A stretch of DNA of 64,000 nucleotides. Source: Arenibacter sp. P308M17 (lineage in GTDB: Bacteria > Bacteroidota > Bacteroidia > Flavobacteriales > Flavobacteriaceae). Below, piece after piece: positions 1-64,000 of the stretch (position 1 is its first letter; each line of letters opens with the position of its first letter). The translations under genes and the position numbers were made by a program. The notes beneath the pieces are model-generated. The model worked only from the letters and a program-made list of their open reading frames with translations, searched no databases and had not been told where the DNA came from. Location of the stretch: contig NZ_QVON01000001.1 in assembly GCF_003426735.1 (NCBI RefSeq), forward strand, positions 620,001-684,000, given 5' to 3'.

Positions 1-1046
1 CCGCAGCCGCACTTCCAACATTCGGGGAATTAAATGCAGGAGAAGCTGGTAGGGCCAGTAAACAGGCAGCATTGGCTTTTTTAGGAAGATTGTATCTTGG
101 GGAGAAGAAATTCCCTGAAGCTTCCATAGTGTACAAACAGATTATAGATATGGGCGATAATATTATTGATCCTGATTACAGTTCACTTTTTATTCCTTCC
201 AATGAGAATAGTAGTGAAAACATTTTTAGTGCCCAATATTTTGGTGGTCAGGCAGGTAATTCATTGCCCCAGCATGCCTATCCGGCGGTTGCCTCGGGCT
301 GGCATATTGTAAACCCTTTGGGTAGTCTTGCCGATGCCTATGGTTTTGATGATGGAACGCCCTTGTCATATGAGGACCCTCGATTTAACTATGAGGATAT
401 GGGAGCCAATAGGGACCCTAGGTTTAGGTACAATTTTATATGGGATGGTGCTACCTTTGCAGGAAGGACCTATGATTGCCATCCAGATTCTTCCGGGTCA
501 GTAGATCAATTGACCTATTCCAAGCAAGCAACTAGAACAGGTTATGGGTTGAGAAAATTCTTTGATGAATCGTTTAGTGGAAATCTATTGTCCGATTATG
601 GAGGGAATATTCCAATAATAAGATATGCCGAGGTATTGCTGAGCTATTTGGAAGCAGAACTGGAGGCTGGAAATGCTATTACACAGCAATTATTGGACCT
701 TACCATTAATGCCGTAAGGGGTAGGGCCTCTGTAGGCTTACCGCCTATTACGGAAACCAATGCCGCTGCATTGAGACCAATTTTAAGAAATGAAAGAAGA
801 ATTGAGTTGGCCTTGGAAGGACAGCGCTTATGGGATATCTTTAGATGGGGAATAGGAGATGAGGCATTGGTGGGCGATTTTTGGGGGGCACCATTCCCGA
901 ATTCCACCCTATACCCGACGACTTCCAAGAAAATTGATCCACAGTCAAGATGGTATGTTACCAGCAAAAATTTTCGCGAAGGTGTGGATGATGTTTGGCC
1001 AATTCCAGAGTCGGAGGTCAACGTAAATCCTAAATTAGGGAATTAA
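1..1046 (+). CDS. SusD/RagB-family outer-membrane lipoprotein, 3' part only
   Basis: The reading frame is open from base 3 at the window edge, so the N-terminus with its lipoprotein signal is missing. A TTG at 72 is internal, not a start: the codons before it read as the usual SusD helix ending GRASKQAALAFLGRLYL. Further SusD marks are the segment around RYAEVLLSYLEAELEAG, the ERRIELALEGQRLWDIFRW helix and the closing WPIPESEVNVNP, typical of the family C-terminus. SusD proteins sit on the cell surface, cap a SusC TonB-dependent receptor and bind the glycan to be imported. The partner susC should lie just upstream, outside the window. A PhoD-like phosphatase starts 13 bases after the stop and two sulfatases follow, so the substrate is probably a sulfated or phosphorylated glycan. 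Family certain; substrate unknown. Confidence 0.9.
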   Translation, partial: AAALPTFGELNAGEAGRASKQAALAFLGRLYLGEKKFPEASIVYKQIIDMGDNIIDPDYSSLFIPSNENSSENIFSAQYFGGQAGNSLPQHAYPAVASGWHIVNPLGSLADAYGFDDGTPLSYEDPRFNYEDMGANRDPRFRYNFIWDGATFAGRTYDCHPDSSGSVDQLTYSKQATRTGYGLRKFFDESFSGNLLSDYGGNIPIIRYAEVLLSYLEAELEAGNAITQQLLDLTINAVRGRASVGLPPITETNAAALRPILRNERRIELALEGQRLWDIFRWGIGDEALVGDFWGAPFPNSTLYPTTSKKIDPQSRWYVTSKNFREGVDDVWPIPESEVNVNPKLGN

Positions 1047-1059
1047 TCATTTTCTTGCA

Positions 1060-3585
1060 ATGGTCTTAAAAAGAAGAAAATTTATTCAAAAAGTAGGGTT
1101 GGTAATTCCAGTAATTGCCAACCCCTTTTCCAATCTTTTTTCCCAAAGCGGGGCAATATTGGAGGAGGTGAACAATAGCCCGATAATATCCCAAGATTTC
1201 AATTTTACAAATTTGAACGAGAGGATCTGGATAGGAAAAGATTTTTGGAGTGTTCCCATGGAAGATTGGGAAATAAGGAATAATAGACTACAGTTTAACG
1301 GTACCAAAAGAAATGCCCGTTTACATTTACTGACCTATGTTCTTAAAAAGGACAAGGGGGAATTTTGGGTTAAAAGTAGATTGGGTCTATTAACAAATAA
1401 CGACAGTAAAGGTAGCGTTGGTTTTACTATAGGAATTAAAGATTCTACAGATCCAAAAAGTATAAAGGCGGCTTGTTATTTCGGGGATGGTCTTTCCGCT
1501 GGTATTTCCCTGGAGGGGAAAATGTTTGTGGCCGAAAAGGAGGCTCAGCTTCCTGAAAATTTTGATTACTCGGATTTTACCATGGAATTAGAAGTATCAC
1601 CAAAAAATAAAGGGTATGAATACTCCTTGTCCGTTATTGATATGGATGGAAAAAAAGGGCGGCTAGTTTATAATTCTTCCAACGAAATTGAAGGTTTGCT
1701 AGCCTTGGAGCAAAACTTGAACGAAAAGGATGGGAGTACATTTTGGTCTCGATCAATAAGTTTGGAAGGCACTAAATTAACACATGTCCCTGAAAATAGT
1801 TTTGGGCCTATTCTTTGGGCCATGTACACTCTTTCGAAGGGAAAACTTAAATTAATGGCACAACTACCTCCTGTAAGCAACAAGGATCCACAAAGGATGG
1901 AGCTTCAATTTTTTAAGAAAGGTAAATGGGTCAGGGAAGAAAAAATCGAAATTGATCCTGTATCCCTTAGCACCGTTTTTTCAATTGAAAATTGGGATTC
2001 GGCCCAAAATACACCTTATCGTTTGGTCTATACCATAGACAAAGAAAAACATTATTATGAAGGTTCCATAAGGCAAGAACCAAATGATCGGCCGCTTCGG
2101 TTTGGGGGACTTACCTGTCAAGAATGGGCGGGTTATCCCTATAGACCTTTGGTCGAGAACCTTGAAAAAACGAATCCGGATATACTTTATTTTTCAGGGG
2201 ATCAATTGTACGAAGGCAATGGGGGATATCCTATTAAAAGACAACCAGAGGACAGCGCCATTTTAAATTATCTCGGCAAGTGGTATATGTTCGGCTGGGC
2301 ATTTGGAAATATTATGCGCGATAGACCTACCGTATGTACCCCGGATGACCATGATGTTTACCAAGGCAATTTGTGGGGAGAAGGGGGAGAAGGTATTTCA
2401 TTTGAAGATTGGGAAAAGGTAAGGGATGCACACGGCGGTCTTGTACAGACCCCAAAAATGGTCAATGTGGTATACCGCACCCAATGTGGTCACCTTCCAG
2501 ATCCTTATGATCCATTACCTTTACCTTCAGGGATAACCAATTGGTACACTCAAATGGTTTACGGAAAAGTGAGTTTCGCTATTGTAAGTGATAGGCTTTT
2601 TAAATCTGGTCCGGAGATGCTGAGGAACGGGGAAGGTAGGATAGATCACCTTACAGCCCCGGCCAAACCAGAGGAACTTGATTCCAATAATCTCACCTTT
2701 TTTGGAAATAAACAAATGGAGTTTTTAAATGGATGGATCGGTGATTGGCAAGGATCGTATATGAAAGTATTGCTAAGTCAGACCCTGTTCTCCAATGTAG
2801 GTACACACCATGGCCCTAAAAAAGAGTTTTTATTTGGGGACTTGGATTCCGGGGGTTGGCCTAAATCCAAAAGGGACGAGGTAATACGCACCATTAGAAA
2901 GGCCAGTACATTCCATATAAACGGAGATCAGCACCTACCCTTTATGGTACAATATAGTGTTGATGAAGTACGGGATGGGGGCTGGACCTTCTGTACCCCG
3001 GCCATTTCAACCGGTTATCCAAGATGGGGACAGCCAGACGCGGTCAATGTGCCTTTTACGGATAGACCAGCGCATGGATTACCTAATACAGGGTGTTATC
3101 GTGATGGATTTGGAAATACTAATTATATCTATGCCGTTGGGAATCCGACCGATGATTTTAACCTTGAGAAAAACAGATACTTAAAAGCTCATAAAAAGGC
3201 ATCGGGTTTTGGGCTAGTTACCTTTGACACCTCCGCTAGGACTATAAAAATGGAGGCGATACGGTTTTTGGCAGATCTTGGGGTGGAATCTAAAGAAAAC
3301 ACTTATCCTGGTTGGCCTTTGACCATTGGCCAAGATGATAATGATGGCAGAAGGGCATTTGGCTACCTTCCCAGATTACAGTTTAAAGAATCCGACCAAG
3401 TTGTTAGGGTTATTAATGAGGAGACCAATGAAATGGTGAAATCGATAAGAGTTAAGGGCAACGAATATATTCCTCCTGTTTACTCTTTGGCCAGGTATAC
3501 CTTGGTCATAGGAGAAGGGCAAAATGAAAAAAGTATTACATCGGTTGAAATAAGTACCGACCCCAATGAGGTCATTGAGGTTTAG
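1060..3585 (+). CDS. PhoD-like phosphatase, Tat-exported
   Basis: An 841-residue metallophosphatase of the PhoD/alkaline phosphatase D type. The N-terminus LKRRKFIQKVG matches a twin-arginine (Tat) signal followed by a hydrophobic stretch, and PhoD proteins are classically Tat substrates. The first ~340 residues look like beta-rich accessory sequence. The phosphatase core then shows YFSGDQLYEG, DDHDVYQGN and INGDQHLPF, the metal-binding aspartates and histidines of this family. PhoD enzymes hydrolyse phosphate mono- and diesters outside the cytoplasm. The ATG at 1060 lies 13 bases after the susD stop, so the two are probably co-transcribed. It is long compared with Bacillus PhoD because of the N-terminal extension. 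Substrate unknown; a phosphodiester on the imported glycan or a lipid are possible. Confidence 0.82.
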   Translation: MVLKRRKFIQKVGLVIPVIANPFSNLFSQSGAILEEVNNSPIISQDFNFTNLNERIWIGKDFWSVPMEDWEIRNNRLQFNGTKRNARLHLLTYVLKKDKGEFWVKSRLGLLTNNDSKGSVGFTIGIKDSTDPKSIKAACYFGDGLSAGISLEGKMFVAEKEAQLPENFDYSDFTMELEVSPKNKGYEYSLSVIDMDGKKGRLVYNSSNEIEGLLALEQNLNEKDGSTFWSRSISLEGTKLTHVPENSFGPILWAMYTLSKGKLKLMAQLPPVSNKDPQRMELQFFKKGKWVREEKIEIDPVSLSTVFSIENWDSAQNTPYRLVYTIDKEKHYYEGSIRQEPNDRPLRFGGLTCQEWAGYPYRPLVENLEKTNPDILYFSGDQLYEGNGGYPIKRQPEDSAILNYLGKWYMFGWAFGNIMRDRPTVCTPDDHDVYQGNLWGEGGEGISFEDWEKVRDAHGGLVQTPKMVNVVYRTQCGHLPDPYDPLPLPSGITNWYTQMVYGKVSFAIVSDRLFKSGPEMLRNGEGRIDHLTAPAKPEELDSNNLTFFGNKQMEFLNGWIGDWQGSYMKVLLSQTLFSNVGTHHGPKKEFLFGDLDSGGWPKSKRDEVIRTIRKASTFHINGDQHLPFMVQYSVDEVRDGGWTFCTPAISTGYPRWGQPDAVNVPFTDRPAHGLPNTGCYRDGFGNTNYIYAVGNPTDDFNLEKNRYLKAHKKASGFGLVTFDTSARTIKMEAIRFLADLGVESKENTYPGWPLTIGQDDNDGRRAFGYLPRLQFKESDQVVRVINEETNEMVKSIRVKGNEYIPPVYSLARYTLVIGEGQNEKSITSVEISTDPNEVIEV

Positions 3586-3683
3586 TCCAAATAAAAGATT
3601 AAGTACCATGGCCAAACTAAATAACAGAAGGGCTGTATCTTACGAACCGTTAAAACAAAATCAGTAAATTAATTAAATAGAAT

Positions 3684-5246
3684 ATGAAAATAAGTAAAAT
3701 GAATTGGTACCAAGCCTTAATGGTGATCTTACTATTAACAGGATGCAAATCCAAGGTAGAAAGAGAGGTCGCTCCTGTAGAAAATTCCCAAAAGCCCAAT
3801 ATTGTATTTATTTATATGGACGACCTGGGCTATGGGGATATGAGCGCTTATGGTGCCACGGAGATCAGCACGCCCAATATGGATGCCCTGGCCAATGGCG
3901 GCGTGCGGTTTACCAACGGTTATGCCACTTCTGCTACCTGTACCCCTAGTAGGTATGCCATACTTACGGGGCGGTATCCATGGCGCAATAAGGACGCCAA
4001 AATATTGCCGGGAACGGCTCCATTGATTATAGATACTACCCTAATGACAGTTCCTAGGATGTTACAAGGGGAAGGATATGCCACCGGCATTGTGGGCAAA
4101 TGGCATTTGGGACTTGGAAGTGGCATGGTCAATTGGAACGAACGGATATCCCCTGGTCCCAATGAGGTTGGTTTTGATTATTCCTATATCCTTGCCGCAA
4201 CCCAGGATAGGGTGCCAACGGTCTATATTGCCGATGGCCATGTGGACGGATTGGATCCCAATGACCCAATAGAGGTAAGTTACGACACAAATTTTGAAGG
4301 GGAACCAACAGGTTTGGACAATCCGGAACTTACCACTATGAAATGGCACCACGGACACAATAACAGTATTGTGAACGGAGTGCCCAGAATAGGATTTATG
4401 AAGGGTGGGGACGCAGCCAAATGGAGCGATGTGGATATGGCAGATCATTTTTTGGCCAAGGCCCAACAGTATATAAAAGAACATAAGAGTGGACCTTTCT
4501 TTCTTTATTATGCCCTACAGCAGCCCCATGTGCCCCGTACCCCGCATCCCCGTTTCGCAGGAAAATCCGGTATGGGTCCAAGGGGCGATGTAATTTTGGA
4601 GGCCGATTGGATGATAGGCGAGTTTATGAAAACCTTGGAGAACGAAGGAATACTTGAAAATACACTTATAGTCTTTTCCAGTGATAACGGACCTGTGGTC
4701 AATGATGGCTATTATGATGATGCCGTTGAAAAATTGGGCAACCATACCCCTTCCGGTCCCTTGCGTGGAGGGAAATATAGCCTGTTCGAAGCAGGGACAA
4801 AAGTTCCCTTTATCGCTTATTGGAAAGGAACCATTGCCCCCGGTATATCCAATGCCCTGGTGTGTCAGGTAGACCTGCTCACTTCAATGGCCACTTTGGT
4901 GGGGAGTGATGCAACAGGCGAGGATAGCCAGGACCTATTGGAGGTATTTTTGGGCAGATCCAATAAAGGTAGGGAAGAATTGGTATTGGAAGCTACCTCA
5001 AGAACAGCATTTAGAAAGGGAAATTGGGCCATGATACCACCTTATAAGGGACCTGCACTTATTAAGTCGGTCAATATAGAAATTGGAAATTCGGAAGAGT
5101 TTCAGCTCTATGATTTGGAGCAGGACCCCGGTCAAAGGGAGAATTTGGCCCAATCCAATCCGGAAAAACTTCAGGAATTGGTTGCCGATTTTGAAAGGAT
5201 TCGTGGCATAGGCACAGGAAAAATTGAAGATTTGGAGCTGAAGTAA
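3684..5246 (+). CDS. Type I (formylglycine) sulfatase, lipoprotein
   Basis: A 520-residue alkaline-phosphatase-superfamily sulfatase of the S1 type. The signal peptide ends in a lipobox with Cys21 (LLLTGC), so the enzyme should be membrane anchored. The metal-binding DDLGYGD lies near residues 46-52. The maturation motif is C86-T-P-S-R90, whose cysteine must be converted to formylglycine by a sulfatase-maturating enzyme not encoded in this window. Further on are HGHNNS, a PHVPRTPHP substrate-region loop and the metal site FSSDNGPV. It removes sulfate esters from a glycan. It is second in the PhoD-sulfatase-sulfatase row and probably belongs to the PUL of the partial susD. Subfamily and linkage specificity cannot be fixed from motifs alone. 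Confidence 0.9.
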   Translation: MKISKMNWYQALMVILLLTGCKSKVEREVAPVENSQKPNIVFIYMDDLGYGDMSAYGATEISTPNMDALANGGVRFTNGYATSATCTPSRYAILTGRYPWRNKDAKILPGTAPLIIDTTLMTVPRMLQGEGYATGIVGKWHLGLGSGMVNWNERISPGPNEVGFDYSYILAATQDRVPTVYIADGHVDGLDPNDPIEVSYDTNFEGEPTGLDNPELTTMKWHHGHNNSIVNGVPRIGFMKGGDAAKWSDVDMADHFLAKAQQYIKEHKSGPFFLYYALQQPHVPRTPHPRFAGKSGMGPRGDVILEADWMIGEFMKTLENEGILENTLIVFSSDNGPVVNDGYYDDAVEKLGNHTPSGPLRGGKYSLFEAGTKVPFIAYWKGTIAPGISNALVCQVDLLTSMATLVGSDATGEDSQDLLEVFLGRSNKGREELVLEATSRTAFRKGNWAMIPPYKGPALIKSVNIEIGNSEEFQLYDLEQDPGQRENLAQSNPEKLQELVADFERIRGIGTGKIEDLELK

Positions 5247-5351
5247 CCTTTTATCTGCTCCCTTTTGTTGATCGGTGCCCTTTTCTTTTGCTCTTGGTAA
5301 AGGGTTAGAAGGGCATGGAATAATAGAATGAATTTTTAACAATTATATCCA

Positions 5352-6818
5352 ATGAATGCAAAGTTATTAGCCTTGGGCATCATCATTATGGGGTTGTTGC
5401 TCCAGGGGTGTGCCGATAAGAAAGTGGAGGACACAAAACCAACATCTGTCTCCAGACCCAACATTATTCTTTTTGTTGCCGATGACCACGGAACGGATGC
5501 TTTGGGCTCCTATGGAAATAATGTAATTAAAACCCCTCATCTGGATCAATTGGCTACGGATGGCGTACGTTTCAACAATGCCTATTGTACCACTGCCAGT
5601 TGTTCCGCCAGTAGGTCCGTAATTCTTACCGGGCTATACGGCCATGCTATCGGAGCTTATGGGCATGTGCATGATTACCATCATTTTAGCACCTATGATA
5701 AGGTGAAATCCTTACCCGTATTATTGGAGAAGGAAGGGTATGCCACGGCAAGAATAGGTAAGTACCATGTGGCCCCCGAAACGGTGTACCATTTTCAGGA
5801 GGAGTTAAAGTCCGATCCCAGAAACACGGTGGAAATGGCCGAACAGTGTAAGGATATATTGGCTTCGGAAAAACCATTTTTTCTTTATTTCTGTACGGAT
5901 GACCCGCATCGGGCGGCCTCTACCGATCCTGGAAGGTGGGATGCCCCCAACAGTTTTGGAAATAAGGTGGAAGGTTATGCCGGTGTAACGACCATAATGT
6001 ACGATCCAGAAGAGGTTATTGTGCCGGATTTTTTACCGGATACCAAGGAAAGCAGGGAGGAAATTACGCAATACTATCAAAGTGTTTCCAGAATAGATCA
6101 GGGTTTTGGTAGGCTGATGCAGATGCTCAAGGAGTCGGGCAAGGCGGACAATACTATCGTAATTTATATTTCGGATAACGGAATGGCTTTTCCGGGCGCA
6201 AAGACCACGCTGTACGAACCGGGGATGAAATTGCCCTGTATTATTAGGGATCCCCTCTCAAAGTTGAAGAACACTACCTCCAACGCCATGATTTCATGGG
6301 TAGACCTAACACCAACCATCTTGGATATGGCGAAGGTGGAAATAAAGGAAGATTCGTTTCACGGACGTTCTTTTAAGGAGGTATTGAATGAAACGGAGGC
6401 GGAAGGTTGGGACCAAGTATATGCCTCCCATACCTTTCACGAGATCACTATGTATTACCCTATGCGCGTGGTCCGCGAAAAGAATTACAAGCTTATTAGA
6501 AATATAGCATGGCGTATGGAATATCCCTTCGCCTCAGACTTGTGGGCGGCTTCCACCTGGCAGGAAGTTCATAGAAACCACAAGGAATTTTACGGAAAAA
6601 GAAGGGTACAGGATTACCTTTTTCGCCCCGAATTTGAATTATTTGATTTGGAAAAAGACCCGGATGAAATTTTCAATCTGGCAAACGACCCGGAATATAA
6701 AGAGGTCATGGATGAAATGATCAAAAAAATGAAGGACTTTCAAATCCGGACCAAGGACCCGTGGCTTATTACATGGGATCATGACGATTCTTTGCAAGGA
6801 AGAGGGGTCAATTTATAG
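5352..6818 (+). CDS. Type I sulfatase related to heparan N-sulfatase (SGSH), lipoprotein
   Basis: A 488-residue sulfatase. Lipobox Cys20 (LLLQGC) predicts a lipoprotein. Metal ligands are in VADDHG (residues 43-47), and the maturation site is C84-S-A-S-R88, where alanine replaces the usual proline, a change the formylglycine consensus tolerates. The stretch from the motif through TGLYGHAIGAYGHVHDYHHF closely resembles the same region of human N-sulfoglucosamine sulfohydrolase, and IGKYHVAPE also fits. A glucosamine N- or O-sulfate is therefore a reasonable guess. Metal ligands recur at YISDNGMAFPGAK. It lies 105 bases after the first sulfatase on the same strand. The SGSH relationship is pattern recognition rather than an alignment; the sulfatase call itself is firm. 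Confidence 0.87.
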   Translation: MNAKLLALGIIIMGLLLQGCADKKVEDTKPTSVSRPNIILFVADDHGTDALGSYGNNVIKTPHLDQLATDGVRFNNAYCTTASCSASRSVILTGLYGHAIGAYGHVHDYHHFSTYDKVKSLPVLLEKEGYATARIGKYHVAPETVYHFQEELKSDPRNTVEMAEQCKDILASEKPFFLYFCTDDPHRAASTDPGRWDAPNSFGNKVEGYAGVTTIMYDPEEVIVPDFLPDTKESREEITQYYQSVSRIDQGFGRLMQMLKESGKADNTIVIYISDNGMAFPGAKTTLYEPGMKLPCIIRDPLSKLKNTTSNAMISWVDLTPTILDMAKVEIKEDSFHGRSFKEVLNETEAEGWDQVYASHTFHEITMYYPMRVVREKNYKLIRNIAWRMEYPFASDLWAASTWQEVHRNHKEFYGKRRVQDYLFRPEFELFDLEKDPDEIFNLANDPEYKEVMDEMIKKMKDFQIRTKDPWLITWDHDDSLQGRGVNL

Positions 6819-6995
6819 TGTAATACAACTACAAGCGGTCAATATACATCAATTTCTTATTCCTTTTCTTGGGGCAGGCAGTTATGGCTTCTGTTCAAGG
6901 GCAAACAACTATGGATATTTTAAATTTCAGAACTTAGACAGTCTCTAAATCTATAATTGGTTAATTTTGCCCCTCATTTAGATGCAGTTTTGAAA

Positions 6996-7832
6996 ATGAA
7001 AATAAAAGTAATTGTATTGGGTCTTGGCCTCTTTTTAGGTATTGCCAAATTGGAGGGCCAGTCCCAATTGAAAGATACCCTCTCTACTTGGAAAACCTTG
7101 GGCTATGATGGGGCAAGTGCCTTTGGCGGATTAAAATATGCCTACTCGCAGCCGTTTCATTGGGGAAAAGAGGATTTTCTAAGGGCGGGGGCCATTGTTT
7201 TGGGAACTGCTGGGCTATTTACTTTTGATGGGGATAGTTCCCAATGGTTTCAGGGACAGGAAAATGACATACCAGGGTTTCTTAAGGAAACGGGCTACTA
7301 TCTTGGAAAACCACTGTACAACTACTCCATTAATGGCGGGGTATATTTAATAGGGCTTTTTACGAAGAATGAAAAATGGAGAAAAACAGGGGTGCTCTTA
7401 ATCTCATCGGCCACTGCGGTCGGATTGCTCCAAACGGTTAGCAAAACCTTGGTAGGTAGGGCCAGACCCATTGCCAATGTAGGAAAGGCAAGCTTTAAAC
7501 CTTTTAGTAAGGATGCCGCCTATCATAGTTTTCCCTCAGGACACACTATATTGGCATTTACCACTTTCTATGCCATAGGCAAGCAGTTCAAAAACCCATG
7601 GGCCAAAGGCGGATTCTATACTATGGGCCTACTTTCCCCGGTTAGTAGACTTTGGAGCGGAGCACATTGGTTGACGGATGTGGCACTGAGTGTAGCGCTG
7701 AGTGTTGTTGTGGTGGATTCCATTGATAAATACCTGGATAAGCAAAGATACCCCAATGAAATTTCTAGGGACAGGATTAGTTGGAGCCTTCAAATAGGTC
7801 CGGGCAGTATTGGTTTGAGGGGCACCTTTTAA
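6996..7832 (+). CDS. PAP2-family phosphatase
   Basis: A 278-residue membrane-associated acid phosphatase of the PAP2 (lipid phosphatase) superfamily. The frame extends upstream to a TTG at 6957, but the ATG at 6996 gives a clean signal peptide (KIKVIVLGLGLFLGIAKLEGQ), so that start is preferred. The three PAP2 signature motifs are all present: KTLVGRARP, YHSFPSGHT and SRLWSGAHWLTDV, which carry the catalytic histidines. Substrates in this family include phosphatidate, undecaprenyl pyrophosphate and lipid A phosphates. It stands alone between the sulfatases and a long non-coding stretch. The acyltransferase at 8626 could suggest envelope lipid work, but about 790 bases separate them. Family certain, substrate unknown. 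Confidence 0.9.
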   Translation: MKIKVIVLGLGLFLGIAKLEGQSQLKDTLSTWKTLGYDGASAFGGLKYAYSQPFHWGKEDFLRAGAIVLGTAGLFTFDGDSSQWFQGQENDIPGFLKETGYYLGKPLYNYSINGGVYLIGLFTKNEKWRKTGVLLISSATAVGLLQTVSKTLVGRARPIANVGKASFKPFSKDAAYHSFPSGHTILAFTTFYAIGKQFKNPWAKGGFYTMGLLSPVSRLWSGAHWLTDVALSVALSVVVVDSIDKYLDKQRYPNEISRDRISWSLQIGPGSIGLRGTF

Positions 7833-7988
7833 GGACGGCTATGTCAAGCTGGTTGTGCAAACTTCCTATTGTTCATATGGCCGTATGTCATTTTAAGTAT
7901 GGAACAATACCATTTCGGTAGTGCGGCTTGGAAATCGGAAATAATAAGGGATGGGATACAGGGTCACCATCCCATTTATTATTGGATT

Positions 7989-8111
7989 TTAATAGCTTCT
8001 TTTCTTTACAATTTTGTAGGTGATAAGTGCCAAGGCTATAAGCAGGCAAAACACTATAGAGATAAATGGATAGCTATCTATAAGCTTTACTATTGCGTTC
8101 ACTATTTCCAT
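7989..8111 (-). CDS. Small single-span membrane protein, hypothetical
   Basis: A 40-codon frame from ATG (8111) to TAA (7989), too short for ordinary gene calling. The product has an amphipathic N-terminus (MEIVNAIVKLIDSYP), one strong hydrophobic segment of about 20 residues (residues 16-34, FISIVFCLLIALALITYKI) and a basic tail (VKKRSY). That order of acidic start, membrane span and lysine/arginine tail is what a genuine small membrane protein shows, and the opposite strand has no convincing gene. It has no neighbour on its strand and no recognised family. Translation is inferred from composition only, and chance remains possible. Confidence 0.42.
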   Translation of the reverse strand: MEIVNAIVKLIDSYPFISIVFCLLIALALITYKIVKKRSY

Positions 8112-8308
8112 ATCATTAATTTATTTCAGGGTATCTAAAAAATAGACCAAGGTTAAACGATTTTTTTCTTTAGATATTTTATTTGTACAAAGGTTGCTCT
8201 GAAACTTCTTAAATAAATTACAAAACAATGCCAAACATTGTTAAACTTACCTTTAAACGTTGACCCAAGCGGGAACTATTCCGCTTTAGCCTCTAAAAAT
8301 ATTTTTGT

Positions 8309-8350
8309 CATAGGTAATAGGTCATAGGTCATAGGCCATAGGCAATGGGA
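8309..8350. repeat. Degenerate heptad tandem repeat
   Basis: Six consecutive seven-base units: CATAGGT, AATAGGT, CATAGGT, CATAGGC, CATAGGC, AATGGGA. The first five differ from CATAGGT by at most one base. It lies in non-coding sequence about 280 bases before the acyltransferase gene. Repeats of this kind are prone to slippage, so copy number may vary between strains. Function unknown. Confidence 0.85.
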
Positions 8351-8625
8351 GTCTACTGTTTAAAGACCCCCTGCTTACAGCAGCCTTGCCTTTGCCGACC
8401 TTGGGATATGGCTAATTGTATTAAAATCAATGAATTGGATATAATGGGATCAGTATTAACAAATTCTTACCGTTTTAGATATTATGGTAATGGGTAAGGA
8501 TTTTTAATTTTGACGTACTAATGATTATAGCGGGAGGACAACAATTTAGTTTTAGTCCGTTTGGGGCATTAAAATAAAGTGTTTTGTAACAGGGGTTTTA
8601 TTTGGAGAACTAAAGGCACAACAGG

Positions 8626-9510
8626 ATGAAATACCTTTCAAGAATTAAATTTCTACCTTTTTATATGGTATCCGTACTACCCATGGGGGTACTATATGTA
8701 GTCTCGGATGTAATGTATTTTTTTGTATACAGGATAGTGGGATATCGGAAAAAGGTAGTGTTCGTTAACCTTAGAAACTCATTCCCTTCCAAAAGCGAGA
8801 AGGAAATTGGGCAGATTGCCAAGGATTTTTATAGGCACTTCTGTGATGTGGTGTTGGAGTCTTTTAAAAGGTTGACAATAGGGGAGAAGGAAATAAAAAA
8901 GCGTTTGCTCATTAAGAATCCGGAGTTGATCCAGGAATATGTGAATAGCAAGCGAAGTATTCTTATGTATACCGGGCATCAGGGCAATTGGGAATGGATG
9001 GTTTTTTTGCCTTTAATGTTCCCATATAGTTCCAATACATTTTACAAACCTATCAAAAACAAGTATTTTGATGAGCTGTTCAAAAATATGCGGCAGCGAT
9101 TCGGCGTCAATTGTGTGGAATCGGATAAAGGGTTTAGGACCATTTTGGACAATCATCAGAAGAAGGTACTTACTTTGAACTGTATGATCGGTGATCAAAG
9201 TCCGACTAAAAAGAGCTCCAAATACTGGTATAATTTTCTGAATCAAGAAACCGCTTTTTTTATAGGTGCCGATAAGATAGCCAAGAAAACCGATCAGGTA
9301 GTCCTATTTCCATATTTCAAAAAATTGAGGAGGGGATATTACGAATTGGAGTTTCGGATCATTGAAGATCACCCACGCATAAGGAACAATTTTGAGATTT
9401 TGGAAAAATATGCCCAACAATTGGAACAGGCTATTACCAGCGCACCGGAATTGTGGCTGTGGAGCCATAGACGCTGGAAATTGAAAAGGGAAAATGATCC
9501 CTCCTTATAG
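8626..9510 (+). CDS. LpxL/HtrB-type lysophospholipid (lipid A) acyltransferase
   Basis: A 294-residue inner-membrane acyltransferase of the lipid A biosynthesis family. A hydrophobic N-terminal anchor (residues ~10-38) is followed by the catalytic H-x4-E motif in YTGHQGNWEW (His118, Glu123) and by the family segment TLNCMIGDQSPT. The C-terminal PELWLWSHRRWK is the WxHRR-type ending characteristic of LpxL/LpxM proteins. It transfers a secondary acyl chain to a lipid A precursor, or acts on a related lipid such as an aminolipid. It stands alone and its stop is 16 bases from the convergent symporter gene. The family call is firm; the exact acceptor lipid is not. Confidence 0.88.
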   Translation: MKYLSRIKFLPFYMVSVLPMGVLYVVSDVMYFFVYRIVGYRKKVVFVNLRNSFPSKSEKEIGQIAKDFYRHFCDVVLESFKRLTIGEKEIKKRLLIKNPELIQEYVNSKRSILMYTGHQGNWEWMVFLPLMFPYSSNTFYKPIKNKYFDELFKNMRQRFGVNCVESDKGFRTILDNHQKKVLTLNCMIGDQSPTKKSSKYWYNFLNQETAFFIGADKIAKKTDQVVLFPYFKKLRRGYYELEFRIIEDHPRIRNNFEILEKYAQQLEQAITSAPELWLWSHRRWKLKRENDPSL

Positions 9511-9526
9511 GAATTGGTGTGCGATA

Positions 9527-12148
9527 TTAGTTTTGTATGCCCTTAGGTGTCTTATCCTTAAACAACAAGCTAAAAATATATCCGAAAACAAAACAGGAAA
9601 CCAAGCCAAAAAAGGCATACATTAAAAAGTTTATGGAGGTTTGGTTGCTTATGTAGTAGATTAAAAATCCACTTATTACAAATCCGATCAGGGTACCTTT
9701 GGCATTGGCTTTTTTTGTCAGCATGCCCAGCAGGAACATTCCTCCCAGGCCACCCGTAAAGAGGCCAAGGTATCTGTAAAATTCATCCCACAGGGATTTT
9801 ATGTTGGAACTCGCCATCCATAGTGCGAACATTACCCCCAACAAACCAGTGATAACAGTGGTTGCCCTGGCAATCCTCAGAAGACGCAGATCGGCTACCC
9901 TGGGATTGAAATGTTTGTAGAAGTCGCTACAGAAGGCAGTGGAAACGGAGTTTAGGCTACTACTGATGCTGGACATGGCCGCTGAAAAAATACCTGCCAC
10001 GAGAAGTCCGGATATGCCCAAGGGAAGCTCTTTAACAATATACCATGGGAAAATGGAATCGTTATTGCTTATGGAAGGGGATAACCGATCTGGCATTTCC
10101 GAGTAAAATATAAATAACAAGGTGCCAATACCAAAGAATATAATGGTGGCCGGGAGGGTCATAATGGCGTTGGTGTAGACTGTTTTCTGTGAATCCTTTA
10201 CATTGCTGCTGGTTAAATAACGCTGAACAATGGTTTGGTCCGTGCCTTGGGTTACCAAGGCCGAAGCCAATCCACCAATAAATACCACCCAGAAAGTGGA
10301 GTCCGTAAAATTGAATTCCATGTTCATAAGGTTGAACTTATTTCTGTCCGAGGCATAATCTATCATTTCACCAAAGTTGGCCTCTGTATGCATCATAATC
10401 CAGATAACCGCTAGGATACTTCCGCCCATTAAAACTATTACCTGCATTACATCTGTCCATACAACGGCCTCTATTCCACCAAAAGCGGTATATATGATAC
10501 ATAGTATTCCCATTATTAATATACAGGCCTCAACGGGTATGCCCGTAACTATGGATACGGCCAATGACGGTAGTAAAAGCACTATTCCTATTCTCCCCAA
10601 TTGAAACAAAATAAAGGACAGACTGCCCAATGCCCTGGCGGTGTAATTGAACCTATTTTCCAGAAACTCGTAGGCGGTGGAAATTCGGAGTTTGGCAAAA
10701 TAAGGTATAAATATATAGGCTATGACAGGGGTGATCAGAATAGCGGTCATGTTGAGCATAAAATAGGACCAATCCGTAATAAAGGCTTTGGCAGGAATGG
10801 CCATAAAGGTTATGGCGCTCAACAAAGTACCAAAAACACTGAGTCCCGAAGCCCACCAGGGGATACGTCCACCGCCGGTAAAGTAGTCTTCAGTGGAACG
10901 TTGTTTTCTTGAAAAATAGAGGCCTATAAGTACGGAAATACACAAATATGCTACTAATATCCCATAGTTTAACAGCCCAAAAGGATGTGCAGCTTCCGCA
11001 ATTTGAAAGGCTTGGACCTTTGGGGTACGTATTCCCGGGGATATTTCTCCGGAAACGATTACAAAATCGTCCTTATCATGGAATGACAATGCCGTAACCG
11101 GGATTTTAACGTCCAGACTGGCATATTTGAACCACTTTTTGGTAATGGTATTGTAGGTCAAAATCTCCCTACTAAAGCCGGGATGTGTATTTAATATATT
11201 ATTTCTTGATCGTATTAAATTTTGCCTTATGGAATCATTCTTCTCTTCGGAAATTTGAACCCCATATTTCTCTAATTGATGGAAGAGGGTTTCGTCCGAA
11301 CCCCCGTATATCATTATGTGCATAGATCCGATTGCTTCGGCCGAAGCGCCCATCAATACCGTTGGCTTTTCATTTAAAAGAACTTCACCTTCCTCTTCCC
11401 AACTCTGGGTTTTTAGATTATAGGACAAATAGTTACTGCTTACTTCCGAAAGTTTACCTTTCACTTCATTCCTTCCACCAATTACAAATATCTTTTTGGC
11501 TTCGGACGCCTCCTGAACTACCGCTGTGTGCAAGCCTCTGGGCGCTCCTGGAAAATCGGGTAGTCGTTCCCAGGAAGTTTTGGTCTTTGTGTTAAGGCGG
11601 TAGAAGGCATTGGTACTTTTGCCATTATTTATACCACCAATAACATAAATATAATCCCCATTGGTTACGGCTGCGGTATAGGACAAAGGTTCTGGGAGGG
11701 ATGGGTAGTCCACTATGCTAATGTCCGAGGTATTTTTGTCGTAACCTAAAAGAAGAACGGCATCACTGCTCTTCTCCCTATTGTTGCCGCCAATACAGAG
11801 AATTCCGTCGGGGAGGCTCAGGGAGGCGCCGTAGGCCAAAGGAAAAGGTAGGGTAGTTTTGGATAATTGCCATATACCGTCTTTGAGGATATATATGGAA
11901 CTGCTCCATTTTTTTTCCCCTCCTTCCCAGGGAAGTGCATCCGGAAAGTTGGCTCCTCCCGCGGCCATGATTACACCCTGGTGCGTTCCCCCCATCATGC
12001 CCGCATAGCCCAACGCCTGTTCTTGGCCTGGTTCGGCAGGAAGATTTGCTATATTACGAATTGAGAGTTTTGGGCCATCCTGACCAAAGATCGATAACGT
12101 GCCAAAAAGCGCTATTGCTATAGTAAAAATCTTGCGAAACATCCCCAT
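9527..12148 (-). CDS. Sialic-acid mutarotase (cyclically permuted, NanM-like) fused to SSS sodium symporter
   Basis: An 873-residue two-domain protein. After a signal-like N-terminus (MFRKIFTIAIALFGTLSIFGQ), residues ~30-380 form kelch-type beta-propeller repeats (IYVIGGINNGK, IFVIGGRNEVK, IMIYGGSDE), resembling the permuted relatives of E. coli NanM that interconvert sialic acid anomers. Residues ~395-865 are a sodium:solute symporter with many membrane spans, starting LLNYGILVAYLCISVLIGLYFS and including the family-typical TEDYFTGGGRIPWW and GGIEAVVWTDVMQ. The mutarotase would be periplasmic and hand sugar to the transporter. The frame reaches a TTG at 12175, but the ATG codons at 12148 or 12142 fit the signal sequence better. 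A palindromic operator lies 46 bases upstream. Sialic acid as substrate is inferred from the neighbouring sialidase and lyase. Confidence 0.86.
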   Translation of the reverse strand: MGMFRKIFTIAIALFGTLSIFGQDGPKLSIRNIANLPAEPGQEQALGYAGMMGGTHQGVIMAAGGANFPDALPWEGGEKKWSSSIYILKDGIWQLSKTTLPFPLAYGASLSLPDGILCIGGNNREKSSDAVLLLGYDKNTSDISIVDYPSLPEPLSYTAAVTNGDYIYVIGGINNGKSTNAFYRLNTKTKTSWERLPDFPGAPRGLHTAVVQEASEAKKIFVIGGRNEVKGKLSEVSSNYLSYNLKTQSWEEEGEVLLNEKPTVLMGASAEAIGSMHIMIYGGSDETLFHQLEKYGVQISEEKNDSIRQNLIRSRNNILNTHPGFSREILTYNTITKKWFKYASLDVKIPVTALSFHDKDDFVIVSGEISPGIRTPKVQAFQIAEAAHPFGLLNYGILVAYLCISVLIGLYFSRKQRSTEDYFTGGGRIPWWASGLSVFGTLLSAITFMAIPAKAFITDWSYFMLNMTAILITPVIAYIFIPYFAKLRISTAYEFLENRFNYTARALGSLSFILFQLGRIGIVLLLPSLAVSIVTGIPVEACILIMGILCIIYTAFGGIEAVVWTDVMQVIVLMGGSILAVIWIMMHTEANFGEMIDYASDRNKFNLMNMEFNFTDSTFWVVFIGGLASALVTQGTDQTIVQRYLTSSNVKDSQKTVYTNAIMTLPATIIFFGIGTLLFIFYSEMPDRLSPSISNNDSIFPWYIVKELPLGISGLLVAGIFSAAMSSISSSLNSVSTAFCSDFYKHFNPRVADLRLLRIARATTVITGLLGVMFALWMASSNIKSLWDEFYRYLGLFTGGLGGMFLLGMLTKKANAKGTLIGFVISGFLIYYISNQTSINFLMYAFFGLVSCFVFGYIFSLLFKDKTPKGIQN

Positions 12149-12194
12149 ATTAGGTAAAATTAACTTTTTCGGCAATATAATTAAAAATAATGTA

Positions 12195-12209
12195 TTATGT
12201 ATAACATAA
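12195..12209. promoter_or_regulatory. Palindromic operator, site A of the sialic-acid regulon
   Basis: TTATGTATAACATAA, with perfect six-base arms around ATA. It is the exact reverse complement of the site before susC (25751-25765), and the identity extends to 16 bases. The GT-N3-AC core fits binding sites of FadR-subfamily GntR regulators. It lies 46 bases before the symporter start. The likely binder is the regulator encoded at 13278. Confidence 0.78.
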
Positions 12210-12267
12210 ATAAATATTATACAAATTATTACCTTTAATAACCTGAAAAGGAAATTATCGAATATTG

Positions 12268-13041
12268 CTATTCATACATATCGTCAATACCAACTTCATG
12301 GAGTTCCTGTAAAAATCCTGAGATACCCTCGGTCACGGCCATAAAGAACTTGGCTCCATTTTCCGTTTTGGCCATCTTCGGATTTCCTACTCCCGTATCT
12401 TCGGTTACGGCAGTCCATTTGCGTTGCGCGGTTACCCATCCTTCTTTCAAGCCTTTTATTTTAAATGTTTTGGCGTTTCCATCTCCTGCTTCTTCCAAGG
12501 GCAGTACCAAATTTGGGGTTAGATGCATTACAACGGCGGTTTCCAATTCCCCGGCATGGTCGCCCGGTTCATGAAAATAGTTGGATGCCTTGGCAGCTTC
12601 CCACCAATTTAGGGAGCAAACAAAGACCGAAGGGTATAGTATGCTCAGTTCCCTAATAATCTGTTTAAAATTATTGCCCCCATGTCCGTTTACGATGACC
12701 AGTTTGTGTATATTATTGGCTTCCAAAACCTGTACCAAATCTTTTAGTACTGCCATTTGTGTGCTTGGATTCATATTTATACATAGGTCAACATCCATTT
12801 GTCCGGTATTGACCCCAAAAGGGATATTGGGCAGGACAATTACCTTTGCCTTTTTGTCCCAAGCCAGTTTGGCGGCTTGGATGGCCGCATTTTCGGCCAG
12901 GATATTATCGGTTCCGTAGGGCAAATGGTAATTGTGTGCCTCCGTGGCGCCCCAAGGCAATATCGCAACGGTGTAATTTTGCTCCCGCACGGTTTTCCAA
13001 TTGGTTTCTGCCAGCACATAGGGTCTTGGACTATTCTTCAT
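12268..13041 (-). CDS. Creatininase-family amidohydrolase
   Basis: A 257-residue protein of the creatininase superfamily. Metal-site features are WGATEAHNYHLPYGTD near residues 31-46 (Glu, His and Asp ligands), IVNGHGGNN near residue 119 and a late DHAGELETA containing the last glutamate ligand. The family includes creatinine amidohydrolase and the FAPy-type and MftE-type peptide or amide hydrolases, so creatinine itself is not implied. It probably has its own promoter, with an operator (13102-13116) 60 bases upstream, divergent from the FadR-type gene. Its presence in a sialic-acid locus suggests action on an amide or lactam form of the sugar, but that is conjecture. Family firm, role unknown. 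Confidence 0.85.
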   Translation of the reverse strand: MKNSPRPYVLAETNWKTVREQNYTVAILPWGATEAHNYHLPYGTDNILAENAAIQAAKLAWDKKAKVIVLPNIPFGVNTGQMDVDLCINMNPSTQMAVLKDLVQVLEANNIHKLVIVNGHGGNNFKQIIRELSILYPSVFVCSLNWWEAAKASNYFHEPGDHAGELETAVVMHLTPNLVLPLEEAGDGNAKTFKIKGLKEGWVTAQRKWTAVTEDTGVGNPKMAKTENGAKFFMAVTEGISGFLQELHEVGIDDMYE

Positions 13042-13101
13042 CGCTATATTTTTTGTTTTTATTGCTGTTTCTTATTTTGAGGATTGATAGAAAGCATTTA
13101 A

Positions 13102-13116
13102 ATATGTAATACATAA
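13102..13116. promoter_or_regulatory. Palindromic operator, site B of the sialic-acid regulon
   Basis: ATATGTAATACATAA, one base from the TTATGT-N3-ACATAA pattern. Its reverse complement shares the 12-base core TTATGTATTACA with site C. It lies in the divergent space between the creatininase gene (start 13041) and the FadR-type regulator (start 13278), so it could control both, including autoregulation. Confidence 0.72.
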
Positions 13117-13277
13117 AACAATTTATCAAAATTAAGGTGATATAATTGTAATTTTGTTATAAATTACGCAAAATTTAATCTTAAGCTTCTCCGACCCTTG
13201 TGTTGGCCCCGCCTTTTGGGCAATTACGGGTGAGGCAAAATTACAAGGTTTATCTCAAAACACTAAAGTTCGTTAAA

Positions 13278-14003
13278 ATGAGTAAATTAAACAAAATTGA
13301 ACCCTTGGATAACCTGTCTTTGGTAGATAAGGCAGAAATTAGGATTTTAAAATTTTTCAAGGAAAACAAATTGAAGCCTGGGGATGCCATTCCCAAGGAA
13401 CTGGAATTTTCCGAAGCTTTTGGGGTTAGTAGAACGGTAGTTCGGGAAGCATTGTTGCGTTTAAGGACGCTAGGGATTATAGATTCCAAAAAGCATAGGG
13501 GCATGGTTTTGACCCGGCCCGATATCATTAATAATTTTGAACGTATTCTTGATCCCACTTTACTGGGAGATGATACCTTAAGGAATTTATTCGAGCTCCG
13601 ACTTATTATGGAAATGGGAATTGCGGATTTTCTCTTTGAGCACAAAACTCAAAAGGACATGGACGAATTGGAGCGAATCGTGACCTTGGAAGAGGAAACA
13701 AGTTATGAAAAGGATCGCTTTTCATTGGACCGGGAAATCGCATTTCATGGAAAACTATATCAAATGTCCAACAATGCCACGGTACAGAGGTTTCAAAGTC
13801 TTTTATTGCCCGTTTTTGAGTACGTGTATTTGGAAGAAGCCAAGAAAAACAAAACGGATTATCAATATTCTTCCGGACAATTTGTAACACATAGAATGTT
13901 GATGGATAATTTGAGGGTAGGTACCCCCGAGACCTATAGAAGTGCCATGCGCCGACATTTGGAACCCCATTTTGATCATGCACTAAGGAACGGGAGGAAA
14001 TAG
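13278..14003 (+). CDS. GntR-family (FadR subfamily, FCD domain) transcriptional regulator
   Basis: A 241-residue regulator. The frame continues upstream to 13200, but the ATG at 13278 starts the protein where FadR-type proteins normally start. Residues ~15-80 are the winged helix-turn-helix, with SEAFGVSRTVVREALLRLR as the recognition region. Residues ~95-230 are an FCD effector domain whose probable metal ligands are in LDREIAFHGKLY, VTHRMLMDN and MRRHLEPHF. It is the only regulator in the sialic-acid locus and is divergent from the creatininase gene. FadR-subfamily proteins bind palindromes with a GT-N3-AC core; four such sites occur in this locus (12195, 13102, 20491, 25751). The effector is probably a sialic-acid catabolite. 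Confidence 0.88.
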   Translation: MSKLNKIEPLDNLSLVDKAEIRILKFFKENKLKPGDAIPKELEFSEAFGVSRTVVREALLRLRTLGIIDSKKHRGMVLTRPDIINNFERILDPTLLGDDTLRNLFELRLIMEMGIADFLFEHKTQKDMDELERIVTLEEETSYEKDRFSLDREIAFHGKLYQMSNNATVQRFQSLLLPVFEYVYLEEAKKNKTDYQYSSGQFVTHRMLMDNLRVGTPETYRSAMRRHLEPHFDHALRNGRK

Positions 14004-14006
14004 TAC

Positions 14007-14034
14007 AATTCCTGTTTTGGGGATATCAGGAATT
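14007..14034. terminator. Possible shared hairpin between convergent genes
   Basis: Eight-base arms AATTCCTG (14007-14014) and CAGGAATT (14027-14034) around a 12-base loop, between the stop of the FadR-type gene and the stop of the convergent oxygenase gene, which it touches. There is no clear T-run on either side, so termination is only suggested by position. Confidence 0.35.
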
Positions 14035-14908
14035 AGGAATAAAGTAAAGGGAAAAATTTCCCCTCCATCTTATTGCCCTTGGCCACCTTGGGAACCCCGG
14101 ACAAAAGTTCCTCGTCCGTATTGCTTATGGTGCCATCTGCAAATACATTAAGGACAAATGCCCTCCTGCTTTTTTCCGACTTATTTTCGTAAGAACCGTG
14201 CACCATTAATGGATGGTGAAAGGTGGCGAAACCTTTTTTTAATTCAATGGGAGTTGGCTTAAACTCTTTTTTTTGATCCTCGTTAAGATATTTCATAAGT
14301 CCGTCCATATCGCCAGCAAGTGACGGGGCATCCAAAAGGCCCCATTTGTGGCTTTTGGGGATATAATGAAGACAGCCATTTTCAGTATTGGCATCATCCA
14401 ATCCCGTCCAGCAGGTGAGGTGTTGCATGGCTATAGTCCTTGTCCAATAGGAGTAATCCTGGTGCCAGGCTACTACACCACCATGAAGTGCCGGTTTACA
14501 GAATAATTGGTCGTGCCAAAACCTAACGGGCTTCATGTCCAACAACTGATGGGCAGCCATAACAAAGGCGGGGTTCCACAATACATCATGAAAGCCAGGG
14601 GCAATGCGCCAATGACCTAGGGAATGGAACAAAACCGAATTGGGATCTTGGGATTCGTTGCTGTGAAATTCATAGAACAAATGATTGGCAGGATGTTCAG
14701 GGACTATTATTTCCGCCAATTCTTGGTTTAATTTATCTACCTGCCATTCCTCCAACAATTTTATTCCCGATACATAGCCAAATTCATGGAAGTGAGCAAC
14801 CTGCTCATTGGATAATTTGTACTGTTCCCATTCCGCCGCTGATTTTGGCAGTTGGAACATATCGGAAATGGGATGGTCAAAATCGGCTAGATCCTTTACA
14901 ATGGCCAT
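14033..14908 (-). CDS. Phytanoyl-CoA dioxygenase (PhyH)-family Fe(II)/2-oxoglutarate oxygenase
   Basis: A 291-residue non-haem iron oxygenase. The frame extends upstream to a TTG at 14983; the ATG at 14908 is the first standard start and is used here. The iron ligands are visible as VAWHQDYSYW (His149, Asp151) and the distal VHGSYEN (His237), with an arginine for 2-oxoglutarate about 11 residues later (RRAFVLNVF). The conserved WTGLDDANTENGCLHYIPKS segment is typical of PhyH proteins acting on small soluble substrates. It follows the sialidase gene by about 107 bases, probably as the last gene of the lyase-hexosaminidase-epimerase-sialidase unit. Oxidative removal of an N- or O-substituent from a modified sugar is conceivable. 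The substrate is not known. Confidence 0.82.
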   Translation of the reverse strand: MAIVKDLADFDHPISDMFQLPKSAAEWEQYKLSNEQVAHFHEFGYVSGIKLLEEWQVDKLNQELAEIIVPEHPANHLFYEFHSNESQDPNSVLFHSLGHWRIAPGFHDVLWNPAFVMAAHQLLDMKPVRFWHDQLFCKPALHGGVVAWHQDYSYWTRTIAMQHLTCWTGLDDANTENGCLHYIPKSHKWGLLDAPSLAGDMDGLMKYLNEDQKKEFKPTPIELKKGFATFHHPLMVHGSYENKSEKSRRAFVLNVFADGTISNTDEELLSGVPKVAKGNKMEGKFFPLLYS

Positions 14909-15015
14909 AGGTGGGCTTGTTAAATTAATCGATATACCTAAACTACCATGTAGTTCATCATAAATATATCCATTATTTTCCAAAGGGGCAACTTATCTAT
15001 TTATGGCATAATAGT

Positions 15016-16146
15016 TTAGTCTTTCTTTGGCCTTGGCTTTCTGTACTTGTCCTTTCCATCTGTCAACCATTTTAAGGAGAAGCTTACAAAAGGATTTTTC
15101 TGATAATCATCCTGTTCAAAAAACAAGCCTACATCCCCGTTTTCCAAAATGGTCATTGACGAGTAGGCAGATTCCCCTTCATAGATCGTTTTGCCCTCGG
15201 ACCAGGTTTCGCCTTCGTCATAACTTATTCTGACCGTCATGTTAACACGTCCCTTTTCACTTTTGGCATTGGAGAACAACAACCTATTTTTCTTATAACC
15301 ATCCTCAATGGAAGTATAACGCACAATACTGGCATTACAACCCGGATCTATCAAATTGGGTTCGGGTCGGGTTTTCCAACTTTTTCCTTCGTCCTTGGAA
15401 ATATGTACGTACCGCTTTCCTTCTTTATTGGCCCTGGCATTGATCATCCAATCCCCATTGGCCAACTCCATTATTTTGGATTCGTCCGCCGGACTCACGG
15501 GAGTATCTATAAAGAACCAGGATTTTCCGTGGTCCTTGCTACCAAAAACATGAAGCCCGCTATTTAGGTTCACCATGCAGTGGAGCAATGTGCCGGATCG
15601 GGTCTGTATGCCCCGGCCGGAGGTGATAAATTTAAAGTCGTTGTGCCATTCCCGCTTTGCAATTTGAGGGGTAATATCTTCCGGCTTGCTCCACGTCTTT
15701 CCATTATCCGCACTTTTTACAACATGTAAATAGTAAACGTCCTTTTCCTTATCCAGATCCATATAATTGTAAAAAAGAAAAATTTCGTTGGTTACGGCAT
15801 CTACTATCATAGAGGGATCGGAAGCCGATTTGCCCAAGGGGAAATCCACAATTTTTTCTATGGCCGACCAAGTTTTGCCATTGTCGCTACTTCGCCTTAT
15901 CACAATATTTATATCCTTGCTCCACTTAAGGTCGCCACAGGAAGGTACCCGTTCGTCTATGGCCGCTATGAGGTCGCCATTAGGAGCGGTGGTCAGGGCA
16001 GGGATACGATAGCAGGAAACATCCTGGTTCATGGTAGTGTTAAACAGATCCTGATGCTGTTTTACCCCATCGGCAATCTTGAAATTTTCCTGTTGGGCCT
16101 TACATCCGAAGGCGACGAACAATAGTAGTATCAATGAATTTTTCAT
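15016..16146 (-). CDS. Exo-alpha-sialidase (GH33-type), lipoprotein
   Basis: A 376-residue sialidase. The signal peptide ends with lipobox Cys15 (FVAFGC), so the enzyme is probably anchored in a membrane. The arginine-containing YRIPAL motif follows at residues ~46-51. Five Asp-box repeats are visible: SSDNGKTW, SADNGKTW, SKDHGKSW, SKDEGKSW and SYDEGETW. The AAIDERVPSCGD region carries the probable acid aspartate. It releases terminal sialic acid from glycoconjugates, feeding the lyase and epimerase encoded upstream. A 162-base AT-rich gap separates it from the epimerase gene, so it could have its own promoter, though no regulon palindrome was found there. Family very likely; linkage preference unknown. 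Confidence 0.9.
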   Translation of the reverse strand: MKNSLILLLFVAFGCKAQQENFKIADGVKQHQDLFNTTMNQDVSCYRIPALTTAPNGDLIAAIDERVPSCGDLKWSKDINIVIRRSSDNGKTWSAIEKIVDFPLGKSASDPSMIVDAVTNEIFLFYNYMDLDKEKDVYYLHVVKSADNGKTWSKPEDITPQIAKREWHNDFKFITSGRGIQTRSGTLLHCMVNLNSGLHVFGSKDHGKSWFFIDTPVSPADESKIMELANGDWMINARANKEGKRYVHISKDEGKSWKTRPEPNLIDPGCNASIVRYTSIEDGYKKNRLLFSNAKSEKGRVNMTVRISYDEGETWSEGKTIYEGESAYSSMTILENGDVGLFFEQDDYQKNPFVSFSLKWLTDGKDKYRKPRPKKD

Positions 16147-16308
16147 ACGTTTAAATTTTTGTAATTATTTGGAAATAAATTAATTAAAAAATTGAGAACG
16201 TATGTAACCGCTACGCTCTCACATTAAAAATTTTAAACATTGCCTTTTGTGAAGTAATTTTTAAAATTTATTAATGTTCGTTTCATGTGTTATTAATTTA
16301 GGTTAATT

Positions 16309-17481
16309 TTAATTTACCATTCCATTATTCTCCATTTTCTCAAAGGTTTTCCAACATTGGAGCATAGCTCTAGGCACGTGGAAACATCCCTTCCATTTGC
16401 CGCCTTTAAGGTGCAACAATACTTTGCCTTCCCTATTTAAATATCCAAACCACTCCCCATGTTCCGTGTCCGAAAAATGCTGCCAACTAAAGTCGTGCAC
16501 TTTGGCGTACCATTTGGAAATTTCAGGCTCATGTGTCTGTTCATAGGCCTTGGCAAGGGCAACCAAAGTCTCCAAATGTACCCACCATAATTTTTGGTCC
16601 CATTCCAACTGTTGTGGTGGATGCCCCTTGGCATCCATAAAATAGAGTATTCCGCCATATTCTTTGTCCCAACTGTATTCCAAAATTTTAATAATGGTCT
16701 CCGTAGCTTTTTTTATAAGGCCTTGGTCATTTCTTCTGACGGCAATATCTATCATAAACCACATGGCCTCTATGCCATGGCCCGGATTTAATAAACGTCC
16801 GTTAAAACTGTCTTCAAGGCTGCCGTTGGGCTTTACGAATTCATAGATCAAGCCCGATTTTTTATCCAAAAAGACTTCCATAACCTCATGGATCGAAAAA
16901 TCTATGGTTCGCTCCACTTCGGAGGGTTCCAATATGTCTTCCAGCTCCAAAACCAGGTTGGACAGAATCATGGGTAGGGCAAAACTTTTAAGCGGTCGGG
17001 CGGAGGTTCCTTTTTCGTATGGGCCCTTTGGATTATCTTTCCTCTTGAGAATATTTAGATATGTTTTTTTTGCCAGTTCCTTATAATCCGGGTCTTGTGC
17101 CGCTTTACCATATTGGGCAAAGGCCATGGCCGCAAAGCAATCCGAAAAAATATTATAGGGTTGTACCAAAGCTTGTCCGTTGGCAGTTAGGGAAAAATAG
17201 ACATTGCCTTCGGCATCCATTCCCTTATCCCTTATAAAATCGACCCCACTTTTGGCAATTTCCAGCCATTTTTTCCTTGGTTCCACCTGGTTGTACAAGG
17301 TAGCGAACATCCAGGCCTGTCTTCCTTGCAGCCATATAAACTTATCGGTGTCGTACACCCTGCCTTCCCTATCCAAACAGGTAAAATAGCCTCCATTTTT
17401 AAGATCCAGGGAATGTTTCTCCCAAAAGGGGATCACATTATTCAATAAGGTGTCTTTGTACAGTCTACTTTGTGGTTTCAT
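16309..17481 (-). CDS. N-acylglucosamine 2-epimerase (AGE/RenBP family)
   Basis: A 390-residue (alpha/alpha)6-barrel epimerase, the usual family length. Recognisable segments are [20 protein letters not shown] at the N-terminus, [33 protein letters not shown] and [14 protein letters not shown], which hold the conserved arginine and histidines of this family. It interconverts N-acetylmannosamine and N-acetylglucosamine. Here it would take the ManNAc released by the lyase to GlcNAc, the known Bacteroidota route (NanE-II type) that avoids ManNAc kinase. No GlcNAc kinase (RokA) is found in the window, so it must be elsewhere. It lies 40 bases after the GH20 gene, probably in the same transcript. 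Confidence 0.9.
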
Positions 17482-17521
17482 TAATTCCTGTTATTAACAA
17501 TTATGAATATACTTATTGGGT

Positions 17522-19585
17522 TCATTTTAAAGCGGTATCCAAGGAAGCGTTAAACCTTAAATCCTCGGCCTCCCTAACGTTTCCGTGTATTGTGTTAAGG
17601 GGGGTACAGCTGAACATCCATTTCCAAGAGCTATTTCCATGCGGAATTTTTAGAAGTACTTTGTTCCATCCTTTTTTTAATCGGATAGGAGTGGGTGCCC
17701 TATAAAAATAATCCTCGTCCACGAATGCTATTTCCTGAGTATCCACATCCAAATTTGGTTGTTTCCAAACCGGTGGGTCAATAAGCCTATCATTGACCCA
17801 TATCTGGGGATTGGTATGATGCCATTCCCCTAATTTGGGCGTAGGCCCGCCCCTTCTGCCTCCGGCCCTGGACCATCCGTGGAATCCGACCCAAAAATCC
17901 TGTATCCTGTCCTCTGGGGAATAGATTTGGGTATACGCATAAAAGGTGCCATTTTCCTCTTCCGTAATGGATGGGAAGCCAAAGAAGTGCTTTAGATGGA
18001 TGGTGGCTCCCATATAGGGGCCTTCCCATTTATAGGTTTTGTCTTCTACCGTATAACTTTCCTTTACATTATTTTCTACCTCAAAAGTGGTCTTTACATC
18101 CCCTTGATGGTCAAAAGGCCCAAGTAGGCTCCATTCAATATGGGTTTGTTTTATATAGGGAAATTCCTTTCCCTCAAAAAATAAATCCCGGTGGACCAGT
18201 ACTTTATTTTCAAAGGCCTCAAAGCGCTTGAATTCCGGGCTGTCTTTTTTGGGCAAATTGGCCCAATATTCCGGATAGTTCCTATCCTTGCCCTTCCAAA
18301 TGGCATCTGAATAGAACAGGATGGAAGGGTATATGGGGTTCTGTCTTAGAATGTCCCTTTCTTCGTTAACGTTGTTGTCCGGCCAGGCACAGAGAATTCC
18401 TCCCAATGCCAGTTCATCCCCTTGAGGTTGCCTACAGGGTTGTTGGAAAAATAATCTTGCCATACCTGCAAAGGGATCCAAGTGATTAATATAGTTGGCA
18501 CGGGAATCTATAAACGGATGTCCTTGCCTAGGGTTAAATTGGGCCCATAACTGGTTGATGGAAGTTGAATCTTCGTCAATTTGGATACCATCTTTCCATA
18601 CAATTACCTCTCGGTCCTTTTCTTTAATATGGGCCATAATGGTCAGGATCATTTGGTTGTCAACATATTCTTCCTTATTCTGTACTTCGTCCGTACCGAT
18701 ATGGATATAGGGCATGGCTTCCTTATTGCCTAAGGACATGAGCTCGTCAAAAAGATCCAAAAGAATGGGCAAAATCTTTGGGTCTGCCATAGATTCCAGA
18801 CTGAACGCCCTTCTAAAGGCGGTGGTATGACCTGGGATGTCGAACTCGGGAATAAGGGTAATTTGCCTATCCGCACAGTATTCCAAAATCTCTTTGAACT
18901 CCTCCTGGGTATAGAATTTTCCTTTCCCCCGTGCCGTGGCCTTATCCGATTGTAATTCCGGATACTTTTTACTTTCCAAGCGCCATCCCGGATCATCGGT
19001 CAAATGCCAGTGAAAAACGTTCATTTTGTATTGGGCCAATACATCGATCTGTTCCTTGAGCTGATCGATGGATTGAAAATTTCTTCCCGTATCGTGCATA
19101 AAACCACGGATTTTAAAAGCAGGCCAATCCACTATTTTGATTTCTGGAAATGTACCAAGTCGGTTTTGTTTTCGGAACAATTGCTTTAAGGTCTGAATTC
19201 CGTAAAAAATACCCTTGTTTGTAGGGGCTGTTAGGGTTATGGTATCGCCAATGAACAGGGAATAGGCTTCTTCATTGTCCATATGGGGCAATTCCTTTTT
19301 TAAAAGGTGAATTTTTAATCCATTCTTGGAAGTTGCTATACCGTTGTCATTAAAAAAACCGACTAAAAGATCGCCTTCCTTTTTGAATTCATTGGCCGAA
19401 ACAGCGGCAAATTCAAAAGAGAGCTGTTTGTTCCCATAAGTAATTTCCTGGGGAGTGGGTATTACCGGAAAACTATCTTCGAGGGAAATTAATGTTTTTT
19501 CAGTATGGCAACCCATACATAGCCAAAGAAGCCAGATGGTGAAAGCGGTGGATAGGGGTGTTGTTTTATAGATCATAGTGTTCAT
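17522..19585 (-). CDS. Beta-N-acetylhexosaminidase (GH20), lipoprotein
   Basis: A 687-residue GH20 enzyme. The signal ends at lipobox Cys26 (LWLCMGC). An N-terminal GH20b-like domain (residues ~35-150) precedes the catalytic barrel, which shows GFMHDTGRNF, VFHWHLTDDPGWR, PEFDIPGHT and the catalytic pair Asp299-Glu300 in YIHIGTDE. The last ~180 residues form an extra C-terminal beta-rich domain. It removes terminal beta-linked GlcNAc or GalNAc, which become exposed once sialic acid and galactose are gone. The start ATG overlaps the stop of the lyase gene by four bases (ATGA), showing translational coupling. Another ATG three codons on (19576) is equally possible. Confidence 0.93.
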   Translation of the reverse strand: MNTMIYKTTPLSTAFTIWLLWLCMGCHTEKTLISLEDSFPVIPTPQEITYGNKQLSFEFAAVSANEFKKEGDLLVGFFNDNGIATSKNGLKIHLLKKELPHMDNEEAYSLFIGDTITLTAPTNKGIFYGIQTLKQLFRKQNRLGTFPEIKIVDWPAFKIRGFMHDTGRNFQSIDQLKEQIDVLAQYKMNVFHWHLTDDPGWRLESKKYPELQSDKATARGKGKFYTQEEFKEILEYCADRQITLIPEFDIPGHTTAFRRAFSLESMADPKILPILLDLFDELMSLGNKEAMPYIHIGTDEVQNKEEYVDNQMILTIMAHIKEKDREVIVWKDGIQIDEDSTSINQLWAQFNPRQGHPFIDSRANYINHLDPFAGMARLFFQQPCRQPQGDELALGGILCAWPDNNVNEERDILRQNPIYPSILFYSDAIWKGKDRNYPEYWANLPKKDSPEFKRFEAFENKVLVHRDLFFEGKEFPYIKQTHIEWSLLGPFDHQGDVKTTFEVENNVKESYTVEDKTYKWEGPYMGATIHLKHFFGFPSITEEENGTFYAYTQIYSPEDRIQDFWVGFHGWSRAGGRRGGPTPKLGEWHHTNPQIWVNDRLIDPPVWKQPNLDVDTQEIAFVDEDYFYRAPTPIRLKKGWNKVLLKIPHGNSSWKWMFSCTPLNTIHGNVREAEDLRFNASLDTALK

Positions 19586-20481
19586 CGGCTGGTATGGTCC
19601 ATAATTCCCAGGGCATTCAAGGCCGACTTGGCTTCTTCCAATTCTTTTGGTGAAAGGGTTGTATGTGGAAACCTACTAGGGCCACAATCTACCCCCAATA
19701 CCTGCATGAAGGATTTGGCCGTCCCGTTAAATCCGCCTTTTGCATTTAGAATATCCACGAACTTCATGGATTTTTCCTGAAGGGCCGCTGCCAATTTATG
19801 ATCGTTGTTGTGGAATGCCTCTATGATGGATAAATACAAGGGCGCCAAATGGTTATAGGTACTGCCTACCCAGCCTTCTGCTCCCATGGGAAGGCTCGCC
19901 AATAAGATTTCATCAAAACCGAACAATATGTTGTAGGCGCCATTATTAAAATCCTTACAATATTTATAATCTATTAAATTATTGTTGGTAAACTTTATCC
20001 CTGCAAAGTTGGGTATTTCCCGGGAGGCCATTTCCAAAAATTCGTGCATTAGGAAATTGGCACCTGTCAATACCGGAATGTGGTAATAATAAAAAGGGGT
20101 GTTTGGAGCGCAGGCTGCAATCCCCTTGCAGTACTCCAACAAACTTTTCAGGGAGCTTAGCCTAAAGTAATAAGGGGCCAAGGCGGCAATGGCATCCACC
20201 TTATCGGCAGAATGGGTCGCCAAGTCCTTGGCTTCCATCAGGCTGTTATGTCCAACGTGGTTTACCAGGAAAAAGTCGTTCGGTTTGGTTTTGGACCATT
20301 CAGTGATAATCTCCTTCCTTTCTTTTGTGCTCAAGGAAACAAAATCTCCTGTAGATCCGTTTACAAAGGCGCCTCTGACCTTATTGTTTTTTAAAAATTG
20401 GCCGTATTCGGAGATTACTCCCAGGTTTATGGAGGAATCGGTATGCATTGGCGCATAGGTGGCGGCTATTAGTCCGTTCAT
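19582..20481 (-). CDS. nanA: N-acetylneuraminate lyase
   Basis: A 299-residue DHDPS/NAL-family aldolase. Substrate-binding NGSTGD is at residues 41-46, the catalytic tyrosine in YYYHIP (Tyr133), and the Schiff-base lysine in GIKFTNNN (Lys163). Together with the sialidase and ManNAc epimerase this identifies it as sialic-acid lyase rather than dihydrodipicolinate synthase. It splits N-acetylneuraminate to ManNAc and pyruvate in the cytoplasm. It is first of the lyase-hexosaminidase-epimerase operon. A regulon palindrome (20491-20505) lies only nine bases before the start, so bound regulator would block transcription or initiation directly. Confidence 0.92.
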   Translation of the reverse strand: MNGLIAATYAPMHTDSSINLGVISEYGQFLKNNKVRGAFVNGSTGDFVSLSTKERKEIITEWSKTKPNDFFLVNHVGHNSLMEAKDLATHSADKVDAIAALAPYYFRLSSLKSLLEYCKGIAACAPNTPFYYYHIPVLTGANFLMHEFLEMASREIPNFAGIKFTNNNLIDYKYCKDFNNGAYNILFGFDEILLASLPMGAEGWVGSTYNHLAPLYLSIIEAFHNNDHKLAAALQEKSMKFVDILNAKGGFNGTAKSFMQVLGVDCGPSRFPHTTLSPKELEEAKSALNALGIMDHTSR

Positions 20482-20490
20482 TTTTTTTTA

Positions 20491-20505
20491 TTATGTATTA
20501 CAAAG
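20491..20505. promoter_or_regulatory. Palindromic operator, site C of the sialic-acid regulon
   Basis: TTATGTATTACAAAG: a perfect left arm and core of the TTATGT-N3-ACATAA pattern with a degenerate right arm. It shares the 12-base core TTATGTATTACA with the reverse complement of site B. It lies nine bases before the lyase start codon. Confidence 0.7.
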
Positions 20506-20613
20506 CTTAATTAGGTGTAAATATTTCAATTTAAAAATTTTTCCGATACTTGTTCCGGGTTTGTCTGTTCGGTTGCTTTGGTTCTGATAGCCCCGATTTT
20601 GTTTCGGGAACTT

Positions 20614-20648
20614 AAAAAAGGGTTCCAAAAAAAATGGAACCCTTTTTT
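20614..20648. terminator. Bidirectional hairpin terminator after susD
   Basis: Perfect 14-base arms (AAAAAAGGGTTCCA and TGGAACCCTTTTTT) around a short A-rich loop. The A and T runs at the stem base make it work in both directions. On the minus strand it ends the susC-susD transcript before the lyase operon begins. Confidence 0.85.
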
Positions 20649-20734
20649 CTGCAAACAACTCAATTTAAACTAACTCAACATTTTTAGAGCATGACAAAAA
20701 TTGTTTTAACAAGGTTTCTCGGAAAATCCGTTTT

Positions 20735-20791
20735 ACCCCAAGCCCTAAAGGGAGCCTGATTTTCCTCGATTTCTCCCTTTAGGGCTGGGGT
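20735..20791. repeat. Long inverted repeat (palindromic intergenic element)
   Basis: The left arm begins ACCCCAAGCCCTAAAGGGAG (20735-20754) and the right arm ends CTCCCTTTAGGGCTGGGGT (20773-20791). The arms are nearly perfect inverse copies around an 18-base spacer. There is no T-run next to it, so it is more likely a dispersed palindromic element than a terminator. It lies about 60 bases downstream of the susD stop. Confidence 0.8.
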
Positions 20792-20848
20792 CAAAAATCG
20801 GGGAAAATCTTATAGAATTGAATTTTCTCATGTACTAAGCTCAACATT

Positions 20849-22354
20849 TCAATTATAACCGTCCGTCTGTTCCAATAATGGGTTTCTACCAATCATATCC
20901 GTTGTAATGGGCAATACCAATTTAAACTCGTCGCCAGGGTTTAAGAAACTTATATTGTCTATAACAAAGCTGTCCCCGGCCCTTCTTAGGTCCCACCATC
21001 TTTTGCCTTCACCTATAAATTCCTTATAGCGCTCCTCTAAGATGGCATTGGCGTTTTCTGTTGGGGAACCATTGGTGTAGGCATGGATGAGCGGAACATA
21101 ATTCTCGCCATATGCCCTTTGCCGTATTTGGTTTATTTCGGTGGAGGGATCCTCGCCCAAAAGGTTTTTGGCTTCTGCCAGTAATAGGACTACATCGGCA
21201 TATCTGTATAGCGGGACGTCGTTTTCAAAAATTCTTTCGGACCCGATAACCTGTCCCAAAAATTTATTGAATACGGAACCAAAGTAAGGCGTTTCATTAT
21301 AGGTAGGATATCCAAGTCCATTATTGTCGTCCACATACAATCTAATAAAAGTGGCATCCTTTCTACTATCGTCATTGTCGTCCAATAACAATAGGGTTTT
21401 ATCTGACTGGCCATATCTATTGGCCCCGGCGATGACAAAATCGCCCATGGAGTTGCCCTTGTCGTTAAAAGTTGGGTTAATTTCCGTGCTTCTTCCGGTA
21501 AGACTATTGTAAAAGTTGGAAGCCTCGTCCTGTTTGTACTGTACTGCAAAAATAAACTCGCTATTACCCTCATTGTCCACGCCCCAGAGATTGGAAATAT
21601 TAGGCTCAAGTGCTACCCCGAATGATGCTATTTGTTGCAAGGCGGTTTTGGCGGTTTCAAAATGGGCACTGCCTCCTCCCATTATATTTCCGGACCATAT
21701 GTAAACATCGCCCTTAAGTGCTAATGTGGCAGCTTTGGACCAAAAGTTTCTATTGCCCTCCCAGAAACTATTGTCCGATCCAAAGGTGCTCAGGGAAGCT
21801 TCGATATCGGCTTTAATCTGTGCCATAACCTCGGCTTCGGTAGACCTGGCTTTGCTCAGACCATTGGGGTCTACTTCGGCAATGGGTTCCAAAATAATAG
21901 GTACCCCGCCCCAGGTCTTTAAAAGGGTGTAGTAATAAAAAGCCCTTAAGCCATAGGCCTGTGCCAGAATATGGCTTTTGTCCACCTCATTTACAAAACT
22001 TACATTGGGTACGTTCACCAAAAAGTCGTTTATTCTGTGAATTCTGGTATAAAGTCCGGCCCAGCCTCCGAAAGGTGCTGTGGCAATGGTTATATCGGAA
22101 CGAATAAGCGCCTCGTTGTTTGGGGATTCAAAGGTTCTGCCGCCCCAAATGTCGCTTCGTATTTCTCCCAACAACCATAGATTTTCCATGGAAGATCTAA
22201 AATTGGCGTATAATCCCGTATGGGCCGTTCTTGCCCCTTCCTCCGTATCCCAAAAACCTGCAGTGGTCAATTCACTTGGGCTGGTGAGTTCCAACTCGTT
22301 TTCACAGGCACCCAAGGTACATGCTATTAATAGTAGATAGATATATTTCTTCAT
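20849..22354 (-). CDS. SusD/RagB-family lipoprotein of the sialic-acid locus
   Basis: A 501-residue surface glycan-binding lipoprotein. The signal peptide MKKYIYLLLIACTLGAC ends in lipobox Cys17. Typical SusD segments follow: AQAYGLRAFYYYTLLKTWGGVPII, the RYADVVLLLAEAKNLLG helix and ILEERYKEFIGEGKRWWDLRR, with the closing ITTDMIGRNPLLEQ. It caps the SusC receptor encoded just upstream (11-base gap) and binds the oligosaccharide. The row of sialidase, hexosaminidase and lyase genes beside it suggests sialylated N-acetylhexosamine glycans. A terminator follows at 20614-20648. Confidence 0.95.
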   Translation of the reverse strand: MKKYIYLLLIACTLGACENELELTSPSELTTAGFWDTEEGARTAHTGLYANFRSSMENLWLLGEIRSDIWGGRTFESPNNEALIRSDITIATAPFGGWAGLYTRIHRINDFLVNVPNVSFVNEVDKSHILAQAYGLRAFYYYTLLKTWGGVPIILEPIAEVDPNGLSKARSTEAEVMAQIKADIEASLSTFGSDNSFWEGNRNFWSKAATLALKGDVYIWSGNIMGGGSAHFETAKTALQQIASFGVALEPNISNLWGVDNEGNSEFIFAVQYKQDEASNFYNSLTGRSTEINPTFNDKGNSMGDFVIAGANRYGQSDKTLLLLDDNDDSRKDATFIRLYVDDNNGLGYPTYNETPYFGSVFNKFLGQVIGSERIFENDVPLYRYADVVLLLAEAKNLLGEDPSTEINQIRQRAYGENYVPLIHAYTNGSPTENANAILEERYKEFIGEGKRWWDLRRAGDSFVIDNISFLNPGDEFKLVLPITTDMIGRNPLLEQTDGYN

Positions 22355-22365
22355 TTTTAAGTGGT

Positions 22366-25300
22366 TTAAAAAGTTAGGTTCATTCCTATGGTAACTGTCT
22401 TTGGAACGGGGAACGCCCCGTACTGCACCCCGCCAATCTCAGGTGTTTCCCCGGTATAGCTCTTGAAATAATGCAGGTTGCTGCCCGTTACAAAAATGTT
22501 CAATCTTTTGATTACGTCATTGAAATATTCGGAGGGAACGTCATAACTAAAGGTCACTTCCCTTAGGGCCAAATAGTCCCCCTTCTCCCAGAACCGACTA
22601 TTACCGGCATTTAAAAGGCTGGCACTGTCCCCATAGCCGGCTCCTTCATTCCCCCTCCATACATTCTTGGTTCCGTTTACGAAAACAAAACGTGGCCAGT
22701 CGGTATCCGTATTGGTCGATGTCCATGAATCCAAGACTTCCGAGGGCTGATTTAAATTTCCCTGTGTTTGCCCATAACCTTTATTTCTAATATGGTTCCA
22801 AACCAAATGGCCTGTGGCAAAATCGGTCTTCACGAACAAATTAAAGTTTTTGTACCTAAGACTGGTAGTTACACCTCCCAGGAAATCCGGGGTAGTGCGG
22901 CCAATAACTTTTCTGTCCAAGCTGTTGATAATTCCGTCGTTGTTTTGGTCCTTCCATTTTACATCTCCCGCGAAATGTGTGTTTTTGTCCCCGGGCAGGA
23001 AATCGTCCTGAATATTACTGTCGGCATCTGCTTCTGCCTGACTCGCATAGATGCGCTCCTGTTCATAGGCAATCACCAGGTCGTTGCCAACCCGTTGGCC
23101 TTCCTGTAGGCCACCTACCCATTCTTCTTCCCCTGTCCTGGCATTCCAGATCAACTGTCCGTCCTGTCTGTTAAGATCGTTGGCATTTTCCGGAAGTTTC
23201 TCTACGTAATTTCTGTTGGAAGTAATAGTGGCGCCAACATTCCAACTGAGGTTTTCGTTCTGAATAATATCTCCATTTAGCTGTAGTTCAAATCCTTTGT
23301 TCCTTATGGTTCCGTTATTTGTCAGTATACTGCTAAAACCGGTGTAAAAGGGAAGGGTAAGATTTGCGAGTTTGTCCTTAATATCCCTGGAGTAGACATC
23401 TGTGATAAAGGTTAGTCTATCGTTAAAAAATGAAATGTCCAAACCGGCATTAAAGGTGGTCGACTTTTCCCATAGCAGACCTAAGGTAGGCAGGCCGGAA
23501 TTGGCGTAACCCGTTTGCCCGTTGTAGACCCCTTGGCTACCGTAGGCTCCAAAAACGCCATAATTGCTTAATACGTCCTGATTGCCGTTGACACCATAGC
23601 TCAATCTCGGTTTTACCCTGGAAATGGTATTGGCTATATTGGAATTGGCAAAGAAATTCTCATTGTGTAGGTTCCATCCAAAGGATACCCCTGGGAAAAA
23701 GTCGCTTTTGTTGTTTCCCAACCTTGAGGAACCGTCATTTCTAAAGGTAAATCCCAATAGATATTTGTTGTCATAATCATACAATAACCTTCCAAAGGCA
23801 GAGGCAATGACATATTCCGTTTCAAAGCTGGAAGGTATTCCATTGGCTTCTGCTCCTGCATTCAAAGTCTCTATTAGGTCCGTAGGGGAATTTCTGGTCC
23901 CTGCGGATGTTGTAAAGAAGTTGTCCTTGAAATACTCTGCTCCTATCAGGGCATTGAAATTATGGTTGCCCAGGTTTTTGGTGTAGTTTAAGGTGCCCGT
24001 TAACTGGTTCCTAAGGGTTCTTTCCAAGCCTACCGAGGCTTCACGAGCTATTCGTAAGGGACCTGTTGTACTCCCTACCCTAAAGGCTTTGTTGAAATTT
24101 TCGTTGTGGTTGTTGATGGTAAAATGGCTCCCGTCTATAGAGAGGATCAGGTTGTCCAAAATACTCCAATCCATGCCAACGGAGGCCGACAACCGCTGTT
24201 CCAGGTTTTTTCTCACAAATTTATCCTGATAGTACAGGGGGTTTCCAAAACCTTGGTTTTGTCCCACGGCATAGATATCGGACCATGTACCATCAGGGTT
24301 GTTGTCATAGGTCCTCGACGTTGGTGCCTGACTTTGAAATCTTCTAAATACGGTATCATCGCTTCCTAAGGGACTTAAGCTAAGGTTGGAATGGGAATAC
24401 AATACATTGGAGTTCACCTTTAGGTTGTCCGTAATTCGGTAGGTGCCCGTAAATTTCCCTGAGTACCTTTTAAAGCCCGATCCAAGAATTAAACCATCGT
24501 TGTCCAATAGTCCCAAACCTAAATAGTAGGAGCCTTTTTCGTTTCCACCGTCAAAGGAAAGATAGTGGTCCTTGGTTGCGCTATTTTGGTAGATGCGATC
24601 GCCAACGGTCTTATTGTCATAGAATAAAATATTCTGACTTGGGTTCAGGACATCCGGGATACTGTTCCAACCGGGTTGGGCCAATAGGTATTCATTGTCG
24701 GCATTTAGGAGTTGGGTGGTAAAAGGGGAATTGATGGTATTGCCGCCTGTACCCATACCGTTCTCGCCGTCCAAAAAGGCGACAAAGGATCCAGGGTTGT
24801 TTATGGCTTCCCGATACCAGGCAATGGATTGTCTGTTGTAATTTATGAAATCGGCCGCACCAATATATTTTTGGTCATTTCTTTCCTCGTTCATACTATA
24901 TTTATATTTATAGTTGATAGAGGATTTGCCGGGTTTGCCGGATTTGGTCGTTACCAGAATTACCCCGTTGGCAGACCTGGCACCATAAATAGCGGTGGCC
25001 GCCGCATCTTTTAGTACTTCAATAGACTCGATATCGTCCGAATTTAGGGCATAAAATGAACCGGGGATCCCGTCGATCAAAATCAAGGGAGATCCCGTTC
25101 CGTCAAAATTGGTACCACCGCGCAGCACGATCTGTGGGGTCGCACCCGGTTGTCCGGTGGTATTGGTTACCCTAAGACCGGCAATGGTACCTTGAAGGGC
25201 CGTTGCGGCATTGGATCTTGTGGAACTTTCGAGGATCTTGGTATCCAATTTGGATACCGAGGTCGTAAGGGTGGCCCTGGTTTGGGATCCATAGCCCGTA

Positions 25301-25686
25301 ACCACCACCTCGTCCAGAAGGGCGGCGTCTTCCTCTAAGATTGCCGCTATGGTGGACTGGGTTCCTACGGTAATGGATTGTGTAGTAAAGCCCAAGAAGC
25401 TGAATATTAAAACATCGCCAGTAGTTGCCTCTATGGTGTAGTTTCCGTCAAAATCGCTCTGGGCCCCTGTTGTGGTTCCCTTTACCAAGACGTTGGCCCC
25501 GGGCAAGGGTTGTCCTGAACTATCCGTTATGGTTCCGCTTATATTCCTTTGTTGCGCCAAGACCGGGGAGCTGGCCAAAATAAGTAAAAGACCAATGACC
25601 CATGTGATTCCTAGGTTCGGGGTTTTTGTTTGAATTGAACTGGGTGATGGTTCATTTCCCCTACATCGCTTAAAAAACTGTTTCAT
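22366..25686 (-). CDS. SusC-family TonB-dependent outer-membrane receptor of the sialic-acid locus
   Basis: An 1106-residue receptor. The N-terminus is unusually long before the hydrophobic core: about 27 mostly polar residues precede GITWVIGLLLILASSPVLAQ. Then come a carboxypeptidase-regulatory-like domain (ISGTITDSSGQPLPGANVLV, to about residue 130), the TonB-box-like DEVVVTGYG, a plug with AATAIYGARSANGVILVTT, and a 22-strand barrel ending TIGMNLTF. It imports glycans over the outer membrane with energy from TonB. It is first of the susC-susD pair and has a perfect palindromic operator 64 bases upstream (25751-25765), placing it in the FadR-type regulon. Confidence 0.96.
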   Translation of the reverse strand: MKQFFKRCRGNEPSPSSIQTKTPNLGITWVIGLLLILASSPVLAQQRNISGTITDSSGQPLPGANVLVKGTTTGAQSDFDGNYTIEATTGDVLIFSFLGFTTQSITVGTQSTIAAILEEDAALLDEVVVTGYGSQTRATLTTSVSKLDTKILESSTRSNAATALQGTIAGLRVTNTTGQPGATPQIVLRGGTNFDGTGSPLILIDGIPGSFYALNSDDIESIEVLKDAAATAIYGARSANGVILVTTKSGKPGKSSINYKYKYSMNEERNDQKYIGAADFINYNRQSIAWYREAINNPGSFVAFLDGENGMGTGGNTINSPFTTQLLNADNEYLLAQPGWNSIPDVLNPSQNILFYDNKTVGDRIYQNSATKDHYLSFDGGNEKGSYYLGLGLLDNDGLILGSGFKRYSGKFTGTYRITDNLKVNSNVLYSHSNLSLSPLGSDDTVFRRFQSQAPTSRTYDNNPDGTWSDIYAVGQNQGFGNPLYYQDKFVRKNLEQRLSASVGMDWSILDNLILSIDGSHFTINNHNENFNKAFRVGSTTGPLRIAREASVGLERTLRNQLTGTLNYTKNLGNHNFNALIGAEYFKDNFFTTSAGTRNSPTDLIETLNAGAEANGIPSSFETEYVIASAFGRLLYDYDNKYLLGFTFRNDGSSRLGNNKSDFFPGVSFGWNLHNENFFANSNIANTISRVKPRLSYGVNGNQDVLSNYGVFGAYGSQGVYNGQTGYANSGLPTLGLLWEKSTTFNAGLDISFFNDRLTFITDVYSRDIKDKLANLTLPFYTGFSSILTNNGTIRNKGFELQLNGDIIQNENLSWNVGATITSNRNYVEKLPENANDLNRQDGQLIWNARTGEEEWVGGLQEGQRVGNDLVIAYEQERIYASQAEADADSNIQDDFLPGDKNTHFAGDVKWKDQNNDGIINSLDRKVIGRTTPDFLGGVTTSLRYKNFNLFVKTDFATGHLVWNHIRNKGYGQTQGNLNQPSEVLDSWTSTNTDTDWPRFVFVNGTKNVWRGNEGAGYGDSASLLNAGNSRFWEKGDYLALREVTFSYDVPSEYFNDVIKRLNIFVTGSNLHYFKSYTGETPEIGGVQYGAFPVPKTVTIGMNLTF

Positions 25687-26104
25687 AAATTAATTGTGTT
25701 TGAGTTAACATGATCGGTTAGATTTTTGGGCAAGGTAAAAATTTATATTATTATGTTATACATAATGCTTAATTATTTTTCAATATTTAACATATTATTG
25801 TTTTTATTTTGCTGTTATTTTATTTTTTTAATTTAAATAGGTATAATTAATATTTAGTATGGTTTATATATTAACCGTACTTCCTGAGTTTTGTGTTCTT
25901 TAGAAGGCCATCATGAGTTTTTGAAGTACCAATAAAATGATTCTCCATGGCCTTTGGGGTAAGGTATATCTACCATGATAGATTACTTTTTAGTCGGGAT
26001 TCCCATTCCCCACAACCTATTTCGGTGGTTTTACAACATAAATTCGCATGGGTTCCAACTAGATTCTAGATTTATATCGACCAATAGCAACCAATATTTT
26101 ATTT
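25687..26104. other. Intergenic region, divergent promoters
   Basis: A very AT-rich stretch between divergent susC (minus) and the small barrel gene (plus). It holds the perfect operator site D at 25751-25765. A frame at 25975-26208 overlaps the barrel gene in another phase and is not protein-like. No other gene seen. Confidence 0.65.
25751..25765. promoter_or_regulatory. Palindromic operator, site D of the sialic-acid regulon
   Basis: TTATGTTATACATAA, with perfect six-base arms. It is the exact reverse complement of site A, 13.5 kb away, and the identity covers 16 bases (ATTATGTATAACATAA). It lies 64 bases before the susC start. Sites A and D give the best definition of the regulon motif. 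Confidence 0.8.
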
Positions 26105-26605
26105 ATGAAAAAAGTGTTTATAACTTTTATGGGTATCCTTCTAGGAATGGGCCTATATGCCCAAGAGGGATTGAAACTGGGAATTCACGGGGGGCTGCCC
26201 TTGGATGAATTTCAGGATGAGCTCAGCCTTGTTGCCGGGGTGGATCTTGGATACCGATGGGGTTTAAGTGAATTTGTAGACCTTGGAGTAATGCTAGGCT
26301 TTGTAAATGGATTTCCAGAAAAGTATGATAGGGAACTCTTTGCAGAGGACTTGCCCCACATTCAATTTATGCCCTTGGCCGCGTCCGTCAGGTTCTGGCC
26401 TTCCAATTCGTTCTCCATTGGGGGCGATGTTGGTCAGGCCATCGGAATAAATAGCGGCAATGATGGCGGATTGTACTACAGGCCAACCATAGCCTATTTA
26501 ATGGGGGCACAAACGGAAGTGAATTTTTCGTATACCGGGATAGCCTTGGACGGTGCCACATGGGCTACCCTTACCCTTGGGGTGCTTTATACCTTCGATT
26601 TTTAA
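26105..26605 (+). CDS. Small outer-membrane beta-barrel protein
   Basis: A 166-residue secreted protein with a clear signal peptide (MKKVFITFMGILLGMGLYAQ). The mature part alternates hydrophobic and polar residues and contains glycine-rich turns (DLGYRWGLSEFVDLGVMLGF), ending with an aromatic C-terminus (LGVLYTFDF). These are features of small OmpA/OmpW-like barrels. It is alone on its strand, divergent from susC, with no visible operator of its own. Function unknown; a porin or an envelope structural role is possible. Confidence 0.72.
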   Translation: MKKVFITFMGILLGMGLYAQEGLKLGIHGGLPLDEFQDELSLVAGVDLGYRWGLSEFVDLGVMLGFVNGFPEKYDRELFAEDLPHIQFMPLAASVRFWPSNSFSIGGDVGQAIGINSGNDGGLYYRPTIAYLMGAQTEVNFSYTGIALDGATWATLTLGVLYTFDF

Positions 26606-26606
26606 A

Positions 26607-26818
26607 GGTGGACAGTTAAATCCGTGCCAACTGTAAACTGCTACTGCCCAATTATAATCCGTTCCCTTCCAAAACCAATATAATTTCATTGCTCCAGATG
26701 GCCATCGGAATCAGTTTCTATACACTTTGGTAGTCCACAGTCGGCAACAGTGGACAGTGAAATCCGCTTTTTCTTGCCAACTGTAGACTGCTACTGCCCA
26801 CTTATAACTCGTTCCCTT
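26607..26818. repeat. Imperfect direct repeat of about 62-69 bases
   Basis: Copy 1 covers 26607-26668 and copy 2 covers 26750-26818. Both run from GTGGACAGT through AAATCCG, TGCCAACTGTA, ACTGCTACTGCCCA and TATAA to GTTCCCTT. Copy 2 has an insertion of about eight bases (TTTTTCTT-like) after the AAATCCG block and scattered substitutions. The copies are about 143 bases apart in non-coding sequence. Probably a local duplication of an intergenic element. Confidence 0.8.
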
Positions 26819-27525
26819 GTCCCTCATAGTGGCCTGACCAAGGCACCACAATGTTAAATTATGGTTACCGCCTTATAATATTGGGTACTTGGTATCTGAA
26901 CACCATATGCCATTACCTTGCAGCTTTGGGAAACATGGCCGTAATTACTTTGTAATAAGTTAAATAGTGTTGAGATCCATAGCTTTTGGAAGCAACTATT
27001 GCTTACGCGCTTACTATTTAGTTCCATTAAAAATGGTTGTAAGGCAAAACAGGACCGCTGTTATTAAAACGTAAACTCATGGTAAAATCATAAAACAGCT
27101 TCATTTTCATACTTGCAATTATATAGTTTTGCCGAGAATACCAAGCGTTGATTAAACGGTACGGTAATTATAGGTCTTTGGCACGGGGCCCTTGTGTTTT
27201 TTATTCAAGGGAAGGAATAAACTTGAGTTCATTTAAACACACAAGGTTTGTGGGTTTGCTTAAAAGTGCAAGGGGCGGTACTGAATTGTACAGCCTTTAG
27301 GCTAGTGTCGTTTCAATGCTACTGTGTCGTTTAAGTCGCCGTTATTTTTTGTCTGGCCAAGGCGAAAAAATGTTGCATAGCCGTAGCTACGGAACTGTTT
27401 TTTAACAAAGGCCGGGTGAAAAAGAACAAGACTTGGGATGGCTAAGGTAGGGTTGACACGACACAAGGGAATTGATTTCGGATTATGGCCATTGGTCCGT
27501 AAGAATTTTCTGCTTAACCGAGGAT

Positions 27526-27541
27526 ATGCAAACCTTTGCAT
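27526..27541. promoter_or_regulatory. LacI-type operator 1 (inositol regulon)
   Basis: ATGCAAACCTTTGCAT, a near-perfect palindrome whose only asymmetric bases are the central CC. It is identical to the site before iolJ (33650-33665) and matches the site before the GH92 operon at 15 of 16 bases. It lies 82 bases before susC. The likely binder is the LacI-family protein encoded at 32591. Confidence 0.82.
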
Positions 27542-27623
27542 TGCTTTTTAAGACCTAAAAATTCCGACATCGTTAAATTAGTGTTAATTTGGTTATGACA
27601 AAACTAATTTAAACTGTGAAAAT

Positions 27624-30572
27624 ATGAAGAAACTGAAATTTTTGATGTTTGTCTTTTTGATAGGCACATCTATGACATCATGGGCACAGACCACTGTAAC
27701 CGGTACGGTGTCCGATGAACAGAATGTTCCCTTGCCCGGTGCAACAGTGGTGGAAAAAGGAACTTCAAATGGAACTACTACCGATTTTGATGGGAATTTT
27801 ACCATACAAGTATCGGAGGAAAGTGCTATTTTGGTGGTATCCTTTTTGGGATACGCTACCAAGGAGTTCCCGCTTAACGGTCAGACCAATATGAACGTGG
27901 CCTTGCAGGAAGACTCCTCATTATTGGACGAGGTGGTCGTAGTTGGTTATGGTACCCAAAAAATTAAGGACGTAACCGGTGCGGTAAAACGGGTAACCAG
28001 TGAGGATTTTAACAAAGGGGTCGTTAATAATGCGGGCCAACTTATTCAAGGTAAGGCTGCAGGTGTCAATGTTACTTCTTCAAGTGGAGAGCCTGGTAGT
28101 GGTCAACGTATTGTAATTCGTGGACAAGGAACTATTCGTTCTGGGTCGGGGCCACTATTTGTATTGGATGGTTTTCCATTGGGATTGGCAGGTACGGGTT
28201 CTGTGGAAAGTCCTTTAAATTTTATAAATCCAGATGATATAGAGTCTATTGATATTCTTAAAGATGCCTCGGCAACTGCTATTTATGGTTCTAGAGGAGC
28301 CAATGGTGTAGTTATTATTACAACTAAAAATGGAAAGGCCGGTGTTTCTAAAATATCACTTTCCACAAATGTAGGTGTCTCTACACTGGCACGTAAATTG
28401 GATGTTTTCAGTGCAGATGAATTTCGTAGGCAAGTTGCTGCAATTCCAGGGAATGAACTTATAGATGGGGGAGGTTCTACGGATTGGCAGGAAGAATTGA
28501 CCAGGGCCGCGATTACACAAAACTATAATCTCGTATTGTCGGGAGGAACCGATAAATTAAATTATTACGCTTCCTTAGGTTTGCAAGACCAGGAAGGGAT
28601 TGTATATAATTCAGACTTAAAAAGAACGAGTGCTAGAATTAATGTAACCCAAAAATTATTGGATAATAGGTTAAGAATTGACTATAATTTAAATACCACA
28701 CTTACCGATCAATCCAGAAATAACAATTTGGGGTATAGCACCAATCCAACCTTTGATGCGTATACTGCGGATGGAGAAATTAACAATCCCCTAATTTGGA
28801 ACAACCCTTTATTGTCCAACAAATATAACGGCGATTTCTCAGAATCCCGAAGGATTTTGATAAACATAGCACCATCTTTTGAAATTGTGAATGGTTTGGT
28901 ATACAAGCTCAACTATGGTTATGAAAATAGATCATCGGATAGGGATGAGCAGACAATAGCGAATAGTGACAGAAATGATTTAGGTTTTTTAAGACAAACA
29001 TTTGGGAAGTATGAAAACAACCTAATTGAGAACTATTTAACCTATACATTTGATATTGGGGAGCACAATATTAGTGTTTTAGGAGGGCACTCCTTCCAAA
29101 ATACGTTTTCGAGAAATAGTAGTTGGTCCATTGATGAATTTCCAGCCGATACAGGTATAGATCCTCGTAATAATCCTGGATTGGGAGGGGATACCAACAT
29201 TACTGACCATAGGCCTTCAGGTAGTACCTATGAAGATGAACTACAATCCTTTTTTGGTAGGGCCAACTGGAGTTTTAAGGATAGATATCTCTTTACGGCC
29301 ACAGTAAGGGCCGATGGCTCCTCTAAATTTGGCGGGAACAATAAATACGGTGTGTTTTCTTCCTTTGCGGGCTCTTGGAGGATTATTGAGGAAGACTTTA
29401 TGGAAGGTTCTATTTTTAGTGATTTAAAATTAAGGGCTGGCTGGGGACAAACAGGAAATCAGGAAATTCCCGGAAAAATTACAAAAGCTTCCTTTTCGGT
29501 CAGTAATTCCAATAACGTGAGTTATCCTATCGATCAGAATGGTGCATACCCCGTAGGTTCCGTGTATACTCGTTTCGCCAACCCCGATATTCAATGGGAA
29601 GTTTCGACCCAATCCAATGTGGGTGTTGATTTTGGATTGTTCAATGGTAGTTTAACGGGTACTGTGGATTATTTCCATAAAGTATCGGATAATATTCTCT
29701 TAGAGGTGGTACCAGTAGATCCTATCGTGCCTGCCCCAACGTATTGGACAAATGTTCCGGACATGACCATTACCAATAAAGGATTGGAAGTTGCTCTGGA
29801 TTATTCTAAACAAAATGCTGATGGACTTTCCTATGGGTTTGGAGGGAACGCAACTTTTATTGATAATTTAGTGGAAGACTCTCCTTTCACAATTGTAACG
29901 ACTGGATCTGCATCCGGACAAGGACTTACGGATGCTACTATCAATGGATTTGTAAGTGGGGAAGCCATAGGGGCATTTTATATGCAAACTTTCCTGGGTA
30001 TTGGGGATGATGGTCTATCACTGTTTGCGGACAATGATGGGGATGGGGAGATAACTGAAAAGGATAGAACCATTGTTGGAAGTGCTTTGCCAGATCTGAC
30101 CTATAATTTTTACGCAAATTTAAAATATAAAAATTTTGATTTTAACGTGAATTTTAACGGAGTATCCGGTAATGAAATTTATGACCATACTGCCATGGGG
30201 AGTTTTTATAAAACCTTGTTGAGTAAATCCAACAATACCACAGCTGCAGCCATTCAGTATCCTGAAGAAAGTATTATAAATTCTGCAGCGGTTTCCACTC
30301 GTTATTTAAAAGATGGCTCTTATTTAAGATTGAATAATATGACCCTTGGATATTCGTTCGATACAAAATCCATGTCTTGGGCCTCAAACTGGTTGCAAGA
30401 ATTCCGCCTAAGCTTTACAGGCCAGAATCTATTTGTTATTACGGATTATGATGGTTACGATCCCGAAGTAAATACAGATAGCTCAACGAATGGAATTCAA
30501 TCCTTTGGTATAGATAAGTTCGCATATCCAAAAGCAAGAACATTTGTTTTTGGAGTGAATGTATCCTTTTAA
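27624..30572 (+). CDS. SusC-family TonB-dependent receptor of the inositol locus
   Basis: A 982-residue receptor. The signal peptide MKKLKFLMFVFLIGTSMTSWAQ is followed by the carboxypeptidase-regulatory-like domain (VTGTVSDEQNVPLPGATVV), a TonB-box-like DEVVVVGYGTQ, a plug with ASATAIYGSRGANGVVIITT and a barrel ending FVFGVNVSF. It takes up a ligand that should contain or release inositol, because the same operator controls it and the inositol genes. It pairs with the SusD 18 bases downstream. The middle of the gene looks more AT-rich than its neighbours (19 of 60 G+C in the line at 28681). A SusC for free inositol would be unexpected, so a larger inositol conjugate is more likely. Confidence 0.95.
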   Translation: MKKLKFLMFVFLIGTSMTSWAQTTVTGTVSDEQNVPLPGATVVEKGTSNGTTTDFDGNFTIQVSEESAILVVSFLGYATKEFPLNGQTNMNVALQEDSSLLDEVVVVGYGTQKIKDVTGAVKRVTSEDFNKGVVNNAGQLIQGKAAGVNVTSSSGEPGSGQRIVIRGQGTIRSGSGPLFVLDGFPLGLAGTGSVESPLNFINPDDIESIDILKDASATAIYGSRGANGVVIITTKNGKAGVSKISLSTNVGVSTLARKLDVFSADEFRRQVAAIPGNELIDGGGSTDWQEELTRAAITQNYNLVLSGGTDKLNYYASLGLQDQEGIVYNSDLKRTSARINVTQKLLDNRLRIDYNLNTTLTDQSRNNNLGYSTNPTFDAYTADGEINNPLIWNNPLLSNKYNGDFSESRRILINIAPSFEIVNGLVYKLNYGYENRSSDRDEQTIANSDRNDLGFLRQTFGKYENNLIENYLTYTFDIGEHNISVLGGHSFQNTFSRNSSWSIDEFPADTGIDPRNNPGLGGDTNITDHRPSGSTYEDELQSFFGRANWSFKDRYLFTATVRADGSSKFGGNNKYGVFSSFAGSWRIIEEDFMEGSIFSDLKLRAGWGQTGNQEIPGKITKASFSVSNSNNVSYPIDQNGAYPVGSVYTRFANPDIQWEVSTQSNVGVDFGLFNGSLTGTVDYFHKVSDNILLEVVPVDPIVPAPTYWTNVPDMTITNKGLEVALDYSKQNADGLSYGFGGNATFIDNLVEDSPFTIVTTGSASGQGLTDATINGFVSGEAIGAFYMQTFLGIGDDGLSLFADNDGDGEITEKDRTIVGSALPDLTYNFYANLKYKNFDFNVNFNGVSGNEIYDHTAMGSFYKTLLSKSNNTTAAAIQYPEESIINSAAVSTRYLKDGSYLRLNNMTLGYSFDTKSMSWASNWLQEFRLSFTGQNLFVITDYDGYDPEVNTDSSTNGIQSFGIDKFAYPKARTFVFGVNVSF

Positions 30573-30590
30573 TAAAAAATATAATTAGAT

Positions 30591-32276
30591 ATGAAAAACA
30601 AGATAAAATTAGCATTGTTGTTTGGCAGCATGTTATTAAGTTGGAATTGTACTGATCTTGAAGAAAATGTTTTGGACGAATCTTTGAATCCCAGTACTGA
30701 AGGAATCGATGAGGCTATGGCAGCGATAGCTCCCGTATATGCAAATGCAAATAATGATATATGGGTACACACGAAATATTTTTCAATGCAGGAAATCTCT
30801 ACGGATGAAGCCATTTTGCCCTATAGAGGTGGTACCGATTGGGGAGATGGTGGAAAATTTTCGGATTTATATCGTCATGCCATGACTCCCGGAAATGCTA
30901 TAATGAAAGATGTTTGGGAAGGGGTTACGAAACATATCGCTAGATCGGTTAGTGCTATTAATGCTTTGGAACCGTTGACGGAAACCGATCCTCAAGCGGT
31001 GGTGTATTTAGCAGAAGCCAAGGCCATGAGGGCTTTGTTCAACCACATTTTATTGGATGCATTTGGGTTGGTGTTCGTTAAGGATAATATTGATGACCAA
31101 TCCGTTATTCTTAGAGGAAGTGAAGCGGTTGATTACTTGATCAGTGAATTGAAGGCTGCAGAGCCAGATTTATCAACTACTACGGCCGTAGGGCCTGGAA
31201 GGATGACCAAGACAGGTGCTAAGGCGTTATTGGCAAGAATATATTTAAATGCAGCTGTGTATAGGGACCCTTATGGAACACCTAATTTTACTCAAGAAGA
31301 TATGGATGCCGTTATCGATTATGCGAATCAAGTAATTAATTCCAATGAGCATACCCTGTCTGCCGAATATTTTGAAATATTCGATGATGAAAACCATACC
31401 AATAAAGAATTAATTTTTGCAATTGATCAACGTCCGGATTTGGGAGGACATAATCGTATGGCCTATTTTTCCATGTCAGGGGACTTTTACCCGCTTCCTG
31501 AATTTCCAAGTGCCAATGGAACGGATGGTCCTGCTATTACGCCCGATTTTTATCAAAGTTGGGTGGATGCCTATGGGGATGTAGATCCTGCTGATGCCGA
31601 TCCCCGATTCCATAAGGATAATTTAATCAATGAACCCGGATGTGTAAGTGCCGAGGATTTCGAAGTTGATAGGGGTATTTATAGGGGGTTATTGTACGGA
31701 TTGCAACATGAACAGGGAGGGGATCCCTTTGAACGATGTGAAGGGGATAAATATGTAGTGGATTTGGTAAAAAACCGCAGGTCCGAGGTAGGTGATCCGG
31801 TTTTCCATTCATTGGAGGTGGATTTTACAACCAATAGTGCGCATAGTAATGGATATAGAGTTGAAAAATATGAATTCAGTAAAACCTCTGATTCCGGTAG
31901 GAATAACGGACAGGCCGATTTGGTAGTACTTCGTTATGCAGATATATACCTTATGCGGGCAGAAGCTATGCTCAGAAATGGGGATGCCGGCGCAGCGCTT
32001 AGCGATGTGAATTTCGTTAGGGCTTCCAGAACGGCCAGGCATACAGCTCCGGCACTTGACGCAATGGACCTGGATATTCTGTATCGAGAGCGCGGCTTTG
32101 AGTTTTATTGGGAATTTCAGAGAAGGACCGACATGATCCGCTTTGGAAAATATGAGGACTCATATACCGAAAAAACAAATTCCGACCCCCAAAAACGTCT
32201 AATGCCAATTCCCCAAAGTGCTGTTGATGGAGCGTCCATACTTGATGGATTCTTGGTTCAAAATGCAGGTTACTAG
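30591..32276 (+). CDS. SusD/RagB-family lipoprotein of the inositol locus
   Basis: A 561-residue SusD-like protein. The signal peptide MKNKIKLALLFGSMLLSWNC gives lipobox Cys20. Family segments include YLAEAKAMRALFNHILLDAFG, LVVLRYADIYLMRAEAMLRNG and ILYRERGFEFYWEFQRRTDMIRFG, with the ending LMPIPQSAV. It is the surface binding partner of the receptor encoded immediately upstream, and is followed by a strong terminator (32303-32339). The LacI-type regulator gene starts 315 bases after the stop. The ligand is inferred to carry inositol. Confidence 0.94.
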   Translation: MKNKIKLALLFGSMLLSWNCTDLEENVLDESLNPSTEGIDEAMAAIAPVYANANNDIWVHTKYFSMQEISTDEAILPYRGGTDWGDGGKFSDLYRHAMTPGNAIMKDVWEGVTKHIARSVSAINALEPLTETDPQAVVYLAEAKAMRALFNHILLDAFGLVFVKDNIDDQSVILRGSEAVDYLISELKAAEPDLSTTTAVGPGRMTKTGAKALLARIYLNAAVYRDPYGTPNFTQEDMDAVIDYANQVINSNEHTLSAEYFEIFDDENHTNKELIFAIDQRPDLGGHNRMAYFSMSGDFYPLPEFPSANGTDGPAITPDFYQSWVDAYGDVDPADADPRFHKDNLINEPGCVSAEDFEVDRGIYRGLLYGLQHEQGGDPFERCEGDKYVVDLVKNRRSEVGDPVFHSLEVDFTTNSAHSNGYRVEKYEFSKTSDSGRNNGQADLVVLRYADIYLMRAEAMLRNGDAGAALSDVNFVRASRTARHTAPALDAMDLDILYRERGFEFYWEFQRRTDMIRFGKYEDSYTEKTNSDPQKRLMPIPQSAVDGASILDGFLVQNAGY

Positions 32277-32590
32277 TAAAATAAAATAGATCAAATTTTA
32301 AGTTGGGGCGGACAATTATTTGTCCGCCCCAATCTTTTTAGGTTTTGGACAAGGTTTAATAGGGGAAGAACGGCTTGCAGTTGGCACCAATTATTAGAGC
32401 TTCTATATATTTGCTGTTCTATATTCATAGTCCATTACCTATATGGAAATTTTGTTGTATTTTGTGTATAATGTTCAATTCCCTAATTTTTGCCTATAAT
32501 TGTAGTGAATGCAAATAGGGGTGTAAAAGGGTGTTTAGGAATCAATGGGAATATGATAAGGGAGATAAGGATGGGAAATAAGAACTTGCT
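32277..32590. other. Intergenic region between susD and lacI-type gene
   Basis: The stretch holds the terminator at 32303-32339, followed by about 250 AT-rich bases that should contain the promoter of the regulator gene. No operator palindrome of the ATGCAAACCTTTGCAT type is present, so the regulator is not obviously autoregulated. No gene seen. Confidence 0.6.
32303..32339 (+). terminator. Rho-independent terminator of the susCD unit
   Basis: Perfect 13-base arms, TTGGGGCGGACAA and TTGTCCGCCCCAA, around a four-base loop, followed by TCTTTTT. It lies 27 bases after the susD stop and separates susCD from the regulator gene. Confidence 0.92.
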
Positions 32591-33616
32591 ATGAAGAAGG
32601 GCCGCGTTACCATTAAAGATATTGCGCGGGAGCTCAATATTGCAGCTTCAACGGTTTCCCGGGCCTTGAACGATCATCCGGCCATAAAAAAGGAAACTAG
32701 GGATGCCGTTAAGGCGTTGGCGGAAGCATTGGATTATCAGCCCAATCTGTTGGCCTTGAACCTGCTGCAAAAGAAATCCAACACCATAGGGGTGATCGTT
32801 CCGGAGATTACGGGCCATTTTTTTTCCGCCATAATTACCGGTATACAGGATGTCATCGTTGACTCCGAGTACAATATTATGATCTGTCTCTCCAACGAAT
32901 CCTACGAGGAAGAGCTGACCATTGTAAAGAAATTGTCAAAGATCCAGATAGATGGGGTTCTGGTAGCGCCATCATCCGAGACCAAGGATTTTGATCATTT
33001 CCGTAGACTGCAAAAAAGTGGAATTCCCGTGGTGGTCTTTGATAGGGATTGTCCGGGCTTGGAAGCTGATAAGGTGTTGGTGGATGATTATTTTGGTGCT
33101 TTTCAGGCAGTGGAATACCTTATAGGTACAGGCTGTAAAAATATAGCACACCTTGGGGGTCCTTTAAATTTAAGTACTACCGAACAAAGGCTTCAGGGAT
33201 ATTTGGATGCCCTCGGGAAAAATGGGGTTCCTGTCAACAGGGATTATATTGTCCATGTACCAGGCTTTTCGCATAAGGATGGTGCCAGGGCCACTAGAAA
33301 AATATTGGAACTCAAAGATAGGCCCGATGCCATTTTTGCATACAACGATAATATCGCCATTTCAGCTATGTACATTGCAAAGAAATTGGGGTATTCAATA
33401 CCAGGGGAAATCTCCGTTCTGGGTTTTGACGATGAGCCGCATTCCGCTTATATTAGTCCCTCTTTGTCCACAGTCTGGCAACCGGTCTACAGTATGGGAA
33501 TGCTTTCGGCCAGGATTTTATTAAGCCATTTGAACAATAAAAATAATACCCTGGATTTTCGAAAGGAAGTCTTTAAGCCGGAATTGGTAATTAGGGCTTC
33601 ATCCAAGGCAAAATAA
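32591..33616 (+). CDS. LacI-family transcriptional regulator of inositol catabolism
   Basis: A 341-residue LacI/GalR regulator. Residues ~6-52 are the helix-turn-helix with hinge (TIKDIARELNIAASTVSRAL, then YQPNLLALNL). Residues ~60-335 are a periplasmic-binding-protein-like effector domain (NTIGVIVPEITGHFFSAII, ISVLGFDDEPHSAYISPSLST). LacI proteins bind short even-spaced palindromes, and ATGCAAACCTTTGCAT fits. Copies of it lie before susC (27526), iolJ (33650) and the metallophosphatase-GH92 operon (62152). The effector may be inositol or a pathway intermediate. Bacillus uses a DeoR-type IolR for the same pathway, so the regulator type here differs. Confidence 0.9.
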   Translation: MKKGRVTIKDIARELNIAASTVSRALNDHPAIKKETRDAVKALAEALDYQPNLLALNLLQKKSNTIGVIVPEITGHFFSAIITGIQDVIVDSEYNIMICLSNESYEEELTIVKKLSKIQIDGVLVAPSSETKDFDHFRRLQKSGIPVVVFDRDCPGLEADKVLVDDYFGAFQAVEYLIGTGCKNIAHLGGPLNLSTTEQRLQGYLDALGKNGVPVNRDYIVHVPGFSHKDGARATRKILELKDRPDAIFAYNDNIAISAMYIAKKLGYSIPGEISVLGFDDEPHSAYISPSLSTVWQPVYSMGMLSARILLSHLNNKNNTLDFRKEVFKPELVIRASSKAK

Positions 33617-33649
33617 GGAATTGTAATGCGAACGGAGAGGCGCTTGGAA

Positions 33650-33665
33650 ATGCAAACCTTTGCAT
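33650..33665. promoter_or_regulatory. LacI-type operator 2 (inositol catabolic operon)
   Basis: ATGCAAACCTTTGCAT, identical over all 16 bases to operator 1 (27526-27541). It lies in the 142-base gap between the regulator gene and iolJ, 93 bases before the iolJ start. Control of the whole iol operon from here is the simplest reading. Confidence 0.85.
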
Positions 33666-33758
33666 AGACTTTTGATGCGGAATTCTTCGGAACATCAATA
33701 AATTATTGTTATTTGTATACGCTATTTTAGTTAATGGCCCAATGTAACCATATATTGC

Positions 33759-34700
33759 ATGCACCTATCTCCAAAGATATTTTATGAACACTGTTATGGC
33801 AAATATGCCATTGCAGCCGTCAATGTTTTTACCATGGAACAGGTCCTCGGACTTTTTAGTGCGGGAGAAAGGGCCAATGCCCCTTTTATAGTCCAGATTA
33901 CACCTGCAGCAAGGAATTATGCCCACCCTACCATGCTAATTGCCATGATCAATGCGGCGGCCAAAATATACCCCAAAGCGGTGTACGCCGTCCATATGGA
34001 TCACGGCAACGAGGAACATGCCTTTGATGCGATCCTATCCAACGATTATAAGTCCATTATGATCGACGCCTCCCATGATAGTTTTAAGGACAACGTAAAA
34101 AGGACCAAGGCCGTGGTGTTGGAGGCACATAAGAAAAATATAGTTGTAGAGGCGGAATTGGGTGTGCTGAGCGGGGTGGAAGACGATCTGTCCATAGATG
34201 AAAAACACGCCAAATATACCCAGCCGTCAGAGGTGCAGGAATTTGTGGAGTTGACGGGATGCGACAGCCTGGCCGTCGCGGTAGGTACCAGTCATGGGGC
34301 CTATAAATTTTCCGGAGGGGATGGTATACAGTTTGCCATATTGGAGGAAATCCAACAGCGATTGCCCCAATTTCCGATAGTGCTGCACGGTGGCTCCGCC
34401 GTAAATTATCAGGAAATAGAACGGATCAACAGGGCAGGGGGGAATTTGAACGAAGGGGCTTCCGGGGTTTCGCCCCAAGAGATTGTGAAATCTATTGCCT
34501 ATGGGGTCTGTAAGATCAATATAGCAACAGACACCAGGCTTTTGTGGACAAGGGTGCACCGGGAATTCTTTAAGGATACTCCCGAGCTATTCGATCCCGT
34601 TGTTCCAGGGAAGACCTATATGGCGGAATACGAAAAATTTATGCTGGAAAAGTTTGATCTCCTAAGGGCTACGGGAAAAACAAGTTATATAAAGATTTAA
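33759..34700 (+). CDS. iolJ: Class II aldolase, probable 6-phospho-5-dehydro-2-deoxy-gluconate aldolase (IolJ role)
   Basis: A 313-residue class II (zinc) fructose-bisphosphate-aldolase-family enzyme. Zinc and catalytic features are VHMDHGN near residue 86, IVVEAELGVLSG near residue 129, VGTSHGAYKF near residue 172 and VLHGGSAVN near residue 209, where the last histidine ligand lies. Many class II aldolases act on fructose 1,6-bisphosphate. Here it is the first gene of an operon with IolB, IolC, IolD, IolA, IolE and IolG, so cleavage of 2-deoxy-5-keto-gluconate 6-phosphate to dihydroxyacetone phosphate and malonate semialdehyde is the likely reaction. A LacI-type operator precedes it, and iolB follows after 11 bases. 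Confidence 0.85.
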   Translation: MHLSPKIFYEHCYGKYAIAAVNVFTMEQVLGLFSAGERANAPFIVQITPAARNYAHPTMLIAMINAAAKIYPKAVYAVHMDHGNEEHAFDAILSNDYKSIMIDASHDSFKDNVKRTKAVVLEAHKKNIVVEAELGVLSGVEDDLSIDEKHAKYTQPSEVQEFVELTGCDSLAVAVGTSHGAYKFSGGDGIQFAILEEIQQRLPQFPIVLHGGSAVNYQEIERINRAGGNLNEGASGVSPQEIVKSIAYGVCKINIATDTRLLWTRVHREFFKDTPELFDPVVPGKTYMAEYEKFMLEKFDLLRATGKTSYIKI

Positions 34701-34711
34701 GATAAAATAGT

Positions 34712-35587
34712 ATGGAACATAGTTCACATTTACAAATAAAGCCAAGATCCGAAACAGGAATATATCATAGTATCACCACCAAAACGGCCAAGTGGAAATA
34801 CCTCAATTTTGAGGCCAGGCTCATGAACAAAGGGGAAACTTGGGAGCATGATACCCTGAATAACGAAATGGTGATCGTACTTTTGGGCGGTAACTTCAAA
34901 GTGGAAAGCAATCAGGGAAATTGGGAAACCAAAAATGGACGAAAGGATGTTTTTAGCGGAGTGGCGCATACCTTGTACCTTTCGCGCAATAGTAAATTTA
35001 TGTTGACCGCCTTGAGCGATACCTTGGATATAGGATACGGTTGGTGCCAAGTGGATGAGGATTTTCCGGCCAAGTTCGTGACTCCCGAAGATACCCCCAT
35101 AGTCATTTTTGGAGGGGACAATGCCACTAGGCAGTTCAATGATCTGGTGCCACCGGGTTTTGGCTGTAGCAAAATAGTAGTGCGGGAAGTGTATACGCCT
35201 TCAGGGAATTGGAGTTCCTTTCCTGCCCACAAACACGATGAAAGGTTGGTGGGAACAGACGGTACGGTACTGGAGCCGATTCAGGAGGAGACCTATTTCT
35301 ATAAGTTCCAAAAGCCCGAGGCCTACGCCATACAGCAGGTATATACCAAGGATAGGTCCCTGGACGAAATAGTTAGGCCAAGACATAACGATGTGGTATT
35401 GATACCCAAAGGCTACCATCCGGTGGTGGCAGAGCATGGCTTTCATTGCTATTACCTAAATTTTCTGGCCGGTACGGACCAATGCCTGGCCAATTCCACC
35501 GATCCGGATCATGAATGGATTTATGGTTCCTGGACCTCAAAGGACAAAAGATTGCCATTGGTAATTGCGGAAATGAATAAACAATAA
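34712..35587 (+). CDS. iolB: 5-deoxy-glucuronate isomerase (IolB)
   Basis: A 291-residue bicupin of the IolB/KduI family. Family marks are WEHDTLNNEMVIVLLGG in the first cupin, REVYTPSGNWSSFPAHKHDE (metal histidines in PAHKHDE) and the second-half LIPKGYHPVVAEHGFHCYYL with a GSWTSKD-type ending. It isomerises 5-deoxy-glucuronate to 2-deoxy-5-keto-gluconate in inositol breakdown. Only 11 bases separate it from iolJ and six from iolC, so the three are translationally close. Assignment is strong because of the operon as well as the motifs. Confidence 0.92.
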   Translation: MEHSSHLQIKPRSETGIYHSITTKTAKWKYLNFEARLMNKGETWEHDTLNNEMVIVLLGGNFKVESNQGNWETKNGRKDVFSGVAHTLYLSRNSKFMLTALSDTLDIGYGWCQVDEDFPAKFVTPEDTPIVIFGGDNATRQFNDLVPPGFGCSKIVVREVYTPSGNWSSFPAHKHDERLVGTDGTVLEPIQEETYFYKFQKPEAYAIQQVYTKDRSLDEIVRPRHNDVVLIPKGYHPVVAEHGFHCYYLNFLAGTDQCLANSTDPDHEWIYGSWTSKDKRLPLVIAEMNKQ

Positions 35588-35593
35588 TTTAAA

Positions 35594-36607
35594 ATGAGCG
35601 ATAAAAAGTTTGATGTAATTACGTTTGGAAGGTCCAGTATCGATCTTTATTCCCAGAATATCGGGGCCCCCTTTAATGAAATAAAAGGGTTCGATGCCTT
35701 TGTGGGAGGGTCTCCGCTCAATATAGCCGTGGGCTGTGCAAGATTGGGCGTCAATGCCAGTCTTTTAACAGCGGTAGGTAATGATAAGGTGGGAGAGTTT
35801 ATCTTGAATTTCCTGAACAGGGAAGGGGTAAACACCCATGCCATCCCAGTAAAAAATGGCACTAGAAGTAGTGCGGTGGTACTGGGCATAGAACCTCCGG
35901 ATAAATTTCCCCTAGTGTATTACAGGGACAATGCGGCCGATAGTCAAGTAGATATCGATGATGTGGATAGGGCCAATATCCAGGACTACAAAATATTGTT
36001 GATCAATGGTACCGCATTGAACATAGAGCCTACCAGGAGCGCTACCTTTTACGCCACGGAAATAGCCAATAGGAATGATGTGGATGTGGTGCTAGATTTG
36101 GATTTTAGGGCGGACCAATGGCATGATTATAGGGCATTCGGATTAACCGTAAGGGCCATTTTGCCCAGGGTAAAAATAGCCATTGGTACGGAAGAGGAAA
36201 TCCTGGCCGCCACCCTGATCGATGCTTCCCAGGTGACCATTAAGGAACAACAAATTTCGGCACCGGAAATTAAGGGGGATATTGATGAATCCATCAAACA
36301 ATTGCTTTCTTCCGGGATAGAGACCCTGATCGTAAAACGAGGGGAGAAGGGGGCAAGTATATACCAAAAGGACGGCTCCAGAGAGGATGTTCCCGGATTT
36401 CCCGTAGCGGTTCTGAACGTACTGGGTGCCGGTGATGCCTTTGCCAGCGGATTCCTATATGGTATTCTACAAGGATGGGGTTTAAAAAAAGCATGCCGGA
36501 TGGGGAATGCCAGTGGTGCGCAAGTGGTTACCAAAAAGGGCTGTGCCAATTTTATGCCTACCTTGGAAGAATCCTTGGACTTTATAGATCAAAAGGGCGG
36601 ATTTTAA
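35594..36607 (+). CDS. iolC: 5-dehydro-2-deoxygluconokinase (IolC), PfkB family
   Basis: A 337-residue ribokinase/PfkB-type kinase. The N-terminus FDVITFGRSSIDLYSQNIG and the substrate loop FVGGSPLNIAVGCARLG are typical of IolC, and the ATP/anion-hole motif NVLGAGDAFASGFLYG holds the catalytic aspartate. It phosphorylates 2-deoxy-5-keto-gluconate at C6, producing the aldolase substrate. In some bacteria IolC is fused to a DUF2090 aldolase domain; this one is not, which fits the separate IolJ. It follows iolB by six bases. Confidence 0.93.
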   Translation: MSDKKFDVITFGRSSIDLYSQNIGAPFNEIKGFDAFVGGSPLNIAVGCARLGVNASLLTAVGNDKVGEFILNFLNREGVNTHAIPVKNGTRSSAVVLGIEPPDKFPLVYYRDNAADSQVDIDDVDRANIQDYKILLINGTALNIEPTRSATFYATEIANRNDVDVVLDLDFRADQWHDYRAFGLTVRAILPRVKIAIGTEEEILAATLIDASQVTIKEQQISAPEIKGDIDESIKQLLSSGIETLIVKRGEKGASIYQKDGSREDVPGFPVAVLNVLGAGDAFASGFLYGILQGWGLKKACRMGNASGAQVVTKKGCANFMPTLEESLDFIDQKGGF

Positions 36608-36707
36608 TTTTATAAGCGATGAAATGCCCATTAAAGGCTTTATCAAACCAACCGATATGTTCTCAGGGCATTCTATCTGACCTATTAAAACAAATAAAGA
36701 AGAACAG

Positions 36708-38567
36708 ATGACAACAAAAAGACTTACCGTGGCCCAGGCTACAATTGAATATCTAAAAAATCAATATGTTGAACGGGATGGGATCCAGAACAGGTTTTTT
36801 GCCGGTTGTTTTGGGATTTTGGGCCATGGCAACGTGGCAGGAATAGGACAGGCACTGCACCAAAACCTCGACTTTCCCTTTTACGTAGCCCGTAACGAAC
36901 AGGGAATGGTGCATACGGCGGCAGCCTTTGCCAAGGTAAAGAACAGGTTACAGACCTTTGTCTGTACTTCTTCCATTGGTCCAGGGGCTACCAATATGCT
37001 TACCGCTGCCGCTGCGGCCACTATCAATAGGATTCCGGTTCTCTTGATTCCCGGCGATATATTTGCCACAAGACAGGTGGCCCCTGTATTGCAGCAGTTG
37101 GAATCCAATCTGTCACAGGATGTATCTGTCAATGATTGCTTTAAACCCGTATCCAAATATTGGGACCGGATCAATAGACCGGAACAATTGATTACCGCCT
37201 TGCCAGAAGTAATGCGGGTGCTCACCTCCCAAGCGGAAACAGGAACGGTTACCCTTTGCATTCCCCAGGACGTGCAGGCGGAAGCCTTTGATTTTCCAGA
37301 GGAAATGTTCCAAAAGCGTGTTTGGTACATAGGTAGGAACATGCCGGACCAAACCCTGTTGTCCAGGGCCATTGCCCTGATCAAGGAAAGTAAGAGGCCA
37401 ATTATTATTTCCGGTGGCGGTACTATTTATAGCGATGCCACCGCCATATTGAAAAAATTGGTCAATAGAACGGGGATACCCGTGGCCGAAACCTTTGCGG
37501 GAAAGGGCTCCTTGGATTATAACGAACCGCAAAATTTGGGAGCTGCAGGGGTAACGGGTACACCAGGGGCCATAGCAGTGGCAAGGGAGGCCGATCTGGT
37601 CATAGGGCTAGGTACAAGATATAGTGATTTTACTACCATCTCCAAGTCGGCCTTCCAAGATCCCAAGGTCCAATTTATAAATATAAATGTTACAGAATTC
37701 GACTCCTTTAAGCACGGGGCATTGCCGTTGATAGGGGATGCCAAGGCCATATTGGAAACTCTGGATAGGGAGTTGTCCACTTTTAAAGTGAGCGCGGATT
37801 ATCGTGAAAAAGTGGAGCGTTTTAATAAGGACTGGGATCAATTTGTAGAGGATATCTATGCGGAAAAGAATGGGGTGCCCGCTTTTCAGGGAGAGGTGAT
37901 CGGAGCCATAAATTCCTTTTCCAACCCTGAGGATATAGTGTTGTGTGCTGCAGGAAGTCTTCCAGGGGATCTCCATAAACTGTGGCGGACGCGAAACCCG
38001 AAAGGCTTCCATCTGGAATACGGATATTCCTGCATGGGGTATGAGATTGCCGGTGGGCTGGGGGCCAAAATGGCACGTCCTGAAAGTGAGATATATGTGA
38101 TGGTGGGCGATGGCAGTTACCTGATGATGGCGCAAGAGATCGTAACATCGATCCAAGAAAAACAGAAGATGACCATAGTGCTCTTGAACAATGATGGTTA
38201 TTCCAGTATTGGAAGCCTTTCCAGTTCCCTTGGTAGTGAAGGTTTCGGAACCTATTATAGATATCGAAATGAGGAGACGGACCAATTGGACGGAGGAAAG
38301 TTGCCCATAGATTATGCGGCCAATGCTGCCAGTATGGGGGCACATGTCATTAAAGCGGCCAATGTAAAGGAATTGAACGAGGCCCTTAAAACAGCCAAGA
38401 CCTTGGACAGGACTACCGTAATCTACATAGAGGTAGACCGTAAAAAGGCAGTTCCGGGTTTTGCCTGGTGGGATGTGGCCGTGGCCGAAGTATCGGACAA
38501 AAGTGGCGTAAAGAAGTCTTTGGAAACCTATAGGGAGAACAAGAAGACCCAAAAATATTATTTATAG
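36708..38567 (+). CDS. iolD: 3D-(3,5/4)-trihydroxycyclohexane-1,2-dione hydrolase (IolD)
   Basis: A 619-residue thiamine-diphosphate enzyme. The N-terminal pyrimidine-binding half has the conserved glutamate region VARNEQGMVHTAAAFAK, and the C-terminal half carries the diphosphate motif, starting GDGSYLMMAQE and ending LLNNDGYSS. IolD opens the six-membered ring of the dione, giving 5-deoxy-glucuronate, and is the hallmark enzyme of the pathway. It lies 100 bases after iolC, the largest gap in the operon. A weak inverted pair AATGCCC/GGGCATT (about 36622-36672) in that gap could form a long-looped hairpin, but no terminator is apparent. Confidence 0.94.
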   Translation: MTTKRLTVAQATIEYLKNQYVERDGIQNRFFAGCFGILGHGNVAGIGQALHQNLDFPFYVARNEQGMVHTAAAFAKVKNRLQTFVCTSSIGPGATNMLTAAAAATINRIPVLLIPGDIFATRQVAPVLQQLESNLSQDVSVNDCFKPVSKYWDRINRPEQLITALPEVMRVLTSQAETGTVTLCIPQDVQAEAFDFPEEMFQKRVWYIGRNMPDQTLLSRAIALIKESKRPIIISGGGTIYSDATAILKKLVNRTGIPVAETFAGKGSLDYNEPQNLGAAGVTGTPGAIAVAREADLVIGLGTRYSDFTTISKSAFQDPKVQFININVTEFDSFKHGALPLIGDAKAILETLDRELSTFKVSADYREKVERFNKDWDQFVEDIYAEKNGVPAFQGEVIGAINSFSNPEDIVLCAAGSLPGDLHKLWRTRNPKGFHLEYGYSCMGYEIAGGLGAKMARPESEIYVMVGDGSYLMMAQEIVTSIQEKQKMTIVLLNNDGYSSIGSLSSSLGSEGFGTYYRYRNEETDQLDGGKLPIDYAANAASMGAHVIKAANVKELNEALKTAKTLDRTTVIYIEVDRKKAVPGFAWWDVAVAEVSDKSGVKKSLETYRENKKTQKYYL

Positions 38568-38587
38568 ACCTTAACCAACCTAGCCTT

Positions 38588-40186
38588 ATGAATTCCGAAC
38601 TGATCATTATCCTAACCTCATTCCTGCTTTTTACCGGAGGAGTTGCCTTTTTTACATGGTACAGTCTTAGAAAAACAAACCTAACCTCATCCGACGGTTA
38701 TTTCTTGGGAGGTAGAAGCTTAACTGGAATCGTAATAGCAGGTTCCATGTTGTTGACCAACATTTCGTCCGAACATCTTATCGGGATGAACGGTAATTCC
38801 TATGTCAATGGTTTTATTGTCATAGCTTGGGAAGTCACCTCTTCCATAGCCCTTGTTATTGCGGCCATTTTTTTTGTGCCCAAATATTTAAAGATGGGAC
38901 TTACCACCATACCCCAGTTTTTGGAAAGTAGATTTGATGGGATGACCAGGACAATGGTAGCCGCCATTCTTATCTTTTCCTTTGTGGTGACCTTGTTGCC
39001 CATCGTTTTATATTCCGGGGCAATAGGCATTGAAAGTCTCTTTGGTATTTCGGAGGCCCTAGGGGTCAGTAAATCCGAAGGCTTATGGATTACAGTGGTC
39101 ATTATTGGGGTCATAGGGTCCATATACGCCATATTTGGAGGCTTAAAGGCCGTGGCCTATTCCGATACCATTAATGGACTTGGACTATTATTGGGGGGTC
39201 TTTTAATACCGGTTTTGGCGTTGATGGCCATAGGGGACAACAATATTTGGGACGGATTGGTCAAGGTATATGAATATGCCCCCGAGAAATTCAATGTGGT
39301 AGGGGCACGGGATTCTGTACTGCCCTTCGAAGTATTGTTTACGGGCCTTATTATTAATCAGCTCTATTTCTGGGGAATGAACCAGACGATCATCCAAAGG
39401 GCCTTGGGGGCGAAAAACCTGAAGGAGGCCCAAAAGGGACTGTTGATAACGGGACTTTTCAAGATCTTGATTCCCCTGATCATTGTATTGCCCGGGGTAA
39501 TTTGTTATTATTATTTTCAGGATACCTACTTCGATCAACAGGACACCGTTTACCCACAATTGGTCAAGAAGGTGCTGCCGGTCTGGTTGATAGGCTTTTT
39601 TGCGGCCGTAATTATGGGGGCGGTATTGAGTACCTTTAACTCTGTTCTGAATTCTGTGGCCACCCTGTTCAGTATGGATATTTACAAGAAGCATATCGCA
39701 AAGGATGTCAGCGATAATAAACTGGTAAAGATCGGGAAGGCTACTTCCGCCATTTTAGCGGTAATGGCAATTTTTGCAGCCCCAATGGTGGCCAATGCTT
39801 CGGACGGACTGTATCAATTGCTACAAGAGCTGAACGGGATATTCTTTATACCGATCGCCTCTATTTTATTGGCCGGTTTCTTTATGAAAAAGGTCTCGGC
39901 AATGGGGGCAAAGGTAGCCCTTATATTCGGGCTCTGTTTTTATGTTTTTATGACCTGGGGCTACACCTCCCACGGCATTCATTTTGTGCATTTATGGGGA
40001 ATAGAGTTCTTGCTGAACGTGGCCATCATGTATTCGGTGTCCTATTTCTATCCCAATGATAACAAGTATGAAATTACAGATGTTGGCGCGGTAAATCTAA
40101 AAGCTTGGAAATATACCATTCCTATGTCCATTGGTTTGTGCGCCGTTACCGTGTTAATATATGTCCTGCTCTGGAACAACCAGTAG
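38588..40186 (+). CDS. SSS-family sodium:solute symporter, probable inositol transporter
   Basis: A 532-residue membrane protein with about 13-14 hydrophobic segments. SSS (SLC5-like) signatures are TSSDGYFLGGRSLTG near residue 33, the GSIYAIFGGLKAVAYSDTING segment and FAAVIMGAVLSTFNSVLNSV. Bacterial SSS proteins import sugars, inositol, amino acids or sialic acids with sodium. Its position between iolD and iolA in a single-direction operon makes myo-inositol the probable substrate, which would let inositol released in the periplasm enter the cytoplasm. It begins 20 bases after iolD. Confidence 0.88.
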   Translation: MNSELIIILTSFLLFTGGVAFFTWYSLRKTNLTSSDGYFLGGRSLTGIVIAGSMLLTNISSEHLIGMNGNSYVNGFIVIAWEVTSSIALVIAAIFFVPKYLKMGLTTIPQFLESRFDGMTRTMVAAILIFSFVVTLLPIVLYSGAIGIESLFGISEALGVSKSEGLWITVVIIGVIGSIYAIFGGLKAVAYSDTINGLGLLLGGLLIPVLALMAIGDNNIWDGLVKVYEYAPEKFNVVGARDSVLPFEVLFTGLIINQLYFWGMNQTIIQRALGAKNLKEAQKGLLITGLFKILIPLIIVLPGVICYYYFQDTYFDQQDTVYPQLVKKVLPVWLIGFFAAVIMGAVLSTFNSVLNSVATLFSMDIYKKHIAKDVSDNKLVKIGKATSAILAVMAIFAAPMVANASDGLYQLLQELNGIFFIPIASILLAGFFMKKVSAMGAKVALIFGLCFYVFMTWGYTSHGIHFVHLWGIEFLLNVAIMYSVSYFYPNDNKYEITDVGAVNLKAWKYTIPMSIGLCAVTVLIYVLLWNNQ

Positions 40187-40224
40187 CAGAATTACTTTGA
40201 GCAATAATATTAAACAATTTGAAA

Positions 40225-41700
40225 ATGGAAATTCTAAAAAATTATATCGATGGTGTTTGGGTTCCAAGCACTTCCAAAGAAACAATAAACATTGTGAATC
40301 CGGCCACCCAGGAAACCTTGGCCAAGGTTCCTTATGGTTCCGATACCCGAAAGGATGTTGATATGGCCGTGGAGGCTGCCTCAAAAGCGTATAAGGAATG
40401 GAGTAAGGTACCTGTGCTTAAAAGGGTCCAGGTACTGTATCGCCTAAAGGCCTTAATGGAGGAAAACACCGAGCTACTTGCAGAGATCATTACCAAGGAG
40501 TCGGGAAAGACCTATGGGGAATCTGTTGGGGAAATCCAGAGGGCCATAGAAAATATTGAAGTCGCCTGTGGAACGCCAATGCTAATGGCGGGCGATGTTA
40601 TAGAGGATATCGCAACGGGAATAGATGAGATGATGATCAGGCAGCCCATTGGTGTGGCCGCCTGTATAACCCCCTTCAACTTTCCAAGTATGATCGTTTT
40701 TTGGTTCCTTCCCTATGCCATTGCCACCGGTAATGCCTTTGTAGTGAAGCCTTCGGAGAAGGTGCCTATGACCATGATGAAGATTTTCGAGTTTTTGGAC
40801 CAATTGGATATTCCAAAGGGACTTGTTAGTCTGGTGCACGGTGGAAAGGATTCCGTGGATGCCATTTTGGAACACCCTATCATTAAGGCAGTGAGTTTTG
40901 TGGGCAGTACCCCTGTTGCCAGATATATCTATTCCAAGGGGACGGCCAATGGCAAGAGGGTCCAGGCCCAAGGGGGCGCCAAAAATCCGGTAGTGATCCT
41001 TCCCGATGCGGATATAGAAATGTCTACCAAGATCATTGCGGATTCCGTTTATGGATGTGCGGGCCAAAGATGTTTGGCCGCTTCCACGATCATCACTGTA
41101 GACGATCAAAAAAGGCAAATTAAGGATGCCCTATACGAAACCGTTAGATCCAGGACGACCGGATATGGACTGGATAGGGACGTTAACATGGGGCCGGTAA
41201 TTACCCCTGAAAGCAAGGCAAGGATAACAGGATTGATCCAAAAAGGAATTGATGAAGGTGCCAAAGTACTTTTGGATGGTCGAAATACCTCCATTTCCGG
41301 TTATGAGAAAGGAAACTTCCTAAACCCTACCATATTGGAAGATGTAGCATTGGATAGGGAATTGATCAAAACCGAGATCTTTGGACCCGTTATGAGCCTC
41401 ATCTCCATGAAGAATATAGATGATGCCCTTAAATTTGTGAACGGTGGCAATTATGGTAATATGGCCTGTTTGTTTACGGGTAGCGGTGCCAATGCCAGAA
41501 GGTTTAGGAATGAGGCCGATGCCGGAAATATCGGCATCAATATTGGTGTGGCAGCCCCCATGGCACAATTCCCTTTTAGTGGTTGGAAGGATAGCTTTTT
41601 TGGCGACCTTCACGGACAGGGCAAACATGCCATAGAATTCTTTACGCAGACCAAAGTAATAATAGAAAGATGGCCCAACATATGGTCAAGAAAATTTTAA
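40225..41700 (+). CDS. iolA: Methylmalonate/malonate-semialdehyde dehydrogenase, CoA-acylating (IolA/MmsA)
   Basis: A 491-residue aldehyde dehydrogenase. A TTG at 40219 lies two codons upstream; the ATG at 40225 is preferred. The N-terminus ILKNYIDGVWVPS is typical of this group, the nucleotide region is ITPFNFPSMIVFW, and the catalytic cysteine lies in GCAGQRCLAASTI. Where ordinary aldehyde dehydrogenases have ELGGK with a general-base glutamate, this protein has AQGGAKN, as in CoA-acylating MMSDH. It converts malonate semialdehyde to acetyl-CoA and CO2, the last step of inositol breakdown, and could also serve valine catabolism. Confidence 0.93.
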   Translation: MEILKNYIDGVWVPSTSKETINIVNPATQETLAKVPYGSDTRKDVDMAVEAASKAYKEWSKVPVLKRVQVLYRLKALMEENTELLAEIITKESGKTYGESVGEIQRAIENIEVACGTPMLMAGDVIEDIATGIDEMMIRQPIGVAACITPFNFPSMIVFWFLPYAIATGNAFVVKPSEKVPMTMMKIFEFLDQLDIPKGLVSLVHGGKDSVDAILEHPIIKAVSFVGSTPVARYIYSKGTANGKRVQAQGGAKNPVVILPDADIEMSTKIIADSVYGCAGQRCLAASTIITVDDQKRQIKDALYETVRSRTTGYGLDRDVNMGPVITPESKARITGLIQKGIDEGAKVLLDGRNTSISGYEKGNFLNPTILEDVALDRELIKTEIFGPVMSLISMKNIDDALKFVNGGNYGNMACLFTGSGANARRFRNEADAGNIGINIGVAAPMAQFPFSGWKDSFFGDLHGQGKHAIEFFTQTKVIIERWPNIWSRKF

Positions 41701-41712
41701 TAGGATCGTAAC

Positions 41713-42618
41713 ATGATGAAAATCGCAAATGCTCCCTGTTCATGGGGGGCCTTGGAATTTGACCTGGAAGAAAAATCCGAAGAGATAGGTTTTGAACAGG
41801 TACTGGACGAAATAAGGGAAACGGGATATATGGGTACCGAATTGGGAGATTGGGGATATATGCCTACCACCCCCGGACTTTTAAGAGCGGAGTTGGATAA
41901 GAGAGAATTGGATCTCTTAGGCGCTTTTGTGCCCGTTGCCCTGGCCAATGCCCCCAGTCATGAAGCTGGGATGGAATCGGCGCTTAAAGTAGCGGAACTT
42001 ATGTTCAATGCCGGTTACGAAAAATCCTTTATCGTATTGGCGGATGACAATGGTTCGGTTCCCGGACGCACCAATAATGCGGGGAGAATTACGCCCGAAA
42101 TGGGACTCACGGAAAAACAATGGAAGGGATATGCCGCCGGTGCCGAAAAGATCGCCAGGGCGGTCAAGGACGCCTATGGTATAAGAACGGTGTTCCATCA
42201 TCACTGTGCAGGATATGTAGAGACCCCGGAAGAAATAGATACCCTTATGACATTGACCGATCCGGAATTGTTGGGCCTGTGTCTGGACATGGGGCATTAT
42301 GCCTTTGGTGGGGGAGACCCGGTAAAGGCGCTGACCAAGTATGGAAAAAGAATATGGCATGTTCATTTTAAGGATTACAGTCAAGAGGCGGCAAAGGCTT
42401 CCAGAGAGGCCAATGGAGATTATTTTGATGCCATTAAAAGAGGGGTATTTTGTGAATTGGGGAAAGGTTCGGTAGATTTTCGGGCCGTTGTAAAATTGTT
42501 GGAAGTAATTGATTACAAGGATTGGATAGTAGTGGAGCAGGATATTTTACCGGGTATGGGAAATCCAAAGGTATGTGCACAGGCCAATAGGGACTATATA
42601 AGGTCCCTGGGACTTTAG
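41713..42618 (+). CDS. iolE: Inosose dehydratase-type TIM-barrel protein (IolE)
   Basis: A 301-residue xylose-isomerase-like TIM barrel. The start KIANAPCSWGALEFDLEE resembles IolE/IolI proteins of actinobacteria. Metal ligands of this fold can be seen in RTVFHHHCAGYVE, LCLDMGHYAFGGGDP and IWHVHFKDYS, with the last glutamate in IVVEQD. It would dehydrate scyllo-inosose to the dione consumed by IolD. IolI (inosose isomerase) has the same fold, so the choice rests on IolE being otherwise missing from a complete pathway. Two ATG codons in tandem (41713, 41716) can serve as the start. Confidence 0.87.
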   Translation: MMKIANAPCSWGALEFDLEEKSEEIGFEQVLDEIRETGYMGTELGDWGYMPTTPGLLRAELDKRELDLLGAFVPVALANAPSHEAGMESALKVAELMFNAGYEKSFIVLADDNGSVPGRTNNAGRITPEMGLTEKQWKGYAAGAEKIARAVKDAYGIRTVFHHHCAGYVETPEEIDTLMTLTDPELLGLCLDMGHYAFGGGDPVKALTKYGKRIWHVHFKDYSQEAAKASREANGDYFDAIKRGVFCELGKGSVDFRAVVKLLEVIDYKDWIVVEQDILPGMGNPKVCAQANRDYIRSLGL

Positions 42619-42661
42619 GTAATTAAAAATTCATGAAACAATTATAAAGAAATATACATCT

Positions 42662-43672
42662 ATGACAAAAGTTAAATTCTCCGTAGCAGGATTGGGAAGG
42701 ATTGGAAAGATCCATTTGGAAAACCTGCTTCAGATGGAAAATGTGGAAGTGGTGGCCGTAATGGATCCCATGGAAGAATGTAGGAAATATGCACAGGAAA
42801 AGAAGATACCCCATATAGCCAGTACCTTCCAGGAACTTTTGGCCATTGCCCCCGTCGATGCCGTGGTCATCTGTTCCCCTACGGATACCCATGCCGATTA
42901 TGTTGAAATGGCGGCCAAAGCCGGAATCCATATTTTCTGTGAAAAACCTTTGGATCTATCCATGCAGCGGGTGGTCCAGGTATTGGAGGTGGTAGATAAG
43001 GCCAACATAAAATTGATGTTGGGTTTCAATCGCCGTTTCGATAAGGAGTTTAAAAGGGTCCATGATCTTGTAAAGGAGGGTGCGGTAGGACAGCCCCATT
43101 TGGTAAAAATTACGAGTCGGGATCCAGGAGCTCCCCCAGTTAGCTACATTAAGCAATCCGGTGGGCTGTTTTTGGATATGACCATACATGATTTTGACAT
43201 GGCCAGGTTTGTAGTGGGCAAGGAAGTGGAGGAAGTATATGCCAAAGGCGCCGTTTTGGTAGATCCAGCCATCGGCGAGGCCGGGGATATAGACACCGCA
43301 ATAGTTACCTTGACCTATACGGACGGTACCATGGCCGTAATAGACAATAGTAGGGAAGCGGCCTATGGGTATGACCAAAGAATAGAAGTATTTGGATCCA
43401 AGGGCATGGCACAGGCCGATAATAATTATGAAGATTCACATCGTCTATATACCAAACAGGGAATACAGGGGTCATTGCCCCTTCACTTCTTTTTGGAAAG
43501 GTATGCGGCAGCCTATAGATCCGAAATGGACAGTTATGTGGCAAGCCTTAAAAATGGTAATGCCGTAGCGGTAGATGGTAGGGATGGCTTAAAGTCGCTT
43601 CAAATAGGCTTGGCCGCAATAAAATCATTAAAGGAAAAAAGACCTGTCAAAATTGTTGAAATAAAAAACTAG
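42662..43672 (+). CDS. iolG: Inositol 2-dehydrogenase (IolG), Gfo/Idh/MocA family
   Basis: A 336-residue NAD-dependent oxidoreductase. The Rossmann motif is GLGRIGKIH near residues 10-18, the catalytic lysine lies in CEKPLDL (about residues 97-103), and the active-site LDMTIHDFDMARF holds the aspartate and histidine of the family. Length and sequence match bacterial myo-inositol dehydrogenase, which makes scyllo-inosose. It is the last gene of the iol operon. An inverted pair (CTAGTATCC at 43669-43677, GGATACTAG at 43791-43799) flanks the end of the gene, without the look of a terminator. Confidence 0.93.
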   Translation: MTKVKFSVAGLGRIGKIHLENLLQMENVEVVAVMDPMEECRKYAQEKKIPHIASTFQELLAIAPVDAVVICSPTDTHADYVEMAAKAGIHIFCEKPLDLSMQRVVQVLEVVDKANIKLMLGFNRRFDKEFKRVHDLVKEGAVGQPHLVKITSRDPGAPPVSYIKQSGGLFLDMTIHDFDMARFVVGKEVEEVYAKGAVLVDPAIGEAGDIDTAIVTLTYTDGTMAVIDNSREAAYGYDQRIEVFGSKGMAQADNNYEDSHRLYTKQGIQGSLPLHFFLERYAAAYRSEMDSYVASLKNGNAVAVDGRDGLKSLQIGLAAIKSLKEKRPVKIVEIKN

Positions 43673-43981
43673 TATCCCAAAATCTGCGAAAACCTAAAAT
43701 CAATATTCTTTTGTATAGTTAAAAAATTTGATTCTTGGTTAAATTGTAATTATTTGTTAAATTGGGGTGGATTTGAAATTTCGAACATCTGGATACTAGC
43801 AAGAAAAACGAATCGGATAGTCTTGAATTATTATATACGATATACTTTGAATATCATTATAAATAGATACAGAAAATGTCGATGCTGAAAGTGCAGCCGG
43901 ATGTATAGGCCGTATCATGGAAAGAGGATACATTCCAGATAGGTAGCTTGGTAGCTTGGAAAATGTAAACCCATTTGTAAA
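43673..43981. other. Intergenic region between iolG and the sigma factor gene
   Basis: An AT-rich stretch with the distant nine-base inverted pair already noted, a tandem eight-base repeat GGTAGCTT (about 43942-43957) and no operator palindromes of the two regulons. It should hold the iol operon end and the sigma factor promoter. No gene seen. Confidence 0.55.
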
Positions 43982-44566
43982 TTGGAAAAAGGGCAGCCCA
44001 ATATCAATAACGAGCTTTTTCTTTCCCTTTTGGAAAAGGGAGGGAAGCATGCTTTTGAGACCCTGTTCCGGCTCTACTATTCCAAATTGGTTCATATTGC
44101 CAGAGGATATCTGGTCTACCAACAGGAGGCCGAAAATATAGTTCAGAATGTATTCCTTAGAATATGGGAAAATAAGGAATGCTTGGGCGAAGTGTCCAAT
44201 ATCAATAGCTATTTGTACACCATGACAAAGAATTTGTGTCTGGACCAATTGAAGCATGAAAAGGTCAAGAGAAACTATTTGGATAATAGTTACCGCATTA
44301 AATCCGAGATCCAGTATAACTTTATTCAAGATGAGGCAGCTTCCCTTCTGTTGGAAAATGAATTGGAAGACAAAATTATTCAGAGTATTGAATTGTTACC
44401 TGAAAAATGTAAAAATATTTTCAAGAAAAGTCGATTGGAAGGCTTAAAGCATAGCGAAATCGCGGCAGAATTAGGTGTTTCGCATAGAACGGTAGACAAC
44501 CATATTGCCAATGCCCTAAGACATTTGAGGCTCCATTTAAGGGAGTTTATCACTATTTCCCAATAA
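43982..44566 (+). CDS. ECF-type RNA polymerase sigma factor (FecI-like)
   Basis: A 194-residue sigma-70 factor of the Bacteroidota ECF type. Region 2 is AFETLFRLYYSKLVHIARGY and EAENIVQNVFLRIWENKE; region 4 is LPEKCKNIFKKSRLEGLKHS followed by EIAAELGVSHRTVDNHIANA. The start is uncertain: no ATG precedes the domain in this frame, and the frame is open back to 43955, so the TTG at 43982 is the best candidate. An ATG at 43963 is in a different frame. It is followed by FecR and SusC with an STN domain, the classical surface-signalling triad in which ligand binding at SusC releases this sigma factor. Confidence 0.85.
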   Translation: MEKGQPNINNELFLSLLEKGGKHAFETLFRLYYSKLVHIARGYLVYQQEAENIVQNVFLRIWENKECLGEVSNINSYLYTMTKNLCLDQLKHEKVKRNYLDNSYRIKSEIQYNFIQDEAASLLLENELEDKIIQSIELLPEKCKNIFKKSRLEGLKHSEIAAELGVSHRTVDNHIANALRHLRLHLREFITISQ

Positions 44567-44629
44567 AATTTTTATCCTGTACTAGGTGTAAGTCCATTTT
44601 GAGTCGTCTTTATAGAGTAACACAGGACG

Positions 44630-45772
44630 ATGTTGGATCAAAAAATATATAAATACCTAAGGGGTACCGCAACTTCAAAGGAGGAAAAAGAAGTCCAAAA
44701 TTGGATTACTGCCTCCGATATAAATGCCAGGAGATTCAATCTTTTAAAGGCAAAACATATTGCTTCCGCTTTGGAGGAAACCAACATGGATTTGGATGGT
44801 TCCTACCACCATATTGTCTTTGCCCAAAAACCTAGCTCCAGCGATAGGCGTCGCTTTTCAAGTACAATTTTGAAATCCGTAGCTATTTTTGCAATTCTCC
44901 TTGTACTAAGCTCTATATTTAGGGACACTTTTGTTGATTCCGGTGCTAAGTCCGTTATTCCTGAAGATGCCATTATATTACAATTGGAAAATGGAAATAT
45001 CGAGGTAATTTCCGAGGAGGGAACCGCCAAGGTCGTAGATTCCGAGGGGAACGTATTGGGGGCACAACAGGGGTCGCGATTAATCTATAAAAAAAGCGGG
45101 GCACCAAAAGAAGGTTTGGTTTACAATACGCTTACGGTGCCCTATGGCAAGAGATTTGATGTATTGCTTTCCGATGGAACCCAGGTAACCCTCAATTCCG
45201 GAACATCCCTTAAGTATCCGGTACAATTCCTTAATACAGAAAACAGGCAGGTCTTTTTGGACGGGGAAGCTTTTTTTAATGTAGCCAAGGATACGGTACA
45301 TCCATTTATTGTCAATACAAACCAGCTAAACGTGCGTGTGCTGGGTACAAAATTTAATTTATCCTCCTATCCGGAAGATCAGTTTGTCAACACGACGCTT
45401 TTGGAGGGGTCCGTTTCGGTCTATAATAAACAGGACAGCTTTGATTCTTCCAAGGCCTCTTTGTTGGAACCCGGTTTTAAAGCGGAATGGAACAAATACA
45501 ATAAGCAAATTTTAATAGAGGAGGCGGATATAGCCATGCATACCGATTGGCTGAACGGGAAGATCATATTGAGGCACGTGCCCTTTAAGAACATCGTAAA
45601 AAAATTGGAGCGGCATTATAATGTGGAGATCGTTAATAATAATCCAAAACTGGATCAGGAATTGTTTACGGCAAGTTTTGATATTGAAACCATAGATCAA
45701 GTGTTTCAAACCTTCAACCTCACCTATGAAATGGATTACAAGATCAACGACAGACAAATAATTATCAACTAA
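44630..45772 (+). CDS. FecR-family anti-sigma factor
   Basis: A 380-residue single-span membrane protein. Residues 1-80 form the cytoplasmic anti-sigma part (MLDQKIYKYLRGTATSKEEK), a membrane span follows at about residues 83-102 (LKSVAIFAILLVLSSIF), and the periplasmic FecR domain shows VPYGKRFDVLLSDGTQVTLN and VFLDGEAFFNVAKD. A C-terminal DUF4974-like part (ILRHVPFKNIVKKLERHYNV) closes it. FecR proteins relay a signal from the N-terminal STN domain of a TonB-dependent receptor, and that receptor is the next gene. It lies 63 bases after the sigma factor. Confidence 0.93.
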   Translation: MLDQKIYKYLRGTATSKEEKEVQNWITASDINARRFNLLKAKHIASALEETNMDLDGSYHHIVFAQKPSSSDRRRFSSTILKSVAIFAILLVLSSIFRDTFVDSGAKSVIPEDAIILQLENGNIEVISEEGTAKVVDSEGNVLGAQQGSRLIYKKSGAPKEGLVYNTLTVPYGKRFDVLLSDGTQVTLNSGTSLKYPVQFLNTENRQVFLDGEAFFNVAKDTVHPFIVNTNQLNVRVLGTKFNLSSYPEDQFVNTTLLEGSVSVYNKQDSFDSSKASLLEPGFKAEWNKYNKQILIEEADIAMHTDWLNGKIILRHVPFKNIVKKLERHYNVEIVNNNPKLDQELFTASFDIETIDQVFQTFNLTYEMDYKINDRQIIIN

Positions 45773-45869
45773 CTAAATAAAACAGCTGCCAATGAATTAG
45801 ATTTCCTGAAATTTAAACAGATCACAATATTTGGAGGACACCTAAAATATATGGGCTGGAAGCAAAAAA

Positions 45870-45899
45870 AATCGGAAAGTGCGCCAACACTTCCCGATT
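45870..45899 (+). other. Hairpin in the 5' leader of susC
   Basis: Arms AATCGGAAAGTG (45870-45881) and CACTTCCCGATT (45888-45899) pair over 12 positions with one mismatch, around a CGCCAA loop. There is no T-run, and the hairpin lies 43 bases before the ATG at 45943. It may stabilise or attenuate the receptor message between fecR and susC. Confidence 0.5.
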
Positions 45900-45942
45900 A
45901 GGTGTGATCAAATTAATTAACCACGTAAAACACTACAAAAAT

Positions 45943-48900
45943 ATGAAAAACCTGATTATGCCGGGGAGGAAATTCCGTTTTCGGCTACAATATGATTTGA
46001 AGATGAAACTTACTACCTTATTGTTGCTTATTGTTTCGCTTTTTCAAATTCATGCCAACGAAACCTATGGTCAAAAGACCAAAATTACTTTGAATGTCCA
46101 TCATGTCAGTATCGAAAGTGTATTAAACAGAATAGAGTCCCTTACGGAATTCAAATTCATGTACAATGACAAGGAGTTGGATTATAAAAAAATCGTCTCC
46201 GTAAAGGCTGATAAAGAATTGATTACTACAATTCTGGACAGAATTTTTTCCAAAATGAACATTACCTATGAGGTGTTGGACAAGCAGATAGTGCTAAAAC
46301 CCGAAATAGTAACCACGACCAACGGCAGGGATGATGCAGAAAAGGTAGATGTCTATCAGCAGTTTGTGGTAAATGGGACTATTGTTGACAGTGACGGGAA
46401 TTTATTGCCCGGGGCCAACGTATTGGAAAAAGGGACCACTAACGGGACCCAGTCCGATTTTGATGGTAATTTTACCCTCAGTGTCAATAGTGAAAATGCT
46501 GTTCTAACGGTTTCCTATATTGGCTATACCACCAAGGAAGTAGCCGTTAATGGACAGTCAGATATATCCATCACCTTGGAGGAGAGCGCCACCGGTCTAA
46601 GCGAGGTGGTGGTGACCGCCTTGGGGATCAAAAGGGAAAAGAAATCCTTGGGGTATGCCTCCCAGGAGCTCGATGCCGATCAGGTATCCTCCGCTAGGGA
46701 ACCCAATCTTTTGAACGGTATTTCCGGCAAGGTGGCCGGTCTGCAGATTACCAACAGCCCTTCCGGCCTAGGTGGTTCCGCCAGGGTATCCATTAGGGGC
46801 GATGCTTCCTTGAACATTAATGGCAACTCCCCTCTTTTTATTGTGGACGGAACCCCTATAAGCAATGAAATTGTTGGGTCTAGCGGTTCAGGGACCCAAG
46901 AGGTGGATTATGGAAACGGGGCCGCGGAAATAAACCCGGAGAGCATAGAATCTATCAACGTGTTAAAAGGTCCTGCAGCTGCGGCATTATATGGAGCCAG
47001 GGCAGCCAATGGGGCCATCATCATAACCACCAAGAAAGGAAGCTCTAAAAAGGGCCAATTGGGGATTACCATAAATTCTGGAATCTCCATGGAAAATGTC
47101 CTGCTATTGCCAGATTGGCAAAACGAATACGGACAAGGGAACAATCAACAGTTTGCTTTTGTGGATGGGAGTGGAAGTGGTATCGCCGATGGTGTGGATG
47201 AAAGTTGGGGGCCCAGATTGGATACCGGACTAATGATCCCCCAGTTTGATTCTCCCAGGGCAGATGGAACAAGGGGCGGGGATTATTTGGTTAGCGATTC
47301 GCCAATTACCCCTACACCTTGGGACTCCAATCCGGACAATACCTTGGATTTCTTTAATACAGGCTATACAAAGACCAATAGCATTGCCATCTCCAAGTCC
47401 GGAGATCTGGGCAATATTAGGTTTTCCTACCAAAATTTGGACCAAGAGGGCATTGTACCCAATACGGACCTTAGGCGAAATACCTTCAATTTGAATACGG
47501 GCCTAAACCTGACCGATAAGCTAACGATCAATACCAACGTAAATTATATAAAATCCGATAGCGACAATAGACCTTCCCTTAGTTATGGTACGGAAAGTAT
47601 CATGTATCTGTTCATTTGGTACGGCAGGCAATTGAATACCAATAGTTTGAGGGATTACTGGATGCCCGGTAGGGAAGGACTGCAGCAGTTCAATTACAAC
47701 TACAATTATCACGACAACCCTTTTTTCAATGTCTATGAGAATACCAACTCACAGAACAAGGACCGGGTATACGGGAATATTAGTGCCAATTACGAAATAA
47801 ACGACAATTGGAACCTTATGGTAAGGACCGGAAGGGATTTCTATCGGGATCTTCGGGGAAGGAAAAGGGCCTTTAGTACCCAACGTTTCCCTTTGGGGTA
47901 CTATAGGGAGGACAATGTTTTCTTTGAAGAGTCCAATACGGACTTCCTTTTGTCCTATGACAAAACCTTCAAGGAAAAATGGAACATAAATATATCCGCC
48001 GGTGGCAACCAATTTCGCCAAAAACAGGAATATACCCAAACGGTGGCGCCACAATTGATCAACCCCGGAGTGTACTCCTTCAATAATACCAGAAGGCCCT
48101 TGGAGGTAAGTACCAACAACGAACAAAAGAGAATAAACAGTCTCTACGGTTTTGCCCGTTTCGCCTATGACAACCTGCTTTTCTTGGATGTTACCGGCCG
48201 TAACGATTGGTCCAGTACCTTGCCCACCGATAATAATTCCTATTTCTATCCTTCGGTGACCTTGAGCGCCATAGCCAGTGATATGTTCAAAATGCCGGAA
48301 TTTGTTTCCTTTGCCAAATTAAGAGCGGCCTATGCGGAGGTAGGTAACGATACGGATCCCTATAAGTTGTCCAGTTTCTTTACCAATGAAACCCCATTTG
48401 GGGACAATCCCATTTTAACGGAATCCTCATTGATCCCAAATGCCGATCTGAAACCGGAGATTACTTCCTCCTATGAGTTTGGAGCAGATATTAGATTGTT
48501 CCAAAGTAGACTTAATCTGGATGCCACGTATTATAACGGTAAGACCAAGAACCAGATCATACCTATTAGCACGGACATCTCCAGTGGATATACCAGTAAG
48601 CTGATCAATGCGGGCGAAGTACGGAATTATGGGTTCGAGGCCATGTTGAACGTAGTTCCGGTAAGAACGGAGAATTTCAGTTGGAACACCATGTTCAACT
48701 ACTCCAGAAACAGGAGCGAGGTTACCGATCTAGGGGGTATAGATTATACCCTTACCTCAAGGAACAATGTTTTTATCCAAGCTCGGGAAGGGGGGTCCAT
48801 TAGTGCCCTTTACGGAAGGGGCTTCCAGCGTGTGGAAGATCCTAACAGTGAGTACTTTGGCCAAAAAATAGTAAACAATAGTGGTATCCCGATAAGGACG

Positions 48901-49464
48901 GACGATCTGGTGTACCAGGGCGACTACGCCGCCGATTATACCTTGGGGATACTGAACAGCTTTAAATATAAGTCACTCGATTTTGGATTTATGTTCGATA
49001 TCCGGCAAGGGGGAACGGTAGTGTCCATGACCAAGACCATAGGATCCACCTCAGGGCAGCTTATGGAGACCTTGGAAGGAAGGGAAACGGGTATCGTTGC
49101 CGAAGGAGTGTTGGAAACATCTCCCGGGGTATATACCCCCAATACCATAAACGTGGACGTAAGGACCTATAACAACCGTTACTATGAGAGGGATAACGTG
49201 GAGGCCGCCAAATACGATGCCTCCTATACCAAATTACGTGAAGTTACCCTGGGCTATAGCCTTTCCCAAAAAATTATAGATAAATTACCCATAAGTAAGG
49301 CCAGGTTATCTTTAACGGGAAGAAATTTGGCGCTTTGGACGGACAATCCACATTTTGATCCTGAAACGGTTGCCATTTCCGGTGGTACCCTTCAACCAGG
49401 GATAGAAAATATGTCCTACCCCAGTACCAGAACATACACGCTAAATTTACAAATCGATTTTTAA
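45943..49464 (+). CDS. SusC-family TonB-dependent receptor with N-terminal STN signalling domain
   Basis: A 1173-residue receptor from the ATG at 45943; the frame reaches a GTG at 45904, but this ATG is the first standard start. A signal core (MKLTTLLLLIVSLFQIHANE) lies about 20 residues in, then an STN (secretin and TonB N-terminal) domain at residues ~45-115, a carboxypeptidase-regulatory-like domain (VNGTIVDSDGNLLPGANVLE), SEVVVTALGIKREKKSLGYA, a plug with AAAALYGARAANGAIIITTK and a barrel ending YTLNLQIDF. The STN domain indicates regulation by the preceding FecR/sigma pair. The ligand is unknown. SusD is 11 bases downstream, and the ethanolamine-type operon begins about 320 bases after SusD. 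Confidence 0.95.
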   Translation: MKNLIMPGRKFRFRLQYDLKMKLTTLLLLIVSLFQIHANETYGQKTKITLNVHHVSIESVLNRIESLTEFKFMYNDKELDYKKIVSVKADKELITTILDRIFSKMNITYEVLDKQIVLKPEIVTTTNGRDDAEKVDVYQQFVVNGTIVDSDGNLLPGANVLEKGTTNGTQSDFDGNFTLSVNSENAVLTVSYIGYTTKEVAVNGQSDISITLEESATGLSEVVVTALGIKREKKSLGYASQELDADQVSSAREPNLLNGISGKVAGLQITNSPSGLGGSARVSIRGDASLNINGNSPLFIVDGTPISNEIVGSSGSGTQEVDYGNGAAEINPESIESINVLKGPAAAALYGARAANGAIIITTKKGSSKKGQLGITINSGISMENVLLLPDWQNEYGQGNNQQFAFVDGSGSGIADGVDESWGPRLDTGLMIPQFDSPRADGTRGGDYLVSDSPITPTPWDSNPDNTLDFFNTGYTKTNSIAISKSGDLGNIRFSYQNLDQEGIVPNTDLRRNTFNLNTGLNLTDKLTINTNVNYIKSDSDNRPSLSYGTESIMYLFIWYGRQLNTNSLRDYWMPGREGLQQFNYNYNYHDNPFFNVYENTNSQNKDRVYGNISANYEINDNWNLMVRTGRDFYRDLRGRKRAFSTQRFPLGYYREDNVFFEESNTDFLLSYDKTFKEKWNINISAGGNQFRQKQEYTQTVAPQLINPGVYSFNNTRRPLEVSTNNEQKRINSLYGFARFAYDNLLFLDVTGRNDWSSTLPTDNNSYFYPSVTLSAIASDMFKMPEFVSFAKLRAAYAEVGNDTDPYKLSSFFTNETPFGDNPILTESSLIPNADLKPEITSSYEFGADIRLFQSRLNLDATYYNGKTKNQIIPISTDISSGYTSKLINAGEVRNYGFEAMLNVVPVRTENFSWNTMFNYSRNRSEVTDLGGIDYTLTSRNNVFIQAREGGSISALYGRGFQRVEDPNSEYFGQKIVNNSGIPIRTDDLVYQGDYAADYTLGILNSFKYKSLDFGFMFDIRQGGTVVSMTKTIGSTSGQLMETLEGRETGIVAEGVLETSPGVYTPNTINVDVRTYNNRYYERDNVEAAKYDASYTKLREVTLGYSLSQKIIDKLPISKARLSLTGRNLALWTDNPHFDPETVAISGGTLQPGIENMSYPSTRTYTLNLQIDF

Positions 49465-49475
49465 TTGCATAAAAG

Positions 49476-51056
49476 ATGAAAAACATATATATATCTAAAA
49501 AGGGTTTCTTCATATTGATTCTTTTGTCAGCTTTTATGGGTTGTACAAAAGATTTTGAAGAGATAAACCAAAACCCCAATTTTCCCGAGCAGGCCTCTTC
49601 GGAACTGCTTTTGCCCGGAGTCTTGAGACAGATGGCCTATAATTGGGGGAGCCAGGGATGGGAAGAAGGCTTTACCGTGGTCCAATATGGTGCCCGACTA
49701 CAATTTACCTCCGGGGACATCTATCAGTGGTCCCCTACCGATAATCCTTACAACGATGCCTATGACGGGCTACGTGATATCATGAATATTATTCGGGATA
49801 CCCAGGATAATCCTGACCGCCAAAATTATTACGGCGTTGGCCTGATCGTTAAATCATGGATCTATTCGTATCTCACGGATTCTTATGGTGATGTTCCTTA
49901 TACGGATGCGGTAAAGGGAATTACTGATGATAATATTACCCCTGAGTTTACGCCCCAACAGGAAATTTATGACGGACTTTTGGCCGACCTGAAGGCAGCC
50001 AATACGGCATTGACGGGTACGGAAAATATATCCGGGGATATATTGTACGGTGGCGATGTGCTTAAATGGAGGAAATTTGCCAATTCGCTCAGACTCCGCC
50101 TGTTGATGAGGATCAGTGATGTGGACCAGGCAAAGGCCGTGGCCGGGATGTCCGAGATTATGGGCGACCCAGCAACCTATCCCATATTTGAAAGTAATGG
50201 GGATGCGGCACTATTACAATGGAATTCCGATAATCCACAACCGAAATACAATACCCGTTCTGGAAGTTTCGATGAGGTAAGGTTGAGCCTTACCTTGGAG
50301 ACCAGATTAAAGGATCTAAATGATAGAAGACTTATTGTCTTCGCACAGCCTACTTCCAATTCCGGGAAAGGAATATATTCCGATAATCTGGATGATTATG
50401 TGGGTATGCCCAACGGCTTGGACGATGAGGCCGCCTTGGGCTACAGTCCGTCCGGAAACCCCAATGAGGTAGGTTCCAATTTTATATCCAGGATAGGGAT
50501 ACTTATGGCGTGCAGGGCCTGTAATGTAGAGCTTGCTTCCCCAACGGCTTCCCAGACCATTATCATGGATTATTCGGAGCTCCAATTTATTTTGGCCGAG
50601 GCCAGGGAAAGAAATTTTATAAGTGTGGGCGATGCCGCAACCTACTACGAAAATGGTATCAGAGCCTCTTTTTCCTATTATTTGGATAGGATCGTTGCCG
50701 GGGGATGGAACGAGATTGCAGCGGATCTACAGGCCTTTGACCTAGATGCGTATATGGCACAGGAAAAGGTGGCCTATACGGGAACGACGGATGAAAAATT
50801 GGAGAAGACGGCCCTTCAGAAATGGATTGCCCTATTTTATACCGGGTTTGAGGCCTGGTCCGATTGGAGGCGTACCGGTATGCCGGAAGTTATAGCCGGT
50901 CCGGATGCGGTAAACGATAAAAGGGTGCCTGTAAGGTTCCAGTATCCAAATTCGGTAAAATCGACCAACAATGCCAATTACCAACAGGCTGTTTCCAGAA
51001 TGGGAGGCGATGATTTAAACACCAGACTCTGGTGGGATGTCGCGGCCAATGATTAA
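49476..51056 (+). CDS. SusD-family lipoprotein (SusD-like_2 type)
   Basis: A 526-residue lipoprotein with signal MKNIYISKKGFFILILLSAFMGC-type leader (lipobox near Cys23). The start of the mature part, KDFEEINQNPNFPEQASSEL, and YGVGLIVKSWIYSYLTDSYG fit the second large SusD-like family rather than classical RagB. The later YSELQFILAEARERNF and KWIALFYTGFEAWSDWRRTG are also typical. It caps the STN-containing SusC just upstream. Proteins of this type often accompany receptors for peptides or non-starch ligands, so the ligand could be non-polysaccharide. Terminator and repeat element follow. Confidence 0.93.
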   Translation: MKNIYISKKGFFILILLSAFMGCTKDFEEINQNPNFPEQASSELLLPGVLRQMAYNWGSQGWEEGFTVVQYGARLQFTSGDIYQWSPTDNPYNDAYDGLRDIMNIIRDTQDNPDRQNYYGVGLIVKSWIYSYLTDSYGDVPYTDAVKGITDDNITPEFTPQQEIYDGLLADLKAANTALTGTENISGDILYGGDVLKWRKFANSLRLRLLMRISDVDQAKAVAGMSEIMGDPATYPIFESNGDAALLQWNSDNPQPKYNTRSGSFDEVRLSLTLETRLKDLNDRRLIVFAQPTSNSGKGIYSDNLDDYVGMPNGLDDEAALGYSPSGNPNEVGSNFISRIGILMACRACNVELASPTASQTIIMDYSELQFILAEARERNFISVGDAATYYENGIRASFSYYLDRIVAGGWNEIAADLQAFDLDAYMAQEKVAYTGTTDEKLEKTALQKWIALFYTGFEAWSDWRRTGMPEVIAGPDAVNDKRVPVRFQYPNSVKSTNNANYQQAVSRMGGDDLNTRLWWDVAAND

Positions 51057-51070
51057 GGGGCATTGTTTAT

Positions 51071-51193
51071 TACATGACAAAAAATAATTTTTCGTCAACG
51101 CGAGGTACGAAGCGATCTGTCGCCATTGGGCAGATTGCTTCACTTTGTTCGCAATGACGCATTTTTTGTGCTCTAATCGGTTTTTGTCATGTA
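51071..51193. repeat. MITE-like palindromic element with 13-base perfect terminal inverted repeats
   Basis: The ends TACATGACAAAAA (51071-51083) and TTTTTGTCATGTA (51181-51193) are perfect inverse copies. Inside, CGTCA (51093-51097) pairs with TGACG (51155-51159), and GAAGCGATCTG (51109-51119) pairs with CAGATTGCTTC (51131-51141) at 10 of 11 positions. The internal part resembles dispersed CGTCATTGCGA-type intergenic palindromes of bacterial genomes. It carries no gene. Confidence 0.8.
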
Positions 51194-51230
51194 CTGTTGG
51201 GGCGTTGAGTAAATATATTGTGAATCTTTT

Positions 51231-51265
51231 AGACCATAGGGATTCTTTCCCTATGGTCTTTTGTT
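51231..51265 (+). terminator. Rho-independent terminator after the FecIR-SusCD unit
   Basis: Perfect 12-base arms AGACCATAGGGA (51231-51242) and TCCCTATGGTCT (51248-51259) around TTCTT, followed by TTTGTT. It separates the receptor genes from the permease operon, so the two are probably independent transcripts. Confidence 0.88.
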
Positions 51266-51373
51266 AGAATAATAGTTTGTTATATAATTTTTTGGGAAGT
51301 TGCTTTTCCTATTTCATTGTATATTAGTTATCAACTTAAAAATATTTAGTAACCAAAACCAAGAAAATTTAAT

Positions 51374-52852
51374 ATGGGCAAAGGCGTAAAGTATAAGAAA
51401 ATGGACAAATCCTACTTTGAATCCAGGGAGCTTAAACGGCATGCCGGTGTTTGGTCCTTATGGGCCTTGGGTGTTGGAGCGGTGATTTCCGGACATTTTT
51501 CTGGATGGAATTTGGGCTTGGCCTCTGGGGGATGGGGGGGTATGTTCGTCGCCACATGTATTGTCGCTATTATGTACATAGGGCTTACCCAGAGCGTTGC
51601 CGAAATGTCCCCTGCCCTGCCACATACCGGGGGAGCCTATTCCTTTGCCAGATCGGCCATGGGGCCTTGGGGAGGATTCTTTACAGGCCTGGTGGAAAAT
51701 TTGGAGTTCATCCTCACCCCAGCCGTTATTGTTTTTTTTCTTAGTAATTATATGCAGGGCATCTTTGAAACCGCACCCGAAATGCTGCCTTTTTGGTGGT
51801 TCGGTTTTTACACCATTTTTACCCTGTTAAATATTGTAGGGGTGGAACTGTCCTTTAAATTTACCGTTATGCTTACTTTTTTGGCATTGGGATGTTTGGG
51901 GGTATTTTGGGTGTCTTCCATTGGGAGTGCCGATTTTACTACCTATGCCTTGGACATTAAGGCCGGTACGGATGGCAATGCCCAACATTTGAAAGGGGGG
52001 GGAGGTTCCCTTTTTCCAATGGGATGGCAAGGTGCCCTCAAAGCTATGCCCTTTGCAGTATGGTTGTTTTTGGCTATTGAACAATTGCCCTTGGCGGCAG
52101 AAGAATCTGTAGACCCCAAAAAGGATATGCCCAAAGGACTCACCTATGGTATCATTACCTTGATTATTTCTGCCTTTTTAATCCTTTGGCTCAATGCCTC
52201 CATACCTTTGGGCTCCTATGCCCTTTCACAGTCGGGAGAACCTTTGTTGGACGGATTTAAGGTACTGTACGGGGATAATATAGCCAAACTCTTGGCCTTG
52301 GTGGCATCCATTGGCCTCTTGGCCTCTTTCCATACTATAATTTTTGCCTTTGGAAGACAGATTTATTCCTTGTCCAGGGCCGGGTATTTTCCGGTAATAT
52401 TATCCTTGACCCATAGCAAAAGAAAAACGCCCTATACCGCTTTGATCCTGGGATCCCTTATCGGTTTTACGGTCTTAATGGTCACCAAATTTTTAGCGGG
52501 GAATGAAAGTGGGGTCTTTATAGGGGGAGCATTGCTTAACATTGCCGTTTTTAGTGCCATGTTGTCCTATATTTTGCAATGTGGTTCCTTTTTATTGCTG
52601 AGGAAGAACAAACCCGATCTTGAAAGGCCCTATGTAAGCCCTTTTGGAAAACTAGGGGCTTGGGCCACTATTTTTCTGGCCAGTGTAATCATATATTTTC
52701 AGTTACAGGATCAATCTTATAGGACGGCCGTGTTTATCTCCATTGGGTATTTGATCATAGGCTTGGTATACTTCGGCTTAAAAGGCAGACATCGATTAAT
52801 ACTCTCCCCGGAAGAAGAGTTTGCTTTGGAACACGATGCTAAAAAACAATAA
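51374..52852 (+). CDS. eat: APC-superfamily permease, ethanolamine permease (Eat) type
   Basis: A 492-residue amino-acid/amine permease with about 12 membrane spans. The N-terminal stretch LWALGVGAVISGHFSGWNLG, then GGWGGMFVATCIVAIMYIGL and SVAEMSPALPHTGGAYSFAR, closely fits the Eat branch of the APC family. An insertion between spans (LDIKAGTDGNAQHLKGGGGS) precedes PMGWQGALKAMPFAVWLF and the conserved EQLPLAAEES. It probably imports ethanolamine. A start at ATG 51404 is also possible. The four genes that follow in the same direction make a coherent gamma-glutamylation pathway, which supports an amine or amino-alcohol substrate. Confidence 0.87.
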   Translation: MGKGVKYKKMDKSYFESRELKRHAGVWSLWALGVGAVISGHFSGWNLGLASGGWGGMFVATCIVAIMYIGLTQSVAEMSPALPHTGGAYSFARSAMGPWGGFFTGLVENLEFILTPAVIVFFLSNYMQGIFETAPEMLPFWWFGFYTIFTLLNIVGVELSFKFTVMLTFLALGCLGVFWVSSIGSADFTTYALDIKAGTDGNAQHLKGGGGSLFPMGWQGALKAMPFAVWLFLAIEQLPLAAEESVDPKKDMPKGLTYGIITLIISAFLILWLNASIPLGSYALSQSGEPLLDGFKVLYGDNIAKLLALVASIGLLASFHTIIFAFGRQIYSLSRAGYFPVILSLTHSKRKTPYTALILGSLIGFTVLMVTKFLAGNESGVFIGGALLNIAVFSAMLSYILQCGSFLLLRKNKPDLERPYVSPFGKLGAWATIFLASVIIYFQLQDQSYRTAVFISIGYLIIGLVYFGLKGRHRLILSPEEEFALEHDAKKQ

Positions 52853-52958
52853 ACATCTACATATGAAATGAGCATGACCAAAATTTGGTCGCAAACCCAA
52901 ATGAAGATATGCGAATTACATATGACCGCTAAAAAACGATAAATATCTACATATGAAA
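52838..52958. repeat. Direct repeat spanning the permease stop and the ligase start
   Basis: A 31-base block occurs twice with a spacing of exactly 90 bases (52838-52868 and 52928-52958), with 29 of 31 positions identical. Each block begins GCTAAAAAAC and ends CATATGAAA. The first copy contains the permease stop codon and a two-codon mini-frame (ATG AAA TGA); the second contains the true start of the ligase gene (52953). A local duplication of the intergenic junction is the simplest explanation. Confidence 0.88.
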
Positions 52959-54329
52959 AAGGAAATACCAAAAATGACCATAGAATCGGTCAGGAGTTAT
53001 ATACAAGAACATCAAATTGAAAATATAAAGTTGGCCGTTGTTGATGTGGATGGCATACTGCGCGGAAAATACGTAAATTCCAATAAGTTCCTATCCGCTT
53101 TGGAGAAGGGGTTTGGTTTTTGCAGTGTCATCTTTGGTTGGGATTCCAATGATGTTCTATATAAGAATGATTCCTTTACGGGCTGGGCAGATGGTTTTAC
53201 CGATGCCAATGCTACCATAGATGTCTCCAGTATGAGAATGTTGCCAACTGAAGATTTTAAGTCCGTTATTTTTTTGGTAGATTTTTCGGAGAGTAGTGCT
53301 GCAAGCGTTTGTCCAAGATCCATTCTTCGCAAAACTTTGGAAAGATTGGGAAAACTGGGGCTTAGGGCAAGTGCCTCTTTTGAGTTCGAATTTTTCCTTT
53401 TTAATGAATCCCCTAAATCCGTTCGCAATAAGAATTATCACCAACTTGAACCGATGACCCCGGGGAACTTTGGATATTCCATATTGCGAAGTTCTACCCA
53501 TGCCAGTTTTTATCACGAAATAATGGAACTCTCCAAGGAGATGGGCATGCCCTTGGAAGGCTTGCATACAGAGACGGGGGCCGGAGTATTGGAAGGTGCG
53601 CTGGAGTACTCAGAAGCACTTAGGGCAGCTGATAATGGGGCATTGTTCAAAAACTTTGTAAAGGTGTGGGCACAACAAAATAATTTAATGGCCTGCTTTA
53701 TGGCCAAATGGTCTTCCAATTACCCCGGTCAATCGGGACATATCCATATTTCCCTGCAGAATACCGATGGTACCTCTGCCTTCTACGATAAGGATAAGAC
53801 CAATGGCATGTCCGATGTAATGCGCTGGTTTATTGGGGGACAACAAAAGTTGATGCCCGAATTGTTGGCCATGGTGGCCTCTACATGTAACAGTTATACG
53901 CGACTTATTCCCGGTTTTTGGGCTCCCACCGCGGCCTCATGGGGTATGGACAATAGAACCTGTGCCCTCAGGGCCATTCCAGGTTCCGAAAAGTCCCAAA
54001 GAGTGGAATACAGGGTATCTGCAGCAGATATCAACCCATACTTGGCATTGGCAGCCGCTATAGGTTCCGGATTATGGGGCATAGAGCATAAAATTGAACC
54101 CACAAAAGCCGTGGATGGAAACGCCTATGATGTGGATTTTCCGCAAGAACTGCAGTTGCCCAGGACCCTGTCCCAGGCCGCTGAAAAATTTAAGAATTCT
54201 AAAATTGCCCGAGACCTGTTTGGTGATATATTTGTGGATCATTATTCGTATACCCGACTTTGGGAAGATCAACAACAATTGGGAGCTATAACCGACTGGC
54301 AATTAAAACGTTATTTCGAAATAATTTAA
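52953..54329 (+). CDS. Glutamine-synthetase-like gamma-glutamyl amide ligase
   Basis: A 458-residue member of the glutamine synthetase superfamily. Catalytic segments are RASASFEFEFFLF, TETGAGVLEGALEYSEAL (glutamate metal ligands), GQSGHIHISLQ (metal histidine) and TRLIPGFWAPTAASWG with the substrate-binding arginine. The N-terminal VDVDGILRGKYVNSNKF is typical of PuuA/GlnA4-type ligases rather than true glutamine synthetase. It would join glutamate to an imported amine, probably making gamma-glutamyl-ethanolamide if the permease is an ethanolamine carrier, or a gamma-glutamyl-polyamine otherwise. The aldehyde dehydrogenase follows after five bases. Confidence 0.86.
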   Translation: MKKEIPKMTIESVRSYIQEHQIENIKLAVVDVDGILRGKYVNSNKFLSALEKGFGFCSVIFGWDSNDVLYKNDSFTGWADGFTDANATIDVSSMRMLPTEDFKSVIFLVDFSESSAASVCPRSILRKTLERLGKLGLRASASFEFEFFLFNESPKSVRNKNYHQLEPMTPGNFGYSILRSSTHASFYHEIMELSKEMGMPLEGLHTETGAGVLEGALEYSEALRAADNGALFKNFVKVWAQQNNLMACFMAKWSSNYPGQSGHIHISLQNTDGTSAFYDKDKTNGMSDVMRWFIGGQQKLMPELLAMVASTCNSYTRLIPGFWAPTAASWGMDNRTCALRAIPGSEKSQRVEYRVSAADINPYLALAAAIGSGLWGIEHKIEPTKAVDGNAYDVDFPQELQLPRTLSQAAEKFKNSKIARDLFGDIFVDHYSYTRLWEDQQQLGAITDWQLKRYFEII

Positions 54330-54334
54330 AAAAA

Positions 54335-55720
54335 ATGATAAACACCATATCACCTGTAGACGGCACTATTTATTATACTGCCGAAGAACATGGCCCAAAA
54401 GATATTGGGCAGGCCTTGGATTTGGCCAAAAGTGCCTTTCCACTTTGGTCCGACCTTTCCATTGCCGAGCGTGCCAAATACATGACAAGGTTTGTTAACG
54501 CCATTGTGGAGGAAAAAAATGATATTGCCCTGGAAATTACATGGCAAATGGGGAGGCCTGTAGGTCAGTCCCCAGGAGAAATAAAGGGGTTTGGGGACCG
54601 CGCCCATTATATGATTGGGGTTGCGGAAGAGGCGTTAGGTGATTATAAGGTGATAGATGCTGAAAATCCTGATAAAAGATGGGTAGAACGTGTTCCTATC
54701 GGGGTTGTTGGTGTATTGAGCCCATGGAACTATCCTTTCCTGACTTCTGTAAATGCTATTGTTCCCGCTTTAATGGCAGGAAACGTAGTTGTTTTAAAGC
54801 ATTCGTTTCAAACGCCTTTGGTAGCGGAACGCTATGCCAAGGCAGCCATCAAGGCCGGATTACCGAAGGGTGTTTTCCAGATACTGCATTTAAATCATAG
54901 GAATACGGCCCTATTAATTGGGGATTACCGAATTGACGGGGTCTACTTTACGGGTTCCGTACAAGGCGGGGTAGCGGTCCAAAATTCCTTGGTAAACAAG
55001 TTTATTCCATGTGGATTGGAATTGGGAGGGAAAGATCCCGCTTATGTTATGGCCGATGCCAACTTGGAGAATAGCGTGGAGAATTTGGTGGATGGGGCTT
55101 TCTTCAATAGCGGTCAATCCTGCTGTGGTATTGAAAGGATCTATGTACACGAAGCATTATACGATAAGTTTATAGATGGATTTGTAGCGCTTACCAAACA
55201 ATATAAATTGGGAAATCCTTTGGATGGCAGTACCAATTTGGGACCAATGGTAAAAACGGATGCGGCCAATTACGTAAGAAAACAGATAGGGCAGGCATTG
55301 GGCAAAGGGGCCAAATCCTTGGTGGCCGAATCTTTGTTCACGGCTTCCAAAAAAGGGACGCCCTATTTGTCGCCACATGTATTGGTCAATGTAGATCACA
55401 ACATGGAGGTAATGACCGAGGAGAGTTTTGGACCGGTAGTAGGGATTATGAAAGTCAAGAATGATGAGGAGGCGTTACGGTTAATGAACGATTCCCAGTA
55501 CGGACTTACCGCTTCATTGTGGACAATGGATCTGGACCGGGCCATTGATCTGGGCAGGAAAATCGAGACAGGTACCGTGTTCATGAACCGCTGCGATTAT
55601 TTGGATCCCGCATTGGCTTGGACGGGTGTTAAAAATTCCGGTAAGGGCGTTACATTGTCAAAAATAGGATACGACCATGTTACCCGGGTGAAGTCCTTCA
55701 ACTTTAGAAAAGGAAAATAA
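54335..55720 (+). CDS. Aldehyde dehydrogenase, NAD(P)-dependent
   Basis: A 461-residue aldehyde dehydrogenase. The frame extends upstream to 54260 inside the ligase gene; the ATG at 54335, five bases after that stop, is used. The cofactor region is VLSPWNYPFLTSVNAIVPAL, the general base Glu229 is in LELGGKDPAY, and the nucleophile Cys263 is in FNSGQSCCGIERI. In this operon it would oxidise the gamma-glutamyl aldehyde produced by the alcohol dehydrogenase to gamma-glutamyl-glycine (or gamma-glutamyl-GABA for putrescine). Family and activity class are firm; the physiological substrate is inferred. Confidence 0.9.
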   Translation: MINTISPVDGTIYYTAEEHGPKDIGQALDLAKSAFPLWSDLSIAERAKYMTRFVNAIVEEKNDIALEITWQMGRPVGQSPGEIKGFGDRAHYMIGVAEEALGDYKVIDAENPDKRWVERVPIGVVGVLSPWNYPFLTSVNAIVPALMAGNVVVLKHSFQTPLVAERYAKAAIKAGLPKGVFQILHLNHRNTALLIGDYRIDGVYFTGSVQGGVAVQNSLVNKFIPCGLELGGKDPAYVMADANLENSVENLVDGAFFNSGQSCCGIERIYVHEALYDKFIDGFVALTKQYKLGNPLDGSTNLGPMVKTDAANYVRKQIGQALGKGAKSLVAESLFTASKKGTPYLSPHVLVNVDHNMEVMTEESFGPVVGIMKVKNDEEALRLMNDSQYGLTASLWTMDLDRAIDLGRKIETGTVFMNRCDYLDPALAWTGVKNSGKGVTLSKIGYDHVTRVKSFNFRKGK

Positions 55721-55761
55721 GAAGATATAAATCAATTCATTGAAATTAAAAAAAGAAATTA

Positions 55762-56934
55762 ATGCAATTAGCAAATACAAATTGGAACTATCCTACCACC
55801 ATTTGGTTTGGAAATGGTAGAATAAACGAAATATCGCAGGCATGCAAAAAATTGGGAATCAACAACCCGTTATTTGTTACCGATGAAGGCTTGGTGAAAC
55901 TGGATATAGTTGAAAATACCATAAACATTTTGAAAAGGGATGGTTTAAATTTCACGGTGTATAGTGAAGTTCAGGGAAATCCGACAGAAAAAAATGTGGT
56001 TGATGGGGTTGCGCATTATTTAAAGAACAAACATGACGGGGTCATTGCCTTTGGAGGTGGATCTGCCATTGATGCTGCCAAGACCATCGCTTTTATGTCC
56101 GGACAAAAGAAGTCCATATGGGATTTTGAAGATGTTGGCGATAATTGGAGTTATGCCGACCCTGCCGGAATTGCACCCATAATAGCAATCCCTACCACTG
56201 CCGGTACCGGCTCCGAGGTGGGGAGGGCTTCGGTAATATTGGATGAAAAATTACATACCAAGAAAATTATTTTTCATCCAAAAATGTTACCGGCCATTGT
56301 GATATCGGACCCAGAACTTACTTTGGGCCTACCGCCACATATTACGGCCTGGACCGGTGTGGATGCCATGGTACATGCCATTGAGGCCTATTGTGCCCCA
56401 GGGTATCATCCTATGGCCGATGGTATTGCCATTGAGGCCATCCGAATTATTGCCAAGTATTTGCCCATGGCAGTCAAGGACGGAAAAAACTTGGAGGCAA
56501 GGGGACAAATGTTGGTAGCGGCATCCATGGGTGCTACGGCCTTTCAAAAAGGATTGGGTTCCGTGCATTCCGTAGCCCATCAATTGGGGGCTATATACAA
56601 TAAACAACATGGGCTGCTAAATGCTATAATATTGCCCTATGCCTTACAACAGAATAGATCGGCAATTGAGGAAAGAATGGTATATCTAAGTAAGGTGTTG
56701 GGTCTGGAAAAGGAAGGTACCACTGCTATTATAGATTATATCATAGATCTCCGAAAAGAATTGAATATTCCCCATACACTTAAAGAAATAGATATTAATA
56801 CGGATAATGCCAAGGAAATTGGAGAAATGGCCTATAAGGATCCATCAACACCTTCCAATGCAAAGCCTATTAAGGCAGCAGATTTGGAACTGCTTTTTAG
56901 AGCTGCAGTATCCGGGGATATAAAGGCACTGTAA
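55762..56934 (+). CDS. Iron-containing (group III) alcohol dehydrogenase
   Basis: A 390-residue metal-dependent alcohol dehydrogenase. The NAD-binding GGGSAIDAAK lies near residue 97, and metal ligands lie in GVDAMVHAIEAYCAPGYHP and GLGSVHSVAHQLGAIYNKQHG. The TTAGTGSEV loop near residue 146 is also typical. In a putrescine pathway one would expect an FAD oxidase (PuuB) at this step; an alcohol dehydrogenase instead fits oxidation of a hydroxyl group, as in gamma-glutamyl-ethanolamide. It lies 41 bases after the aldehyde dehydrogenase gene and two bases before the amidotransferase gene. Confidence 0.92.
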   Translation: MQLANTNWNYPTTIWFGNGRINEISQACKKLGINNPLFVTDEGLVKLDIVENTINILKRDGLNFTVYSEVQGNPTEKNVVDGVAHYLKNKHDGVIAFGGGSAIDAAKTIAFMSGQKKSIWDFEDVGDNWSYADPAGIAPIIAIPTTAGTGSEVGRASVILDEKLHTKKIIFHPKMLPAIVISDPELTLGLPPHITAWTGVDAMVHAIEAYCAPGYHPMADGIAIEAIRIIAKYLPMAVKDGKNLEARGQMLVAASMGATAFQKGLGSVHSVAHQLGAIYNKQHGLLNAIILPYALQQNRSAIEERMVYLSKVLGLEKEGTTAIIDYIIDLRKELNIPHTLKEIDINTDNAKEIGEMAYKDPSTPSNAKPIKAADLELLFRAAVSGDIKAL

Positions 56935-56936
56935 GC

Positions 56937-57734
56937 GTGAAACTATTAATTGTAGAAGGGAATAACGAACAGACGCGTCTGCAGCGGGGAGCTTTTGGGA
57001 TAAGGCCCTATCATCTTACTTTTCAGGAAATGCTAAGGGGCTTGGTCCCAAAAGCAGGGACAGCTTTGGCCTTTCCAGCAGATGGGATTGGCGGATTGCC
57101 CACAGTGGCCCAGTTAAGGCAGTATGATGGGGTGTTATGGACAGGAAGTTCCCTTAGCGTAACCGACGCTGTTCCGGACGTTCATAGACAGTTAAATTTT
57201 GCACATGAGGTCTTTGAAAGTGGTGTGCCGTTCTACGGTAGTTGTTGGGGCATGCAGGTGGCCACGGTAGTGGCCGGGGGCAAGGTGGCACTGAGCGGCA
57301 ATGGTTTGGAGTTTGGAATATCCAAGCCCATAGAAGTATCCGCTGCCGGAAAGGAAAGTCCGTTTTTCAAACATAGAAAAACCCCGTATTCCACCCTCTG
57401 CATTCATTATGACGAGGTGGTAAAAACTCCTGAAAACGCCATTGTTTTGGCTAGTAATGCACATTCCAAGGTACAGGCCATGACATTCGATTTTAAAAAC
57501 GGATCATTTTTCGGGGTGCAATACCATCCTGAATTTAGTACTTCAGACATGGCTCAGATCGGTTCATTTTTAGCCGAAAAATTGGTCAAGAGTGGTGATT
57601 TTAGTTCTTTGGAGGAAGTGCAGGAATTCTGTTTATCCTTGAAAGAACAAAAAGGAATTCCCCCAGAAATTAGCGATTACCAACTCCATACCCAGGAAAT
57701 TAGGGCATGGTTAAGGTATATATCCGGAGATTAA
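56937..57734 (+). CDS. Class I glutamine amidotransferase / gamma-glutamyl hydrolase
   Basis: A 265-residue class I GATase. The start codon is GTG, two bases after the previous stop. The catalytic triad is visible as Cys103 in FYGSCWGMQ, with His197 and Glu199 in VQYHPEF. In gamma-glutamylated amine pathways a GATase-type hydrolase releases the product and returns glutamate; with an ethanolamine substrate it would cut gamma-glutamyl-glycine. The C-terminal ~45 residues after the GATase core are an extra helical tail. It ends the operon, followed by a bidirectional terminator at 57755. Confidence 0.87.
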   Translation: MKLLIVEGNNEQTRLQRGAFGIRPYHLTFQEMLRGLVPKAGTALAFPADGIGGLPTVAQLRQYDGVLWTGSSLSVTDAVPDVHRQLNFAHEVFESGVPFYGSCWGMQVATVVAGGKVALSGNGLEFGISKPIEVSAAGKESPFFKHRKTPYSTLCIHYDEVVKTPENAIVLASNAHSKVQAMTFDFKNGSFFGVQYHPEFSTSDMAQIGSFLAEKLVKSGDFSSLEEVQEFCLSLKEQKGIPPEISDYQLHTQEIRAWLRYISGD

Positions 57735-57754
57735 AAGAATGGTTTACAAAATAT

Positions 57755-57796
57755 AAAGAGGATGGTTTTGAAATGAATAAACCATCCTCTTTTATT
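57755..57796. terminator. Bidirectional terminator between convergent operons
   Basis: The arms AAAGAGGATGGTTT (57756-57769) and AAACCATCCTCTTT (57779-57792) are perfect inverse copies with A and T runs on the outside. They serve the amidotransferase gene on the plus strand and the GH92 gene on the minus strand. Confidence 0.9.
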
Positions 57797-57869
57797 GTTT
57801 GGTTAAAAGTTAAAACCCATAGTTGGCAGTGGTATTGATTTTATTGCATACAGCTTATTGCTTTATTGT

Positions 57870-60131
57870 TTAATTATTTTTGAAGATGGTGTAATTGGGA
57901 CTGCTTCCCATTTTAAATTCGAGGACATTGCCGTTCATTATTTGGGTATAGCTAATAAAGGGTTCCTCCAATACCTTCCCATCCAATTTCAGCGATTGTA
58001 TGTATAAATTTTCTTCCGAGAGATCATGTGCTATTATTTTAAAGGATTTTGGCGCCCCATCCTTGAGTAACCTTAGGGTGAATTCCGGGAATTGCGGGGC
58101 GCCAATGGCAAATGTTTCATTTGCCGGCGTAACGGGGTAAAACCCCATTACACCAAATATGTACCAGGCCGACATTTGCCCGCAATCATCGTTTCCGTTT
58201 ATACCCAAAGGATGGTTTCTATAATTAATGGTCGAGGTGTGCTTGCGAATCAATTCTTGGGTTTTCCAGGGCTGTCCGGCGTAATTGAATAGGTAGGCAT
58301 AATGATGCCCGGGTTCGTTATCGTGCCTGTAGTGTTGCCCATCAAAGTTTTCATTTAATTTGGCGGCAAACTCTTCCTTTCCCCCAAAGAGGGCTATACT
58401 GCCCTGAATATCGTGCATGGCACCAAACAAATAGGTCCATCTGCCACCTTCGGTAAAGCCTTCCTGTTCGTTTTTGTCCCAATCGCCGTTATAAAGTCGC
58501 GCATTAAGGAACCCCGTTTCCTTGTTGTAGAGATTTTTATAATTCTTGCTCCATCCCATTAATCGCCCGTAGTCTTCCATTTTACCCATATCCTTGGCCA
58601 TCTGGGCAATACTGTAGTCATCTATTCCAAACTCGATGGTCCTGGTTACGGATTCCCTGGTCTTATCCGAAGCTACATACCCTAGGGAATGGTAATAGGT
58701 TAGTCCGCCCCTTGCTTCGTACAAAGTACCTTCGTCCCTGTCTCCCCAAGGCTTTTCGGTATCACTGTATGGCGGGTGCATGGCATTTTTTCTAACGGCT
58801 GCATAGGCCAATTCCAGGTCATAATCCCTAAAACCCTTTATATATGCATCCGCTATTACCGCATCGGCATGGGTTCCGGTCATGATGTTGGTATAGGTAG
58901 GATTGGGCCATTTTGGCAACCAACCTCCTTCCTGGTACATTTGTAATAGGGATTTTACCATGGGGCTTACCCGTTCCGGATGTGTAAAATGGAGTAGGGG
59001 ATGCAGGGCCCTAAAAGTATCCCAAAGGGAATAATCGTTATAGGAAACTCCCTCATGGACCTTATCATCGAACGGACTGTAATAACGTCCGTATTCCGAA
59101 AACTCCCTAGGGAACAACATGGTATGGAACAAGGCGGTGTAGAAAATGCTTTTCTGATCTTCGGTGGCACCATCTACCTTGATTCTGGAAAGGTTTTCCT
59201 GCCATATGTTCCCAGTATTTTGTACTACTTTGTCAAAATCCCAATCCGGTATCTCCTTGGACAAGTTTTCCCGGGCCTGTTCCAAACTTATAAAGGAGGT
59301 GGCAATTTTTACCTTTATTTTTTCATTCTTATCGGTTTTGAAACTGATATACCCTCCCATTCTTGCCCCCGTCTGCTCCCTGCCCATTTCATTGATATCG
59401 GGTTCTGTCCTAAAAGAATTCCATGTACCAAAGCGTTCAAAGGGTTTATCGAATTGAATAATAAAATAGCCTTTAAAGTTTTTAAGTTCCGGTCCTAAAT
59501 GGGATGACATTCGCTCCGGGTTATAGCCCGTTATCTCCCTTTTGTTTTCATCAATCTGGATATGGCCATGAAAAGCCTTCTTGTTTTCGGTTATATTGAT
59601 ACCCTGGATAACGATATGGGATTCATCCGATTTTGGGAAGGTAAATTGAAAGATACCGCAGCGGGAGGCAGCGGCAATTTCACCTTTTATCCTTTGTTCT
59701 TTATTCCCCATAGAAACACTGTAGTAATTGGGTTTTGAGACCTCCTCCTTGTGGCTAAAGGGCAGGGCCCGGTCTTTGGGGAGAAGTTTTAATTTTCCAA
59801 CCTGTGGCATAACGGATACGTAGCCATAATCGCCCATCCAGACCGTTGGTTGGTGCGTTGCCATAAAGCCTTGAATGGTATTGTCCTCATAGACGTAGGG
59901 CATTTCGCTTATTTTGTTCTCACGGGTCTGGGCCACAAAATTGGTCATCGCAAAAGGGGTACCCACACAGGGCATAGTGCCACCACCGTCCCTGCCCTCC
60001 ATAAATCCGGCCACAGGCGTGCCAATGAGGGGGTTAACGTAATCAATTTCCAATTGTTGCTGTGCAGGCACGTAGGCCATCCAAAATAGGAAAAGGGGCA
60101 GTGCGTACAGGATTCTCTTATTCGTTTTCAT
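57870..60131 (-). CDS. GH92-family alpha-mannosidase
   Basis: A 753-residue secreted enzyme with signal peptide KRILYALPLFLFWMAYVPAQ. GH92 features in order: an N-terminal YVNPLIGTPVAG with PCVGTPFAMTNF, YNDYSLWDTFRALHPLLHF, the catalytic-loop NEPGHHYAYLFNYAGQPWKT and the base-loop GNDDCGQMSAWYIFGVMGFYP. GH92 enzymes are calcium-dependent exo-alpha-mannosidases with inverting mechanism; some act on mannose phosphodiesters or mannosides of inositol lipids. The start overlaps the end of the upstream metallophosphatase gene by 14 bases, so the two enzymes are made together. Linkage specificity cannot be read by eye. Confidence 0.93.
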   Translation of the reverse strand: MKTNKRILYALPLFLFWMAYVPAQQQLEIDYVNPLIGTPVAGFMEGRDGGGTMPCVGTPFAMTNFVAQTRENKISEMPYVYEDNTIQGFMATHQPTVWMGDYGYVSVMPQVGKLKLLPKDRALPFSHKEEVSKPNYYSVSMGNKEQRIKGEIAAASRCGIFQFTFPKSDESHIVIQGINITENKKAFHGHIQIDENKREITGYNPERMSSHLGPELKNFKGYFIIQFDKPFERFGTWNSFRTEPDINEMGREQTGARMGGYISFKTDKNEKIKVKIATSFISLEQARENLSKEIPDWDFDKVVQNTGNIWQENLSRIKVDGATEDQKSIFYTALFHTMLFPREFSEYGRYYSPFDDKVHEGVSYNDYSLWDTFRALHPLLHFTHPERVSPMVKSLLQMYQEGGWLPKWPNPTYTNIMTGTHADAVIADAYIKGFRDYDLELAYAAVRKNAMHPPYSDTEKPWGDRDEGTLYEARGGLTYYHSLGYVASDKTRESVTRTIEFGIDDYSIAQMAKDMGKMEDYGRLMGWSKNYKNLYNKETGFLNARLYNGDWDKNEQEGFTEGGRWTYLFGAMHDIQGSIALFGGKEEFAAKLNENFDGQHYRHDNEPGHHYAYLFNYAGQPWKTQELIRKHTSTINYRNHPLGINGNDDCGQMSAWYIFGVMGFYPVTPANETFAIGAPQFPEFTLRLLKDGAPKSFKIIAHDLSEENLYIQSLKLDGKVLEEPFISYTQIMNGNVLEFKMGSSPNYTIFKNN

Positions 60132-62076
60132 ATATGGGTTGTTTTAAGGAAATAATTGTGCCGGAGTTAAGGTTCAACTGAAAGTGGTCCGAAGGCGCTC
60201 CATTGAGAAATTTATTGAAAATACTGGCAAGTAGGTACATTTTTCTTTTTATAGGGTCGTCTTTCCCTTGAAATGAGGGATTGTTCAAAATGGAATCAAT
60301 GATCAATCGATATTGTTTTGTCCTTTGGGCTCCTATATCCTTCAGGGCCAATCTGTCGGCACTTCTTAGCCTATATAGATCCAACAATAGGTCATATCCG
60401 GACCACTCTTCAAAATGGGTTGTAACGGCCTGTATTTTCCTTGTTTTTTCTTTAACGGAATTGGACAATTCCTTTATTTTGTCCGGGTTGTCCCTAAGGT
60501 TTTTCAAGACCATATGTAAAGGAAGGGAGGTATTGTCCATGGAGAGAAGTAGTAGCTCCTTGCCCGAAAGTCCGACTAAAAAATCCTTAAAATCAGCTGG
60601 CCATTCATCAGGAAGGAATCGAAGGCGCACAAGTTCTTTTAGGTGCCATTCCATAAATTCACCATAGTTTTGTGAAGATAGGACTTCTTTGTTCCATATA
60701 CGCCCTTCTTTCATGTGTTCCAGGAAAGTGTATTCCTGATGGTATAGCCCAAAAAACTCCTTGTATTTAGGAACGGAATCCATTACAATGGTTTCCACTT
60801 CTGCAAATCCGCCTTCTTTGAGCGTCAAAATTTTAAAGGCTGGTTTGTAGGCGGCCAGGGATGGGGTCTGAATATTGAATAAGGTGTTTCCTTCATCGGA
60901 AACGGCCACCCCGGTATCATTTAGGTGCATATGGCCTCCCAAATGAAGTTTTAGTCCGGCTTGGGCAAATAATTGGGCTACCCTTTTATCGGGAACCCTT
61001 TTTAATTGCATTTTACTGCCAACAAGAAGTTCTTCCATTTCCGGGGAGGCCCCATCATTGAATTCTACCATAGGGTAATGGCTGAAGGCAATAAGGGTTT
61101 TACCCATTTTTTTGGCATTGTCCGCTACTTTACATACCCAGTCCAATAAGTACTTTTTGTCTTTCAATAGATTGTTTAATCCGAGACCGGTATTTGGGTA
61201 TTCTTGCCGGGAGGGGTCGCCACCCTGTTTTTCTTTTTGAGTGTAAGTATTGGCGTCCAGGGCCAATAGCCACAATCCTTCAACAGGTTCTACCAAATAG
61301 CTTATATCGGGAATTGGCAGGCCATATGGTGGAATGCTGTGACTTCTTTTTGTTAGATCCGCGGTTTGTTCCGCTTTGTGAAAACTATAATTTTCGTAGT
61401 TATATTCTGAAAAAGGGGTTCCCCAATAGAGATATTCCTTTTTTGGGAAAAAGCCATAGTCCCCCAAAAACCTTGTGATTTCTTCATAACCTAGATTTTG
61501 AAGATCACTGGAGATTACAACGGGATGTTCTTTATTTTGTTTGGAAGTATACATGCCGGGTTGTGACATTATGGGCTGTGCCTTTCCGTCAGCACCAAGA
61601 AAATCCGTTTTGCCATCCCTTCTATTAAAAGGTTGTACCACGTCGTGATTGCCCGTTATAAGAAAGAACTTAATTCCGTAAGTAGTGGTATAGTGGTCCA
61701 GAATTTCCTTTAACGCACGAATATGAATGGGCTGCCCGTCATCTGAAAAATCTCCGGGCAGAATAACGTATTTAATATTTCTGTCCACTACATTATCCAT
61801 AGCGGACAAAAAGGCGAAATAATTTTCATTGAAAATCCTTGTGGAATGCAACTGCGATTCCATGGTCCTTATATGTGCGTATTTCCCATTTTCTACATTT
61901 TTAAGCCCCATATAATCATTGTCCTTTAACTGCCCGTAAACATTGCTTAAATGAATATCGGCTATTACGGCAATTTTTATGGCCTCCAGGGTGGTAGATT
62001 TTATTGGTGCGCACGAAACAGCTATGGTTAAACCGATCATTAACAGGTAAGGGAGCAATGGCTTTTGAAAAATCAT
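60118..62076 (-). CDS. Calcineurin-like metallophosphatase, large lipoprotein
   Basis: A 652-residue metallophosphoesterase. The frame reaches a start at 62193, but the ATG at 62076 begins a lipoprotein signal (FQKPLLPYLLMIGLTIAVSC), so it is preferred. Metal-site motifs are VIADIHLS, LPGDFSDDG, LITGNHDVV, IAFSHYPM and HLGGHMHLND, the complete set of the calcineurin-like fold (residues ~35-400). The remaining ~230 residues form a helical C-terminal domain not recognised here. It is the first gene of an operon with GH92, and a LacI-type operator lies 76 bases upstream, linking it to inositol catabolism. A phosphodiester or phosphate on a mannose- or inositol-bearing glycan is the plausible target. 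Confidence 0.87.
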   Translation of the reverse strand: MIFQKPLLPYLLMIGLTIAVSCAPIKSTTLEAIKIAVIADIHLSNVYGQLKDNDYMGLKNVENGKYAHIRTMESQLHSTRIFNENYFAFLSAMDNVVDRNIKYVILPGDFSDDGQPIHIRALKEILDHYTTTYGIKFFLITGNHDVVQPFNRRDGKTDFLGADGKAQPIMSQPGMYTSKQNKEHPVVISSDLQNLGYEEITRFLGDYGFFPKKEYLYWGTPFSEYNYENYSFHKAEQTADLTKRSHSIPPYGLPIPDISYLVEPVEGLWLLALDANTYTQKEKQGGDPSRQEYPNTGLGLNNLLKDKKYLLDWVCKVADNAKKMGKTLIAFSHYPMVEFNDGASPEMEELLVGSKMQLKRVPDKRVAQLFAQAGLKLHLGGHMHLNDTGVAVSDEGNTLFNIQTPSLAAYKPAFKILTLKEGGFAEVETIVMDSVPKYKEFFGLYHQEYTFLEHMKEGRIWNKEVLSSQNYGEFMEWHLKELVRLRFLPDEWPADFKDFLVGLSGKELLLLSMDNTSLPLHMVLKNLRDNPDKIKELSNSVKEKTRKIQAVTTHFEEWSGYDLLLDLYRLRSADRLALKDIGAQRTKQYRLIIDSILNNPSFQGKDDPIKRKMYLLASIFNKFLNGAPSDHFQLNLNSGTIISLKQPIYENE

Positions 62077-62151
62077 AGATATATTGGGGTACGCACCAAT
62101 CAAAAAAACGATAAAATATTGATAACACGAAGGATAGGGTGAATATTTATT

Positions 62152-62167
62152 GTGCAAAGGTTTGCAT
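62152..62167. promoter_or_regulatory. LacI-type operator 3 (before metallophosphatase-GH92 operon)
   Basis: GTGCAAAGGTTTGCAT, the reverse complement of the inositol operator at 15 of 16 positions and identical over the 14-base core. It lies 76 bases before the metallophosphatase start. It brings the phosphatase and mannosidase under the likely control of the LacI-family protein encoded almost 29 kb away. Confidence 0.78.
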
Positions 62168-62347
62168 GGTTTTGAAAACGAAGCAACGGTCAATTGGGCT
62201 TGGGTTTGGTTAACGATCCAAATTGGAAAAGGGTTTTTAAGGATCTATTTTACTTTTTTGGGCAACTATTGGGTGCAGGTCCAATACTGAGGTGGCTTGT
62301 AAGGTATTATGGACTCCAATTGGGAATACTTAAAAAAATATAGGGAA

Positions 62348-62385
62348 GAACTCTAAAATTCATGAATTTTAGAGTTCTTTTTTTT
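62348..62385 (+). terminator. Orphan palindrome with T-run
   Basis: A perfect palindrome with arms GAACTCTAAAATTCA (62348-62362) and TGAATTTTAGAGTTC (62363-62377), followed by eight T residues. It has the form of a plus-strand terminator, but no gene ends upstream of it. It may belong to a small transcript or to an attenuated leader of susC, 118 bases before that gene. Confidence 0.7.
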
Positions 62386-62502
62386 GTTATTCGCAACATT
62401 TAATTCCCCTTAACATATATTTAACGAGGCTATGTTTTTAGGCTTTTAACTCGGCTGGACATACCATTTAAAAAACAATTAACTAACTAAAGCAATTTAT
62501 TT

Positions 62503-64000
62503 ATGAAGATTACACTATTTAAAAGTTTTTTGCTATTGGGAGCTTTTTTAAGTTTCGGATTGGCGAAAGGACAAACGGTTACCGGTACCGTTTCCGATCA
62601 GTCAGGACCCCTGCCTGGGGCGAACGTATTGGTGAAAGGTACAACCAATGGAACCCAAACGGATTTTGACGGTAACTACTCCTTGGACAATGTAGGAAGT
62701 AATGCAACTCTGGTCTTTAGCTATATCGGCTTTAAGAAAGTAGAGGTTCCCGTTAACGGCAAAACCACTATTGACGTAAACCTGGAAGAGGATGCCAGTG
62801 AGCTGGAAGAAGTGGTGCTAATTGGGTACGGTACCTCAAGAAGGTCGGATCTTACCGGTGCGGTCGGATCCGTAAACGAGGATGAGCTTAGGGAACGCCC
62901 TGCTACTTCCCTTAACCAGGCCTTATCGGGCAAGGTAGCCGGGGTGCAGGTAAATACCAACTCAGGTCGTCCGGGAGGAAAGTCCAATGTTAGGATAAGG
63001 GGATTTAGTTCCATTAACTCTTCCAACAACCCCTTGTACGTGGTAGATGGGGTGCAATTGCCACAAGGTGCCCAGGATCAGTTTAGTACCGCCATTGATT
63101 ATTTGAACCCTAACGAGGTAGTTTCCATAGAAGTGTTGAAGGATGCATCCTCCACGGCCATTTATGGGGCCAGGGGTGCAAACGGGGTCATTTTGATCAC
63201 CACCAAGAAAGGACAGGTAGGTGAAGGCAGAATTACCTATGATGTGGATTTCAGTATGGTGCAGCACGGTCCCAATGGTGCAGAGGCACTTAATGCCGAG
63301 GAATATTTGATGGTAGAGCAGCTTGCTTGGGAGAATTCTGCGAAATTCGACCCTGATGGATGGGCCGCAGGTAATTATGCCCAATACGAACCAAGACTTA
63401 AACATCAGGACCCGGCGACCGCCCTTCTTTTCGATAGCGAAGGCAATCCTTTGTACGATACCGATTGGAGGAAAGCGATTACCCAGCACAACCTTTCCCA
63501 AAACCATCAGTTAGGTTTTTCAGGTGGCAAGGATGGTACTACCTATTCTTTGTCCTTGGGCTTTAGGGACGATCAGGGCCTACTTTTAAACTCCTACCTT
63601 AAAAGGTATTCGGGCAGGTTTTCCATTGATGATCAGATCAAATCATGGTTGAAGATCGGTGGTACCTTGGGGTACAACTATCAGACCGAGAACCTGGTGG
63701 ATACCAACGATGCCGTACCACGGCAAATGGTAGAGGATCTGCCGATTTTGCCTGTTATATATGAGAGGGGTCCAAGAGAAGGTATGTTTGCGGACAATAG
63801 GGACTATCCTTTTGCGGAAGGTTCCAGAAGTTCGGTACACAGACTAAATAGCCAGAAATATATTCTTAACACCCAGAATGTTGCCGGTAGTGTGTATGGC
63901 AACCTGGGGCTGATGGAAGGGCTGGTGTTCCGTACCGTACTGGGTGTAAATGTCATGACCCAGGAGAACAACGAGTTCAGTGACAGTACGTTGAGCAATG
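62503..64000 (+). CDS. SusC-family TonB-dependent receptor, 5' part (runs off window)
   Basis: An open frame from the ATG at 62503 to the window end (about 499 codons), with no stop, so it is absent from lists of complete ORFs. The signal peptide MKITLFKSFLLLGAFLSFGL is followed by KGQTVTGTVSDQSGPLPGAN of the carboxypeptidase-regulatory-like domain, LEEVVLIGYGTSRRSDLTGA, and a plug with SSTAIYGARGANGVILITTK. The early barrel begins near HNLSQNHQLGFSGGKDG. It is divergent from the metallophosphatase-GH92 operon, suggesting a mannose-containing ligand. A SusD partner should lie beyond the window. Confidence 0.94.
   Translation, partial: MKITLFKSFLLLGAFLSFGLAKGQTVTGTVSDQSGPLPGANVLVKGTTNGTQTDFDGNYSLDNVGSNATLVFSYIGFKKVEVPVNGKTTIDVNLEEDASELEEVVLIGYGTSRRSDLTGAVGSVNEDELRERPATSLNQALSGKVAGVQVNTNSGRPGGKSNVRIRGFSSINSSNNPLYVVDGVQLPQGAQDQFSTAIDYLNPNEVVSIEVLKDASSTAIYGARGANGVILITTKKGQVGEGRITYDVDFSMVQHGPNGAEALNAEEYLMVEQLAWENSAKFDPDGWAAGNYAQYEPRLKHQDPATALLFDSEGNPLYDTDWRKAITQHNLSQNHQLGFSGGKDGTTYSLSLGFRDDQGLLLNSYLKRYSGRFSIDDQIKSWLKIGGTLGYNYQTENLVDTNDAVPRQMVEDLPILPVIYERGPREGMFADNRDYPFAEGSRSSVHRLNSQKYILNTQNVAGSVYGNLGLMEGLVFRTVLGVNVMTQENNEFSDSTLSN

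Follow-up and report, generated by a model that had tools for sequence, protein, structure and literature searches.

Operator mapping of a 64,000-nucleotide stretch of the Arenibacter sp. P308M17 genome (the window) and of related genomes indicated that one LacI regulon probably joins inositol catabolism to the release of bound inositol by extracytoplasmic phosphatases and mannosidase. Copies of a 16-bp operator, ATGCAAACCTTTGCAT, were found in the window and recurred at matching promoters of other species, with their gene context and together with a LacI-family gene. From these patterns we infer LacI binding, the regulatory sign, the identity of the inducer and the nature of the substrate.

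In the proposed mechanism, the LacI protein encoded at 32591–33616 would read the palindrome at five promoters, serving the inositol susCD pair, the iolJBCD-SSF-AEG operon, a metallophosphatase-GH92 operon to which a susCD pair is divergent, a TPR-AraC regulator gene beside that pair and, far from these, a susCD operon that encodes two EEP-family phosphatases. LacI would most likely act as a repressor released when inositol or an early catabolite builds up, and derepression would result in joint production of outer-membrane importers, secreted phosphatases, α-mannosidase and the cytoplasmic inositol pathway. Phosphate and mannose would be removed from bound inositol by the secreted phosphatases and the α-mannosidase, and the inositol would be burned by the cytoplasmic pathway. 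The regulon is larger than the initial annotation had seen.

Operator copies and the inositol locus

The first operator copy (27526–27541, + strand) lies 82 bases before the susC ATG, and the second (33650–33665, + strand), just 3' of lacI, lies 93 bases before the iolJ ATG. The third (62152–62167, − strand, one mismatch) lies 75 bases before an ATG. The initial annotation had reported the first two as identical, which was exact in coordinates and letters, and the reverse complement of the third as matching 15 of 16 bases, which was also confirmed; the intergenic placement of all three likewise stood, and the initially reported spacing was 76–93 bases. A mechanically called TTG start at 62193 would cover the third copy, and this is unlikely to be the start of the metallophosphoesterase (MPPase) gene because a lipoprotein-like ATG start is present at 62076. 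Since the divergent susC starts at 62503, this copy lies between the MPPase-GH92 operon and the susCD pair. The operator arms form a perfect palindrome, with CC/GG at the centre of every perfect site in the genus. A search of the window alone allowing three mismatches was weak (6 matches versus 1.2 ± 1.26 in shuffles, with 1 of 100 shuffles reaching 6). No −33/−7 promoter pair was convincing by eye.

All genes of the inositol locus are on the + strand. A SusC-type TonB-dependent outer-membrane transporter (27624–30572; TIGR04056, 778.8 bits against a cut-off of 368) and a SusD-type lipoprotein (30591–32276; PF07980) precede lacI, and the operon that follows starts with an IolJ-like class II aldolase (33759–34700; TIGR00167, 230.9 against 215.6). 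IolB, 5-deoxy-glucuronate isomerase (34712–35587; TIGR04378, 286.2 against 205), IolC, 5-dehydro-2-deoxygluconokinase (35594–36607; TIGR04382, 382.6 against 300), IolD (36708–38567; TIGR04377, 902.5 against 715) and IolG, inositol 2-dehydrogenase (42662–43672; TIGR04380, 447 against 355), all scored above their curated cut-offs. Between IolD and IolG are encoded a sodium:solute symporter (38588–40186), an IolA-like CoA-acylating methylmalonate-semialdehyde dehydrogenase (40219–41700; TIGR01722, 537.5 against 448.5) and an IolE-like inosose dehydratase (41713–42618), which scored below its curated cut-off (TIGR04379, 213.6 against 290) with IolE still its best match. In one genome (G009) a phytase gene stands between lacI and iolJ, and a histidine kinase and a response regulator are encoded in the same insertion.

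Distribution of the operator and of the LacI regulator

A search of the whole 5.04 Mb genome at up to one mismatch returned five places and none in the control. Three are the copies already reported and two lie beyond the window, one before the TPR-AraC regulator gene and one before the SusCD operon with two EEP-family phosphatases. Across 18 Arenibacter genomes 60 such places were found (control 2), and 55 of them stand before the same five gene sets. The initial annotation had held that many unrelated promoters carrying the palindrome would speak against its proposal of one operator for the inositol susCD, the iol operon and the phosphatase-mannosidase operon; the confinement of 55 of 60 sites to five promoter classes went the other way, and recurrence in the genus together with LacI co-occurrence supports such a shared operator, as judged from sequence.

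The operator was present before the iol susC, at near-constant spacing, and before iolJ in all 14 LacI-bearing Arenibacter genomes. GH92 is missing from four of these 14, and all ten Arenibacter genomes with a GH92 ortholog carry the operator before GH92 or MPPase; it stays with GH92 where MPPase is missing. Twelve sites in the genus (two of them short copies) precede TPR-AraC, and the EEP susCD carries one in 5/5 genomes with EEP2 at 72% or above. The operator also stays with TPR-AraC/susCD where these lie on another contig among other neighbours (L043, L052, L061, L074, L076, L082). TPR-AraC of G004 has no operator at up to one mismatch. In a separate search, with 1 match in the control, G026 (L104) gave no site at this threshold. 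Promoter alignment showed 14–16 of the 16 operator columns at 90% or more against 16–45% in the flanks, a contrast that is partly built in because the alignment was restricted to promoters selected for having an operator with no more than one mismatch.

The LacI-family regulator (32591–33616, + strand) has helix-turn-helix and periplasmic-binding-type sensor domains, both above cut-off (PF00356, 49.2 against 27; PF13377, 111.5 against 26.5). As initially annotated, it is the sole LacI protein of the window and lies between the first two operators (one homolog at E ≤ 1e-60 within the window). The next LacI homolog on the contig lies some 14 kb beyond the end of the window; one paralog is located at G000:C1:698017, and several LacI paralogs occur in these genomes.

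The LacI ortholog is found in the same 14 of 18 Arenibacter genomes as the operator, and the other four have neither. Among 397 family genomes, for which only perfect sites were counted, the ortholog occurred in 12, the perfect 16-mer in 12 and both in 11, so that 385 genomes lacked the 16-mer. The hypergeometric values for this overlap (1.7e-19; 6e-15 without Arenibacter) are not true probabilities, as family genomes are related. Two exceptions were seen, one a site inside a gene and the other a LacI genome with a CG-centred copy. Outside Arenibacter, all 11 loci with a LacI of 64–78% identity have the iol operon after lacI and a palindrome before iolJ, while the iol operon was present in 0 of 14 loci of distant homologs (36–47%) in the stretch examined.

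Many LacI regulators recognize a palindromic operator with a central CG (PMC3899939). Here CG is the centre only in some relatives; a central CG is a family tendency, so the CC/GG centre is compatible with the LacI/GalR membership given by the domains. LacI is the presumed reader of the operator, as recurrence demonstrates a common cis element rather than the protein that reads it.

Phosphatase and mannosidase genes behind the operator

GH92 (57870–60131, − strand) has a signal-peptide-like start and both GH92 domains above cut-off, and its similarity to PDB entries 2wvy, 2wvx and 6f8z predicts an exo-α-mannosidase. MPPase (60118–62076, − strand) is a lipoprotein-like metallophosphoesterase with metal-site motifs kept in 10/10 aligned sequences; a profile search of its orthologs against PDB gave no match except 2xmo. 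The divergent second susC (62503–64000, + strand, 5' part) continues past the window and is followed by susD. The TPR-AraC gene is convergent with this second susCD and has its own operator at G000:C1:689899. SusCD pairs carry the operator, and in this genome one of them is transcribed divergently from the GH92 operon; in other loci SusCD and several GH92 genes form a single cluster (L151/L099, L169/L170).

Of the two EEP-family phosphatases, EEP2 belongs to its family by profile (PF03372, 74.8 against 24.5) and matches PDB 4c1r, deposited as a mannosyl-6-phosphatase, at E 5.7e-49, which predicts that activity. EEP1 gave no PDB match at E ≤ 0.01, singly or as a profile, 4c1r included. The operator lies 577–659 bases before the mechanically called susC start of the EEP operon, which makes the link of the EEP genes to the regulon looser; no Rfam element was found in this long leader at E ≤ 0.1.

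In other genera the regulon varies in composition. GH92 (75–77%) is divergent from lacI with the operator between them in L099, L168 and L169, and an operator-MPPase-GH92-EEP2 arrangement lies beside iolG in L165. EEP2 follows directly 3' of iolG, without its own operator, in L155 and L164, and EEP1 stands behind the operator in L156 and L160. MPPase orthologs in L151 and L158 have no operator of up to one mismatch in front. GDPD-alkaline-phosphatase-like genes were found behind the operator in nine loci (L095, L096, L100, L103, L106, L151, L163, L170, L173), a label that rests on a short motif (30-position profile) and falls below its cut-off in L106. The 51-row operator table for these loci lists some sites twice (for example L100/L159 and L103/L166). 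A PI-PLC-like match in the regulon is below its cut-off, and Aestuariivivens has GH125 and several GH92 genes resembling a mannan set.

Substrate and alternative explanations

This gene content suggests that the substrate is inositol in phosphorylated, partly mannosylated conjugates, with a head group of GPI, PIM or sphingolipid as no more than a plausible guess. A more specific reading, possible but less likely than not, is that this dispersed SusCD-based regulon is dedicated to inositol phosphoglycans. Marine Flavobacteriaceae would take up mannosylated inositol-phosphate head groups (GPI glycans, phosphatidylinositol mannosides or inositol-phosphoceramide glycans), break them down and pass the inositol core to iol catabolism, with one LacI coordinating lineage-variable mannosidases, phosphodiesterases and phosphatases. 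No enzyme cutting the glycan-inositol bond was identified.

As a counterpoint to inositol release, GH92 and EEP phosphatases also fit a phosphorylated N-glycan or mannan. Free inositol might be only a cue for eukaryotic detritus, with LacI co-inducing enzymes for phosphorylated N-glycans or fungal/algal α-mannan and no inositol released by mannosidase or phosphatases. We regard this as unlikely: the structures resembling GH92 and EEP2 were deposited as α-mannosidases and mannosyl-6-phosphatase, the Aestuariivivens set looks mannan-directed and marine α-mannan PULs containing six GH92 have been described (PMC9213526), but enzymes suited to bound inositol recur in the regulon (GDPD-alkaline-phosphatase-like proteins, phytase, the sub-threshold PI-PLC-like match), EEP2 is in line with iolG in two loci and no GH76 endo-mannanase match was obtained among the genes scanned. 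It is less likely still that phosphate acquisition (Pho regulon) is what the phosphatases are for and that the shared operators just add carbon control. Phosphate-starvation-induced SusCD-phosphatase clusters of Flavobacterium (PMC8115612) and the response regulator and histidine kinase of the G009 phytase insertion favour this, whereas what recurs is a palindrome of LacI type, and no role in phosphate use is obvious for GH92 and the iol genes.

The palindrome could also belong to a broader sugar-responsive LacI, such as the paralog at G000:C1:698017, or be a common LacI-type site, the inositol link being incidental. Its core resembles general LacI-type operators, several LacI paralogs exist in these genomes and weaker CG-centred relatives of the core are found next to some distant LacI homologs that lack iol genes (L113, L114, L120). 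We consider this quite improbable, as the perfect 16-mer is absent from nearly all family genomes and its presence follows the inositol LacI, with the iol operon and palindrome accompanying the close LacI homologs and the iol operon lacking beside the distant ones in the stretch examined. Chance matches retain a negligible probability; sites with three mismatches are at chance level (69 genome-wide against 72 in the control), whereas at zero to one mismatch chance was ruled out by the genus count against its control and by orthologous positions kept across species.

If bound inositol is indeed the substrate, marine bacteria would recover carbon and phosphate from eukaryotic or actinobacterial membrane-lipid or anchor head groups, and the regulon would yield a short list of candidate enzymes for GPI, PIM and sphingolipid glycans. 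One strict 16-bp site can tie dispersed operons to a substrate, and the functions of orphan SusCD pairs and phosphatases may therefore be assigned through it.

Comparison with known systems

Discussions of bacterial inositol catabolism usually take free inositol or phytate to be its source, and no published description of such a regulon was found among the matches listed (titles and abstract starts). IolR of Bacillus and Salmonella likewise governs the iol operon, but these regulators belong to the DeoR and RpiR families, unlike LacI. We know of no IolR control of mannosidase or phosphatase PULs, nor of iol genes in the α-mannan PULs of Bacteroides and Salegentibacter.

These α-mannan PULs likewise combine GH92, GH125, an EEP phosphatase (4c1r) and SusCD; the main text of the marine α-mannan paper never mentions inositol, phosphatase or LacI (PMC9213526). 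Phosphate-utilisation clusters of Flavobacterium also join SusCD to secreted phosphatases, phytase and phosphodiesterase, but are phosphate-responsive and aimed at phosphorus rather than inositol carbon (PMC8115612).

IpsA of Corynebacteria and Mycobacteria is a LacI-type inositol regulator whose DNA complex is dissociated by myo-inositol, and it resembles the Arenibacter LacI in family, palindromic operator and inositol-linked targets (PMC3899939). IpsA activates inositol synthesis, whereas in Arenibacter the predicted targets are genes for catabolism and for secreted hydrolases. The ino1 operators of IpsA have a central CG (PMC3899939) where the Arenibacter operator has CC, with CG in some relatives.

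Copies of the putative operator in the genome

A search of the window sequence located the palindromic 16-mer ATGCAAACCTTTGCAT at 27526, upstream of a SusC/SusD pair, and at 33650, between the LacI-family gene (32591-33616), whose product is the presumed reader of the site, and the iol operon (33759-43672). A third copy with one mismatch was found on the - strand at 62152, upstream of the - strand genes for a lipoprotein-like metallophosphoesterase (MPPase, 60118-62076) and a GH92 alpha-mannosidase (57870-60131), and is also common to a divergent susCD pair that starts at 62503 and runs beyond the window end. These positions agree exactly with the initial annotation, which had listed two identical copies and a reverse-strand copy with one mismatch, while its spacing of 76-93 bases to the start codon held for the first two copies (82 and 93 bases) but not for the third (75 bases). 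Within the iol operon, IolB, IolC, IolD and IolG scored above curated cut-offs, and IolE was the best match for its gene yet scored under its cut-off.

The genome-wide search that the annotation had proposed placed the 16-mer, at ≤1 mismatch, at only five places in the 5.04 Mb genome (G000). The fourth copy (G000:C1:689899) lies upstream of a TPR-AraC (HTH_18) regulator gene adjoining the divergent susCD, and the fifth, a perfect copy (G000:C12:239356), precedes a susCD operon with two EEP-family phosphatase genes (EEP1 and EEP2). Relaxing the whole-genome search to three mismatches gave no excess over the control (69 vs 72), so information is carried only by the strict site. The region upstream of the EEP susC (L027:10372-10997) extends ~600 bases from operator to susC start, contains blocks conserved in five genomes and had no Rfam match at E≤0.1; this region is a candidate long leader or hidden small gene.

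Conservation within Arenibacter

Of 18 Arenibacter genomes, 14 contained perfect copies of the site (control, 0), all copies being CC/GG-centred, and a LacI ortholog (75-100% identity) was present in exactly these 14. The four genomes without the ortholog had no site at ≤1 mismatch; G010 had no LacI homolog at E≤1e-60 and G002, G011 and G014 had only distant ones (≤43%). At ≤1 mismatch, 60 places were found in the genus versus 2 in the control, located at promoters of the iol susC (14), iolJ (14), MPPase or GH92 (10), TPR-AraC (12, two of these genes being short copies, in G003 and G007) and the EEP susC (5). Of the five unclassed sites, two were intragenic (G006, G017), two were upstream of a short-chain dehydrogenase and one was upstream of a glucuronyl-esterase-like gene (G013). 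The dehydrogenase, a possible sixth target, follows the one-mismatch site ATGTAAACCTTTGCAT by 94 bases as measured by script (L053:7764 and L067:7499, in G005 and G009) and adjoins a Gfo/Idh/MocA-type gene in both genomes.

The site stood at both iol promoters in all 14 LacI-bearing genus genomes, a count free of selection bias. Alignment of the five promoter sets showed at least 90% conservation in 14-16 of the 16 operator columns versus 16-45% of flanking columns, a contrast partly built in as the regions were preselected for the site. As measured by script, the site lay 93-94 bases from iolJ and 82-83 from the iol susC; G004 was the exception, a mechanical start intruding there. GH92 orthologs (E≤1e-200) were found in 10 of 18 genomes, all 10 also possessing LacI and site, while full-length TPR-AraC genes in 11 genomes carried the site in all except G004, and EEP2 (≥72% identity) had it upstream of its susC in 5/5 genomes. 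Neither the absence of MPPase nor the placement of TPR-AraC/susCD on a different contig from GH92 or the iol locus was accompanied by loss of the site.

The iol susCD itself (27624-32276; L044, L048, L069, L071, L075, L078 and L081 in other genomes) occurs as two alleles within the genus, with SusC 88-95% identical to that of the window in six genomes (G003, G005-G009) and 55-56% in seven (G001, G004, G012, G013, G015-G017). Both share the same position and operator and adjoin lacI genes 75-92% identical; this looks like allele swapping, and the swapped alleles perhaps serve different inositol conjugates.

Distribution in the family and in other genera

Across 397 family genomes, the perfect 16-mer and a LacI ortholog (E≤1e-100) were each found in 12, coinciding in 11 that span eight genera (hypergeometric 1.7e-19, not fully independent given relatedness). 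Leaving the genus out, 8 were shared of 9 and 9 in 394 genomes (6e-15, again among related genomes). The site without LacI (G100) falls inside a 489-aa ORF, and the genome with LacI without a perfect site (G047) has a CG-centred copy upstream of iolJ.

In each of the 11 loci outside Arenibacter whose LacI was 64-78% identical (L095-L104, L106), the iol operon came after lacI and a palindrome with ≤2 arm mismatches stood upstream of iolJ; nine of the ten of these genomes searched whole contained ≤1-mismatch sites (control, 1). Near 14 more distant homologs (L107-L120) no iol operon was found in the fetched stretches, some of them short, and weaker palindromes occurred near a few (L113, L114, L120). 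At L114:2812, from a Jiulongibacter MAG, a 36% identical LacI homolog is followed by the palindrome TTGCAAACGTTTGCAA and a SusCD pair sharing 53-54% identity with that of the inositol locus, with no iol operon within the fetched stretch; this LacI may be a related protein that controls the same type of importer.

The gene set that is scattered in Arenibacter is more compact in other genera, as seen from their gene orders. In Ulvibacterium (L165) the order site-MPPase-GH92-EEP2 adjoins iolG, EEP2 lies directly 3' of iolG in L155 and L164, and in L106 it comes after a GDPD-alkaline-phosphatase-like gene, a type found behind the site in other genera and whose GDPD label rests on a short motif. 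In Arenibacter G009, lacI is separated from iolJ by an insertion that includes a phytase and a phosphodiesterase. MPPase orthologs were 41-81 bases from a site in L155, L164, L165, L170 and L172, and not in L151 or L158. Also behind the site were EEP1 (L156, L160), a type I phosphodiesterase (L098) and GH92 divergent from lacI (L099, L168, L169); L151 has GH28-like and GH125 genes within the same cluster.

Proposed function and regulation

Signal-peptide-like N-termini of GH92 and EEP2 and a conserved lipobox-like cysteine in MPPase, all judged by eye, suggest that these enzymes are probably extracytoplasmic. EEP2 matches the structure 4c1r, which was deposited as a mannosyl-6-phosphatase (E 5.7e-49), and GH92 matches solved GH92 mannosidases. 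Together with SusCD and the iol enzymes, mannosidase and phosphatases could release inositol from phosphorylated, partly mannosylated conjugates. GPI glycans, PI-mannosides and inositol-phosphoceramide glycans contain inositol, phosphate and mannose parts and are candidate substrates; for the relatives that have GDPD-like or phytase genes, glycerophosphoinositol or phytate would be a fitting substrate. Two class-III aminotransferases after a GH92 gene behind the site (L157:2473-5262) might, speculatively, have an ethanolamine-phosphate role, which would fit GPI glycans.

The LacI site upstream of TPR-AraC suggests a regulatory cascade. LacI proteins usually repress, and relief here would be by an inositol signal. 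The sign of regulation may nevertheless be the opposite, because the LacI-type inositol regulator IpsA is an activator, whose complex with DNA is dissociated by myo-inositol (PMC3899939).

The proposed regulon would extend a LacI catabolic regulon to scattered, putatively secreted phosphatases and mannosidases. No description of this regulon was found among the literature matches listed. A survey reported inositol gene clusters for 2% of the 810 species of Flavobacteriaceae, and the terms LacI, phosphatase and mannos- do not appear in its main text (PMC9430895); a review of gut inositol metabolism contained none of mannos-, GPI or SusC (PMC12482443). Phosphate-responsive SusCD-phosphatase clusters in Flavobacterium (PMC8115612) and marine alpha-mannan PULs (PMC9213526) are already known.

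Neighboring gene clusters

The G009 insertion (L064:11500 to L065:7139) encodes a SusC-like protein, metallophosphatase, response regulator and histidine kinase in addition to the phytase and phosphodiesterase; the stretch immediately upstream of its susC gave no operator at ≤4 mismatches, and genes of similar length lie upstream of iolJ in G013 and G017 (L070, L080). Directly downstream of iolG, an ECF sigma factor, FecR and further SusCD are encoded (43982-51056), with no site within 4 mismatches upstream of the sigma gene; sigma-FecR-SusCD sets with a LacI-type site were seen in relatives (L098, L158, L162). Beside the inositol locus lies a sialic-acid-type cluster (9527-25686) comprising an SSF-NanM fusion, a DHDPS-family gene, GlcNAc 2-epimerase, GH20, SusCD and a GntR regulator.
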